Source: Chloranthus sessilifolius
Taxonomy: Eukaryota > Streptophyta > Magnoliopsida > Chloranthales > Chloranthaceae
Assembly (NCBI GenBank): GCA_021018995.1
Contig: CM037598.1
Coordinates: 62,576,671-62,640,670 of the forward strand
Length of the DNA: 64,000 nt
Reading direction: 5' to 3'
Numbering within the stretch: position 1 is the first letter of the stretch; each line of letters opens with the position of its first letter. The notes beneath the pieces were generated by a model. That model saw only the letters and a list, made by a program, of their open reading frames with translations, had not been told where the DNA came from and ran no database searches. Positions 1 through 64,000 of this stretch are shown in pieces. The position numbers and the translations under genes were made by a program.

Positions 1-87
1 TCGGAGGAGGCGGCATAGGAGGTGAAGATGGCGGAAGAGGAGATGTTACCCAATCAATCCTCTTCTCACCTTTTTTATTTCTTCTGA
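1..87 (+). pseudogene. End of a second antisense ORF of element A
   Basis: Frame 1 reads through one stop to a stop at 85-87 and contains the string EVKMAEEEML. The minus strand of element B near 36060-36110 has a similar stretch (ATEEVKMAG). Shortly after it, both copies share a segment including gtatgcctccggtg (about 190-204 here, about 35850-35865 on the minus strand in B). I read this as the 3' end of the second antisense transcription unit of this family. I do not recognise the protein. Confidence 0.35.
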
Positions 88-363
88 TTGGGCACTTCTC
101 CTCGCATTTTGTGTCCGTTTTGGGTTCGTTTTTCATTTTTGGTTATAGGTTAGGTTCTAGGTTTTCGTTTTGGGTTGTAATTCAGGAAGTATGCCTCCGG
201 TGTTCCCTGTATAAAAATTTGGTTTCTATGATATGTCTTTGGTCTTATTGTGAGTATGTGCGATTTGATTGTGAATGCGTGTAGTGTGTTTTAGGCGGCT
301 TGTGGTTGTCTAGAGGCCTTCTTGGCTTTGATATATATATTTTTCTCGGATTTAGTAATTCTG

Positions 364-745
364 CGCATAAGATCTAGCACTTAATCTAATCTCGCGCGTC
401 CTATGGGGCGTGGGAAACGACGGTCAACGGCCTCATTCCACGCTGAGTGGTTAGTATGTAATCAGATTCTATGCAGTGTCCAGTGTGCAAAACCGAAGGG
501 TCCAATGGTTCACAACTGGCCGAGTTGGGGCGACATTTTGAATTCCACGTGGTGGAGGGTGCATGAGATTCTAATTATGTGCAAGGGATGTCGTGTGGTT
601 TTGATTTGTCGCCCACGCTGATAGACGGGGATCGAATTCCGAGCTAATGATATGGTGCGGGTTTCTAAATGTGTGGGTCCTTCATGGCGCCCAATTCAAT
701 TCCATGTAGTTAATGATATGTGGGATTGGCCAAGGTCTATTTAAG
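364..745 (+). promoter_or_regulatory. Promoter region of the antisense PMD gene of element A
   Basis: A TATA-like tatttaag lies at 738-745, about 170 bp before the ATG at 913. Upstream (about 364-415) are GCGC-rich half-sites alternating with TTAATC, resembling the better-preserved palindrome array of element B at 33470-33800. The pyrimidine-rich leader between TATA and ATG aligns with the corresponding leader of element B (33294-33460, minus strand). The equivalent position of a TATA motif in both copies supports a real promoter. Confidence 0.5.
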
Positions 746-912
746 CCGAAAATTCCCCTCATTTTACTTGTGTGTTCTAAGTTTTTCGTCTTTTGACTCT
801 TTCTTGCTTTTGAGTGCTCTAGTTTCCGTGTTCTTACGATATCTGGCAATCCGTCCATCGGATTCTAGCGCTATTTCTTGTGTTCTTTATTTTTCAGGTG
901 CTTTCTTGTGCG

Positions 913-3900
913 ATGGAGTCTAGGGATGGTCTGACTACTTCAGAGTTGGGCTTGGCAGCTGAGCTAGAGAGTGAGTTGCTTGGGCTCGAGGGTGCTCCGA
1001 AAGTTCCTGCTGGAGAGGGGGTGGTGGCTTTTGTGGTTGCAAAGGGGGGCATTGAGGTGATGGCTGTCGTTAATGAGGATGAAGCCGAGATTCTTGCTGG
1101 GGCGATGTTCCTCCCATCGCTGAGGGTGCTGATGATGCGCTCGCCTTGGTGAGCGTCCGACGGTCCCATTGGCGATGCCTTCAAGGGCGAACTGTAGGGC
1201 GTCGTAAACAAGAGTTCCCTTATTTTCCTAGGCATTTAGGTTATAACGTAGATTATCTAGGAAATGGAAGCCCATTTATTTTACGCAAAATCTATATTTG
1301 GTTGGGAGTCGTATGCGCATTCATGCATCATGCTTGTATATAGTTCTAGGTCACGTTCATTTTGCTATGTCGCTTTTCTCATATTTTATATCTCTATCGT
1401 AGACTATTGCCATCATGTTTGTCATGTATTTTCTATGTGCTATTGTTTGTTATTATCCATTGTTATTGTCATTGCTTGTTACTTATCACCGTTATTGTTT
1501 TTCTTCCATGTGTCTATTATCTGTCCGTTCTTTTATTTTATTGTTGACTTATTTTGCTATTGTCATCGTGGTTAGTTGCCGATTATTTGTTATTTATTGT
1601 TATTATTACCATTAGTATTTTATTGCTACTCTTATTATCATTATCATCATTATTATTTTTGTTATTATCATTATTGTTGTTACGATTATTATTTTTATTT
1701 TTATTATTATCATTTTTTTGTTATTATTATCATTATTACTATTTTTATTATTATTGTTGTTATTATCATCATTGTCATTATTATTACTGTCATGAGTGTT
1801 TTCAACATTATTTACTATCATCACTATTATTGATCGACTATCACTAACTTGTATTATTGTTCATTTTTGTGTTGTTAGTTCTGATGTAGTTTCGTCTTAC
1901 ATTTTTCATTCATTGTTTCGTACATTTAGGAGCCCTCTTCCTATGTATTAGTTCTGCATGGGTAGAGTCCCATGCATGCTGTCAGGCTCTCCCTGCATTT
2001 CAGCAGGCTCGGCTCGCAGATTTTGGTTTTGGCTCGATCTTGGGGCTCGAGCCTTTTCACCCTGACATTGGTTTAGTTGGGGCTATAGTGGAGAGGTGGA
2101 GAGAGGAGCAGTATGTGCTGTTGTTCCTTATAGGGATGATGCTTCTTACCCTTGAGGACTGGGTCCATGTGACGGGTGTATGGTTCGAGGGTGAGCCTGT
2201 GACTGGGCAGATGTTGTTTGATTACCAGGTGGCAAGCATAGAGCGTTTTGGGCTCGAGTACGCTTCTAGTGGATCCGGACCAGGGATGGTTCGGACCACC
2301 TGGTTCTTCAATACCTTTGCTGCGGGGTTCATTCCTCCAAGGTGGCACCCAGGGTCTGCGACGACATATGAGGAGAGTTGTACGACGATAGAGGCTGGTG
2401 CTCCCGTGTTGGAGGCAGGAGTTGAGGCAGATCGTGTTATATGGGCCTTCTTGATGCACTTCTTTGGAGGAGTTCTATTTTCTTCCTCCAACCGGGGTGT
2501 ATCACTGGGTTATTCTTGCTGCTGCTTGTGGACTTTGAGCGAGTGTCCACGTATGCATGGGGTGCAGCGACATTAGTCCATCTTTACGGGCAGTTATTTT
2601 GCCACACAAGGGGAGTCACTACCATCAACGACTTCATTCCCTTCTTACAGGTGAGGTTTCAGTCTTCTTCTTTTGTGAGTTTCTAGGGCTCGTTGTCTTT
2701 TTAAGGGTTTTAATTGATGTGGTTCTGCTTCGTCTTCGTTCAATTCTGGGCATATGACCACTTCCTCTTCCTTCGCCCTAGGGTTCCTCTAGGGACGATG
2801 CCCACATTCCCGCATATGTACGTGTGGTGGACATTGATGGGAGATCGCTGGAGGAGTACATACCTCCAAACCGCGAGGTGACTTTTTGAGGACATGCACT
2901 TCGGTCAGGTGCATATACACTTTGTTTTGTTTTGTGTTTTGGATTTTATTGAAGCATTTGTCCTGCTTGTTTTCCTTTTATCACAGGTCATCTGGAGGCC
3001 CTATGAGGATGGCGAGGGCGTCGACCAGGCAGTGATATAGTCCTGTTAGGCACTTTTCAGGCGGGAGATATGGGTCCCCTATTTTGAGATGGTGGAGTGG
3101 ATCCATCACTCTCGTGTTGCATGCTAGTTGGGGCTCCCCCGGGGCGTCCCTCTGAAGCTTCGCCCTTGGGTGGCGAAGAAGAAGGCCGGTCCCCCTGGCT
3201 GCTTCTTTGAAAAGATGGCTGAGCAGTATGCAGATTTTAGAGCCGAGGGGACGGAGATGACAGGGGCTCGTGACGAGGCGGACTCTGGGGCCTATATGAG
3301 ATGGTTCAAGGAGCTCGATGGGTGGCTCTTTACTCATTTCCCCTTTCAGGGGAGGAGTTTTGATTCCGCCAGGGCTCTGAGGGAGAGAGTGGCTGAATTG
3401 GAGCGAGGCTAGATGAGCCCTGGGGTTCGCGAGGCATTGGAGGCCTTGCACCTTGCACAGGAGTGGATGAGGAGTGCCCCCGCCCTGATGAGGAGATGTT
3501 GAGGTCGCTAGCGGTCTCGATAGCTGATGTGATAGCAGCGGAGGACTAGATGAGGGCCTCACTGGTAGAGACTCGCTAGACTCTGATAAGTTGTTGGTTT
3601 ATTCTTTTCTTAGTCGCATTTACTCTGTATTTTGTTTTTTTTGTTAAGGGATGTGTTTGTTTTTTATTGTTCAAGATGCGTCAGAGGCTGAGAGGGCTCG
3701 GCAGTCACAATATGCGGAGTTGCTCGGGAGTGAGTAGGTGGCTACCCGAGAGGTGCTTGCTAGCATGTATTCAGAGATTGAGTGGCTGGTAAGTGTTTGG
3801 TGTTTTGGTTATTAGTGTTTTTCTTCGTGTTTTTGATGTCCTGAAGATGACCCATCTTTTGGGTGAGTTAGCCCACTGGGTGAGTGTTTGGCTTGGGTTG

Positions 3901-5016
3901 TTTTTATCTTGTTTACTCATCTTGTTTAATGTTTCTCACTAATATTGTGTCGGGATGTGTTTAGCACTAGGTTGTCGAGGATCTCCAGGTGAGGGAGACC
4001 ACAGCTGCATCCTTACACCCAGAGAGTCAGTTATAGTGTGTGTTAGTTTGTCAGTTTGTTTTATCTATTAATTTAATAACTTTATTTGACATAGTTATTA
4101 TTCGTTGCTTGTCTTTGTGTTATGCAGGTCATCTCTGACTTTGCTCCCGAGGCGCCTCCTCAGGAGTCTACTCCTCCTCCCGTTCAGGTATGTTGAGTTA
4201 GTGTAGTTTAGTTTTTAATTTTGTGTATGCGGTATTGCCTGATGCGTCTTCATTTGTCTTGTTGCAACCTACATTGGTGTCGCCTCCTTTGCCAGTGCTG
4301 ACCACAGATCCGGTGACTACTGAGACGGTCGAGCGTGTTCTTCGAGAGCGAGTTGATTTGGAACTTTTCCCTCTCCACTTGCATTTTCTTTACTCTTTTG
4401 TAGGTGTTGGTAATTCTAAGTCATGTGTTCTTATGTAAGCTCGTCAGCTCGAGGAGTCTCGCCTAGAGACTGTGCATGCTCACACTCTTTTGGAGGCGAG
4501 GCATCAGGTTCTTGCAAGGGGTCCAGAGCAAGTTGGTGCAGGAGCCCTTATTGATAGGATGGTTCGCTTGGCGGCCCATGCGATTGAGCTGGAGATCATC
4601 CGTCGGACCGTCTAGGCTGAGATGCATTCGACTATAGACCAGTTACAGTACCAGCTAGATAGGAGTGAGTGAGGGGTACGCGAGATGGTTAGCCATCTTG
4701 CTGGATCAGATTCGGTGGCCACCAGGTCACTGGCTGGTCAACCTCATCGTGCGACTCGTGAGTGTGTTAGGGACTACGCCCATGAGGACTCGGTTATTCG
4801 TGAGCTTCTTACTGTGGTCACTCATGTTCGCAGTCTAGGCGATCGTCTGGCCAGGCGAGCGTGGGAGGTTTAGTTGCTGGGCCTTCTCCTCCCAGGGTGT
4901 GTTTGCCTACTCTGGAAGCTTCGATTGAGATTTCGATGGATCAGACTTGTGATCCCCGAGTCGATGTTACTGGAGACAGTAGCGACCAGCCATCCCAGCG
5001 CCAGAGAAGGGAGTAG
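913..5016 (+). pseudogene. Antisense plant mobile domain (PMD) gene of element A, intron-containing, broken
   Basis: The gene runs opposite to the pol of its element. The first exon starts at ATG 913 with an acidic N-terminus and contains a segment near 1176-1260 (KQEFPYFPRHLGYN) matching element B (KQEFFHFPEHSGYD). After a long intron filled with TTA-rich repeats, the PMD core begins near 1950. From 2040 it reads FHPDIGLVGAIVERW, then MMLLTLEDWVHVTGV, the hallmark of the plant PMD family (as in MAIN/MAIL proteins and transposon-borne relatives). An intron follows at 2651-2743 (donor GTGAGG; the acceptor AG appears lost), then an exon reading FWAYDHFLFLR. Next is a clear GT-AG intron (2909-2986), then VIWRPYEDGEG. 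Small exons encode a coiled-coil-like C-terminus, and the stop at 5014-5016 is shared with element B. In-frame stops and shifts make it a pseudogene. Exon limits are inferred by eye. Confidence 0.75.
1410..1835 (+). repeat. Degenerate (TTA/TTG/TCA)n microsatellite inside the PMD gene intron
   Basis: About 425 bp of imperfect trinucleotide repeats dominated by TAT, TTA, TTG and CAT. It produces spurious long ORFs in several frames. It lies in the first long intron of the antisense gene. Confidence 0.9.
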
Positions 5017-5090
5017 GGCATTTTTTGCATATTTTATTCATTGCACATACGAGGGTAATGCCCCCGGTGACTTATGTAAGAAGAATTTTG

Positions 5091-5115
5091 ATATATATAT
5101 ATATATATATATATA
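5091..5115 (+). repeat. (TA)n microsatellite
   Basis: An uninterrupted AT dinucleotide run just 3' of the antisense gene of element A. A shorter AT-rich stretch sits at the corresponding place in element B near 31430-31470. Confidence 0.9.
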
Positions 5116-5281
5116 AATTTCAGTTCAGGTATACTTTGTTTCGCTCCTTTCTGTACCTTAGCTACCAGCTTAGATGTCGTCATCTGTTATTGGGACTTGA
5201 ATGCTTTCGAGCTGGCCCCGTAGCAGTTGAAGGTTGTTTTGTATCTGCACATTGAGGCAAAATCATTAGTAGTTTTATTTT

Positions 5282-5308
5282 CTCCCTTGCTAATTGTCAA
5301 GGGGGGAG
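5282..5308 (+). terminator. Conserved hairpin between convergent pol and antisense gene (element A)
   Basis: CTCCCTTG, an 8-nt loop, then CAAGGGGGGAG. Element B keeps the same structure at 31220-31250 with a perfect 11-bp stem and an 8-nt loop. It lies about 270 bp past the antisense stop and about 1.2 kb past the pol end, that is, where two transcription units meet. A role in 3'-end formation or transcript separation is inference. Confidence 0.45.
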
Positions 5309-5309
5309 G

Positions 5310-6496
5310 TGTCTCAGACCGGAGTCTGGTAATAATGGAAGCATCATTGCATTTTTTTTTTCAACTAAAGGAATGTAATGCAATAGGGAAAGCAAAGCAT
5401 TTGAAATAAAATCTTAAAAAACTAAAAAAATGCCCCAGTGTAGGAGTGCTGCAGGGTATGCAGCATGACGATCTTTGATGATCTTTGTTGTTCTTCCCCC
5501 AAGTTTGGGCAAGCCGAGGCCTGGGTGTAATGAAGCTTTCCTAGGTTTCGTGAGTAATTAGGCCTATGGGGAGTTTTGTGTGTGGTGAGTTAGTTTTGAA
5601 GAAAATTCTCTGATGATTTCCTCTCAAACTGGGAGGGGACGTATGGTTTTATCAGTCGTGTACCGAGATTTACCCTTGAAGGCGGTCGTCATATTCGATA
5701 GTCATGATAAGAGTGGAGTGAGCTGTAGGTATTGGGTGATTGCATCGGTCGCCATTCATAGGTTTTCAATTTTATTTATGAGGATATCTTAGGGAAGGTT
5801 CTGTCTCATCGCCCGAAAGTAAAAGAAAGGGTGAAAGAAGAGGTAAGGCTCAATGATGTAGGGATAGCTTTCTACTTGACAACTTTAAAAGGGATAAGCA
5901 ACAATCTCCTTCTCGGGTTGTGTGGGGTGCCATAGTTGAGCTCTCCGTCATGTTTCGGTACCATCAAGGTCTCACATTCTATGGTTAGCAGGAGTTTGTC
6001 CTCCTCCTGCCATCTTACGACGCTATTTAGTAGTGTAAAGACACCGAGGATGCCCTCACAGTTTGTTTATACTTTTCTAATAAGGTTACCAGGAATGTCC
6101 TCATAGTTTGCTTATGCTACCCTAGGCTCATTGACTTGTTCACTCGTCATATTCCTCACTCGAATAAGTATGTATGCATATTTTGAAAGCAACTTGCTAA
6201 TGCGAGGATGGTGAGTTTTGATTGAACCTGATATCTTCATTATTTATGCTCTAACGTCTCCTCCAATGGCGGGGAAAGCGGTGAGAATTGGGTGTTGCCT
6301 ATGCCTTTAAAAGAAGTTGGTGTTCTACTAATCCTTTCGATCAAATTGCCCGAGTAAGAAGGTGAGCGATGTATTAGAAGATTTTAAGAGATATGCTCAA
6401 AAATATTGACGTACGTCTAGTGAATGGCTTGTGACGACTACGGAGGTGGTAAGTATAAGTATTTGGGTCTAACTACGAGATATGGCAGCCATGGTG
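5310..6496. other. Post-pol spacer of element A, non-coding
   Basis: No supported ORF. Several stretches align, reverse-complemented, with 29909-31200 of element B. The clearest is the block around 5950-6050 (CATGTTTCGGTACCATCAA followed by CTCCTCC-rich sequence), which matches 30360-30470. This is the family's conserved untranslated region between integrase and the antisense gene. Confidence 0.7.
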
Positions 6497-7700
6497 CTAA
6501 GGATAGTATTTCCTCAGGTATATGGCGTTCCACGGGTTAGGAAGTTCCTCCCCATTTTGGTTCGCTAGTTTGTATGCATTCCCTGGGTATGCGGCCGCTA
6601 TAACATACAATTCTTCCCAATTCGGCTTCAGCTTTCCTTTCAGGTGAGCATGCTTGGAAGGCATGATTTTCTTCAAGACTAATTCTCTAATTTCGAAAGT
6701 TCGCTCAAGAACCTTCTTATCGTAGGCCCTGGCCACTCTCCTTTGGGATACTTGAGTGTGATCCGCTGGCCTTAGATGTGTCTCATCAAGTTGTTCTAGC
6801 TGAGTGAGCAGAGCAACTCTCCTTTCATCCATGGACAACTGATCGTCAAGTTGTATGCGCAGGGATGGTACTTGTATTTCGTAGGGTAGAACTGCTTCCA
6901 TTCCATATGTGAGGAGGTAGGGAGTTTGGCCAGTGATCGCGCGAATAGAAGTCTTGTAGGCTCAGAGTGCTTCCGTTAGTCAATCAGGCTAGTCAGTTCC
7001 ATTGCTTATCTCCACTGTTCATTTTAGAATCTGGATCTTGTTTGTGGGCTCTGCTTTTCCATTCCCTTGGGGGTAGAATGGTGATGGGTGGTGTAGGTCG
7101 ATGCCATATTTCTTGCACAGTCTCTTCGTCTTCTCTGTAATGAATTGCGGTCCGTTGTCTGTGAAGAATATCCGGAGTACTCCAAACCTGGTGATGATGT
7201 TCGGAGTAATAAACTTTACAAGCATTGAAGTAGCGATTCTGACATATGACTCAGCTTCCCTGCCCATTTAGTGTAGTATTTATGGCAGTGAGGATAAACG
7301 CGTGCTTGTGAGTGTTCCCAACTGTGTCTGTGAAGGGTCTAATAATGTTGAAGGCCCACATTGAAAATGACCATGGCGAGGTTAGGGGATTTAATGCAAT
7401 TGATGGGGCTTTGATGAGAGCAGCGTGTTCTTGGCATTGCTTATAACTGTGGACGTATAGGTGGCAATCTCTCATCATCGTCAGCCAGTAGTAGCCTTAT
7501 TGTATGATTTGGTTCATGAGTCTCTGTCTACTGGCGTGAGTGCCACAGGCACTGGTGTGTGCTTCCTGAATGATGTATTGTCCTTTGGCCACTATGATGC
7601 ATCGCAATAGGATGCATTATCTGGCGCATCTATTCGTATCATCTTTCGCTTGATCCTCGCGCGTAGGAAGGGATGTGTCGATACTTCAAGAAGTTTCATA
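6497..7700 (-). pseudogene. Integrase remnant of element A
   Basis: The integrase inserts the DNA copy of the element into the genome. The minus strand reads an HHCC-like start and SYKQCQEHA (7478 down), then the core with WAFNIIRP, DNGPQF and SPFYPQGNGKAE, and finally the C-terminal part EAVLPYEIQVPSL, then KLKPNWEELYVI, to a stop near 6497. In the core the first catalytic aspartate (usually WGxDxxGP) reads asparagine. The second aspartate (DNG) and the glutamate region (GNGKAE) are visible. Several frameshifts and stops occur between 7250 and 6900. The C-terminus matches the element B fragment at 29506-29908 closely. Confidence 0.85.
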
Positions 7701-7884
7701 TGTCGTAGTACCAGGGTTGTCCACCATCGGTTCGTGATTTCTCGAATTTGAAGGTTGCGATGATACCCCTTTCTTTGCTGGACTTCTTGTAGTGGATGCT
7801 TCTTCATTCGCGATAACTCATGGTCGAGTTGGCAGTTTTAGTTTCACTTTCCAGGCGACTTCGTATGCGGGTGCCATTAATTTC

Positions 7885-8900
7885 TCAATGGAGAACAATT
7901 TTGTGGTCTGTTTGACTGGTATCTATATGACTGAGGCTAGTGTAGCGAGGGAGTCTGCTAGCTCGTTCTCTAGTCTTAGGATATGCGTGAAGGAAATCCT
8001 TTAAAATTTCCTTATCAAGAACTGAGCAGTCTCTAAGTATGTCCTTAGTCTTCTTTCCTTTATCTTCCATTCTCCAATTACTTGTGATAGCACAAGCTTG
8101 GAGTCGCCGATGGTCTTTAGCTATCTGACACCCAGTTATAGTGCTGCTCGTAGTCCGACAATGAAGGCTTCATATTTTGTGACATTATTGGTGACTGAGA
8201 AGTCGAGTTGAAAGGCTTTTGGTATGACAACTCCTTCTAGGCTTAGTAAGACTATCCCTATGCCTTCCCCTTTGTGGTTAAGAGCTTCGTCAAAGTATAG
8301 GGTCCATAAGGTCTTGTCGGGCTCTTCGTTGTGAATCAAGAGTAAGACTTTGTCAGGGAAGTTTGTTTGCACTGGCTCATTACCCGAGAGTGGAAGATTA
8401 CCAAGGTGACTGATGATCGTCTGTCCTTTGATTGATTTTTTCGTGACATAGGCGATGTTAAACTCTTGTAGTAGCATATGTCATTGAGTGATCTTTTCGG
8501 ATGTAGCGGCTTCTCGAATATGTACTTTAGAGGATCCATGAATGTGAGCACCATTATCTTGTGTGCACCAAAGTAGTGCAGTAGTTTTATCGAAGCCCAC
8601 ACTAGTGCTAGGAAAGTCTTCTCCATTGCGGTGTACTTCTATTTGTACTCGACCATCATCCTACTGAGGTAGTAGATGGCTTTATCTTTCTTCCCATCTT
8701 CGTCAGACTATCCCAGGGTTACCCCCATGGCTTTAACATTGGTTGATATGTAGAGGATCAGGGGTCTTCCAAAAACTTGTGGTGATAGTGTCGGAGGATT
8801 GAGGAGGTACCTCTTGATATTGTCAAAGGTTTGTTGACACTGGTCATCCCATATGTACTCGACGCCTCCTTTAAGTAGTTTGAAGAAAGGATCACATCCG
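7885..8900 (-). pseudogene. RNase H domains of element A (RT-linked RNase H plus second RNase H)
   Basis: RNase H degrades the RNA strand of the RNA-DNA hybrid. The RT-linked domain is seen as YYLSRMMVEYK then FLALVWASIKLLHYF (about 8700-8560). A second RNase H follows at about 8340-8136 with WTLYFDEALNHKGEGIG, TNNVTKYEAFIVGLRAAL. The YFDxA aspartate and the YEA glutamate are kept. A dual RNase H arrangement is known from the Tat lineage. Frames are broken and the distal half after about 8130 is poorly preserved. Confidence 0.8.
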
Positions 8901-10066
8901 TCAGAGTGTTGGGAGATGAATCTCCTGATGAATTACAGTCTTCCTATCAAGCCTTGTAGTTCTTTGATGTTACTGGGAGGTGGCATTTTAAGGATGGCTT
9001 TGACTTTAACCTGATCGACTTCGATTCCTCGCTTGCTGACTATGAACCCTAGTACTTTTTTGGAGGTGACCTCGAACACACATTTTTTCAGATTCATCTT
9101 TAGTTGGTATTTCATGGATCATTCCATCACCAGTCAAAGGGCTTCACCATGTCCTGCTCATGTTTGGGACTTTACTAGTATATCATCGACGTAGACTTCT
9201 ATACACTTGTGCATCATGTTGTGAAAGATGGCCATCATGACGCATTGATACGTGGCTCCTGCGTTCTTGAGCCTAAAACACATGATGATATAGCATTATG
9301 TTCCCCATGGTATAGTGAGCGAGGTCTTTTCTTGGTCAGATTCTACTAACTTGATCTGGTTGTACCCGGAGAAACCATCCATGAAGGATAGCATTTCATG
9401 TCTGACAGTATTGTCAACTAGGGTGTTGATGTGTGGGAGCGGGAAGTCATCTTTTAGGCATGCCTGATTGAGGTTTCGAAAGTTGATGCATACCCTTACT
9501 CTACCGTCCTTCTTGGTGATGGGTACTATATTTGCAACTCACTTAGGGTAGAGGACAACTTTGATAAATTTGGCCTTGTGTAGCTTGTCAACTTCCTCTT
9601 TGACTTGCAGTGGTGTTTGTAGGTGCATTTTCCTCAGCTTCTGCTTGAAAGGTGTTGCATCTGGCTCCAGGACGAGACGATGTTCTACTAAAGCTTGGGT
9701 CCAAACCTGCATGTCTTCGTAGGACCATGCGAAGGAGTTGAGGTGTTCTTGGAGGACTTGGATAATCTGTTGTCGTTTGTTGGGGCTGAGCGTTGTGCTG
9801 ATCAGTAGCTTCTTGGGCTTTTCCTTAGTACCGAAGTTTATTTCTTCTGTGGGTTCTGTTGCAGCTTGAGTTTGCTCGTCAAAGCATTTGATGATCCGTT
9901 GGAAGTCTTGCATTTCCTCAGTGGCTTGCCTTTCTCCTTCATCGTCAGTAAGTTTGTAGGCTATAAAATTGCTACACCGGGGGGTAAGTTTTATGAGAGG
10001 TAGCCCTTCATCGACGCAGTTGATGACCGTGACATCCTTAGTGAGGCATAGATCGAGGCTATTCAT
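8900..10066 (-). pseudogene. Reverse transcriptase remnant of element A
   Basis: Reverse transcriptase copies the element RNA. An uninterrupted stretch (10066-9539) covers the region just before and at the start of RT (FAWSYEDM, KEEVDKLHKAKFIK). After a stop, the fingers and palm continue: VCINFRNLNQA, FPLPHINTLVD, MDGFSGYNQIK. The YVDD active-site box lies at 9182-9193, then GFIVSKRGIEVDQVK and LIGRL near 8935. Conservation is good at motif level, with point stops (for example at WGT/CYII). The order RT, RNase H, RNase H, integrase defines the element. Confidence 0.88.
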
Positions 10067-11169
10067 CCTTCTCTCGAAGTCGCGGAGTATCTTGTTAGGT
10101 ATGATTACAGGCTTATTATTTTGTCGAGATGCTTTGCGCTTTCATGAGTGAGTAGTAGGGTCGTGTCGAGCGAGGTCAAGGTGTGGATTTGTAGGGGCAC
10201 GACTTCGCGCGGGTGTATCAGTTATTGCTTTCATGACTTCGTCAGTGTAACCATTACTTATAGCTTTTAGAGAAAAGTCTTTTTGTTGGTCGCTAGGTGG
10301 GTCTGGGATGAAGGGCTCCCTCTCTTCTTCAAAATTTTTTGATTTTTTTGGATTTTTAATTTTTAGATTTTAAAGGTTTTTACGGTTATATATATATATA
10401 TTTTTATTTTTGATGATAAGTATGGTACAGGGTCGATTGCCTGAAAAGGAATCGACAGGGGTGCTTCTCTTAGTCGAGGAAGCGGGATGGCTGTTGGAGC
10501 CATTCGTGTGAGTCTTCGGATGACACGGATCCGTTCTGAATTGGGCATTTTTTTTTGTAGTCCTCCTCTGGCATGATTTTATTGATGAGCGATGAGGGTG
10601 ACGGTCAGATTGACGATCATGTTTCCTCTATGACTAGGATAGTGTCTTCTTCAAAGAGTAGCCCGAGATTTAGAGGTTCTTCTCTAAAAGAGCTTGGCTG
10701 ATCTTCTTCTGAGCTTGCGAGTTCTCCTTCGTGGGATTCACGGTATGTCAGGATGAAGACACATATTCTGCAGCGAGGTTGGTAGGGTTGGGAGATGCAG
10801 GGATATCCCCATGGGCATTCCCATCCTGTAATTAATCGTCCAACATATGTGTCACTGTCGGAGTCAGAATCCTCGGGTCGGGGCTCGCCCTCGTCCACAA
10901 ATAATCTTCGGAGTTCCTCGCCTAATTGCTCTTCCATCTCAATGTGGGGATATCTAACCAGTAATCCTCATCATCACTTGGCAGCGTTTGCCACTTTTCC
11001 TCTAGTGATCTCCAGAATATCTGAAGTTGGGGTGCTTCTGGGGATTGTGGAGTGTCTAACTCCAGTTCTTCTTCAACCTCTATGGTAGCAATAGGAGCAT
11101 TTTCTGTGCTGATCATTTGCCAGATTTCGTCCATGATAGCTTTCTAGCATTGTAGCATCGTAGTCCTGC
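10067..11169 (-). pseudogene. Gag-protease to RT spacer of element A (acidic region), 3' part
   Basis: The minus strand holds an acidic open stretch (11134-10922, ELELDTPQSPEAPQLQIFW) followed after a stop by another (10937-10617, DSDSDSDTYVGRLITGWECP). This is low-complexity acidic sequence of the type found between protease and RT in Tat elements. No catalytic protease motif is visible here. Bases 11165-11169 are the target duplication of the solo LTR. Confidence 0.5.
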
Positions 11170-11653
11170 TGTTGGAGTGTTTGCCTTCCCTCAAATGAGG
11201 GTCTAAAATCATCAATACAACTAGGCAGAACACACTCACACAGACCTGCAAGTACTCAGGATCTGTTGTAGCAAGCTTTAAAAGAATGGTAAGGGAATGT
11301 CCACAGGAAGGTTAGTTTAAAAATATGATAAATCTCCAAATCTGTATTAGATTTGACACCCTAACTATTGCTAAGTTAGCTAAAAGACAGGGGAGAAGTT
11401 TAAAATGGATTGTCACTTAAGCTAAGCTAAAATTAAACATAGACTAACTTGGATCGAGTTTAGGATCTTAGATCTTGCAGGGGAAAGAGGTAAAAAATAG
11501 AAAATGGAGAAGAGTAGCTTGGAGATTGGTTTTCACTGAAATCAGACTCAATTAATTATGCTATAGAGGTTCAGAGCACACAATTCCCTCAACTGGCCAT
11601 AAGCACAGCTGCAGGGTATAAACTCCACTTCAAATCGCAGGATCCACCTGGTC

Positions 11654-11874
11654 TTAAGGCTATGATCTGTCCACTTTAATAGTCATAGACCATCCTATAG
11701 AATTTATTGAATCCATGGATTTGCAGTAGACGAATCCAATTGGACCCTGAGCTTGGGATAATCTTAAGGTTATGATCTGTCCACTTTAATGGTCACAGAA
11801 AGCAGACGAATCCAATTGGAGCCTGAGCTTGGGCTAATCTTAAGGTTATGATCTGTCCACTTTAATGGTCACAG
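11654..11874 (-). repeat. Three copies of a ~30-nt motif in the LTR downstream of TATA
   Basis: On the plus strand each copy reads about GGTTATGATCTGTCCACTTT followed by AATGGTCACAG, starting near 11654, 11764 and 11840. The same motif occurs twice in each of the other Athila-type LTRs (14444, 14961; 28532, 28962, in matching LTR orientation). Its retention across diverged LTRs suggests a functional transcribed element, such as a structured R/U5 segment. The function is unknown. Confidence 0.75.
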
Positions 11875-12367
11875 ACCATCCTAGGGATCTCCTCCAAAGC
11901 TAAGGCCTCAATTAGAGCAATTAAAATCACTACAGATGCTACAATTCCCAGGTCACAGACTCAAGGAATCACAGGAGTATCAGATCCAGGGAGATCGGGT
12001 GGTATCCAAGAGGCCTACCAGTTAAGTGGGTGAGCTGATCTACAGACTCCTCTACACAAATCCGATCGATCACCAAATGGAACCAAAGGAACTTTAAATC
12101 TAATTAAAGCATTAAAAATAACATTTACATTGCAATTAAAATCACTCTACAATGGAAATACTCTCAGATCTGTAGTCTGTGCAGCTGATAACCCACAATA
12201 GCAATCTTAACCTTACCCAATTACAGATCTAACCTCTCTCCTCGCTACTCCAGGGGAATTAGCCAACCATTATTGGGCTAAAGGAGGGAAAATGGAATTG
12301 CTCTGCAAGCGCTAATCTCCAGAATTTGGCTCAGATCTCGATCCTCCCCAATTGCGATTGGGGGTCT

Positions 12368-12377
12368 CTATATATAG
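12368..12377 (-). promoter_or_regulatory. TATA box of the solo LTR
   Basis: CTATATATAG between the U3 motif array and the transcribed part of the LTR. The other two Athila-type LTRs have TATA motifs in the equivalent place. Confidence 0.6.
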
Positions 12378-12585
12378 CTTTCTCCTATATTTTTCCTGTA
12401 AAAAATCCCTTCTAGAAGGTCCTCAGAGTTTGTTAGAGTTTTGTTAGAGCACGTGGGTCAATTAGGGTTTCCTAGGGTATCTTCTGGAATCGTCGTGTCG
12501 GTCACCAAGTGCCTCGGGTTGCATGCAACAGGTCACTGAATCACAACGTGTGCACAACTGATTTTCTGAGAAGTTCTGCACACGA

Positions 12586-13090
12586 TTTCGACAGGTTCAG
12601 GAAGCTTTCGACAGGTTCAAAATAAAGCATTTTGGTCCTTTCGCTAGGTTCTCAGATCTCTTCCGATAGGATGAGCCTTCTCTTAGTGTTTCAGTATTCT
12701 CAGCCCTTGGCTTGGAGTATTCGAGAGGTTGGAGGGGCTCTTCGACAGGTTCCGCTCTGCATTCCACCATTTCGATAGGTTTGCTCTCACTCCTATCGAA
12801 AGGCTCAAGTTCCCTTCGATAGGTTCTGTTCCAGCACCTTCATCTCGATAGGTTTGCAGAAACCATTCGATAGGTTCCTTTGACGCCTCAAGCAGGTTTT
12901 CGATAGGATGATTTCTTCCTTCCTTTCAGCTGCTCAATAGGTTCTTGGATCCTATTGAGCTTCTCAATCCACATGAATTCATCCTTCTTTTGCCTTCAGA
13001 TCCTATCGAAAACCTCTTCAACTACACGAATTCTTACTTTCTTTGCTTTCAGCTCCTGTCGAAGTCTTCAGGTGACCAATCGATTAGATG
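12586..13090 (-). repeat. U3 array of about 16 copies of TTCGATAGGTT-like motif
   Basis: Copies of TTCGATAGG or TTCGACAGG occur near 12587, 12607, 12643, 12661, 12720, 12751, 12771, 12816, 12843, 12868, 12897 and 12931. Inverted copies (CCTATCGAA and variants) lie near 12796, 12951, 13001 and 13052. Spacing is irregular (20-60 bp). All lie upstream of the LTR TATA box. Confidence 0.85.
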
Positions 13091-13366
13091 TTTTCAGCCT
13101 GTTTTCACTTCCTTCGCCTTGCCCTGCTGCAGCCACGTGCTCCAAGGGTCCAGTGGTGTGCTACCCTCTTGTGTGCTGTTGCTGGGTTTGTTCTGTGCTG
13201 AGAGATAGCCCCTTTTTGGGCATTCTTGAGTGGTTTTCTACATTAGTGTCCTCTTTCATTGCTGTTTACAAAATTCATTTGACAAAAGCTTATTAGGGTG
13301 TTCATAGGTCTATCAATGGTCAGGTTAAAGGGTAAAAAGTGGCATTTTTCACCACTTAACACCTGC

Positions 13367-13925
13367 ATAGGTTGCAGTAGGGCTGTTTTGGATAGGGGCA
13401 TCGACGCAGGCATCACCAATTGTTGAGTATGAGTTGGTAGTCGAAACCATCATCGGAGTTGGTAATCTACCTCGGGAGAGGTTGTTTTCTTTGAACCATT
13501 CCAGACGATCCACTCTCAAGTGGTCTTCCAGTTTTATGGCAGGAAGGTTCGCCCAATAGTCATCCTCCTTGCTTGATATCGATGGCTAGTCCTCTTCTAC
13601 TGGTTTTTGAGGCTAGGATAACTGTAAAGACGGGGGAGTGTCTGGTTCCTATTCTCTTTTAGCTCCTATAGATGTAACATGCAAGTCTTCTTTATCGGTC
13701 GACTCCCAATCTCCTATGTGTGGCTTAGGTTCTGGAGACTCCTTTCTTTCTTCTTCAGAGGACTTTTCGGTATTGAAGAGTGGTCTAACCCCCTCAAGTG
13801 GCTTGTCCATGTCATGGCTTTGATTTAAGTTTGTCCGGTTAGCGAAGGCTTTAACTGTTTGCTCAATCTCTGTTGCTTGCGGTTTGGTGAAGGGCACCTC
13901 TTTTCTTGTCGGCACATTGGCCTTC
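13367..13925 (-). pseudogene. Gag-side region of element A, 5' part
   Basis: The minus strand is open from 13915 to 13649, with lysine/glutamate-rich sequence (TKPQATEIEQTVKAF, then SSEEERKESPEPKPHIGDW). It continues after stops toward the solo LTR. It joins the acidic region at 11164 once the solo LTR and one target duplication are taken out. No zinc knuckle is visible. Bases 13921-13925 (CCTTC) adjoin the Athila LTR. Confidence 0.45.
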
Positions 13926-16614
13926 TGTTGGCCGGTATTTCAGACTGCTACTATTTTATTAAGAACAGTGGAGAGAATCAATCTAGAGTGGAGATGTGGA
14001 GATGGGTCATTTCAACAAGTCTAAAACACACACAGTCCTGCAAGATATAGGGTCCATTGTAGTAAGTTTTGATAAGTAAGAGTTTGTCCCACAGATAAAT
14101 TGATCAAGAATCCAAAATGGGCTATAATAGTAGACCTCTAGATCTGGCTACAGATCTGACAATCCTAAAGAAAGGGAGTTGGGTGTCACGACTACACTAA
14201 ATTAATCTTAAAAATAGAGAAATAAAATATAGCCCTATCCTAAAGAAAGGGTTAAGAGGAAGATGGTGGTAGTGTGTGCCAAAATAAAATGCAAAAATTA
14301 TGAGAAGTAAGCAGGTTAAACTAGAGTTAAAGCAGTGATGTAACTAAGATTTAGTCTGTCTCTACAGTGTTCTTGCTGAGACGCTATTAAAAGCCTCAAC
14401 AAGGTAAAAATATCCGGTTTAACCCATGCCATTTGGGGCGCTCTTAGGGCTATACTCTGTCCACTCTAATGGTTACAGGGTATCCGATAGAGTCTGTCAA
14501 ATCCCATTAGTTAAAATAGACATTACCAATCTAACCCAGGGGAGTGGGCTGATCATTCCCCCAGCCATTGGGCCAGATACAGCCGTGAATGCTATTGTAG
14601 CACTATGAAATGTTAGTGCTACAAGCTCCCCAGATCTGCACACAGACCTGGCTGACATCCATAGGTATTCCAACCGATAAGATCCTAAGTGCTTTGCTAA
14701 GGCTAACTGCTATCTAGTGCCTACAAAAAGGATCATGCAACAGGTTGAATAAGGCTTTAAATTCAGCTGGTCATTGCTACAAACGGCCTGCAATGACTCC
14801 GCCTCAAACTGTAATTACTACAAAGAGATCAAATCTAACATCTGATGTCTGTTAGGTAAAATAGAGGAGAGCCAGTTCCTGTACAAACCTCCTCACAATG
14901 CTCTAGAAGCTCATGTGCAGGGGAGAAGAATCCTTCTCAAACATGTGAATGGATACAACCTTAGAGCTATACTCTGTCCACTTGAATGGCCACAGGATAT
15001 CCCATTGGTCTGTCCCTACCACAGAGGCCTGAGAAAGAACATGAAAACTGCAGCAACCACCATGGTCCACAGGTCTCCGAACTCCCTGGATCTCACTACA
15101 GATCTAGCATTGCTTTCTATGGGGCTATCAAACCAAGAGAAATCAGATGGTAAACAATAGATCTACTAGAAACTGAATGGGCTAGTCCCAAATACATGGA
15201 TCCTATATACATCTAAAGAAACCATAAGATCTTTAGATTTAATTAGGCATTAAAATGACAATCCATTAATGAACCCAAAACTTACAATGAACTGTCTCCA
15301 GGCTACAGTATGTACACAACTGCTCATCCACAATCCCAATATATACCAAAAACCTATTATAAACTGAAATAAAACTAAACCTAGCTACTTATAGGGGGGC
15401 TAGCCAGCAAGTGCTGGGCTAAGAGAGAAGAAAAATAAGAAAAAGAGATGATCAAACCCTAACCCTAGCTTGCTGGAGCTCGTAGCCGACAGAGGATGAA
15501 GGAAAGATGAAAATAATAAACTCTAAGTATAAGTTATATACTCTGTCAAAACGGCCTTAGCTCTAAAGAGATTAACCCTAATTTTTCTAGTAGACGTGGC
15601 ACTTTTTTAACCCTTGGATGCCTAGAGATATGCGCCTTAAAATCCACACCTCGGGAAGTGTACCCTACCCTTGGGAAATTCCTAAAAGGTCCTTGAGTTG
15701 AAACTGAGAAGTGGAGAGCCCGAGCTTCGTGGGGCTGGTATCTGCTTTTAGCTCATTCACGTAGCTGCTTTGTCTTCATGGAGTTGCCTTTGGCTAGTGG
15801 GAAGTACTTGCTCGTGTGTTAGCTATTCATTTGATCGCGCAGTTCGCTGGCGCTAAAATGCTGTCGCAGAGATGATCTGGAGTGCCAAGATTTCTCGCTC
15901 AGTTGAGCTTCAGAAGCTCTCTCTTGCTATGTACTCGCACAGTTATGCTCCTGCACTCATGTAGTCAATGGTAACGCTTTAGAGTGCACGAGATTTGTGT
16001 GAAGAGAATTCTGGGCATCTCTCTCTTCCAGGGCTACGCAAGAACTCAGCGAGGTGACATTTTGTTCAGTGTACATATGGACTCGCTGTGTTCTTCGCGT
16101 GACTGCTTTGAGGCTTGATCTTCGCAAGAGCATCACTACTATAGATTCTGGGGACTTTAACATGCGAGATCTTCGCGAGGTCATTTCAGTTGTCCTTCTG
16201 ACTGCGCGACGTATCTGCACGAGGGCCTCTTCCACTGCATCTTTAGCTTCACGAGGAAGCTCCTCAACTCTATGAGGTCTATCTTTTGCTGCTCTGGTGC
16301 ATTGAACTTGCTGCTGTCGCAGTCTCCTCCCTTCTTAGCTAACTTCATTCATTTGCTAGACTTTGGTCAGTTTTGATCAGCAATATTGAGTCACCATGGT
16401 GAGCACTATCAAGGTGTTCCATTAGGTTTTGTCTCATCTGTCATTTTTGAGTGTATTCTCTCTCTCTTTTGGGCTAAAAAGCAAGGAGTTTATATTAAGT
16501 TGCACATTTTATTGCTAACTACAAAACACACTTAACAGATGGTTATTAGTCTGCTTCAAGGTCTAACAAACGCTAAGTTAAGAGGTGAAAAGTGGTACTT
16601 TTCAGTGAATAACA
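13926..16614 (-). repeat. 3' LTR of the Athila element
   Basis: 2689 bp. On the minus strand it begins TGTTATTCACTG and ends near CCGGCCAACA. U3 contains a CTCGCGAAG-type motif array (15834-16275). A TATA-like TATATAAC lies near 15535-15542. Two copies of the conserved ~30-nt motif are at 14444-14480 and 14961-14995. The segment 14031-14091 aligns well with 29331-29390 of the Athila remnant in opposite orientation. Confidence 0.85.
15834..16275 (-). repeat. U3 array of CTCGCGAAG-type sites (Athila LTR)
   Basis: About ten degenerate sites with TCGCG, CTCGC or GCGAG cores and inverted partners. Clear ones are at 16164-16182 (GCGAGATCTTCGCGAG), 16034-16055 and 16082-16100. The array lies upstream of the LTR TATA. 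The same core recurs at 19178-19490, upstream of the small internal ORF. Confidence 0.65.
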
Positions 16615-16630
16615 CACCCCCAAACCTAAT
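16615..16630 (-). promoter_or_regulatory. Polypurine tract of the Athila element
   Basis: On the minus strand ATTAGGTTTGGGGGTG directly precedes the LTR start TGTTATTC. A G-rich tract in this place primes second-strand DNA synthesis. Confidence 0.8.
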
Positions 16631-18632
16631 CTTTGCTAGTCCCTAAGCAAAGGAGAAATTAAAACAACTACTCTAAGAATTGAAATGCCACTTTCGTAGG
16701 AGGCACGGATACATTTAGCATATGTACTAAGCCTTTTAAACCCCTAGGTGATCCCTAGTGGAGGAGTGAAGTCTCCTGAGGGTTTTCAGTGAAGATACCC
16801 ACAAACTTCTTAATGAAACAGTTAACAAAGGTGCAATATTATCAAGTCAGCTGTCAAGAAATAGAGCATCAGTTCACCTTTGATTCAATAAAAATGTGAG
16901 GAATTTGGACATGAAAAGCACAGACATTTAATCATCATAACCTCTACATGAGTGCACAACATTTCTAATTAGTTCACAACAAGGGGGACAACACATATAT
17001 GTCAGCACTGAGCTCATCATTAATTCAAAAATCAGGTTATAGGCCATGCCTAATACATTCAATATCAGACCCAATGCTCACCAGGGCATACTCTAACAAG
17101 GGACCTTGAGGGTTTCATTTTCTCTCAAGCTCAAGAGCAGTCATAGCCCCCAAATGGGTTTGTAAGCATGAGCATAGGCAAAGCACCTAAGTCCTGGCAT
17201 CATTGGCATATCCTCACCATAGATTGGACAATTCCTTGTCTCTTCATGATAGCACATTCAACTTTGGATCACAAGGTCTTTAACTGGGTTCTAATGTGGC
17301 TTATGAAGTGGGTTATAAAGAAAGTAAGGTTGAAAAGGGATTCAAAGTTGAGAAATCAGTAAGTGAAGGAGGTGATTCATGACTCCACCCATTTTTAGTT
17401 CAGTACCATTTCATTTTCTGTCAAATTTCTTTCAGACTTGAAGTGGCCAGCTTCTCCTCTTCATTTTGATTTTTCCAATGAACTTTCCTCTTGACTCCTC
17501 TCTCGCTCCTCTTCATTATTGTTTTTCTTTCTTTTCTTATATTTTTCTTTCTGTTTTTGTTTTTATTTTAGTGTTTGTGACCTGCCACCTCTTTCCTCAG
17601 CTGCTACACGGCTCAACTTTAGGTATCTTTTCTCCATTCACCCAATGTTGACCCTATCTTGTCCATCTTCAGCTCCTTCTCCTTTACCTTCTGAATTCTC
17701 AGGGTAAGGGTAGGTTTGAGTCAGGTCCATAGGTTTAGGTGCAAGTACTCAGGTGTATTTTGAAGAAAATTGGAAATTAAGGCTCAACAGGTGTGTGCAC
17801 AAGGGCAGTTGATTAGGATTTGGTTTGTTTAAGCTCAAACTGTCCAAGAGAAGGCCTTGATCCTTTCCTAGGTTTCATGAGTGCTGTCAGTTGTTTCAAC
17901 TTGGAGGTGCCTAACTTCTAGTGAGGACATTGCCTCAGCCAGTCCTTAGAGCTAGAAGAATTGCCTCAGTCACTTCTCGAAGGAAGGAAAAAATTTTTGT
18001 AGGCCTAACTCTCACTGGTTATGGTCTTCTATTGAACTTTTAAGTATATCCTTACCTTTTTCTTTCTTTAATGATTCACTCAGTACTGATACAAGTGAGT
18101 TTACTTGGTGTTCACATCATGGAAAGTTAAAATTTAAAAGCTTGTAATGCCTAAAGGTCTGTAAAAATTTTAAATTTCTTTAATTTTCATGATTCTTAGG
18201 TGAACATGGCTCTATTCCTATCTTTACTTACTTGAGTGTGCTGCACTTGAGTTAACTACTTCATTGGTAGAACCTACCACACCCCTAAACCTATGAGGAG
18301 TAGTTTCCTCACTGATTCAAAGTGAGATGTGCAGTAGGTATAAAACATAGAAATTAATTATAAAAAACTACAAGAGATAAAAGCAGAACACATAACAAAT
18401 AACATAAAAATAAATAAAAATAAAAATAACAAGTGACAGATTGTCGGGAAAAGATATTGTATTATAGATACAAAAGCAAACAAATTACAAAAAAAAAAAG
18501 AAAATTATAAACCTAAGAACAATCTAAGCAGAACATTCTGTCAAACAAAATGGTTCTTCCTCTTGGCTTAGGGATATCCTCAACCTGCAGTGGAAGAAGA
18601 ACTGTAAGCCAGGAGGAGAGGTAAGATGAGGA
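16631..18632. other. 3' non-coding region of the Athila element
   Basis: No convincing ORF on either strand. It is AT-rich with pyrimidine tracts (17460-17600) and short unremarkable direct repeats. I see no env-like transmembrane protein here. Confidence 0.6.
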
Positions 18633-18881
18633 TCAGGGAGATGGGTGCTGAGAAGGTGGTGGGGGGTTTGAAGAAGATGGTGGGGGAGATGCAGGTGGGT
18701 CAATTTTTTGCTTCTTCTTCTTTCTCTTCCCCTTTTTCTTCTCCTCCCTGGCCAGGATCCTCTGGACCTCCTCGTACTCATCGCAGAAGAATTATAGTGG
18801 GTCAGGCTCCTTAGGCGGTGGCGGGTCCAACCACAAAGGGTAAAATTTGTTTGGCAGATTGGAGGGTTTGCCATCCGCCAT
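18633..18881 (-). pseudogene. Small sense ORF in the Athila 3' region, with its own TATA motif
   Basis: About 82 codons with one internal stop. It starts MADGKPSNLPNKFYPLWLD, then DPPPPKEPDP, a basic stretch (EEKKKGKRKKKQK) and a proline/serine tail. A TATA-like tttaaataaaa lies about 75-85 bp upstream of the ATG (near 18950-18960), and a CGCG-rich motif array lies further upstream (19178-19490). The balanced composition and the promoter-like context argue for a former small gene. I do not recognise the product. Confidence 0.4.
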
Positions 18882-19177
18882 AGTTAAGAGTAGGGAGGGA
18901 TTTCTGAGTGTAGAGGATAATGAATGGGATGAAGATGAACTACCCTTTTATTTAAAGTACTTGGGCGGTGAAATATGAAGTGGCATATTAAATCTCGCCT
19001 CCTTCCAAGTTCAAATGCCATAAAGAAATTAAAGGAAGGTAGTTGGCAATGAATTGTGATTATTATCGGGAATGGTAAGTCACACAAATCATTATGGGGA
19101 ATGAATTCGCACAATAAATGTTAGTCTATTTTTAGCAATTGGATTTAAGGCAATCTTGTGTTTCGTACAGTTTCCCA

Positions 19178-19490
19178 CAGGTGCTCGCTGAGTAGAATTC
19201 TCGCGCAAAAAATATGTATATTAATAAGAGGGAAAATCATGCAGAAGAACATAGCTCCGCGAGTACAGATTCAGAACTGTGTATGCCTCGCGAAGTTACT
19301 TCGCGGAGTAGACGTTGGGACCGAGCGCGCGAAGCAATTTCTCATTTTTCACACAGCCTAACTGGTGATCTCTACGAAGAAGAACACATTTGGAGTTTCA
19401 GAGGTCACGCGCCATAGAATATGTTGAATGTTGCTTTTCGCGCCTTCATGACTCCGCGAGAAAGCTTTGAGATGACTCGCGATTAAGAAA
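19178..19490 (-). promoter_or_regulatory. Internal copy of the Athila U3 motif array
   Basis: Sites with the CTCGCGAAG core: near 19185, 19199, 19255, 19291-19312 (inverted pair CTCGCGAAGTTACTTCGCGG), 19324, 19458 and 19486. They lie 220-530 bp upstream of the TATA-like motif of the small ORF on the same (minus) strand, mirroring the arrangement in the LTR. Confidence 0.55.
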
Positions 19491-19928
19491 ATGAGGCCAT
19501 TTAACCCCACGAGAGACCAAAACTCAACCTCTTTCCACTATTTGTGCTCAGGCTTGTGCATGCACAATATCGTGCACCCATTCAGTAGCCATCAACATCA
19601 ACCCTTCACATGTATCCTTTTTTTCCAAATGATAATAACCTCCCTAATACTAGCACATGCATAGCAAAAAGTTCCAAATGATAAAGCACCTTGCTGAAGA
19701 CAGATTCTAAATAGTTGCATTGCTAGTACTTCACTCACACAGCAGTAACAATCATATATCTCCCATGTTAATGACAGGAATGAACGAAGACTGAAAATAG
19801 AATAAACAAAGCATATGAAAACAAACAAATTTCCCTAATGAAAAACAGTAAATGACAGGTTCCTAATCAAGCAAAAACATACAACAATTTTTTAAACAGA
19901 TATGGGACATATAATACAAAGCTGTGGA

Positions 19929-20970
19929 TCACTGAGCAGTGGGAGGTTCATGTAGGTGAATGGTCTGAGGAAGCTCCACTGGTTGTTCTACACAACACTT
20001 GAGCCTCTGGCCATTTACTTTCATGATCTGCCCTGCCTTTGGATCCAAGATCTCCATAGCACCAAATGGGGAGGCTTTGATGACCGTGTAAGGTCCATCC
20101 CATATAGATTTCAGCTTCCCTGGAAAGAATTTAAGTCTGGAGTTAAAAAGCTAAATCTTGGTGCTAGCAATGAAGTCCTTCCTTAACAATTTCTTGTAAA
20201 AGAATGCTTTTGATCTCTCCATATACATTCTAGCATTTGCATAAGCTTCTAGCCTCATTTTGTCAAGTTCTGCCATTTTCAACTTACTGTGAGAACCAAC
20301 AAAAGTTAGATCTAAATTCATTGCTTTGATAGCCCAATAGGCTCTGCGTTCTAACTCCACAGGTAGGTGGCAGGCCTTATCATACACCAGCTTAAATGGA
20401 GACATGCCAATAAGGGTCTTATAGGTAGTCCTATAAGCCCACAAAGCATCATTCAGCTTTGGAGCCCAATCCTTCCTATCAGTCCTCACAGTTTTCTCTA
20501 GAAAATGCTTAATCTCCCTATTGGAATTTTCAACTTTCCCACTGGTTTGTGGGTGGTAGGGAGTTGCAATTCTGTGTTATAGAATACCTTTTGAGGTTCT
20601 CAAAAGGTTTGTCATAGAAGTGGCTCCCACCATCACTGATAATGGCTCTGGGGATACCAAATCGTGAGAAGATATTATCCTTCAAGAATTTAAGGACAAT
20701 TGTGTGGTCATTGGTCTTTGTGGCAATAACTTCTACCCATTTGGACACATAGTCCACTGCCATAAGTATGAAATTCAATTCCATAGAGGAAGGAGAGGGG
20801 CCTATAAAATTAATGCCCCAGATGTCAAAAAGTTCTACAACTAGGATGGGCTGCAATGTCATGGAGTCTCTCTTAGAAATGCCTCCCATCCTTTGACATC
20901 TCTCACAAACCTTGCAATACAAGTTTGCATCTCTGAACAAAAAAGGGCAATACAAATCACATTGGAACAC
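19929..20970 (-). pseudogene. Athila integrase remnant
   Basis: The core starts near 20970 with an HHCC-type finger (CKVCERCQRMGG), then FDIWGINFIGPS, where the first catalytic Asp is replaced by Asn. The second Asp is kept in RAIISDGGSHF and the Glu in SGKVENSNREIK after a frameshift near 20525. The C-terminal part (20489-19929) has LNDALWAYRTTYKT, a stop at STKI, then WDGPYTVIKASPFGAMEI and MKVNGQRLK, ending at 19929-19931. The order and motifs are those of Athila. Confidence 0.88.
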
Positions 20971-21999
20971 CTTTGCTGCAGTCTTTTTGCCACTGAAATG
21001 ACCTCCACAGGCTTACTCATGGTACATTGAAAGAATGTCGTAGAAGTCATTTTCAGGCACACATCTTCTAATGACCTGGTCTGCACAATGCTTGTAAAGG
21101 TATGGATCCTCCCACAGAAATTGTCTAACCTGAGAGAAGAATAGGTCTTTGTCCACTTTAGACTAGTGTGGAGGGATCCTACTAACAACAAGAAAATTGG
21201 CAATATGTGCAAATCAGGGCATACTAGACAGCACAGTAAAAAGCTGCTCATCGGGGAACAACTCATTAACAGGTGTTGCTGCATATTCATCCAAGATAAT
21301 CCTAGAGAGGTGGTCAACCACCACATTCTCAACTCCCTTCTTGTCTTTGATCTCAAGATTAAACTCTTGTAAGAGGAGAATCCATCTGATCAACCTAGGC
21401 TTTGCATCTTTCTTAGCCAATAGGTATTTCAGGGCTGAGTGATCTGTAAAAACTACAATCTTAGACTCCAACAAGTAGGGTCTAAACTTGTCCACAGCAA
21501 ACACTACTGCAAGCAGCTCCTTCTCAGTTGTAGTGTAGTTTAGCTGAGCTTTAGCTAGTATTCTGCTGGCATAATAGATCACTACAGGTAGCTTATCTTT
21601 CCTCTGTCCTAAGACAACACCTATGGCCAAGTCTGATGCATCACACATCAGTTCAAAGGGGAGTGAGTAATCTGGGGTCTGGAGTACAGGGACAGTAGTA
21701 AGGCACTTCTTCAAAGCCTCAAAGGCCTCAAAGCATTCAACAGTAAATACAAATGACACATCCTGACAAAGCATGTGGCACAATGGTTTGGAAATCTTGC
21801 TGAAGTCCTTGATGAACCTCCTGTAGAATCCAGCATGTCCTAAAAAAGATCTGATATGCTTGACAGTCCTGAGTGGGGGCAGATGTGAACTCAGGTCAAC
21901 CTTAGCCTTTTCAACCCCTATTCCCTTGTGAGAAACCACATGATCTAATACAATACCTTGTGTCACCATAAAGTGACTCTTTTCCCAGTTTAGGACCAA
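20971..21999 (-). pseudogene. Athila RT C-terminal part and RNase H
   Basis: Open for 261 codons (21999-21214). It begins in the RT thumb ([17 protein letters not shown]) and continues into RNase H ([21 protein letters not shown], where CDAS carries the first catalytic Asp). Then come [35 protein letters not shown] and the connection domain (VVVDHLSRI). A frameshift near 21214 leads into the HHCC region. This is the longest undamaged coding stretch of the element. Confidence 0.9.
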
Positions 22000-22690
22000 G
22001 TTGGTCTCCTCACATCTTTGTAAAACTTTTTAAGGTGATAAAGGCACTGGCTAAAGCTGTCCCCAAATACTGAGAAATCATCCATGAAGATTTTCAAGAA
22101 TTTATCAATCATATCAGAGAAAATTACATACATGCACCTCTGAAAAGTGGCTGTGGCATTGCACAGTCCAAAAGGCATCCTTCTGTAAGCAAAGGTGCCA
22201 AAGGGACATGTGAAAGTAGTTTTCTCCAGATCTTGAGGATCCACAGGGATTTGGTTATACCCTGAGTATCTATCAAGAAAACAGTAATAAGCCTTCCCAG
22301 CCAACTTGTCTAGGATTTGGTCAATAAAAGGGAGAGGGAAGTGGTCCTTTCTAGTTTTGGAGTTAAGTTTCCTATAATCAATGCACACCCTCTAGCCAGT
22401 GGTCTCTCTGGTTGGCATAAACTCCCCAGAATTAGAAGGTGAAATTGTTGGATGCAGGGGTGATTTACACTCATTCAAAATCTGAAATAGGGTAAATCAC
22501 CCCTGCATCCAACAGTTTCACTATTTCTTTGAGGACCACCTCCCACATGTGAGGATTTAATTTCCTTTGCACCTCCCTTGAGAGTTTTGCACCCTCATCT
22601 AGGTGAATCTTGTACATGCAAACTAAGGCATCAATGCCTCCAAGGCCAGCTATTGTCTACCCAATTGCTTTCTTGTTCTTCTTAAGAACA
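21990..22690 (-). pseudogene. Athila reverse transcriptase, N-terminal part, with inverted duplication
   Basis: Minus strand 22388-21990 gives CIDYRKLNSKTRKDHFPLPF, DRYSGYNQIPVDP, the RMPFGLCNA box and FMDDFSVFG (active site MDD). Upstream, KLLDAGVIYPISDFE is followed by an inverted copy of its own coding sequence where the family normally has the next conserved block, so the frame is destroyed there (22439-22521). The gene is cut at 22704. Confidence 0.9.
22439..22521. repeat. 30-bp inverted duplication (29/30 identical) in Athila RT
   Basis: The arms 22439-22468 and 22492-22521 are reverse complements with one mismatch, separated by 23 bp. The sequence belongs to the KLLDAGVIY coding part. 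The pattern fits a template switch during reverse transcription or DNA repair. Confidence 0.9.
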
Positions 22691-22704
22691 TTCAGTAATT
22701 CCTC

Positions 22705-24262
22705 TGTAGACACCTAAATTTGATCCAAGGTCTGATTGGAACACATTTCGAGAGAGGTGCACCTCCGAGCTTTTGATAGCATGTATGAAATCCTTAGGAA
22801 CCTTTCCAAACCCTTAGGAGCCTTCTTGAACCCTTAGAAATCAACCCTAACCTTCTCAAACCCATTAGAACCCTTTCCTGGACCAGTGTCAAACCCTCTC
22901 GAGTAGTGGTTGGAAAGAGGAGTGCCAAAATTTACACAGACCTTTTAAGGAGCTAAGTTATATACCATTGGAAAGAGAACTTCTCCAGCTTTCTAATAAA
23001 CCAAACATCACCTCAATCGGAGTTATATATCAAAAGTTATGATCATTTGAAAGTCGGGTCATTTTGGAAGAATTTTTGCCCGGTGCAACTAATAGTTGTG
23101 CCAGGCCTTTTCCCCCTAGAAATGGCATGGGGCAATTAATATTTATGCCAGGTATAAATGGGTCCCCCCACCCCTTGCGGAGCCAACTTCCAGGCTACTA
23201 TACAGAACTGTTTGACTGTACATTTGCCTGACACAACTAATAGTTGCACCAAACATATGAACAGTAACACTATCTTTTTTATCCTAAATTTGTGATTGGG
23301 TTTTGACTTGTTGACCACCTTGACCTTTAGAGTGTATTTTGATAGTTATGTTGCACCCTTCTACACCCTATTTGTAACCCATTAAGTGGCCTAAAGCCTC
23401 ACCTTATCATCCACCATTGGAGAACCTTCTCCCACATTTCAAGGCTCTAAAAATCCTAAGAAACCTTAGATGTTAGATTACCTAAATCCTAATCTTGATT
23501 AGCATCTAAACACCATCCTAACCCACCCATTTCCTATAAATAGAGCCCCCCACCCCTTGGTTTAGGGGTTGAGAATTTTGCTTAAGAGAGAAAGAGCTCA
23601 AAGTGAGAAGTTCTTCCTCCCTTTGCGCATTATTTTCACCCAAATTCTAGAATCTCCCAACCTCATTTCAAACTTGTTCTTGCATCCAAAACCCATATCC
23701 TAGGTGTGTGTGATCCCCTAGCCTCCCTTCTCTACCTCTTAGCTTCAAGTCTTAGGAGTTAAAACCCTATTCCATACCATACAAAGCCTTCAAGAGCTTA
23801 TCAAAGCAAGCCACGCAAGGCTCTCCTATGGTGCTACAAGGGCCCGAGGGCTCCGACTCTCCCCTTTCTTCCTCTATCTCTTTTTAGTGTTTCCCATCTC
23901 CCCATTTGTGCCATTATGCCGTCAAATTTTTTGTAGGAACGGAGGGGCACAAATAGAATTGGAAGCCCATTTGGGCAAGCGGAGGCTACTTTTCTCTCTT
24001 TTACTTTACTTTTGTTTTGGCCATATATAGAGACTGCATTAAGCAGGTTGATCGGGTGCCTAACACCTTCCTGATCGATAACCGAAGCCTCTACCCAAGA
24101 GCCTTTGGTGTGGATCGAATTTAGAGTCATATTTTTAGCACTTTGGTGCTCATAAAACTGAACTAGGTCTCCTGGGACACCGAAAGCTCCGGGTGGCGAC
24201 TCTATATTTTTTGGAAGTGAACACATCGCCGCGACGGGATCGTCAAAAATTCCACGGTTGCA
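22705..24262 (+). repeat. 5' LTR of element C1
   Basis: Begins TGTAGACACC and ends GGTTGCA, directly before the primer-binding site. U3 holds three 21-bp palindromes (23082-23102, 23129-23149, 23230-23250). The TATA box tataaatag is at 23535-23543. Downstream segments such as GATCGGGTGCCTAACACC (near 24049) and GGTGGCGACTCTA (near 24193) recur in the C2 LTR (near 62668 and 62810). Confidence 0.88.
23535..23543 (+). promoter_or_regulatory. TATA box of the C1 LTR
   Basis: TATAAATAG in CTATAAATAGAGCCCCCC. The C2 LTR has TATAAATAAAG in the matching place (62151-62161). Confidence 0.75.
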
Positions 24263-24266
24263 TAGA

Positions 24267-24284
24267 TGGCGACTCTGCTGGGGA
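24267..24284 (+). promoter_or_regulatory. Primer-binding site of element C1
   Basis: TGGCGACTCTGCTGGGGA, a few bases after the LTR end. From memory this is the site type of Tat/Ogre elements, primed by an arginine tRNA; I could not check that here. Confidence 0.75.
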
Positions 24285-25713
24285 TAGCTTGTAGAGATTT
24301 TCCTTGAAATTTGGCCCTTTATTTTTTATTTTACTAATCATTTTTACTATTTTTTTATTTTTGTCACCCCTACTTTTCCGTCATTTACGAGCCTTAGCCG
24401 ATTGGCGGGCCTACATGCGCATTGCCCTTTAATTTCTTTACTTTTTCGTCACTCTAGCGCCTTAGTCGATTGGCGGGCCTACTTGCGCATTGTCTTTTAA
24501 TTCCTTTTAAATTTTCATCATTTAAAGTGCCTTAGCTGATTGGCGGGCCTACTTGTGCACTCATATCCCAACAGTGGATGCCGGCCCGTAGTGGCAGCAC
24601 GGGATCATCACCCCCGGTTTTTGAATTAAAGAAAATTTCTAAAAAAATAAGAAAAGCTTTGAAAAAAAAATTAAAATTGAATCAAGAATAGGGAGCTTAA
24701 TTAATTTGTTTTCATGGGGTAGATTTTAAAAAGGGTTGGGTTTAGGCACACATACAACCACCTGAGTCTTAGTATGGTGGCAACCCCTAGTGGTGATGAT
24801 CCAAAAAAGTCCTAGCCCACCTAGTATCTGAGAAGGCGCTTGCGCCGGAGGTATGTTGGGTGGGTTCCTATTCCAAAGCTTAAAACCTTTGGGGAGCGCG
24901 CTAGGGAGTTATACCGGACTCAAATCTTTTAGGCGTGGTGAGGAGAGAATCGATCACAAAAAATAGCTCAATTCGCGGAAGCCTAGCTTCCACAAAAACC
25001 AAAAAAGAGACTCATTTCGGTGTTGTTTGCTGCTGTCATATACATCTCGAGCCCCATTTTAGTGGCACAGGTATTAGTTGCGCCAGTACAAAAATCTGGA
25101 ATTTATAACTAGTGCAACTAATAGTTGCGCCAGCTTTAAACCCTCAATTTTTACCTTGGCGCAACTGATAGTTGTGGCAGTATAAAAAAGGGGTCCTGCT
25201 ACCTTGACACATGTATTAGTTGTGCCAGGTTTGTTCTGGACAACAGCTGTCCGAATCTGTGGCCTTTGTCACCTCCCGAGTCCCCCGATCAGTGTGCTTA
25301 GTGCCTTGCTTAGGCCCCGCCATCTCCGACACCCAATATGCTCCTATTGGTCAAAAGAGGGCAACTACTTTTTGGCTCATTCCGGGGGATCGAGTTATTC
25401 GCCTCGATTTTCATGCCTTAAATAGATCGAAGGTTCTCCTTCGATTCTTCTGAAGTGCATCAGAATTATCGCCGTGGGTCTTGAATTAGGGTACGAGATC
25501 CACTCGAAAAGGGAATTCCAAGGCCTTGGAACCTTTGTTTTTCAAAAACTTATTTCCAAAAATCAAAAAATAAAAAAGTAAATCAAAACCCAAAAAAAAG
25601 TAGTTTGTGGTGTCGGCACAACGGCATCATCTTTCCCTCCACTGCCCTATAGGGGAAGGAGGAGGATTTTTGGACCTTATCCAAGGCACCCTTACCCAAC
25701 CCGTTCCCGTAGA
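24285..25713 (+). other. Untranslated leader of element C1 with four 21-bp palindromes
   Basis: No supported ORF. Around 24380-24560 a phrase containing GCCTTAGCCGATTGGCGGGCC recurs three times, about 75-85 bp apart. Class I palindromes occur at 25064-25084, 25111-25131, 25158-25178 and 25206-25226, 47-48 bp apart, that is, about four and a half DNA turns. Confidence 0.75.
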
Positions 25714-27364
25714 ATGTCGTGGGTAGTGGACCCAGCTTATGCCGATCCCGACTCATCCCTGTCACATTCTCCAACCCACTCCCATTCGAGAGAAGTTTTT
25801 TCCACCATCCCCCTCACCCAATCACCCTTTACAGTTACCGGCCCGTTTGGCGCCCCCATTTTCCCAACCACTACCCCCCAAAATATCCATCCAACCCCCA
25901 TTCTTCATCTTTTGCCCAAGCCATGCCCATGCCAAATCCAACTCATTTCCCATCGACATCCATACAAGACCCAAACCCATTCTTCCAATCCACACCCATG
26001 CCCCATTTCCCATCTTCCCCCTATAGGCCTGATCCACGCACATTCACATACACCACTTCCACCCTATCCAACCCCCACAAGTCCCCCCATCTACTCGGGT
26101 CATGCCCATTTTTACTGGGGCCATACCTGATTTTTCCCAAACACCCACACTTTACCCTTCATCATCCCCCTTTGCCAATGCCCCACCCCATTCCTTCAAT
26201 CCATCCCATATCCCATCACTTACCATGGCCATGCCTAATTTTTCCTCTACTTCCACCCCATCTATACCCAATCATCCCTTAAACCCACCACCCACATCCG
26301 ATCCTCCTTCCATCACCATGATGGAGGAAATGTTTCAAGCCTACTTCTTATGGAAGGCTTCCCAAAACAACCCCCATCATCCACTCCCCACATCTATGGA
26401 CCCATCCTATACCCTAGCCAATCTCCATGCTTCACTCTCCTATGATCCCCATCAACCCCCCATAATTCACACCATCCAAACCCCCATCTCCCACATGCCC
26501 CAAGGCCCATTGGCCCAAAATCCCACCATTCACCAAGGCCCATTGGCCCAAAACCCCACCACCCATGATCTCCAAGGCCCATTGGCCCAAAACCCCATCA
26601 CCCATGATCTCCAAGGTCCAATGGCCCAACACCCCATCACTCATACCCAAGGGCCCATGGCCCAAACCCATTAAGGGCCCATGGCCCAAACCAATCTAGA
26701 GCCCATGGCCCTAACCATCAAGGGCCCACGACCCAAACTCACCAATGACTCATGGCCCATACCCCAAAAACCCAGTGGGCCAGGCCCACATACCCCAAGG
26801 GCCCATTGCCTAAACCTTACCCACGGGCCCATGGCCCATAACCCTCAAAACCCAGTGGGCCAGGCCCCCATACCCCAAGGGCCCATGGCCCAAACCATCT
26901 AGGGCCCTGGCCCAAACCCATTTGGCCCAAACCCTCCAAGGGCCCATGGCCCATACCCACCAATGGCCCATGGCCCATACCCCTCAAAACCTAGTGGGCC
27001 AGGCCCACATACCCCAAGGGCCCACAGCCCAGACCCATCTGGCCCAGGCCCATACCCACCCATGGCCCATGGCCCAAGCCCTCCAAAGCCCAATGGGCCA
27101 TACCCATTAAGGCCTAATAGGCCAAGATCCCCCAAATCCCATGCCCTTTACCCAAACCCAACCTGATCAAGGCCTTGTGGCCCAAACCTACCCCGGGCCC
27201 ATGGCCCAAGCCCCATACTCATACCCTCCACAATACCCCCAAAATTTCACCCACCCCCAACCTTCACAACCGGGTCAAACCCATGCCATACCTCAGACCC
27301 AATTTTCTCATGGCCCCATACCCCAAGGCCATATCCAAACCTTCCCCCATATCAAATGGCCCTA
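25714..27364 (+). pseudogene. Proline-rich gag N-terminal region of element C1
   Basis: Open but frameshifted. It starts MSWVVDPAYADPDSSL or in the adjacent frame. It continues with Pro/Ser/His-rich sequence and a short amphipathic part (MMEEMFQAYFLWKASQN, about 26320-26370), then GPLAQNP-type repeats. A similar proline-rich stretch precedes the zinc-finger-like box in element C2 (45566 onward), which is why I call it gag. It ends abruptly at the junction near 27364. Confidence 0.6.
26480..27210 (+). repeat. GGCCCATGGCCCAAACC minisatellite in gag
   Basis: Dozens of imperfect copies of a unit built on GGCCCATGGCCCAAA, in blocks with CCCAGTGGGCCAGGCCC. It encodes GPMAQ-type repeats on the plus strand and glycine/leucine-rich nonsense ORFs on the minus strand. 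Confidence 0.9.
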
Positions 27365-27401
27365 TCAGTAGCAAGCACTTAAAAATAGCCTAACAAGTTT
27401 T

Positions 27402-27419
27402 TGGCGCCGTTGCCGGGGA
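27402..27419 (+). promoter_or_regulatory. Athila-type primer-binding site
   Basis: TGGCGCCGTTGCCGGGGA, the well-known PBS of Athila-like plant elements (aspartate tRNA type, from memory), lies seven bases after the LTR-tail end AACA. Confidence 0.88.
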
Positions 27420-27716
27420 GATTGATCGTTTAGTAGACTCTAGATTTTTTGAGTCTTTATTGTTTGGTAGCTGTACTTGTGAATAATTGATACTGCTGAT
27501 TTACATTTAAAATTTTTCTTACAGATTTGGACCGTAGCAGAGGAGAGTAGAATTGCACTGGGAGTCTGGCTACCTCTGTTTGCACTTCTCTAACCCTCAA
27601 AACTCAGTCTATTTCTCATTTGAAGATTCCATAGCATAGCAGTTGATTAGGATAGTTGCATTTTTTTAAAGTGCAATGTGCTTGTAAATAGTCTTCCCTG
27701 CTGTTGGTGTGTGTGC

Positions 27717-27917
27717 ATGTTAGGAAGGAGGTCCCTCAGTCCTACATTAGAGCCTGCTAACCCTGAGATAGAAAGGGGTAGAAGACCGAGAAGGCATAGA
27801 CACACCACAGTTGAGCCCCCTATTGAAATTGAGATAGCAGTTATGAGTGAAGAACAACTTAGAACATTGAAGGAATTGAATGCTCCGGATGATTACAATT
27901 CTCCATTCAGCATCTAA
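27717..27917 (+). pseudogene. Athila-type gag N-terminus (truncated)
   Basis: MLGRRSLSPTLEPANPE, a basic stretch (RGRRPRRHRHT), then RTLKELNAPDDYNSPFSI and a stop. The phrase RTL.EL.APD...P..I.(F/Y)PD is how Athila gag proteins begin. Reading through the stop gives FPDVQGN. The rest of gag and all of pol are deleted. Confidence 0.65.
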
Positions 27918-29505
27918 TTCCCTGATGTTCAAGGAAACTCCAATGCTCTAATTTTTGTGCACGCACCTCGAGACATACAAGGAATAGTATTATGCCATGT
28001 GGCATCATTAAAATTAGGGTTTCCTAACCCTAATGCACCGCCAAACTGACCGCTATATAAACCTAAGCCTGGTTTAGGTTTAGGGGACCCCTCTTAGAAT
28101 AGAATTTTGTCTATCTTCTTCTTGCAGTAGTTGTAGATCTCTAGTAAGGTTTAGATAGATTTCTTTTTACTTCTTCTTTCCATAGCTCAGCACTTGCTGG
28201 CTATGCTTCTGTATGCTTATTCGGTTTAGATTTAATGGAATTTCATGATTGGGTGTTTTACATGTATGGGATTGAAGTTTGAGATTGAGTTGTTCCTCCA
28301 TTGATAGGTTGTATTATGAGCAATGGAGAACTATTTTTAAAGACCTATTTATATCCAAGTGACCTGTGTGTCTGGGCTAACATGCTCCCATACAAGCCTA
28401 ACCCCACCATAGGATCCACTAGATCTGAAATCCCCATGGGAGCCTGAGCTTGTAGCCTTGTGAACATGGTGGTGACAGCAGTGTTCTTATTCTGTTTTGG
28501 TCCTCTGTGAGGAGGATAGCCTCTGGGATAGCCTGTAACCATTTAAGTGGACAGGTTATAGCCTTAGGGTGAGGCCAATCCACAGATCCAAGACAAATTC
28601 TTCTTCTCTGCACTTGTGCTTGTAGCCCTGTGAGAGATTGTGCAGAGACAAACTCTCCTGTATTTCTATAGACCCGCCATCAGATGGCAAATCTGGTTTG
28701 GTTATAGAGATTGTAGGCTTGTGACTGGATCACTGCAGTCTTTCTACAGCAGTGGACAACTAGACCTAAGGCTGTACTCAAACTCTTGCTGGTTCTATGT
28801 GTCTGGGCTAACATGCTCCCATACAGGCCTAGCCCCACACATAGCACTTTAGAGGTTGAGGTTCCCTATGGATTCTTGTGCTTGTAGCCTGGATGAAGTA
28901 GTACTTACAATGATAGACTTGTTCTGTCCCATCTCTGGACTGTGGTTCCCCAATTGGATAGTCTGTGACCATTTAAGTGGACAGGTTATAGCCATAAAGG
29001 GATTGGATCATGGCACAGAGATGAGTTGGATTCTTTCTCCTCAGTGGTGATAATGTAGCCATTGGACAGGACTTCTATAGCAGCAGATCTGAATTTGAGT
29101 CATGAAACCCATCAGATCTGAACCTAATAGCATACTTCTCACCCCTTTTATATTTATTTTCCCCCTCCATCTGTTTTCTCAACCCTTTCTATGGTTTAGA
29201 TATTAAGTCACCTTCGGATTTAAAATTTAGTGACCTTAAATCCCCTTCCATTTAGGATTGCCAGATCTGTAGTCAGATCTGGAGAGCCTACTAATGATGG
29301 CTCCCTCGGAGCTTTAGATCAACTTTCCCTGTGGGACAAACTCTTACTTATCAAAACTTGCTACAACAGGCCCTGTATCTTGTAGGACTGTGCATATTTT
29401 AGGCTTGCTGCTCCGTAATCATCACTCTACCTTTCATTTTTTATTTACCCCATTCTTATCACTGTCTCCAATAAAGTCAGTAGCAAGCACTTAAAAATAG
29501 CAACA

Positions 29506-29908
29506 ATAGGCAGTCCTACCATATGAGATACAAGTCCCATCTTTACGCATCCAACTCGATGATGAGCTATCATTAGACGAGAGGAGAATTGTGTTACTTA
29601 CTTAGTTAGAGTGACTCGATGAAACACGCCTATGGGCAGCTGATGACGCTCAAGTATATCGGAGGAGAATGGCCAGGGCCTGTGATAAGAAAGTCCTTGA
29701 ACGAACCTTTAACATTGGCGAGCTAGTCCTAAAGAAAGTTAGATCTTTCAAACACGTCCATCCAGAAGGAAAACTGAAACCAAACTGGGAAGGCCCTTAC
29801 GTTATAACAGCTGCATACCCTGGAAACGCGTACACATTGGCAAGCCAAGACGGGGAAGAACTCCCTAGCCCCTGGAATGCCATGTACCTTAGAAAATACC
29901 ATCCTTAG
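29506..29908 (+). pseudogene. Integrase C-terminus of element B
   Basis: VLPYEIQVPSLRIQLDDE, two stops, then RRRMARACDKKVLERTF and KLKPNWEGPYVITAAYPG, ending at PWNAMYLRKYHP. The order matches 6901-6497 of element A closely. It lacks the catalytic core, which was lost with the 5' part of the element. Confidence 0.88.
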
Positions 29909-31219
29909 TCTTATGATCATCACATCCCGTGGTTAAAATATTTATACTTATCATCCTCGTAGTTATCACGACCCATCCATTAGTCATATGTCTTCAATCC
30001 TCAAAATATCCTTAAAAATCTCTGACTTGCCGCCCACCATTTAAACTCGGGCGATTTGATTGAAGGATTAGTGACCTACCTAAAACAATTTTTAAAAGCG
30101 TAAGAAACACCCGATTCTCATTCCCTATCTCCGCCATTGGAGGAGATGTTAGAGCAAAAAAATGAAGATGTTAGGTTGAATCGAAACTCGTCATTCTTGC
30201 TCCACCAGGATGCTTTCGAAAAAAATGTACAAAAAATATATATATCGAGCGAGAGCATCATGACGAATGAACAAGTCAATGAACTCAAGGAAGCATAAGG
30301 AGGACATCTCCAGTAATTTTACTGAAAGTGTATAAGCAAGCTACGAGGGCATCCCTGATATTCTCATACTACTAGATGTCGTAAGGTGGCGGGAGGAGGA
30401 TAAACCCCTGCTAGTCATAGAATGCCAGATTTTGATGGTACCGAAACATGAAGAAGAGCTCAATCATGACATTCAGTACCCCTCAGAGGAGAAGATTGTT
30501 ACTTACCCCTTTTGAAAATGTGTTAGTTACGAACAATTCCCCATATCACTAAGCCTTACCTCTCACCTTTTTTAGTTTTATTTCGGACGATGAATCTGAG
30601 ACTTCACAGGATATTCCTAGGAATGAAACTGAAAACCACTGAATGACAATTGATGCAATCACCCATTATACTTACCATACTTTTCCCGAATAACCACAGA
30701 ATAAGATGATCATACCCTAAGATAGATCCCCGTACGCTATTAATCAAAGGACCTCCCCCCGGTTCGGAGATAGTACTGATGCACTTTTCTGCAAGACTAA
30801 TTTGCCTAATACCCATGATTACTTATAGACCCAAAATGCTTATCTAAGGCCCAGGGAAGCTCCATTGCATTCACACGCTAGGACATTTTTTTTATGGAAA
30901 AAGAAGGTAAACTATATCGGAAGCGCCGACCTGACCACCAAAAGATGAAGAATGATGAATAGACCGTTTAGATAGCATTATGAAAATACTGTACTGCAAG
31001 CTCAACCACGCTTCTATGCTGGAGCATTTTTTTTATTATTTATTTTTATTTGTCATTATCTTTATTGTCATTTGCTTTCCCTATTGCACTATTTATTATT
31101 TCAAAAAAGAAAAAAAAAAAAGAAAAAAAGAGAGAAAGTAAAAAAATAAGAAAAAAAAGAAGAGAAAAAAAAGTGGCTTATATCCACCTTTCTATCACCA
31201 AACCTCGGTCTAAGATATT
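29909..31219. other. Post-pol spacer of element B
   Basis: No supported ORF. It matches 5310-6496 of element A in reverse complement. It has A-rich and GA-rich runs at 31095-31175. Confidence 0.7.
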
Positions 31220-31250
31220 TTCCCCCCTTGACAACTGGCAAGGGGGGGAA
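31220..31250. terminator. Conserved hairpin between convergent genes (element B)
   Basis: TTCCCCCCTTG, loop ACAACTGG, then CAAGGGGGGGAA: an 11-bp stem with an 8-nt loop and one extra G. It is the counterpart of 5282-5308. It lies about 310 bp beyond the antisense stop. Confidence 0.5.
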
Positions 31251-31563
31251 CAAAACTACTGATAGCATTACCTTTACATGTGCAGACACAAAGCGACCTT
31301 TAAACCAGCTTCAGGCCAGCTCAGTAAGCATCCAAGTCCCAGTGACGGTTGATGGCACCGAAGGCAGAAAAGAAACCACCAAAAGGAAATCAAAGGAGGA
31401 GAAGCAAATCAGGTACATCTGAACCAAAAATCCCTATATATATAGACATGTACGAAAAATCCCTATATATAATCCTTTCTTTTTTTCTTCACATTTGTCA
31501 CTGGGGACACTCCCCCTATATACAATGCACATACAACGAATATAAACAAACGCACACACACCC

Positions 31564-33294
31564 CTAATCCCTATGCTGCCGCTGAGGAGGACGAGCGCCG
31601 CTATCACTGGTATCGTCAGCTCGGAGGTCCATAGACTGATCATCTGAAAACACAATCCTGACGCCAGGAGTCCTCGGGACCTTTAAACGGTGAAGACCCG
31701 CCACCGAACCCCCTCACTAGCCCGACTGACCAACCGCTTCAACTGAGAATGAGGAGGAAGCCTCGCATCACTCCCTCGAATGACGGAATCCTCATGACTT
31801 CACTCCTGTCGCGACTGCGAGAGGTATGATGAGACTGCCCAGCTGAAGAACTCGTAGCCCTCGACTCTAACCCCTCACGATACTAGCCGACCTGCGCGAC
31901 CCCTGCTCGGCCCTCGTCAAGTGATACTATAACCGATCTAGGGACACCTGCATCTCCGCCCGTGTAGTTCGACACGTTGCCGCTAGTGCCTCCGTATGAG
32001 TCCTCTGCGTGACCAACATCTCGACCACCAGATCCTCACAACTCTCCACCTCTCCGAGGACCCATCTCACCTTCGGAGTGGCACGCACCCGCGCTGCCTC
32101 TAGCCGTGCCTCCTCGAGCTGATGAACCTGTATAACTCTATTGAATCAAAGGAAGCAAACATATGCATATACGAATAACAACAAAACTCGAAATGAAAAA
32201 TACATATATACCAGATCTAGCCTCTCTCCCAGAAGTCGCTCGACCATCTCTGCGGTCACTAGATCAGCAGATGGCACCTAAGGGACAGAAAATGTAGACG
32301 ATTGTAACGAGAATAAATAAATGCATAAGATAAATATTACGATAACAAATAACTTATGAACCCAATAACTAAAACATACTTGGGTAGGGATAGGAACAGA
32401 CCCCTGAGGAGGAGCCTCGGGAGCAGAGTCTGGAACCGGAACTGCTTGAACAAAAAAAAAAAAACAAACTACAAGCTAATATGAACGCATTAGAATAAAT
32501 AGAAATGAATAATCCAAACTAAATTACACTAAACCATACCTAACTCTCGGACCGTAGAGAGGCGGCGGTCACCTCCCTCATCTGCAAGTCCTCAGCCGCT
32601 CTCGTTGAAACTCCGGCAAGGCACGGTACCAAGTATGAGACTCGGTCCATGTCGTGCTAATAGCCAACTATGGGGGCTCCTATTGAACGAAATACAAACA
32701 ATGGCAGTAAGACTAACGCACACTTATGACAAAAGATAAACAAATTTAAAGCTCAAAGCAGATGAAATACGCCCAAACCACATAATAATAACTTACAACG
32801 AACACATAAAACATGATAAGAGCAACTAATTCCAACATGCTGTCATAATACACAAGTAAACACGACCAATAATTAATGCAGGTTCGACATAAATTAGAAG
32901 GGTTTATAGATCCTAACGAGCCTATGTCATAGCCTGAATGCTCAGGAAAATGGAAGAACTCTTGCTTACAAGGACCTACCCGACCTCTAGCAAAGAAATC
33001 CTCTAGTGGATAATGCCTACGATCCCGAGGCTCAGCGCCTGGCTGCTCCTCACCCTGCTCACCCTCAACTTTATCGCCCTCCTCCTTGGCTACCCCCGGC
33101 TCAGCCTCAAGTACCTCCTCCCTGACCACCATTTGGTAGCCCTTGGGGACTCTCTCCGCGACCATCTCCCTGGTATCCACCTCTCTGGCAACGGCTCTAG
33201 CCTGTGCCCCCGAACTCTCACCTCCATCGCTCATCAACATCCCCTCTAACTCAGAAATAGTGAGCTCTAGCCTACCAACACCCTCACCATCCAT
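31564..33294 (-). pseudogene. Antisense gene of element B (PMD gene with the PMD core deleted)
   Basis: ATG at 33294, MDGEGVGRLELTISELEG, then an acidic N-terminal domain and KQEFFHFPEHSGYDIGS, which matches exon 1 of element A. A short piece near 32560-32690 (DRVSYLVPCLAGVSTRA) corresponds to the start of the PMD core and is also seen in element D near 62920. The remaining PMD exons (TLEDW, WAYDHF, VIWRPYE) are missing. The coiled-coil C-terminal exons follow (QVHQLEEARLEAARVRA near 32120), and the last residues QRQHRD and the stop (31564-31566) align with QRQRRE in element A. So the two ends were kept while the middle was lost. Confidence 0.65.
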
Positions 33295-33460
33295 CTGATA
33301 CAAAGAGCTCAGAAAATTGAAGAAAATGGAAGAAACGACACTCGAAACGGATGATCGGATCACAGGATATCACGAAAACACAAAAAATGAGCACACAGAC
33401 ACTGTGAAACAAGAAAATCAAAGACAAACGGATCGTGTGAAGAGAATGAGAAGTTCTGAA

Positions 33461-33810
33461 CTATTTATAGAAGCCGCCCGAATTGCGCGCTTGAAATAAA
33501 GCGCTCAAACAAATCACACGCCACTCATAAAATGCTTAATTCGGATCACACACTCACTGATGAGCGCGCAAATGGTCTGTAGCCCGCTCACATCTATCCG
33601 ACCGGTTGATCACGGGTGTTACTGGGAGCGCGTAATCACCTCTAACATTTACATGTCAGTGCGGGAATGCCAGCGGTCGTGTTCATCCTGCGCAGAGGTT
33701 CAAACGATTAAATGAATTAAACGCCTATGAACTAGCGCGTAATAACTCTTCACCCTTCTGAAATACGTGCTCAAATTTTGGTGCCCAATTAGATTAAACG
33801 CCTGAAGATA
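33461..33810 (-). promoter_or_regulatory. Antisense promoter of element B with class III palindrome array
   Basis: CTATAAATAG on the minus strand (33461-33470), 167 bp before the ATG. Upstream (33471-33810) lie about six imperfect palindromic sites built from GATCACACGCC- and GCGCGTAATC-type arms, near 33477, 33508, 33540, 33606, 33710 and 33790. The same arms form the array in the LTR (39230-39650). Confidence 0.6.
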
Positions 33811-35850
33811 AATGCATAATTTGCCCATAAACAAAATTTTCACACCCAAGACAGCAAGCCAAAACCCAAAATTAGGACATTCCTGACATTTACTATCGAC
33901 CCGAATTACACCCTTGGGAAAACCACCAAAAACACTTCTAACTTAAAAAAACATGCGCCCCGAAAGGAAAAGAGAGCCCCCCCCTCAAGACTAAGATTGA
34001 ACGACAAAAATGCCCCCTCCTCCACATTCATCAATTACACCAAAAAGAAAGGTAGCCCCCATCTCCCATACATTCTAACAAAAAATATATACAACAATAA
34101 AAAAATGCCCCCTGATGCCTCTATATCCCTTAAGCTAAAGTTAAAAAAAAAACAAACACAAAAAAAGGGGAAACTACTCCTGGTGCTCCCTGAGTTTAAT
34201 AAATCTAAATGAAACTAAATAGAAATAAATAAACATCACATGAGTCAAATACGATACCGAGAAAGTCGAACCAAAACAAGACAAAAGATATAGAGAACAC
34301 AATCACTTTATAGATCAATAAAATAATTACAACACATACCGAGGGCATAGCCTCTGAATATACAGTTAAAATAAGAACGTTGAAATCAGCACGTTCAGGC
34401 AATGCCCGAATCCGGATCTATTTGGGAAACTAGAAATCTCAGAGAAGCTTGGATAAGGAAAGCACCCTGAGCAAATTCTAACCGTGATAGCCTCTTCCCA
34501 TTACCCTGAACTGATAGGAAAGGAAGAGTGGCTCACAGAAAGCCACCCAGGACCTATGGATTCATTGTTGGAAGCTCCCCTTGGACACATAAAAAAATGA
34601 GAAGCAACTAACACTGAATCCACAGAGCCTACTGAGGAAACATAGGCATCGGTCACAAGAACTCTGACCTTGCCTTATCCTTGGGTTCCCTCTCTACCAC
34701 CTTTTTCTCTTCCATCTCTTCCTCCGATGGGGTGGCACTTCCAGTTGGATTGATAGCACCAACCCTAGCGTCACTCCAAATTCTCAATCCTGTCCATTCT
34801 TATCATCCGCTTAATAAACACAGCCCATTGGATCCAATACTCGGGATACAAAACAGAAAGGAATAAAAGACATAAATAAATAAATAAATAAATAAAATGC
34901 CCCAAAATTACAAACACAAGATGCCCCAAACAAAAAAAGGGGAGAAAACTTTCAAACTTTAAACTTGAAATAAGAGAATAAAATATTCAAACCCAAAACC
35001 TCAGACTCAGACATTTATAAACTATGTCCTTTGAATCACCAATTGACAAATGCCACACATCTGAACCCCCTACCAAGCTGATTGGATCCAAAACCATACA
35101 CATATCCCTTTAAAAGACCACGATCCATAACAACCAAGATGAACCAATAATTACACAATACTTGCCCCTCTAAAAAAAAATAAACTCCTCAAGTCTAGAT
35201 AGACCAATAGGATTCAAACACTTAACACCCATCTAGAAACTTTAAATTAAACCCTGAATTCATACGCTTCTAACAAGTGTCGTCTCAAATCAAATAAAAA
35301 GACTAAAAAAATACTTTAAACTTTAAATAAAAGAATAATTTTCTGGAATAAGACCCTGACTTGTTTGGGACCAAAAAAGAAATACTCCCAACAAACCCAT
35401 CAGAACCAAGTAAACCCTCTAAACAAAACTCAATAAAAATAAATTAATCTTGAGATAAACCCTCAATAAATCCAGAGTGAAACCCTAAACTAAATTAAAT
35501 CTTAAAATAAATCAAACAAATCAAACAAATCCAACTAATCCATCAATAAATTAAATCAATAAACGAGCATAGTAAAATAAAAAAAAATGCCCCAAACAAG
35601 CCTGATAAAAATCAAGTGAACCTACTAAGTAGAAATTAATAGGACGAATGAATAAACCTTGGGTTATTCTCATAACGAACTTTAAAACTATAAGCTGACT
35701 CAAATCTAAAAACTACGACAAAGCAGATAAGTCCAATTAATCCATCAACCAAAATTCAAGCCAACCAACTACACAATATAAGGAATAAAAATAATAATAA
35801 TAAAAAAATGCCCCTTTATTTATAATTTAAAGTTTTACAAGTTTCACCGG
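33811..35850. other. AT-rich region of element B without supported genes
   Basis: I find no convincing ORF. Short blocks of AAAATGCCCC recur (for example 34010, 34104, 34897, 35586, 35806), next to A-rich runs. By position this is the body and 3' part of a possible second antisense unit, or spacer. Confidence 0.5.
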
Positions 35851-36029
35851 AGGCATACCTCCCAAATTATAACTCAAAACGAAAACCTAAAATCTAACAT
35901 ACAACTGAAAACGAATACCGAAATTACAATGAGCCAATACGAGGAGCAGAACATCCAATCAGAGGCTTCAGAAATGTTGCCACCAGACTTGGAGAACTTA
36001 AACGAGCCACCGGCAGAAGAGACGAAAAA

Positions 36030-36254
36030 TGGGTTAAGGATACATCCCTCCATTTACAGCACCTCCTCTCCCTGCCATCTTCACTTCCTCCGTCGCCGCC
36101 CCATCAACGTTGTCTTCACTGCTCCCTAGAAAAGAATGGTGTGAAGACCGACGCACTCATTCCCAACACCGCCCATTCTTAGAACAGTACTATCCCCCGA
36201 CATCAAATTGGCATGAAGATCACGTGAAATAACGAACATAGGAAGAAACTCCAT
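36030..36254 (-). pseudogene. Possible second antisense gene of element B
   Basis: ATG at 36254 (MEFLPMFVISRDLHANLM) is open for 43 codons. A neighbouring frame then reads DGAATEEVKMAG, resembling the frame at 1-87 of element A. A TATA motif lies at 36376-36387 and a palindrome array upstream of it. The product is unknown, and real exons may differ. Confidence 0.3.
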
Positions 36255-36375
36255 CCCAATCTGACGGTTAAATCACTCAATATCGCAAAAAGACGAATCT
36301 CAAAATGCTAAAACACTAAGAAAAGTCAGGACTCGAGACTAAACCCAAGAATGAAAAGCAAATGAAGACTCCTTC

Positions 36376-36850
36376 GGTTATATAGAGTACGGTCTTAATC
36401 GCGCACCTAAAAATGTGCGCTTAATCTGATCACACCCTAGGAACATCACGCTCAATTAAAAACCCATGCTCCTAACCAGGCGTGCAATATGACTGTCGCC
36501 TGCACAGATAGCGCGACCTCCCGATCCCGCACTTTCTACAGACCGCGCAATCCAATCGAGTGATAAATAGTTGATGCTCAATGTGAAAGGTCACCTGTAC
36601 AGTGACTGGGCGACCTTTGGATCCCGCGCCCATGCTCTGTCACACAATCAGTTTAAACGTCTCAAAATAGCCATGCAAGATTGAAAAGTCGCATGCCTAA
36701 TGACACGGTAACGCTCCGATTGCGTGCAAGAATCATAGTGCGCAATCAAATCACACGTTAGCCTTCACACGCGTAAATACTTCCCTTATATCCTGAATCA
36801 CACGCCTGGAATCGGGCGTGTAATCAGTTCAAACGGCTGATATCAGGCAC
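36376..36850 (-). promoter_or_regulatory. Second antisense promoter of element B with class III palindromes
   Basis: CTCTATATAACC on the minus strand (36376-36387). Immediately upstream are palindromic sites. The best are at about 36395-36420 (CGCGCAC, spacer, GTGCGC) and 36795-36826 (ATCACACGCC, spacer TGGAATC, then GGGCGTGTAAT). Others lie near 36430, 36480, 36720 and 36770. Confidence 0.5.
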
Positions 36851-36900
36851 TTAATTTCTGATTTTGCCCAAAATTTACCCCTTTTCGAGCGAGAGGTCAT

Positions 36901-37800
36901 CCCATCGCATAGCCTCATGAGCCATTCATAGTGAAAAGAGACCATCACTCACTGTTGTCCCATCGCGTAACCAAAAAAAAAGAACGTTGACCACGCCTCT
37001 GGCCCTATTACAGACAAAGCATATATGCGCCACATGACACCTCACCCTCTCACCACATCATTCATTTCATCTTAATCGAAACCATCTCGCCCCGTCATGC
37101 AGCCACTTAAGCAAGTCCCACCACAATGAAAACACACACACATGATACCACCCTGACATTTACTCCTATCGCAAAATTGTTGCCATGCCCTCATGGCCCA
37201 TCGCGAAAAGCCAAAAACAAATTTTTTGAAAATGTAAATACACCAAACAACAAAAAAACTAAGCCAATCACAACACAACTACAACATAATCTCACTAGAA
37301 CCCAAGATCTGACAAAGAAAGAAACTAGACACGCTTGTCACATTAACACCTTACCCAGCGTAGCGCTTAGCTCACTTCCCATCGCAGACACCACTACCCA
37401 AAATTTTTTTTTCAAACAACACCGGTCGCACTAAAAGAAGAAAGGTAGAAAGCACGAGCATGTCCCATCGCCAAAACAAAGAGCCTCCTCCCGAAGTGCC
37501 CGCCACAAACCTACCAGACGCCACAGCAACAGAAAGGCAGGAAGACGTGGGACTACTCTCATGTCCCATCGCATTTCACTACTGCCAAGCTACAGGGCGA
37601 ACATCCCAGCAATACCTCTTAGGTCCCATCGAGGTACCACTACAATCACCAAGGCCCCATCGTGACATCACGCCAACAACCACCAACCACCGCTTAAGCA
37701 ACAAGCGAAGAGAAAAAAAAGAAATCCTCGGGGTACCGTACTATGACATTACACCCGAAACATTGCATTACAATGATAGCCACCGAGTCCCGTCGTGACG
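36901..37800. repeat. Dispersed array of CCCATCGC motifs in element B
   Basis: CCCATCGC or a one-base variant occurs near 36901, 36959, 37165, 37198, 37378, 37424, 37464, 37564, 37624, 37655 and 37789, in otherwise unrelated sequence. The ORFs here are not convincing. The array lies between the 3' LTR and the second antisense promoter. Confidence 0.75.
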
Positions 37801-38974
37801 CTACAATCCTTGGTGGGCCGCACAATTCAAGTAAGTATCACCCATAGGTAAGTGCTGCCCCTTTTTCAATCACTCGATATTTCTTCTAAACTATAATTAT
37901 CTATGATTAAGTCAAAATATTTTCAAAACCCGTCTCTCTCAACTTGCGAATTACTGTAGTCCTCCCATAAGAGACAATCATCAGTACTCGTCAAGAAGGT
38001 TAGATGGAGTATCCGGCATGCCAAGTGTTGTCTTGACAACCACATAAATGGTCGGGTCCACAAATCCCGTACCGGTGGATCTGCTCAGCCACATCTTGGA
38101 AGCCACGTTTTCCGCCATTTTACCACCGAATTGATCTGAAGTTAAAATTCTCAAAATTTCAAAACCCCTTACTCATTCTAAAATCTTTTATTTCAAAAAA
38201 AAATCTTTCTTCTCTTACTTGCAAAAAAAAAAAAGAAGCAACAAAAAAAAGGAAAAGAACAAAATGAACAAAATACATAGACCCGACTCACCTTTCTTTA
38301 AATACCACAACCAACTACACTTAGCCTTGACCTTTAAATCCCAAAGCCCTCTAAACTCGTAATCCAGCACATACGCCACTGCACAGGATCACTTGTTCAG
38401 ATGTAAAAAAAAAAAAAACTCCAGATGAATCGAGCGCATATGCCACTGCGCAGAATTCAACTAAGCACACTTCACAAAATTTACCTCAATTACTATCCCA
38501 AATCAACCATTCCCCTGGGAAGTCAAACAATGAGTATACTCAATCTAAGAACTAACGAATGCCTATTAGAAATGGAATGCCTGGTGCGCATTGGTGTGAG
38601 CAATGACGCGCCTGGTCTGACATGACTTACAAAAGCTTTCGACACTATATACTATTTCATCTCTTTATTATCGGTCCCTAGACCTTGTTTTGGACATTTG
38701 ATTGATGCCCCGATACCTCGATTGTGTAAAATCCCTTTGTTAGCTTGTGCCATGCGACGGGATGCGCCATGCACTCACAGACTCGGAATATGCCCTTCGA
38801 CAGCTACCACATGCCCTTCAAATGCTCTATTTTAGCTTGCGCTGATAGATAATAAAGTCAAGCTAGCCATGTCAGCATCACCAATTCACATTTGTGAATT
38901 CTCAAGAAATGGGAAGGCACCTCGAAAGAGGGTGTCTACTTCTTCGACGTGTTCTTACTTCACAAGAGCGCGCC

Positions 38975-38987
38975 GAAGAGGGGCATC
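38975..38987 (+). promoter_or_regulatory. Polypurine tract of element B
   Basis: GAAGAGGGGCATC directly before the LTR start TGTAGACACC. Element C2 has the near-identical AAAGAGGGGCATC before its LTR (61256-61268). Confidence 0.75.
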
Positions 38988-40600
38988 TGTAGACACCCCC
39001 ATTTCGCCCTCTCGGAGTACACGAATTCGTTTGGTCAGCCCTTGACCTTTTTAACCCTCGACATGGGACCATGCAACTGTACATGGCTAAACACAGGCTG
39101 AAACAATAGCTTTGTAGCTCAGATCCCAATGTAGGGAGGCTATATACAAAGCAATAGTATATAGTCAGAATGCAAACTGAAACAATAGTCCTGCATTCCA
39201 TTCTTGAGACCATAATCGGACAACCCTAAATTAAGTGCCTGAAAACCCGTGTGTAATTTGATCACGCACAGAACCACAAGCGCGCGATCTGTGCACTTTC
39301 AGACCAACCTTCCTTTCACAGATCGTTTTGAGACTCGATTACGCGCCTGGAAACAGATGTGCGATCGGATTGAGCGCTACACCACTAGCGTGCGATTGGC
39401 CTACACCTGACCTAGTCTTCTACCCTTGACTCCTGCGTTTCCTCGATTAAGCGCTTCAGGTAACACGCTTAATCGGATTAAGCATGTCCCACCACGCACA
39501 TAATTAGTCCTGATTTTGTTAGGACTAGGAAACCCGCTGAGTAATTCAGCCCGTCGCTCACTGAGTCAGTGACTGACTCAAAGCGATTAGGCGCCAGAAA
39601 CTGGTGCGTAATTCAGTTAAATGTTCGGAAATGGGCGCGCAATTGAATGAAAACCTATAAAAGCTTTTTTTCTCGAAGAGAGAGGAGAAGGTTGTCAATT
39701 TTGATAAATGAGACCGTAAATCAAAAAACCAGAGAGCTTCGAGAACGGATCCCTAGAGCAAATTAGCCATGATTTTAATATACTAACTTTGAGATTTCTC
39801 ACTGCAGCCCCGATTCTAATTTTTTAGATCGTAGCATCCTCTTCAAACACATAACACGAAGAGGCTGGTAATTTTGAGAGAGAGAATGGAATTTTTTAGG
39901 ACTTCAAAACCAGAGAACTCCGAGGACAAGCCCATAGAGCAAATTAGTCATGATTTCGAGATTCAAACCCCCGAATCTTCGATGATTCCTCTCCGCAGCC
40001 CCGTCCTTAGGTAAGAATTTAATTTAATTTTAGACTTAGGATTTCCCTTTAGTTTAATTATTTAATTCTATTTCTAAATTTTAGACTGTAGCACCCTCTT
40101 CGATCCGAAATTCTCTATGTCCGGTTCTAGTTCTCTGTTTCTAGAACCAGTTATTAATCTAGCGGTCTGACATACCGACCTTATGCTCTGATTCTACTCT
40201 AAAATCTTAATCTACAGTCCTATCATTAATTTTTGGTTCTAACTCTAAGAGTTCAGAACCACTCCTTAATTATACGGCCTGATTTTTCTGATTTCGGACT
40301 CGAATTCAGTCTTAAATTTTAATCTAAAATTTAATTCTATATTTTCATACCGTAAAAAATCCAAAACTATAAATTTCAGTTCATAACTTTAGTTTCTCAA
40401 TCTAATTTCTTATTATAATTTCGAATTCATTTCTAAAAATCTCCCTTTTATTACTCAATTACCCACCTATCTTTTATCTCAACCATTCGATTTGCCCACG
40501 GGAGCTTATGGAGGGTACTCGGGAACGAGGCCAATCCTCCTTAGCATAGCGGGCCGAACCCCTTTTTTTTAGATTATTTAGGATTAACTAGTTAATTATA
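38988..40600 (+). repeat. 3' LTR of element B (right end approximate)
   Basis: Starts TGTAGACACCCCC. The U3 part (39230-39650) holds about seven class III palindromic sites. The best is at 39453-39484, with perfect 10-bp arms CGATTAAGCG and CGCTTAATCG around a 12-bp centre. A TATA-like CTATAAAAG lies near 39655-39663. Downstream, two related segments (39680-39840 and 39860-40010) look like a duplicated leader (GAGAACTCCGAGGAC, AGCAAATTAG). I could not find a definite LTR end. Confidence 0.65.
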
Positions 40601-41059
40601 GCTTAATTTTTTTTTATTAGTTCAATATAATTGACTAATTGCATCAAACAGGCCTTCATATCATTATTTGCTTTGATTCAATTCAGTCTTCTAATTCAGC
40701 CAATTTATTATCTCAACCAAAATTTAGGAAAGTTAATTCATTAATTATTAGTTAGATTTTTGCCATAATTGATCCATAGATTACGATTCTAAAAAAAAGA
40801 GAGTTAATTTTGTCGCCTCAATCGTTTATTTCTATTTTAGTAAATTGATTTATTGCTTCAATTAGAGTCGCAGTAGAAAAAAATTAGTCTTTATTTTCTT
40901 CAAATTAGAATGCTAGTAAGATCACCTTAAGTGCTTTAGTTGTGATTGTCATGCGATTGATACATCTACTTGTGTAGAATTACAATAAAATTAGTATACC
41001 TGCTTTATCTAGAATTGTGATATAATTGGACTCTTTTATTTAATTGGAATATTATTGGA

Positions 41060-41210
41060 ACTGATACACATGCACTCCTAGTACCAGTAGGAGACTGAAA
41101 CTGATTGGACTCTTAGCAGTACCAAGACTTTGATATTAATTGGACTCCTAATGATACCGAGAAACTGAAAATGACTGGACTCCTGATAGCATCAGGACAC
41201 TAAAATAACC
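41060..41210 (+). repeat. Degenerate ~45-bp tandem repeat
   Basis: Units built on ATTGGACTCCTAATGATACC followed by a GAAACTGA-like spacer recur three to four times. No coding signal. The surrounding region 40600-41590 holds nothing else that I can identify. Confidence 0.55.
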
Positions 41211-41639
41211 CATCATAATAAGCTCACCTAATCATGATTCACAACAAAAGAAGGAATCTAAATCGACCATAACAGCAATAAGGGAAACTAAAAAAAGCTA
41301 AAATTATCTAATTAAAAGAGGACACTGCTGCTGATGTTCACAGGCGGACGATTCATTATAGAAGTAATCCACACTCGCTTAAACGCGTGATCATTGACGT
41401 GTTGCAGCTTCGATAAATATCTGTAGCTGGCGATCGCAAATCAACTAGGAATCATCCTAGGAAATTCCTCCTATTACTATTTATCCCCACGTTATCAAAT
41501 ACACTCATCTCTAGAGTCCAACAGGACAGAATTGGAAGCCACTTATTCAACGGGAACCAAGAGGAACCCAGAAAAGCGCACACCAACATCGTCGTATTGG
41601 TGTTCTCAATAAGTTTTAGGCCCAGTAAAACACACTTTC

Positions 41640-42640
41640 CAACCTCTTCCCAATTGAGTGGAGATCTACATCAGCGGCCATAAAGTGCTTCAAAAGGAGC
41701 CATCTCGATGCTGGTTTGATAACTGTTATTGTACGCGAACTCGATCAAGGGCAAGTGCTTGTCCCATGATCCTTAAAAGTCTAACAAACATGCCCACATC
41801 ATGTCTTCAATCACCTAATTCACCCTTTCAGTCTGTCCGTCAATTTGAGTGTGAAAAGTTGAGCTAAATTCTAACTTGGAACCCATCCCTTCTTGAAATC
41901 ACTGCCAGAATTGAGATGTATAGAGCAGGTCTCGATCTGATACTATGCTTGAGGGTATGCCATGTAATCTCACTATCTCCTTCAGGTATAGATCATCTAG
42001 CTTGCTGGCTATATAGCATGTACTGTAAGGAAGAAAGTGTGTTGACTTGGTTAGTCTATCAACAATTACCCAGATAGCATTATGTCCCTTCTGAGTTCTT
42101 GGTAAACAAAGAATAAAATTCATTGAAATGTTCTCCCACTTCCACTTGGGCACAGGTAAGGGCTGTAATAGGCCAGCAAGGTGCCTATGGTCAACTTTCA
42201 CTTGTTGACAGACCAAGCATCTTGCTACATGTTCGGTGACATCTCTTTTCATTCCTTTCCAGAAAAAATTCCTTTTCAAGTTATGGTCCATTTTGGTGCT
42301 GCCCGGATGTATAGCATATATAGATCTATGGGCTTCTTCCAGATCTCATGCCGTAACTCACTATCGGTCGATACACATAATCGGCCCCTAAACAATTAGG
42401 AACCATCGTCCTTAACAGAAAATTTTGGCTGATTTCCATAGTCTATACCCTGCCTGATAGTCATAAGCTCTGGATCCTTCAATTGGGCTTCTCTGATCCT
42501 ATCGAAGAGAGCTGATTTTATCTTGATATTGGCTAACAGTGCTCTCAATTCTTTTACTTCAAACTGAGTGTCAACTGAGATTATGTCCTCAAGCATATTC
42601 CATCGGTGTAATCTAGCCACAAGATGTGACAGCTGATCAG
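41640..42640 (-). pseudogene. Chromovirus integrase remnant
   Basis: The stretch at 42291 begins MDHNLKRNFFWKGMKRDVTEHV, then CLVCQQVK (zinc-binding Cys pair). Next are WENISMNFILCLPRT (first Asp replaced by Asn), VDRLTKSTHFLP and IVSDRDLLYTSQFW (second Asp). After a frame change come HTQIDGQTERVN (Glu kept), then [19 protein letters not shown] and [10 protein letters not shown]. It breaks off soon after. Confidence 0.85.
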
Positions 42641-42659
42641 ATGATTTTTAGCTAAGCGC

Positions 42660-44432
42660 ATCAGCTACCACATTTACTTTCCCTGGATGGTACTGGATGG
42701 TGCAATCGTAATCCTTGAAAAATTCCATCCATCTCCTCTACCTCAAATCGAGTTCCTTCTGGGTAACTAAGTACTTTAGGCTCTTTTGGTCTGTAAAAAT
42801 TTCAAAGGTCTCACTATAGAGGTAATGCCTCCAAATTTAAAAAAAAAAATGACCGCTGCTAGTTCTAGGTCATGTGTAGGGTAGTTTTTCTCGTGGACTT
42901 TCAGCTGCCTTGACCCATAAGCAACTACTTTATTGTGTTGATTTAATACACAATAAAGAATCCCCCACTGCCGGATGGTATGGGAAGCACAGGTGCAGAG
43001 GTCAATCTTTTCTTGAGTTCTTGAAAGCTCTTCTCACACGCTTCAATCCACTCAAATTTGACATTCTTTCGAGTGAGTTGCATGAGTGGTCTAGCGATGT
43101 TCGATAACCCTTCCACAAATTTGCAATAGTAGTCGACGAGTCCCAGAAAACTACAAATCTCAGTGACAGTTTTGGGCTGTTGTAATTTCGTGATGGCCTT
43201 TATCTTGGATGGATCTACTATACACTTGATTCCGAAATGATGTGCCCCTGAACGCTTACCTGTTCCAGCCAAAACTCACATTTGCTAAGCTTAGCGTATA
43301 ATTGAGAGTCTCGTAGTGTTTGCAATGCTAGACGCAAATGCTGCTCATGTTCTTCTCGCGTCTTTGAGTAGATGAGAATATCATCAATGAAGACGACCAC
43401 ACATTGGTCAAGATATGGCTTGAATACTCGATTCATAAGGTCCTTGAACGATACTGGTGCATTTTTCAATCCGAATGGCATCATGAGAAACTCTTAATGA
43501 CCATGTCTCGTGTGAAATGCCATTTTTGGAACATCTTCAGCTCTCACCTTCTGATGGTAACCTGACCGTAGGTCTATCTTAGAAAAGAATTTAGCTCCTT
43601 GCAATTGGTCAAAGAAGTCATCTATCCTTGGGAGTGGATATCTGTTCTTTATGGTTGACTTGTTCAATTGTTGGCAGTCGATCCACAGTCGCATAGACCC
43701 ATCTTTCTTCTTGACGAATAATACAGGGGCTCCCCATGGAGACACACTCGGCTGAATAAAACCTCTATCGAGTAACTCTTGCAACTGTTCCTTTAACTCT
43801 TTCAGCTCAGCTGGTGCTATTCGATATGGAGCTTTTGACACTGGTTCCATGCCTGAAGCTATGTCTATTGTAAATTCAATTTCTCTATCAGGTGGTAAAC
43901 CCGATAACTCCTTAGGGAAAATGTCGGGAACCTCTAAAGTGATTGGGATGTCAGAGATGTCGACCTTCTCCTTTTTTCCTTGTATGAACGCAAGGTATCC
44001 TTGGCATCCCTTACTGATCAGTCGTTCGACTTGAATTGCGGATATGAAAGGTACAACGGCTGGTTGAATATCAGTGAATTTGAATGGCCTACCCCTCTTG
44101 GGGTAGAGAGTGACTACTTTCTCTAGGCAATCTACCTTAGCTCGCCGTTTCGTTAGCCAACCCATGACAAGGATTGCATTGAATCCTTTCATTTCGAGCA
44201 AGATCAGATCAGCCGTTGTTTGGCAATGTGCCATAGTGACGATGAGTGATCGGCACACGATATCCATACTCATCGAATTTCCCGTTGGTGTAGAGATGGA
44301 TAAGACAAAGTCTAAAGGCTCAGGTGTGAAGCCAATATCTGTGAAAAAGTTTGGTGTAATAAATGAGTGTGTAGACCCTGGGTCTACCAACACCAGTGCC
44401 TTGTGGCCACATATGTCACCTTGTTTGTTCAA
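42660..44432 (-). pseudogene. Chromovirus protease, reverse transcriptase and RNase H
   Basis: 44432-43494 is open for 312 codons: protease ([19 protein letters not shown], catalytic Asp present), linker, then RT ([49 protein letters not shown]). A shift near 43490 continues with [20 protein letters not shown] and [15 protein letters not shown]. Then come [33 protein letters not shown] and a weak RNase H. This is the best-preserved protease-RT in the window. Confidence 0.9.
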
Positions 44433-44523
44433 GTGGATGACACCTAGATCTAATAGACACTATAAAATTAGTAACCTATACAACGTGTTATGGTATGAAT
44501 AGGGATTATTTTATTTATGCACC

Positions 44524-45565
44524 TTATTCATCTAAAATGCCAGAAAATAAATTGACAATCTCAGGAAAAATCATACCTAGGATGACTTCATTACTGTCTT
44601 GGGCATCATGCGCGGAAACAACATATGCCTGACCATGTATCGTGGGTTGTGTAGATCTTGAATTTGGCGTAGTAGTGTTTGCAATACCTTTCATCTTTGG
44701 GCAATCTCTGATGCGGTGCCCCTCTGATGTGGTGCCCCATCTGCCCACATTTAAAATAGGCTCCTGTGATTTTATGACACTCCTCAGTTTATGTTGTTTC
44801 CCACATTTCTCACATGCAATTGATGGTGTGGAGGAAGCGACACGAAAAACCGTTCGTTGTGTCCTTGCTACACCTGTGTTTGCCGAGCTTGATGCATTAA
44901 AAGGTCTTGGAGGTCTTGGTGGTAGAGGTGGCAAAGTTGGCGACTCAAGAAACGTCGTTGATGTCATAAGGGTATGTTGTGACGGTGACAACATCAAATA
45001 CCTTAGCCTCTTGCTCGCCTGCTATGTGTTCATCGTTTGATATTGAGCTTTTCTATCCTCACTTGCTCATCTCTTGCTTTCTATAATTCCTCGATGTCCC
45101 TTTCCGCAATGAGGGCCAGTCTCACTACCCTCTCATAAGTGGTTGGCTCGAACAATGATATCGTTCCTCTGATGGCTGGTTTGTGGTCGTACTCGAATTT
45201 TTGCGTTTTCATCAACTCGGTGGCTTCCAACATTTGTGCAAACCGTGATAAACGGGTGAACTCAGTCTCATACTCATGAATACTCATTTGCCCTTGTACT
45301 AGATTGGCAAACTGAATTTCCATTTGATGCCTCTCTATTGTCAGGAAATATTTTCGATTAAAGACCTCTGTAAATTCAGCCCAGGTTCACGGTGTTCCCG
45401 GCGCTCGAGTTCTCTATACCAATTTCCACCACGGGTCCGTTTCACCCTCGAGTTGAAATGAAGCCCAACTCACCTTCTCCTCTTCCATATAGTGGACTCA
45501 CTGCAACAACTTCTCAATTTCATTTAACCATTTCTCGGCCTCCATCGAGTCGGCTTGCCCATAAA
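44524..45565 (-). pseudogene. Chromovirus gag remnant with zinc knuckle
   Basis: From 45565: MEAEKWLNEIEKLLQ, a stop, VSWASFQLEGETDPWW, WAEFTEVFNRKYF, then QGQMSIHEYETEFTRLSRFA. The later part (44997-44524) has CEKCGKQH and DCPKM, a disrupted CCHC knuckle. The N-terminal portion is missing. Confidence 0.85.
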
Positions 45566-46959
45566 AACTCGAGAAATTATGACCCGAACCTGCATTGTAA
45601 CTTCCACCAGGGACCGAGTCACCCTACGGACCGGTGCTTCCCACTAAAGCACACAGTCCAAAATTTAATAGAGGCAGGAAAAATTATTCCCCCATCGCTT
45701 CCTCAAGGGAAGAACCAGAACATCCATCAAGCCCCTCTACCACCGCACCCAGGAGGCCTCAGGCCTAACATTCATTGGGTAGAAGAGGAAGAAGAAGAGT
45801 TTGGCCCCTCGGATTACATCAATAATCAAGAAGAGTTTTCATTTCCCAGGTTGAATAAGGACAAACCATTTGTGGGGGTGATCGAGCCGTTGTATTTAGC
45901 CGATTACTTCCCCACCCCAGCATACCAAGAGGAACCCTTAGATTTAGGGCAGTATTTTTCAACTCCCACTCCCACCTATCAAATCCAAACGGGCACAGGC
46001 CCACCGCAATCATACACCTATCCGCCCCACTCCCAATCTACCCCACAGTACACACTACCTCCCAATCACCCCATCCCATACACTATCCCACCATCAGCCA
46101 CCCCATATACCTCTCTGTTACACCTAAATCACCCCACGCCATACATAACTCCACCATCCCCATACTATCCTACCCCATACACACCCACAAATCTCTCCAC
46201 CCAATACACCACTCTGCCATCCCCAAATTATCCCATCCCGTACACACCCCCAAATCCCACCACCCAATATACCACCACGCAATCCCCAAATCATCTTGCC
46301 CAATACACAACTCCACCATCCCCAAATCACCTCGCTCCATGCACAACTCCATCATCCCTAATTTACCCCATTTCATCCACGAACCCATCATCGCCCCACC
46401 ATGCCACCCCATATACAAACCCTTCATATCCGTACCCCCCTGCTCCATCCGCTACCCTGTCATATCCCTATCGCCCAGCTCCACCCGCACCTCTGACATC
46501 TCCCAGTCACTCCATCCCATGCAACATACCACTCATCCCCAGTTATCCCATCTCACACCCATCCCACCAGCTCTTAATCACACCCCCCAATATTCGATCC
46601 CATCGCCCTCTGATCCCTCTATCCTAGTCACACTCCCACCATCCCTTCGCTATTTTGCCCCCAATCCAACTCCACCCCTACCCAAACAAACAACCCCTCA
46701 CCCACTCTCCTTATCACCCACTCCCAATCACCACTGGTGTTACCATGCCCAGGTAATGCCTATACAAGCCCCCTCCGCACCCACAAATCCAACCTCACCA
46801 ATTCCCACCACTACCGTTCTGCCCCCTATTGGAGTCAACCTGGTTGGACTCGAGAATCTGACGTACTCAGCCCAATCCTCCCCAGAATCACCATGCACTC
46901 CCTTCCTCATCCCGAAACCTGCCTATGACCTGCACCAAGTGCCGTTAAGCTATGAATAG
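45566..46959 (+). pseudogene. Gag of element C2, C-terminal part, proline/tyrosine-rich
   Basis: Near the start is CNFHQGPSHPTDRC, a C-x2-H-x5-H-x4-C box like the one in Ogre/Tat gag proteins, followed by FPLKHTVQNLIEAGKI. A long proline-rich part follows (46020-46640, YTTPPSPNH-type repeats), then after a frame change PPIGVNLVGLENL and a stop at about 46959. The single reading frame runs about 350 codons before the shift. The 5' end is replaced by the chromovirus fragment. Confidence 0.7.
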
Positions 46960-47089
46960 ATGGACATAAATTCTGGTTGCAACCGATAGGAGACTATTGA
47001 ATTTATTACCTGGTCAGGCAGGATTTCTACACAGCCAGAAGCATCGGGGGCCGTCAGAGGAGAAGAGAAGAAGAAAGAGCAGGCTGCTA

Positions 47090-47690
47090 GGAACCCCTTT
47101 GAGAAAATGGTCAGAGAGCACATGTTGGAGACACAGCTCAAGAGAACACCCGCACATATTACTGTGTGGGATTTGTTAATCACGTCCCTGCTCCACTTTC
47201 AAGCCTTAATGGAGCACTCAAAGACGCACATGTTTCCGCCCACGTAACCCCAGATGAAGTGGGAGAAATAATCGGGCAAGTATTGGTCCCAAATGCCATC
47301 TCATTCTCTGATGCGGATCTACCGCTCGAGGGGAACAACCACTCTAAGCCCCTGAATATAACAGTGGAAACAGGGAACCTGGTGGTGTCATTGATCTTAA
47401 TAGACAAGGGTCAGCACTGAACGTATGCCCGCTAAGGACGACAATCAAAATTAGTGCGAATCCCAACACCTTCCGGCCATCCATAACAAGCACCAGGGGA
47501 TTTGACAATAGGAGGAGAGAAATTATAGGGGAAGTAGACCTCGACTTGATCATCGGGCAGAAAACCTTCACCATCCCCTTTTAGGTGATGGATATCAAGT
47601 CTACATTTAATCTACTGTTGGGGCAACCGTGGCTACTGAGATTGGGGCAATACCATCAACTCTACACTAGAAACTCTTATTCATCTTAGA
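47090..47690 (+). pseudogene. Aspartic protease of element C2
   Basis: The protease cleaves the Gag-Pol polyprotein. Motifs: HVTPDEVGEIIGQV, then ISFSDADLPLEG. The active-site region LILIDKGSALNVCP is split by a frameshift near 47410, with Lys where this family usually has Asn after the catalytic Asp. Then come FRPSITSTRGFDN, RREIIGEVDLDLIIGQ and FNLLLGQPW. A stop sits at 47581-47583. The sequence is typical of Ogre/Tat proteases. Confidence 0.8.
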
Positions 47691-47859
47691 GGGGAGAATC
47701 GTCACCATCTTAGGTTAAAGTAGAGAAGACAGGGAGAGGAGCACTCTTCATATTGAGAATCCAAAAGTGCTTAACATGCCGCACACAGTAGATGACACCG
47801 ATCTCCATCGATTTGAGTATGACTTCTCAGCCGTTACCCTCGGGTCAAGTGAAAAAAGC

Positions 47860-48105
47860 CCTGCCAAAACTGGAGGAGAAATGGATGCAGCTGTGTTTAT
47901 GCTCCACAAATGGGGCCACCAAAAAGTGAAAGGGTTGGGCCCGCGCCTTCAAGGAAGAAGAGACCTCGTCAGGGCCAAGGGGTAGCAAACCAAATTTGGT
48001 CTGGGCTATAGGCCCATTGAAGAAGAAGTCAGAAAGGCCAAGGAAAAGATAAGAGCCATGGCAGTCACTAGGGCTAGAGGAATCAACCTGGAAGAAGAAC
48101 CTCAC
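47860..48105 (+). pseudogene. G-patch-like peptide between protease and RT (element C2)
   Basis: VFMLHKWGHQKVKGLGPRLQ continues with GRRDLVRAKG, then a stop and QTKFGLGYRP. A hydrophobic stretch, then GxGLGxxxQG, ending in FGLGY resembles the G-patch fold of RNA-processing proteins. Such a peptide between protease and RT fits Tat elements as I remember them. The function is inferred; retroviral proteases can carry G-patches. Confidence 0.5.
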
Positions 48106-48689
48106 GCTCGACCCCACATCCGTCAAACCTTTATGAGTGCCAGGGTGGTAAAGATTGATCTGAATGGGGAGACGAGGGTAACCCCACAGAAGATTGCTTC
48201 TGACCACCCCACCAACCCTTACATCAACCCCCCAAACCTCGAAGTGAACTTAGCCGCCCTCTCCTTATTTGAGGAGGAAGTCCTCCGGTCCACCCATCAC
48301 TCTAGCACCAGCCACTTTGGGCCCATCCTAACCATAAAGGACAGGGTCCCAAAGGATCCCTCCGTAAACATGCTGAGAGAGGAACTGCAAGAGCCTACTG
48401 ACGCCGCTTCCAACTAAAGAGGTAAAGGTCAGGCCTCACAGGTAAGTAACTGGGCATCTTTGCCCCAACTCCTAGGAGTCGTCAAAGGCCGTGAATACGG
48501 CACCGACTCTCCAAAAGAAAACAACCTGTAAAAAGTGAGGTTAGCCTTTGGGACACTCTACCCTGTATATATAGAGATCCACCTCGCCAGGGGCTGACTT
48601 CCAAAAAAATGCAAACAACCATAAAAATAGAAAAAATACAAATTCTAAAAATATTGTCTTTTAAAATTCCTAATAAAATTAAAAATGAT

Positions 48690-49790
48690 GTCGTGATACT
48701 TGTCTAGCGTGAAGTCGACCCCTTTCCTGTAGAAATACAAGAAGAGGTAGGAGTCACGAGTCTGGACGAGGAAGGTCAAATCAATGAGCTCCCCAATGAG
48801 CACCTTAAACAATTTGTCAATTTTAAGCATGGCTCGACCCCGATCGTTGAAGAGACGGAGGACGTCAATTTGGACACCAAAAATGCCCCTAGAATCACCA
48901 AAATCGGAATATCGCTGTCCCCTGTGGAGAGAAAAGGTATGATAGACTTCCTTTGGTCATACCAAGACGTCTTTGCATGGTCGTATGAAGACATTCCTGG
49001 TTTGGATACCGATCTGGTTGAGCATGAGTTGCCACTCTACCCTGATATTAAGTTGGTTAAACAGAAGCTGAGACGCCTCCGACCTGAATGGATGTTGAAG
49101 CTGAAGGACGAGGTCATTAAGCAGTATGACGCGGGTTTCCTCATAGTATCCAAGTACCCGCAATGGCTGGCCAATATCGTCCCCGTACCAAAGAAGGATG
49201 GGAAGGTTCAAATGTGCATTGATTTTTGAAATCTCAATAAGGCAAGCCCTGACGATGACTTTCCGTTACCTCACATCGATATCGTGGTCGATAACACTGC
49301 TAAGCATGGAATGCTCTAATTCATGGATGGATTCTCGGGCTACAATCAGATTAAGATGGCAGAGGCCGACCGAGAAAAGACTGCGTTCATCACTCATTGG
49401 GGTACCTTCTATTACAAGTTGATGCCATTTGGGCTCAAGAATGCCGGGGCATCATACCAGAGAGCAATGACGACGCTGTTCTACGACATGATGCACTGAG
49501 AGATCGAAGTGTATGTCGACGACATGATTGCCAAATCATCGGAAAGGGATGACCACCTGGTAAACCTTCAGAAGCTGTTTAAGAGGTTGAGAAAGTATAG
49601 GTTGCGATTGAATCCCCAAAAGTGCACATTCGACGCTATGTCAGGAAAACTGTTAGGCTTTATTGTCAGTAGGAGAGGGATTGAGGTCGATCCAACCAAG
49701 ATCAAGGTCATCATTGAAATGGCACCACCATCTACAGAGAAGGAGGTTAGAGGCTTTTTAGGCAGAATCTAGTACATTAGTCGGTTCATT
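48690..49790 (+). pseudogene. Reverse transcriptase of element C2
   Basis: The pre-RT segment ISLSPVERKGMIDFLW, FAWSYEDIPGLD leads to LRRLRPEWMLKLKDEVIKQY, WLANIVPVPKKDGKVQMCID, a stop, then FPLPHIDIVVD. Further motifs are [32 protein letters not shown], a stop just before EIEVYVDDMIAKS (catalytic YVDD, about 49510-49521), KCTFDAMSGKLLGFIVS and GFLGRI. Only about five in-frame stops interrupt it, so it is younger-looking than element A pol. Confidence 0.9.
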
Positions 49791-50890
49791 GCACAGTTAA
49801 CTCCGATATGCGCACCGATCTTCAAGCTACTAAGAAAGGATTCACCAGTTGAGTGGAATGATGACTGCCAAGCTGCATTTGACAAGATCAAGGGTTACCT
49901 CCTAAATCCTCTAGTATTGGTACCACCTGTACCTGATAGACCCCTGATAATGTACCTGTCCATGACAGAGTTTTCCATGGGCTGTGTTAGAGCACCATGA
50001 TGAGATAGGAAGAAGAGAGCAGACCATCTACTACTTGAGCAAGAAGTTCACTGATTATGAGACGCGCTATTCTCAACTAGAGAAAGCATGTTTAGCGCTC
50101 GTATGGGCTACTCAAAGACTTTGACACTACCTGTTATCCCAAGCCGTTCTACTTCTAGCACGGATGGATCTGTTGAAGTACCTGTTTGAGAAACCTGCTC
50201 TCACTGGCCGAACTGCACTATGGCAACTACTTCTCTCCAAATTTGACATTACTTATGTCACCTAGAAGTCGATCAAGGGGCAAGCACTCGCTGATCATCT
50301 TGCTGAGAACCCTCTGCCGAACTATGAGCCTCTAAAGACTAAATTCCTCGATGAGGACATCCTGTTCATGACTGAAGAGGACACGGAGGAAACAGACGAA
50401 TCCTGGGTAATGCACTTTGCTGGGGCATCGCATGTTGAAGGCCAAGGAGTTGGCGCCATTCTTAACTCACCAAGAGGATCGCATGTACCCATCTCAATCA
50501 AGTTGAACTTCCCATGCACCAACAATATGGCCTAGTATGAAGCCTGTATAGCTGGTTTACAGGCGGATCTTGATCTGAATATAACTCACCTTAGGGTCTT
50601 TGGGGATTCACAGTTAATCATATGCCAGACCAACGGAGATTGGAAGACCAAGGATGAGAAGTTGATCCCGTACCATGAACATCTTGAAGATCTGATAACC
50701 TGCTTTGAGGAAGTCACCTTCTCCTATGTGCCACGAATAAGAAATTGGTTTGCTGATGCCCTAGCTACCCTGACCTCTATGGTTGAGATTCCGTACGGGG
50801 TTGAGATGAAGTCGATCATGATAGAGCAGAGGGACGAGCCGGCATTCTGTCACCTGATCGAGGGATCTACCGAGTTAGATGATGAGCCAC
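49790..50890 (+). pseudogene. RNase H and second RNase H of element C2
   Basis: After GFLGRI come YISRFIAQLTPICAPIFKLL and FDKIKGYLLNPLVLVPPVP, then a broken RT-linked RNase H (50000-50290). The second RNase H (about 50400-50860) reads WVMHFAGASHVEGQGVGAIL, CTNNMA, stop, YEACIAGLQADLDLNI, FGDSQLIICQTNGDW and WFADALATLTSM. The first catalytic Asp (usually FDGAS) is Ala. Glu in YEAC, Asp in GDSQ and Asp in ADAL are kept. The dual domain supports Tat assignment. Confidence 0.85.
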
Positions 50891-50904
50891 CCTAGTTCTC
50901 AAAC

Positions 50905-52139
50905 ATCAAGAATTTCCTCGAGACCCAAACTGTCCCGGAAGGAACATCAAAGGTAGACAGACACACCATCCAGCGATTGGCAACGAACTACGTCATCTGC
51001 GGCGATCTCTTGTACAGACAGTCTCACGACAATGCTCTGCTCCGATGCTTAATCGAGAGAGAAGCGGTTGAGATCATGAAGGAGATCCATGAAGGAGTCT
51101 GCAGGGCACACATCAGTGGACACATGCTCGCTAAGAAAATCCTAAGGGAAGGATACTTTTGGACCACTTTAGAGACTAATTGCTACAAACACGTTCAGAA
51201 GCGCTACAAGTGTCAAGAACACTCTGATCTAATACATGCTCTGGTCATTGATTTACACAGCATGACCACTCCTTGGCCATTCGCCACCTGGGGTCTCGAC
51301 GTCATCGGCAAGATCAATCCTAAGGCTTCCAACGGACATCAGTTCATCCTCGTCGTAGTGGAGTACTTCACGAAGTGGGTAGAGGCAGCCTCCTATACGA
51401 GCATTAAGGCCAATCATGTCAAGAAGTTCATCAAGAACAACATCATTTGCAGATTCGGCGTGCCCAAGGATATCATCACTGATAATGGTACTAATTTCGC
51501 TAATAGGCGCATCCAGGCCTTATGTGAGTGGTTCCAGATCAAGTATCATCGATCATCCCCATATAGGCCTCAGACGAACGGAGCTGTAGAAGCGGCCAAC
51601 AAAACTCTGATCTGCATTCTAGAGAAGATGGTAGTCACTTACAGAGATTGGAGTGAGCAGTTACCCTTCACGCTTTAGACTTATAGAACGTCTATCTGTA
51701 CCGCTACAGGGGCAACACCATTCTCCCTTGTGTATGGAACCAAGGCCGTGCTACTCGTTGAGGTCAAAGTACCATCACTCAGTATCCTTTTGGAATCCCA
51801 TCTGCCCGAAGCTGAGAAGGAAAGATCTCGTTTTGAGCCGCTAGATTTGATTGACGATAAGAAACTCCTAGCTTTGTGACCCAAGTCTATCAGAGGAGAA
51901 TTGCACGTGCTTACAATAAGCGTGTTCGCGCTCGAGACTTGCAGATAGGTGACACGGTACTAAGGAGGATTTTCCCGTCTCTCCATGCTGATCTAAGAGG
52001 GAAGTTTAAACCGAATTGGGAAGGACCCTACATCATCTGAGAAGTGTTGTCGGGATACGCCGTTCACCTCGCCACCATGGACGGAGACCACTTTCCTGAG
52101 CCCATCAACGCTGGATACCTCCGGAGGTTCTACTCATAG
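50905..52139 (+). pseudogene. Integrase of element C2, nearly intact core
   Basis: Open 50977-51678 (233 codons). Zinc finger: HEGVCRAHISGH, then YKCQEH with one Cys of the pair lost. Core: WGLDVIGKI (Asp), IITDNGTNF (Asp), YRPQTNGAVEAANK (Glu), so the catalytic triad is present. After a TAG the frame continues YRTS, ATGATPFSLVYGTKAVL. A frame change leads to RRIARAYNKRVRARDLQIGD, KFKPNWEGPYII, a stop and NAGYLRRFYS, ending at 52137-52139. Confidence 0.9.
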
Positions 52140-53975
52140 GTCTTGCGACAAGGTAAGTGTTGATAAAGGTAGATGCGTGACCGCTTAAGGACCCCATAGA
52201 AGAGGCCATCATTTCAAAGACAAGTAGCCAAAATAATAATAACAATAATAAAATAATATATATTCCCTGAATACCTTTACCCTTTTGCTACACACGCCGG
52301 GCCAATAACCATTTCTTTCATATACCCCTCCCAAAAACATTAAAAAAAAATTAAAAAAAAGAAGAGGAGAAAAGAGAAATGTGTGTTAATACCAACAAAA
52401 AAGAAGGAGAAAAGAGGGGAAAAATCTCGAAAAAAAAAGAGAGAAAAAATCCAAACCAAAAAATATATATATATATATATATATATAGAAAAGTAAAACC
52501 CCAAAAGGGGGGATCAAGAATGAAAAAGAAACGACTGGGGCACGTACAGTAAAAAGCCCCTGAAAAGGAAGAGGAATCACTGAATCTGGAATTCACTCAA
52601 AGCTTAAATCCAAAATCCCAGAAAAACCTAGCCTGTTTGAGCCCCGGCCACATTACAACCCAGAAGAAAGCCCTCTTTAAGGTCCACAAGCAGTCATAGC
52701 ATCTGTTGCATCTGCATAAGCTGAGTTAATGGACCACGCAGAACTTCATCCAGCCAGCTATGATGGAATCGATGTCCATGTCGTGGCTTTCTGGTTCTTG
52801 AAGAAAGTAAAAAAAAAAAAGAAAAAAGGAGAAAAAAATTAATTTGAGTTCAAAGCAAGAAACAACAAACTCACGCGGATCAGGTAAAAACCTTAAAAGG
52901 CACTTGGGGTAAGAGAACGAACCCATGGACATAGTGAAAACCCGAAAGAGTGCTACGAGTAAAAACAGGGATGACAGGCATAGTGAAAACCCGTCTTGGG
53001 CGCTGTGAGCAAAAATGTCAAGAAAAGAGAGACTAGGAGAGGATCTGTTTTGGCCCGCCTATTTTAGTCTGGACCCCTTGAGCCTCTTCTCCCCTTTGCT
53101 GGGCCGCTCATGTTAAAAATTGGATCGGATCCCGATCAAGTATGTCGTCTCTACCACGTCGTCTGACACATGACCAAAGATAAAGGCAGAAGACTATTCA
53201 ATCTTTGAGAAGCTGACCTTTCCATGTTTAAAAGAAAAACCTGAGCCTCATGAACAGGGTTCGACCATGCTAAAAAAAAAAAGACCCACCAGTTGGCCTC
53301 GCAAATACTGACATCACAAAAAGAAGGAGAAAAGGAGAAAATTTCAAAAAAGATAATAGATTCTCCTTTTCCATAAAGAGCCCCACACTATGTAGGAGAA
53401 AATTTTAAAAAAGATAATAGATTCTCCTTTTCCATAAAGAGCCCCACACTGTGTAGGAGAAAATTTTAAATAAGATAATAGATTTTCCTTTTCCATAAAG
53501 AGCCTCACACTGTGTAGGAGAAAATTTCAAAAAGATAATAGATTTTCCTTTTCTATAAAGGCCTTACGTTGCGAGACGTATGGAAGAAAATTCGAACACC
53601 AAAAAAATAAAATAATAATAATAATAATAAAATATACATATATATATATAATAGATTTCATTTATTTTCTTACAGCGTTACGTGTGAAGTGTCACGTCCC
53701 AAAACGATAACAACATGACAAACTTTCTATTTTCTACCTTCTTTACAAGTATAAAAAAAAAAAGAGAAAAAGAAAGAAAAAAAGAAAGAAGAAACAACCG
53801 AAAAAGAAAAGAGATCTCTGTTAAGGGGTATCTGCCCCCCTCTGTGTATATGATCTATGGTATGTGCGGGAACAGGTCAGGGGCAGGAACCACGCATCAA
53901 AGCACTGATCTCTGCAAAGAGAGAGTCCTCACGGGCATTCCGATCAGACAACCACCTACCATGAATACTCTTTTG
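52140..53975. other. Post-pol spacer of element C2
   Basis: Non-coding and A/AG-rich, with a (TA)n run at 52462-52488. 52920-53015 contains a phrase (CATAGTGAAAACCCG) repeated 49-50 bp apart. A four-copy tandem repeat lies at 53335-53575. The AAAAAG-rich tracts yield spurious ORFs. Confidence 0.7.
53335..53575 (+). repeat. Four tandem copies of a ~60-bp unit
   Basis: Each unit starts GAGAAAATTTNAAAAAAGAT, then AATAGATT(C/T)TCCTTTTCC and a SNP-variable tail (GAGCCCCACACTATGTAG). Copies begin near 53335, 53396, 53456 and 53517. The last is decayed. Confidence 0.9.
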
Positions 53976-55388
53976 TTACCTCCGCGAAGCGTTAGCTACA
54001 CTTCGAGACTCAGTCAAAAGCCCAATCAATCGAAAAACCTCACTCTCGACCTTAGCAGCTCTCACCTCCACAATCTCAGCTCTGGCCCTTTCCTTCTCGA
54101 AAGCCTCAGTCAAAGCCAGCCTCTCTGTAGAAAGAGACTCAATCCTAGTCCGGTGTATCGTTTCCTTGTATGGCCAGGGCCCCGTCTCTATCACATCTAC
54201 CGAAATCGGGCTAGGGGCAGGTAAGTCCTCGGATGCCAGCCAAACCTTGTAATCAGAAGAGAGAACGCCCCCCTAAACTAAGCTGCACATGTGCACCAAT
54301 TGGCGGGTCTCCCAGAGGGCTGCTATGCAGTCTAGGTCACAGAGAGAACCCTGAGAGAATATCAGAGAGCACAAGGGTGGCCTCACAGTGCATGACACGT
54401 GTTGGGTATATCCGAATTGACAGAGCACTTGAGATGGGAAATAGTAGGTACTACCAGTCAACCCAAAAAGTGCGATACCCTCACAATCTCAAGAGAGGTT
54501 AATCGAAAAGGTGCCATCCATTCAGGGAAGTTGCCAGATCAACTCCGCATCAGATAGCCACCGGCTCAGTTCCTCGATGCTCCCATGAGGCATTCTCGAG
54601 CACCGGGTTAGAAAGCCCCGAGCCACATCCCCTCTTACCAAGCAAAATCTCGGCATGGGCCCCATGATAGCCAAATGCTCCCCTAGCCAAATCTGAATGA
54701 GGAGTGGACTCTCGCTAAGAATCCCGACCTGGCCCGAGGCCGAGGCATCCATGCCCCGATACATCTAAGCCAGGACCAGGTGTACCAGTGAACGACCTCC
54801 CTTCAATTCGGTCAAGACGTCGCATAACTTGAGGGAAAATGTCTCACCCCCAGTAAAGAAGAGAACTTCCGACAGCAAATAAAGGGCAAAGGCCTTTACA
54901 TTGAAAGGATCTCGAATAGGCAACTTTCGGAGACTCAAGTCGCCGAAAAGTTCTCTCAGGAATTTCACCGAGCACTTGGTGGGCCCCCTGGTGAAGCCCT
55001 TCTCATACCCACCCTTTTTCAAACCCAGAACCGCATGGACCGCCTTTGCATACCCCGGTTTGGGCACCACTTTGGCAAGTCCCCAATGCATCCTCAAGCC
55101 AGTAATAGAGGCTAGCTATTCCAAGGTTGGGGTGAGCTCCCTGGACCTAAATCTGAAGACATGGGCCCTATGGTCCCACGACGCCAAAGCCGCCTGCAGG
55201 AGGTTGGGCAACAGAGGAATAGCAAGGAAAGAGGAAAGGCGGGGTAACTCAAGGCGATCCAGAACAGCGAGCTCGCCCTCAGCCAAGCTATCGCACCATT
55301 TTTACAAAAAACTGGGCCTCGCATCCAAACAACGAAGTATACTAGCCCCAGCCCCCGTATGAGAATTTGGGCCAAGAAGCGAGTCCAT
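53976..55388 (-). pseudogene. Antisense DUF7745-like gene of element C2
   Basis: One minus-strand frame of about 470 codons, with about seven stops, from ATG 55388 (MDSLLGPNSHTG). It reads RSRELTPTLE, stop, LASITGL, which matches the plant DUF7745-type signature (F.....LTPTLEE...L.GL) of PMD-related proteins. Further on are RDPFNVKAFALYLLSEVLFF, IQIWLGEHLAIMGP, RWLSDAELIWQLP, LFGLTGSTYYFPSQVLCQFG and a C-terminal coiled coil (EAFEKERARAEIVEVRAAKV). It lies antisense to pol, downstream of it. No intron is needed. Two class II palindromes lie 175-245 bp upstream of the start. The DUF assignment is from memory of the family. Confidence 0.65.
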
Positions 55389-55562
55389 TGACGTACAAAG
55401 ATGTTCTTTATAAAAATCAGTCAATGTAGAGCGATGGATTCGCTTGCAAAAAAAAAAAGAGAGAAAAAAAAGGGGGGGCAAAAAGGCCAAATCTGGATGG
55501 AAAGAGAGGCAAAGAGGGCCAAGTTCGGGTTATGAAGAACCCCGTTGAGCCCAGTTATATGA

Positions 55563-55630
55563 GGCGTATATATTATATATGCTCAGGAAAAATTTTAAAT
55601 ATTTTGCCAGGCGTATATAATATATACGCC
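55563..55630 (-). promoter_or_regulatory. Two class II 21-bp palindromes upstream of the DUF7745-like gene
   Basis: 55610-55630 is a perfect palindrome: arm GGCGTATATA, one central A, then the complementary arm. 55563-55583 has one terminal mismatch. The copies start 47 bp apart. They contain TATAT sequence that could itself act as a TATA region. Confidence 0.8.
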
Positions 55631-55639
55631 CAGCTAAAA

Positions 55640-56039
55640 TTGCAGGGAAGTGTGGTTCCCCTCACATTGGTCTTTTTTTTTACTTCCCCCAAGAGAGGGA
55701 CGGGTTTTGCTTGGCCTACTTTTTTATCCCGGGGCAGCCCACAGTCGGGCACGCTCACACACCCATGGAAAATCCTCGGATGACTCGGTATCCGTGGGTC
55801 ATATGCGGAGGATCATATGCGGGCTCAATCTCATCATTGGAGGGGCTCTGGCCCTCTTCATGCCAAAAAAAAGGAAACCATAAAAGCGGAGAGATAACCA
55901 AACAGAGTGTTCATATAAACCATAAAAATCATAAAACCATTCAAAAAAAATTATTGTTTAAAAGATTACATATTCCCCAATAAACAAAAGTCTATACTGT
56001 TTCAATGTTTCAAATATTCAGAAAATAAACTAGTCTTGG
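55640..56039. other. Spacer between the two antisense genes of element C2
   Basis: No supported coding sequence. It includes the upstream flank of the DUF7745-like gene and the 3' end of the PMD gene. Confidence 0.5.
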
Positions 56040-58376
56040 GCACCCCCTTCGACTTCTTCCGGTGCTGGGTCGCGCTTTGAAAAGTACGAGTGTCTCCCAC
56101 CCAAGTCCACGCCTGGGAAATGCGGCCGAGCAGAGAGCGCGACTCCTTTTCACGAGCACACCAGAGGCCATCAGGTAGGGAAACAAGCAGAATGTGAATA
56201 AGAAAATGATTAGGTTTGGTCAGTATTCACTCACCACCTCAGCCTCTCTAAGCCTGACGATGTTGCGGTAATATTCGGCTTGGTTCACAGCTGACTCATA
56301 ATTCTGCACAGCAAGAAAAAGAGGTGTTAGTCACACAGGTCATCAGCATAATTCAAGAAAAAAAGAGTGTAAAGCAATGAGGAAAAGATTACCCCAGGGA
56401 TCAGCTCGGGAGGTGGGATCCGAATAGCTTCAGCATATATGCATGCCTTCTCAGCCACATCGGCACACATATGGGACAGGAAAGCATCATCCAAGCACTT
56501 AAAGGTCCCTGGACCTCAGCTGGCGAACTGCTAGAAGCACCAACACCGGAAGGGTCAGAAGGTCTAGCACCTGTAGCCTCATCAGGAGCAGCTACCTCAT
56601 CCCCCTCATTTGAGTCGCCACCCTGCCCAAACTATAGGGAGAAACAATTTTTATTAAAATAGCATGGCAATGAAGGCAATCACAGGAAAGCTGCTAAATA
56701 AAAAGAGGAAAGAACATTACCTGAGACCGTGAACCGCCAAAAGATAAAAAGTTGGCACCAGGCACGAACCAGGGCAGCAGAAAATGATAGGGCAAAGACT
56801 CATACCACATCTGATATCCTCCAAAAAAAGAAGCTCATCAATGGGGACCCCATGATGGAGAAAGCGAGCGGTAAGCACGTCGATGGAACCTTCAGGAGCC
56901 AGCACATCAGCTCGAGGAGCTTGGGGCACAGCGAAAAGAAGACGATACTGATGAACCACCCTCTCTCCTAGGTAATAGGCCCTAGTCCAAGACCCATAGA
57001 AGAAAATGATGCATCTGTCTAACAAAAAATGGGAAGGACCCACTACAGCCAGGTTCTAGAAGGGAGATCTGACGTAGGGGTCAAGGATGACCTGCTAAAA
57101 AAAAAGAGAGGAGGGATATATACATTTGGTCAAAACCCACAGCACAAAAGAACTATCAAATTTATAAAGAGAGAAATTGTTATACCTGCTCAGGGATCAA
57201 CAAATCAAACTGGGAGCGCAACCCTAACTCCAGGTGCTTCATGCCTACGTCTCGACGGCAGTTCGTGTGCCAATTGCTCATAAGGGGGAATGTAGGAACT
57301 TCAGATAGAAGCAGAAGGCGACCAGGTTGGAAATGCAAATACCCCTAAACCTGAGAAAGCAAGTAGATAAAAATAGATATGCCATAAAAGGGAAAAGTTG
57401 GACAAACTGAAACCAGAGGATAAAATACCTCAAGTGCGGGCCAAAAGCCCACAACGGAGCTGGACTCCCCAAGTACAGCTCGCGCCAAGGTAGACATGAG
57501 CACCGCATAGCCACTACCACCCCAATCAAACTGATGCACGTTGTCCCAGTTCACCATAAAACTAAGAAGGGACAATGAAACCCGCCCTCCACTGGTATTT
57601 GAAAGAAGAGTCTTACCCAAAAGGAACAACAGAGAAATACAGGCCAGCATCAGTGCAAGCTCTGGCTCGAGATAAATGGCCGCATCGGCCTAACCCATAT
57701 CCATTAACTCATGAGGCTCAAACAGACTAACCAGCCATGATAACTTGACTTCAGAACCGTGAACATTCCCTGAGGTTGGGTAGGCCCTTATCAGCCGAGT
57801 CACCTCCTCCCTATCAGGTGTGCGGGTAGGTGTCACTAGCACCCCTCCAATGCGCACCCTAGTGATCATGGACCAGTCCACTGGTGTAAGGGTCATCTCA
57901 GCCACGGCCATATGAAACGTCATGGTCTCGGGTGAAAGCGCTCTATCAGGGCCTTCACGTAGGCCGTGTCGGCCCTCACAGCGGGGCACAAAATAAAATC
58001 CCCAAAATCAGCTTGAGCAAGCAGGTCCTTTACCACTGGGGGAAGAAAGAGCACGAGGCACTAGAAATCAAACCAGCCACCCCGGAACATGATATGAGAT
58101 AAAGGCTACAAACAAAAGGAATCTATCAAATAGGAGCAAAGTGGTATAACAAAAGCATCAAAGGAAAAGAAAAAGGGCTCATCTATTTACCTGGCCAGCA
58201 ATCCTGAAGTTGGAGATATGGGTGCGCTTACAATGGAGGAGGCCGGTACGGGCGGCTTCACCTTGCATTTCATACTAGGGTTGAGAGGAGCGCTGAGAAA
58301 CGATAAATTGCTCCCCATGAGGACCATAGGCCATCTCTGGCCCCTGCTGTTGATCTTGCCCTTCGTATCCAGACAT
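56040..58376 (-). pseudogene. Antisense PMD gene of element C2, intron-containing, broken
   Basis: Exon 1 from ATG 58376 (MSGYEGQDQQQGPEMAYG) to donor at 58190. The PMD core exon (58035-57429) contains ALIERF, a frameshift, TMTFHMAVAEMTLTPVDWSM (the PMD signature TFHLxxGEMTxTLxDV) and FDWGGSGYAVLMSTLARAVL. Then an intron (57428-57351), an exon with GYLHFQPGRLLLLSEVP (57350-57186) and an intron (57185-57092). The next exon starts VILDPY (57091-56806). Acidic and coiled-coil exons follow to about 56040. The introns before the (W/stop)GYLHF and VILDP exons fall at the same places as those before WAYDHF and VIWRP in elements A and D. Stops interrupt several exons. Confidence 0.7.
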
Positions 58377-58828
58377 CCTGAAAATGTGGAACACATCGGT
58401 ATAAGAAAAGGTTGCTAAAAAAAAAAAAAAGAAAAAGGGGGGGGGGGAAAAAAAGGGGGGAGAGAAATGCACTAATCCATCATGAAAGAAACATAAAAAA
58501 ATGAAAAAAGGGGGAACATAGACATAAGGAATCACATATATTGGAAAGAAAATCAAAAGCATTAATCATTCACCACAAAGAGGAAGAGCATCAAGCATTT
58601 CAAATAAAAATCATTATCAAAATTTAAAGGAAGGTGAAAGAAGGGTCGTGATTACCTTCAATAGGAGAGGAAATAGATCTAAAGATCGGCGGAGAGTGAA
58701 CGCTCTTGATCGGCACGAGCGACTCCTAGTGGTAGAACTCAAGCAAGGAGGGAAGAAAATAGAATTTGAAAGGAGGGCCCCTTTTGTGCTCGGGCTCGAT
58801 CAGTTTTTAAACTGTCAGATTTTGGTCA

Positions 58829-58896
58829 GGCGTATATAATATATACGCCCGGCTATTTTCGTTGCGGATTTACCAGGAATATATATTATATACGCC
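58829..58896 (-). promoter_or_regulatory. Two class II 21-bp palindromes upstream of the PMD gene
   Basis: 58829-58849 is perfect and identical to 55610-55630. 58876-58896 has two changes in the left arm. Start-to-start spacing is 47 bp, as at the other antisense gene. A TATA-like TTTAAAAAC on the minus strand lies just downstream (about 58805-58813). Confidence 0.8.
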
Positions 58897-58899
58897 CAA

Positions 58900-61255
58900 C
58901 CAATTTTTGGCTTTGGTGACTCGACAGGCCCTTTGTATGCCCCAGATCAAGGCTCGACCCCTCTTAGAAGCCCACGCATCACCGGGCGATGGTACACGCA
59001 TCCCCAAATGGCCCTTCGAGCTCCCTTTGATCGGCCAAAAGGGACCGTGCTACAATAAACGGATCTAGATCTGTAAGCGCCTGCCGAGTGCTCCCATAAA
59101 ATCATAAAATCAAAAAAAAATTCTATAAAACAAACAAAAAAAAAAGAGATTCGCATGAAATAACAACCAAAAAAAAAAAAAAAAGAGAGAGAAAAAGGAA
59201 AAATGCTAAAGTACAATACTAGTTCTCAAAAGAGCTTCGCAACGCCTGTTTGCCCCACTCTAAGAGCCGTGTTAAATCAATTCGGAATGATCGAATTCAC
59301 CTAAAAATTCTCAAACCCTGTTCTACACAGGGACACCTCATGCCTGATCCGGCAGGCAAAATACTGGTCATGTTTATCCCCGGTCATTAGGAACCCGCTT
59401 CCGAACCCACTTTCCTAAAGAAGATAGCTGGGTCTAATTTGTTTAAAGACCAAGACCATGCATCCCTAGGAGTCAGGACCTGATTCGGCAAGCGGATAAT
59501 TTTACCCATCCCCGGTCACTGTTCCCTAAACATTCCCCAGGAGTCAGGGCCTAATCCGGCAGGCAAATAAGCTCATCCATCACCGGTCGCTCTTGGGAAC
59601 ATACACCTAGCCCAAAATCTTCTCCAACAGGAGGCGAGACTTGATCCGGCAGGCAAACCAAGGACCTACCACCAGAATACGCACGTCCTTAAGGTGTATC
59701 AACATGGCAAGTTGATCTGCCTAAGGATACATGCAAAAATAAAAACAGTATGAGCATGCTAAAAGTCTCGAACTGACATGTGCAAAAAAAAAAAAGAGAA
59801 AAAAAAGAAAGAAGAAAAAAAAAAAAGAGAAAAAAAAAGAGAAAAAAAAAGAAAAAAAAAAAGAAGAGAAAAAAAAGGAGAAAAAAAAAGAAGAAAAAAA
59901 AAGAAGAAAAAAAAGAAGTGAAAAGAAAAAAGAGATGAAAAAAAAAGAAGGTTTGGGATAACAACCTTTTGTTATGTAGTTAAAATCCTGTGTAGGTTGA
60001 CCCCACCTTCAAAGCATTGGTCCACCTTCTGATCTATGTTGACCAAGAGTGCACCCGACTTCAGACCATTCGAAAAGTCTATCGTCAGTTGAAACTGATC
60101 GATCAAAAGTGAAATTACAACCAACCAAACTATGTGCAAACATACAAACAGAAGGGTTCATTCCCTTTTATTTCCTTTTACATAGGCTTAAAATATGTAT
60201 AGGCACGGTGTCCCTGTTGAATGTATGCACTTGCGTTTCGGTATCCGCAGGATGGTCGTTTTTCCTCGTAAATTGTACCTTAGGTATTTAGGGTCGAGGC
60301 TTCTATTCGCGCCTATTTGCTACTTATCGCCCCTGATGGGTGTCAGTCTGTGCATAGTTAGTAAGATGTGATTTCATTAGGGATGGAGGCTAGAATTGGC
60401 CATCTCTTTCGATGGATGTTTGGTCCTAGCCTAATCTTTTTAGCATTGTCTCCAGTTAAGGCACTCGGGTTCGTGTGAATCAGGAGCACCTCACCACCGG
60501 AACGTGCACATCCCCAAGGTGTACCTATCCCCGGTAGAGTGCACGCACTCTTAAAGCATATCAACTAGCATTTGATCCACTTAAAGAGTTGTGCAAGAAT
60601 AAAATTACCAGAGGTCCTTGAGCTTTGATTAGAGGCCTCGAAATAAAAGAAAATTCAAAAATAAAAATAAAATAATAAAATAATAAAATAATAACACTCT
60701 AAAAATGGGCATGCATTCCCAAGAAGTGTTGCGACATCAATATTTGCTTCACTCGGGTAAATCATGCTAAAGCAACCTTGAGGTTGATGGGTTCGCCCAA
60801 AGACTCCGAGCCTTACCTAAGTAAGGGCACCCGCGGCCAATCCAATGGAGCTATCGATACCCCATAGGATTGGACACAATTTATAGGCCTTCGCTTTGTG
60901 TACTTCGCGTCGAGTCTGAAGCATAGATCGATCACCCCATTTCATGGAGCTGTCTAGTTCAGATTAATACTCAACATCACAAATCTATAATTTCCCTCAG
61001 GAAGTGGACGATATCCTGGCTAACAAGCATACACTTTTTGTGATTATCGTAGTTATGCCCTGTAATGTCACAATGCACTTAGGGACTGTTAGCATTGAGG
61101 TACAGACGATATCCTGAAATGAGAGGGCTTACGTACACTCACCATCACCATGGATGTTTGAGAATTAAGTTGAATCAGGCAGACCCATCAAACGATCCTT
61201 GGACCTCTTCGGATGTCTCTTATCTTTGGCATCCAATCATTAGTGATCGAATACC
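58900..61255. other. 3' untranslated region of element C2
   Basis: No supported gene. Four ~65-bp repeats carrying GATCCGGCAGGCAAA and CCGGTCACT lie at 59335-59665. A long A/AG tract is at 59785-59955. Two related segments contain AAGGTGTA(T/C)C(A/T) near 59690 and 60517. The stretch before the polypurine tract is ordinary mixed sequence. Confidence 0.65.
59335..59665 (+). repeat. Four ~65-bp direct repeats (CCGGCAGGCAAA units)
   Basis: AGGAGTCAGGGCCT, then GATCCGGCAGGCAAA, then CATCCCCGGTCACT recurs near 59335, 59470, 59538 and 59630, with decay. No coding capacity. Confidence 0.75.
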
Positions 61256-61268
61256 AAAGAGGGGCATC

Positions 61269-62885
61269 CGTAGACATCCAAATTTGGCCCAAGGCCCGAT
61301 CAGTGTGTACTCCAAGAGAGATGTACCCCTGTGCTTCTGATGGCACCCTTGAACCCTTAGGAATCACCCTGAACCCTTAGGAACCTATCCAAACCTTTAG
61401 GAATCACCCTAAACCCTTTAGAACCATTCCCCCAACCCTTAGAGATCACCCCTAAACCCTAGGATCCCTTCCCAGACCCAACTTGAACCCTTATGAGCAA
61501 TTGATGGGAAGAGAGCTATAAAATTTTACTCAAATCACTAATGAGGATGAGCCACACACCATTGGAATGGGGACTTCTCCAGCTTTCCAGCAAGCCAAAG
61601 ATCACCCAGTTTGGATTTATGGTTCAAAAGGTATGGCCAATTGAAGTTTTACATAAAATCATGACTTTTGCTCAGGCGTATGTATTACATACGCCCAGCA
61701 AATTTGGCCCCAATTTGGTCAGGCTTATTTATTATATACACCTAGCATTTGTGGGCCAAATTTGGCTGGGCATACATAATACATACGCCTAGCATAGGTA
61801 GGGCCCTCCGCGGGCACCCTCCTCAGATCTCCTCTGGTTTTCATGAAAATCACTGTACATAAACTGGGCGTATGTAACATATACGCCCAGCTTAGCTACA
61901 GTAACTGTCATCAGATGCTCAAAATTCCTTCATTGAGTTTGACCTTTTGACCATCTCCTTGGTTGAGGTGGGTGTCTTAAGGTTGGTTGCACCCCCTTTG
62001 AGCTTATATGCAACCCTTAAGTCACCATCTGTCATTGAAACCGGTTCTCCAAACCCCTAGGACTCTAAAAACCTAGAAAACCTTAGATGGGGGATTACCT
62101 AATTGCTAAACCAATTAGCTCTTAAGTAACCCTCTAACCCATCTTTTCTCTATAAATAAAGAGGGACCCCTCTTCCCAAAGGGTTGAAAAATATTAGGGT
62201 TAAAAGTTTGAGCTTAAGAGAGAGAGCCCTAGTGAGAGAAAGTTCCCTTTTATTTTTCATTCTTCAACCAGAATTCTAGCATGCTTAGTTCACTCCTTTC
62301 AATCCATTTTAACCATTAGATCACCCCTTTTTAGTCAAGCTTAGTCTCTAGCTTCATCCTACACTTCCCATCTACCGAATCCTAGCATTAGAATCCATTC
62401 CCCTACCATTTAAGCCATTTAAAGCCATCAGAAGTACACCGAAGCGAAGGTCTTCCACGGTGCAACAAGGGCCTGTGAGCTCCGGCTCACCCCTCTCTTC
62501 TTCTACCATCTTGGTGTTTCCTCCGCCCAAGGATTCAAGTTGTTACGCTGTCGAAATTTTATTTTGGCTCAAAGCTTATAGGACCATATTACCTTCGGGC
62601 AAGCGGAAGCTCTGCCCATTTATTTTTTCATTTTGGCCATAGATAGAGACCGCTACATGTGGATTGATCGGGTGCCTAAACCCTTCCCGATCGATAACCG
62701 AAGCCCCTGCCCTAGAATCTTTGGCAAAAATCGGTAAATCAGAGTCATATTTAGCACTTCAGTGCTTAAAATATTGATTTAAAGGTTTCTTGGGTCACTA
62801 AAAGCTCTGAGTGGTGGCTCTACATTTATTCCATCGAGAGCTTTATTGTCGCGGGAGCAATGGGTCTGAGAATCCATGGTCGACA
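61269..62885 (+). repeat. 3' LTR of element C2
   Basis: Starts CGTAGACATC (TG decayed to CG) after the polypurine tract AAAGAGGGGCATC (61256-61268). Ends near CATGGTCGACA. U3 holds four class II palindromes (61675-61695, 61722-61742, 61769-61789, 61867-61887; the first three are 47 bp apart). TATA box at 62151. It aligns with the C1 LTR (22705-24262) along its length, with insertions and many substitutions. Confidence 0.85.
61675..61887 (+). promoter_or_regulatory. U3 array of class II palindromes (C2 LTR)
   Basis: 61675 is a perfect palindrome with arm GGCGTATGTA. The other three have two to five arm mismatches. Three of the four start exactly 47 bp apart, the same step seen at both antisense promoters. 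The array ends about 265 bp upstream of the LTR TATA. Confidence 0.85.
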
Positions 62886-64000
62886 GACGTAGCCCCCTGC
62901 ACTGCCATCACTTCTGACATATAGACCGAGTCTCATACTTTCTTGCATGCCTTACTAGAGTTATAGTGGGCGCGGTTGATGTCTTTCGGTTTTGAGCCAA
63001 TCCTGGAGCTGGATCCCTTTTAGGTCGATCGTGGGTTGATCACAGTGATTATGGAGAGGTGGAGGAAGAGGCATTAGGTGCTTCTCTTTCCAATAGGTAT
63101 GATGTTGCCGACTCCAGAGGACTAGGTCCGCATTACCGATTTTTGTTTTGAGGGTGAGCCGATCGCGGGGCGAAAGGCAGGGGCATACTTGGAGGTGTGT
63201 GAGGAGATTTTGGGTGTACCGTATAGGTCGAGTGGATCGGGGTCAAGTGTAGTCTGAGTCACTTGGTTCTTTGATGCATTTGCGAGTGGCTTCATCCCTC
63301 CGTGGCATCATTCGAGGGTGAGGGTGTCTTACGAGGCAGTTGGGTGGTAGTGGCAGGTCAGGAGCATTCTTGATGCACTTCCTCTGTGTAGTACTCTTTT
63401 CTTCTTCGACTCGGGATGCATCACAGAGTTATTTTTTATGGTTCTTTGGGGCTTGGATCGAGTCCCTACCTACACGTGGGGTGGGGCCGCATTGGCGCAT
63501 CTCTATGAGCAGCTTTACCGTTGGAGACAGGGCGTTGCGACGATCGAAGGCTTCCTTCCCTTCCTCTAGGTGAGGTTTAGTCAATTAATGTCATAGTGTC
63601 TTTGTTTTTCTTAGTATTTTGATAGTAACATCTACTTAGCATTTCTTTTGTTTTTATTTTTATTTTCTAGTTTTGGGCATATGATCACTTCACTTTTCTT
63701 CGTTCAGGGGTTCCGTTGGAGGTGAGGTTCACGTTTCTACAGATGCACATGTGGAGGGAGGCGTTGAGGGGTCATCGTATCTTCAGATCGCGCAGTCGTT
63801 TCGAGGACATGTATGCAGGGCAGGTATAGATCATCGGGTGTATCTTTTTTTTCATTTCATTTTGGTCTTTTAGGATTTGAGGCTTCATTGAGGGGTCGGC
63901 TGGCTTGTTTGGTTGTAGGTGATTTGGAGGCCCTACGAGGATGAGGAGGATGTCGGAGTGTTAGTGATTTAGTTTGGCCGGCCCTTCTTTGATGTGGACA
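62886..64000 (+). pseudogene. Element D: PMD gene copy, truncated on both sides
   Basis: It starts within the PMD core directly after the C2 LTR. Near 62930 it reads DRVSYFLACLTRV (as in element B), then IMERWRKRH, IGMMLPTPED, TWFFDAFASGFIPP and TWGGAALAHLYEQL. The introns 63570-63670 (GTGAGG...CTAG) and 63824-63918 (GTATAG...GTAG) are both clean GT-AG. The exons after them read FWAYDHFTFLRSGVPL and VIWRPYEDEEDVG. It is the closest relative of the gene in element A (913-5016). By analogy, its host element would carry pol on the minus strand beyond 64000. Confidence 0.75.

Follow-up and report, generated by a model that had tools for sequence, protein, structure and literature searches.

Twenty-one-base-pair palindromes of three arm types at the promoters of Tat/Ogre-like retrotransposons with antisense PMD genes: candidate operators with family-specific sequence

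The locus described here raises the question of what a 21-bp palindrome, repeated at promoter positions of two related retrotransposons and written in different letters in each, might be for. The window, a stretch of 64 kb from Chloranthus sessilifolius (C15:62576671-62640670), was compared with a genome of 2.17 Gb in 32 contigs, of which contigs C1-C15 measure 96-199 Mb each. It contains two elements, C1 and C2, identified from their sequence as Tat/Ogre-like Ty3-gypsy LTR retrotransposons with two antisense genes. We call these genes PMD1 and PMD2 and their promoters AP1 and AP2.

Fifteen 21-bp sites in two retrotransposons

The 5' LTR of C1 (22705..24262, plus strand) is followed by the PBS-like TGGCGACTCTGCTGGGGA at 24267 and then by the leader. 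The 18-mer pattern, which we take to be a putative PBS of the Ogre kind, stands after two of the four 5' LTRs examined: those of C1 and of locus L027, but not those of L034 and L005. The LTR of C1 is 77-78% identical to the class I LTRs of L031 and L034, and its LTR and leader show about 67-72% identity to their class II counterparts. The sense order in C2 is pol, antisense region, 3' LTR. Adjoining pieces of its pol (50536..51675, plus strand) give profile matches to an RNase H-like domain (RVT_3, E 1.2e-15) and then to integrase (rve, E 8.3e-14); the upstream piece 48708-49226 matched no family. The 3' LTR of C2 (61269..62880, plus strand, end approximate) is collinear with AP1-3'LTR of L028 and is 80-84% identical to L001, L005, L027, L028 and L029, some of these alignments including flanking internal sequence.

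A mismatch scan of the window recovered all 15 of the 21-bp sites that a first-pass annotation had located, each in its place. They are given here without strand. All 15 lie at promoter positions, in U3, in the leader of C1 and upstream of both antisense genes of C2, as had been proposed. The U3 of C1 carries class I palindromes at 23082..23102, at 23129..23149 (decayed, with 5 mismatches) and at 23230..23250, 285 bp upstream of TATAAATAG at 23535. Its leader carries further ones at 25064..25084, where the left arm is altered, 25111..25131 and 25158..25178, together with a hybrid at 25206..25226 whose left arm is class III-like and right arm class I. The sites of C2 belong to class II. Two of them stand in AP2, at 55563..55583 and, perfect, at 55610..55630, and two in AP1, at 58829..58849 (perfect) and 58876..58896. 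The remaining four occupy U3: a perfect variant with the arm GGCGTATGTA at 61675..61695, followed by 61722..61742, 61769..61789 and 61867..61887, which all have unequal arms and the last of which lies 264 bp upstream of TATAAATAA at 62151. Thirteen of the window sites have at most 3 mismatches to their class and the other two (23129 and 25206) have 5, while ten block-shuffled windows yielded 0 matches to class I or II with fewer than 5 mismatches.

The regularity of the sites is looser than had been described. The sites are real, but only three of the 15 (55610, 58829 and 61675) are perfect palindromes, and the outer GGCG/CGCC, thought to be kept throughout, is intact at both ends in only four. 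The inner six bases do differ between classes I and II, but at three positions per arm rather than six: the differences fall at offsets 6, 4 and 3 from the centre, and A, T and A at offsets 5, 2 and 1 are common to both classes. Five of the eight class II sites in the window are symmetric in the inner six bases. The joint change of both arms that had been suggested for variants inside class II holds for 61675 only, the inner six being unequal between the arms at 61722, 61769 and 61867. The step of 47-48 bp recurs in 37 of 52 neighbour gaps shorter than 200 bp in the fetched loci and the window, but nine of the 52 measure 97-101 bp. The class I copies are decayed: among 19 class I sites, 22 of the 47 arm departures fall on CpG.

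The TATATA within class II arms might suggest that the sites are themselves core-promoter TATA elements. We find this extremely unlikely. Classes I and III are without TATATA at the same positions, a separate TATAAATA lies in U3 264-285 bp downstream, and AP2 has a TATA-like sequence of its own. The distance from the end of the AP2 palindrome to that sequence is 28 nt in the window (to CATAACC, minus strand), in L030 (class II) and in L011 (class I), and 27 nt in L038 (class III).

Placement and concordance across the genome

Exact copies of the class I and class II sites number 9,405 and 8,687 in the genome, where base composition predicts 0.0008 and 0.003, respectively; the reversed-string controls for the two classes gave 0 and 0 in the same 2.17 Gb. 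Among the first 50 exact sites listed per class, neighbouring sites of both classes are separated by steps of 47-48 bp and by spacings of 1.9-2.7 kb, and lone sites, with no other within 25 kb, make up 9 of the 50 for class I and 3 of the 50 for class II. The exact class I and class II motifs occur 0 and 0 times in viral_contigs.

As an unselected sample we took 21 loci of 10 kb at arbitrary positions (L006-L026). Sites with at most 5 mismatches were present in three of them: L011 (class I, at AP2), L019 (class II, in the leader) and L020 (class II, at AP1). The window and these 21 loci contain no site of any class, at up to 5 mismatches, outside these elements, and the sequence covered of C2 and of the class I element described below contains none away from promoter blocks. 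Scattering without promoter preference is thus not what the window and the arbitrary loci display. The three stretches scanned upstream of PMD-B genes were free of class sites. The AATCGATT-type repeats that a general palindrome search returned in L025, L018 and L005 are not these sites but another repeat.

The promoter blocks carry the class of their own element in 26 of 26 cases, distributed over seven elements, the membership of blocks in one element being deduced from spacing and orientation. A class I element on contig C1 (152.90-152.93 Mb) has five blocks, at the 5' U3, leader, AP2, AP1 and 3' U3; element C1 of the window has two (U3 and leader) and element C2 three (AP2, AP1 and U3). 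Three further class II elements have five blocks (79.33 Mb), four (68.33 Mb) and four (61.235 Mb, AP2 not being among them; L035 is pol). A class III element on contig C10 (32.38 Mb) has three, at AP2, AP1 and U3. Exact class II sites had led to twelve of the 26 blocks (five at 79.33 Mb, four at 61.235 Mb and three at 68.33 Mb). The other 14 were not chosen by class: the five class I blocks at 152.9 Mb, two of C1, three of C2, the three class III blocks and the 3' U3 at 68.33 Mb.

In U3, AP1 and AP2 the three arm types share alignment columns. The array units of these three regions are about 71-81% identical over 67-141 bp, in both orientations, and since this similarity extends beyond the 21 bp, the concordance may stem in part from arrays having been copied inside an element. 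Taken further, such copying could explain the palindromes as a repeat family that duplication or template switching has spread and homogenised within each element, no factor being bound to it. The likeness of the array units is what this would produce, and the spacing resembles a tandem unit. Neutral copying, however, predicts neither the regaining of dyad symmetry in three arm types nor aligned promoter positions across families, and it fits poorly with the confinement of sites to promoter blocks in C2 and the class I element. We therefore regard it as improbable.

Arm symmetry and a third class

One of the arbitrary loci, L021, holds the later portion of a PMD2 gene that shows 50% identity to class II PMD2 and is nearer to class I. 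The piece upstream of this homologue, L038, carries a perfect GGCGCATGTATTACATGCGCC at the AP2 position, with a partner 47 bp on; class I, and not a new class, had been expected there. The class III site is repeated in L039, at AP1 (4167) and in U3 (2853), and class III LTR alignments give 72-74% identity to class I and 69-71% to class II. The arms of the families are thus GGCGCAACTA (class I), GGCGTATATA (class II) and GGCGCATGTA (class III), and perfect palindromic copies of each exist. The comparison of arm type with protein spans these three families only.

We scanned the fetched loci and the window (336 kb) with a template in which the three variable positions of each arm were masked; the general 21-mer pattern spanning paired and chimeric arms is GGCGNANNTANTANNTNCGCC. 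The scan gave 73 matches; with each locus Markov-shuffled once, it gave 0. When the arms were classed leniently, by two of the three positions, 70 of the 73 were concordant: the arm pairs were II/II in 57, I/I in 13, undecided/I in two and I/II in one, the decayed site at 23129. The class ratio among these matches is meaningless, because many loci were chosen via exact class II sites. A stricter count used 88 sites with at most 5 mismatches to any of the three classes. Both arms are equal at the three class positions in 63 of them, at the inner six in 56 and at all ten in 35. These and the other counts over the fetched loci leave out L004, which is contained in L005, and the strict count also leaves out the site at L002 1183 (5 mismatches, 5 arm mismatches). 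Shuffling the right arms across sites in 2,000 tries, with relatedness ignored, gave 30 agreeing sites on average and never more than 41, against the 63 observed. The arms therefore do not vary independently overall, but single sites do vary, and 25 of the 88 disagree in at least one class position.

Some departures recur. The first class II site of U3 is asymmetric (GTGGATA against GTATGTA) in all six copies examined. Five class I sites have G at offset 3 in the left arm only (window 25064 and 25206; L034 1506, 3371 and 3436), and two of them, L034 3436 and window 25206, are the hybrids with a III-like left arm and a class I right arm, at one aligned leader position. The sites at L039 2729 and L001 1548 tie between classes II and III, the class II variant at 61675 is equally near class III, and no class fits L039 4093. 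The figure for chimera frequency covers the fetched loci only. The symmetry reaches weakly into the flanks. At offset 6, all 52 class II sites have T on each arm; of the 19 class I sites, 16 have C there on one arm and 17 on the other.

Palindromes can also pair in RNA, and the leader, AP2, AP1 and 3' U3 sites would all lie inside the full-length sense RNA, so that hairpins of the genomic transcript, serving packaging, dimerisation or export, have to be weighed. It is the letters that are kept, however, and not just the pairing, as the invariant T at offset 6 of class II illustrates. A single central base would loop poorly, the RNA lacks the 5' U3, and in AP2 an antisense TATA-like box follows the sites at 27-28 nt. 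A function in RNA is very unlikely in our judgement.

Because a symmetric site changes between families in both of its arms and at every promoter, a dimeric trans-acting factor that binds DNA with family-specific specificity is the best reading of the palindromes. The first-pass annotation had viewed them as operator-like, and the part of that proposal on which we build draws on the promoter placement, the dyad symmetry and the divergence between subfamilies, in three arm types and across the 26 blocks. We see about an even chance that the palindromes are operators of a dimeric sequence-specific factor, most likely the product of the element's own PMD1, PMD2 or both, with family-specific pairing of site and protein. 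The arm asymmetry and the class-chosen blocks lead us to rate this reading lower than we otherwise would.

Plant LTRs usually rely on host factors, and the sites may instead be bound by host transcription factors, the families having been captured by, or having escaped to, different ones, with one factor per element serving all promoters. Host factors of fixed specificity would account equally well for the concordance, the third class and the behaviour of the arms. They would have to be three factors, differing in specificity and alike in the same unusual 10-1-10 dyad, the 47-bp step and the shared bases, and the change from one to another would be required at U3, the leader and both antisense promoters together. 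The restriction of sites with up to 5 mismatches to these elements, in the window and the 21 arbitrary loci, also argues against it. Binding by host factors is the chief alternative to the operator reading with an element-encoded factor, and we consider it rather unlikely.

Antisense PMD genes and known parallels

PMD1 of C2 (56697..58376, minus strand, start codon 58374-58376) is spliced and broken, and by eye an intron in the 5' UTR likely precedes its start. PMD2 (53943..55388, minus strand, start codon 55386-55388) is broken as well, and is 81% identical to the 456-aa open frame L033:40-1407:-. Of the protein families proposed earlier, PMD or DUF7745-like, the first holds for both genes in relatives of C2. 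Against a Pfam cut-off of 34.9 bits for PMD (PF10536), relatives of gene 1 score 59.2 (L030) and 38.5 (L031) and a relative of gene 2 scores 47.1 (L032, E 2.5e-12); the decayed window pieces of C2, at 24.5 and 16.8 bits, fall under the cut-off. DUF7745 reaches 17.5 and 15 bits against a cut-off of 26.

Both PMD genes are under purifying selection. Between classes, PMD1 and PMD2 show 52-57% identity, with dN of 0.34-0.37 and dN/dS of 0.18-0.26, and the pol pieces of classes I and II show dN of 0.16-0.19 and dN/dS of 0.06-0.16, synonymous sites being near saturation in both comparisons. Within class II the dN/dS of PMD is 0.16-0.23. The PMD ratios, spanning 0.16-0.26, together with the higher dN, indicate that both genes have been kept as proteins and evolve at about twice the rate of pol.

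As candidates for the factor, the PMD proteins rank first. A simple count indicates a heptad-like stretch at the C-terminal end of PMD2, with basic residues after it, and the stretch is compatible with a dimer. Sequence-based searches identified no DNA-binding fold in PMD proteins. Against a large protein database, PMD2 had no match at E of 0.001 or less among the 7,999 best word-sharing candidates scored, and against PDB the sequence search for PMD found no solved relative; two antibody chains at E 0.06 and 0.78 are taken as chance.

If the operator reading is correct, one factor would control all promoters of the element: U3 and leader for gag-pol, and AP1 and AP2 for the antisense PMD genes. 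Encoded by PMD1, PMD2 or both, it would regulate its own genes too, and each family would pair its own arm sequence with its own protein specificity. Family-restricted activation or anti-silencing would be the favoured outcome, by analogy with VANC. More tentatively, and with somewhat less than even confidence, we propose that PMD proteins are sequence-specific dimeric DNA-binding regulators and that these Tat elements form a regulon in which two antisense PMDs read the 21-bp palindrome of their own family. The proteins would then diverge in step with the operator code, which comprises three positions in each arm, insulating coexisting families from one another, and the ladder from class II through its variant (GGCGTATGTA) and class III to class I, with half-changed sites in both class I and class II, would record the steps of the switch.

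Element-encoded regulators acting on short repeats of their own promoter are known from HTLV-1, where Tax works on 21-bp repeats in U3, and from TnpA of Spm. Tax acts via host CREB on direct repeats; in the case of TnpA the element is a DNA transposon and the sites are short words. The closest working parallel to the palindrome system is VANC/VANDAL. VANC proteins of Arabidopsis, as reported in the parts of the two papers covered, bind arrays of a family-specific motif in the VANDAL transposons that encode them; the motif diverges along with the protein, and anti-silencing in trans is confined to the family (PMC5735166, PMC10398659). As in that system, family-specific arrays of a short motif lie here in the noncoding parts of a coding element (26 of 26 blocks). 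VANDAL, however, is a DNA transposon, and the elements described here are LTR retrotransposons with PMD genes. The VANC21 motif is given in the same portions of text as a nine-base word in arrays of one orientation, in contrast to the 21-bp palindromes, and VANC is nowhere termed a PMD protein there (PMC5735166, PMC10398659). VANC binding has been measured, according to the same text; binding to the palindromes is predicted from sequence.

In the sources covered, PMD proteins are reported both from transposons of several types and as products of host genes controlling the silencing of transposons. According to the text covered, genes that lose expression in mutants of MAIN/MAIL1 (PMD, with PP7L) share the DOWN promoter motif, and the PMD complex is suspected to act via this DNA site, directly or through another factor (PMC7156037, PMC9899485). 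The DOWN motif, as exemplified in the covered text by MORC1 (CATGCAGTTT), is none of the palindromes described here, and MAIN/MAIL1 are host proteins. PMD is described as the most frequent extra domain in plant Gypsy consensuses, with its function termed unknown, and G-patch is found there too; the text covered describes no cis sites for the PMD-bearing consensuses (PMC9289625). Retand relatives of Ty3-gypsy resemble the present elements in having antisense genes between pol and the 3' LTR, and TRP28, an antisense protein of the Retand lineage, is predicted to bind DNA and proposed as a regulator, but it has another protein domain, and the text covered describes no operator in LTR or antisense promoter (PMC11963269). 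In tea, some PMD transcripts are reported in the covered text to yield phased siRNAs (PMC10673657), so that PMD genes are silencing targets in at least one plant.

In the open-licence literature searched, palindromic operators were described neither for PMD nor for Tat elements. The palindromes offer a concrete and abundant candidate target for PMD, with built-in controls in the three arm types and three protein sets of one genome. Should the proposal be true, these elements would be an LTR retrotransposon counterpart of VANC/VANDAL, and their antisense genes would have a reason to be retained. No accessory genes other than the two PMD genes, each behind palindromes, were recognised in these elements.

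CpG positions in the class I palindromes

Departures from the class I arm were tallied over 19 of the 21-bp palindromic sites, drawn from the class I Tat element of the window (C1) and from three other loci of the genome (L011, L031 and L034; assembly of 2.17 Gb with 15 large contigs). The outer-arm CpG accounts for 22 of the 47 departures, a pattern that copies silenced and methylated would be expected to show. There is one CpG in each arm, and therefore the putative binding at these sites could be methylation-sensitive.

A second group of plant mobile domain genes

The same genome carries, besides the antisense genes PMD1 and PMD2 of the Tat elements, a second PMD group, PMD-B, which is 24–28% identical to PMD1 in two alignments. 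Its members lie at 1890-2573 (+), 32749-33369 (-) and 62928-63570 (+) of the window and at 6114-7682 (-) of locus L019. The copy at 32749-33369 was placed by its DNA similarity to L019; a Pfam search of this stretch returned zero matches. The three upstream stretches scanned contain no class sites. A Tat leader or LTR adjoins PMD-B in L019 and at 63 kb of the window.

Additional domains and repeats

The L019 element, a class II relative, carries a G-patch domain in its gag-pol region (109-1071, -; E 1.4e-5); according to PMC9289625, plant Gypsy elements repeatedly carry G-patch as an additional domain. Between pol and PMD2, the window (53333-53575) and L032 (1232-1606) contain a 61-bp tandem repeat, which the window has in common with the class II Tat element at 79.33 Mb. 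Arrays of ATCGATTAATCGAT-like palindromic repeats, unlike the class sites in motif and spacing, were found at three further loci: L025 (977-2235 and 8956-9412), L005 (4073-4525) and L018 (6220-6290).
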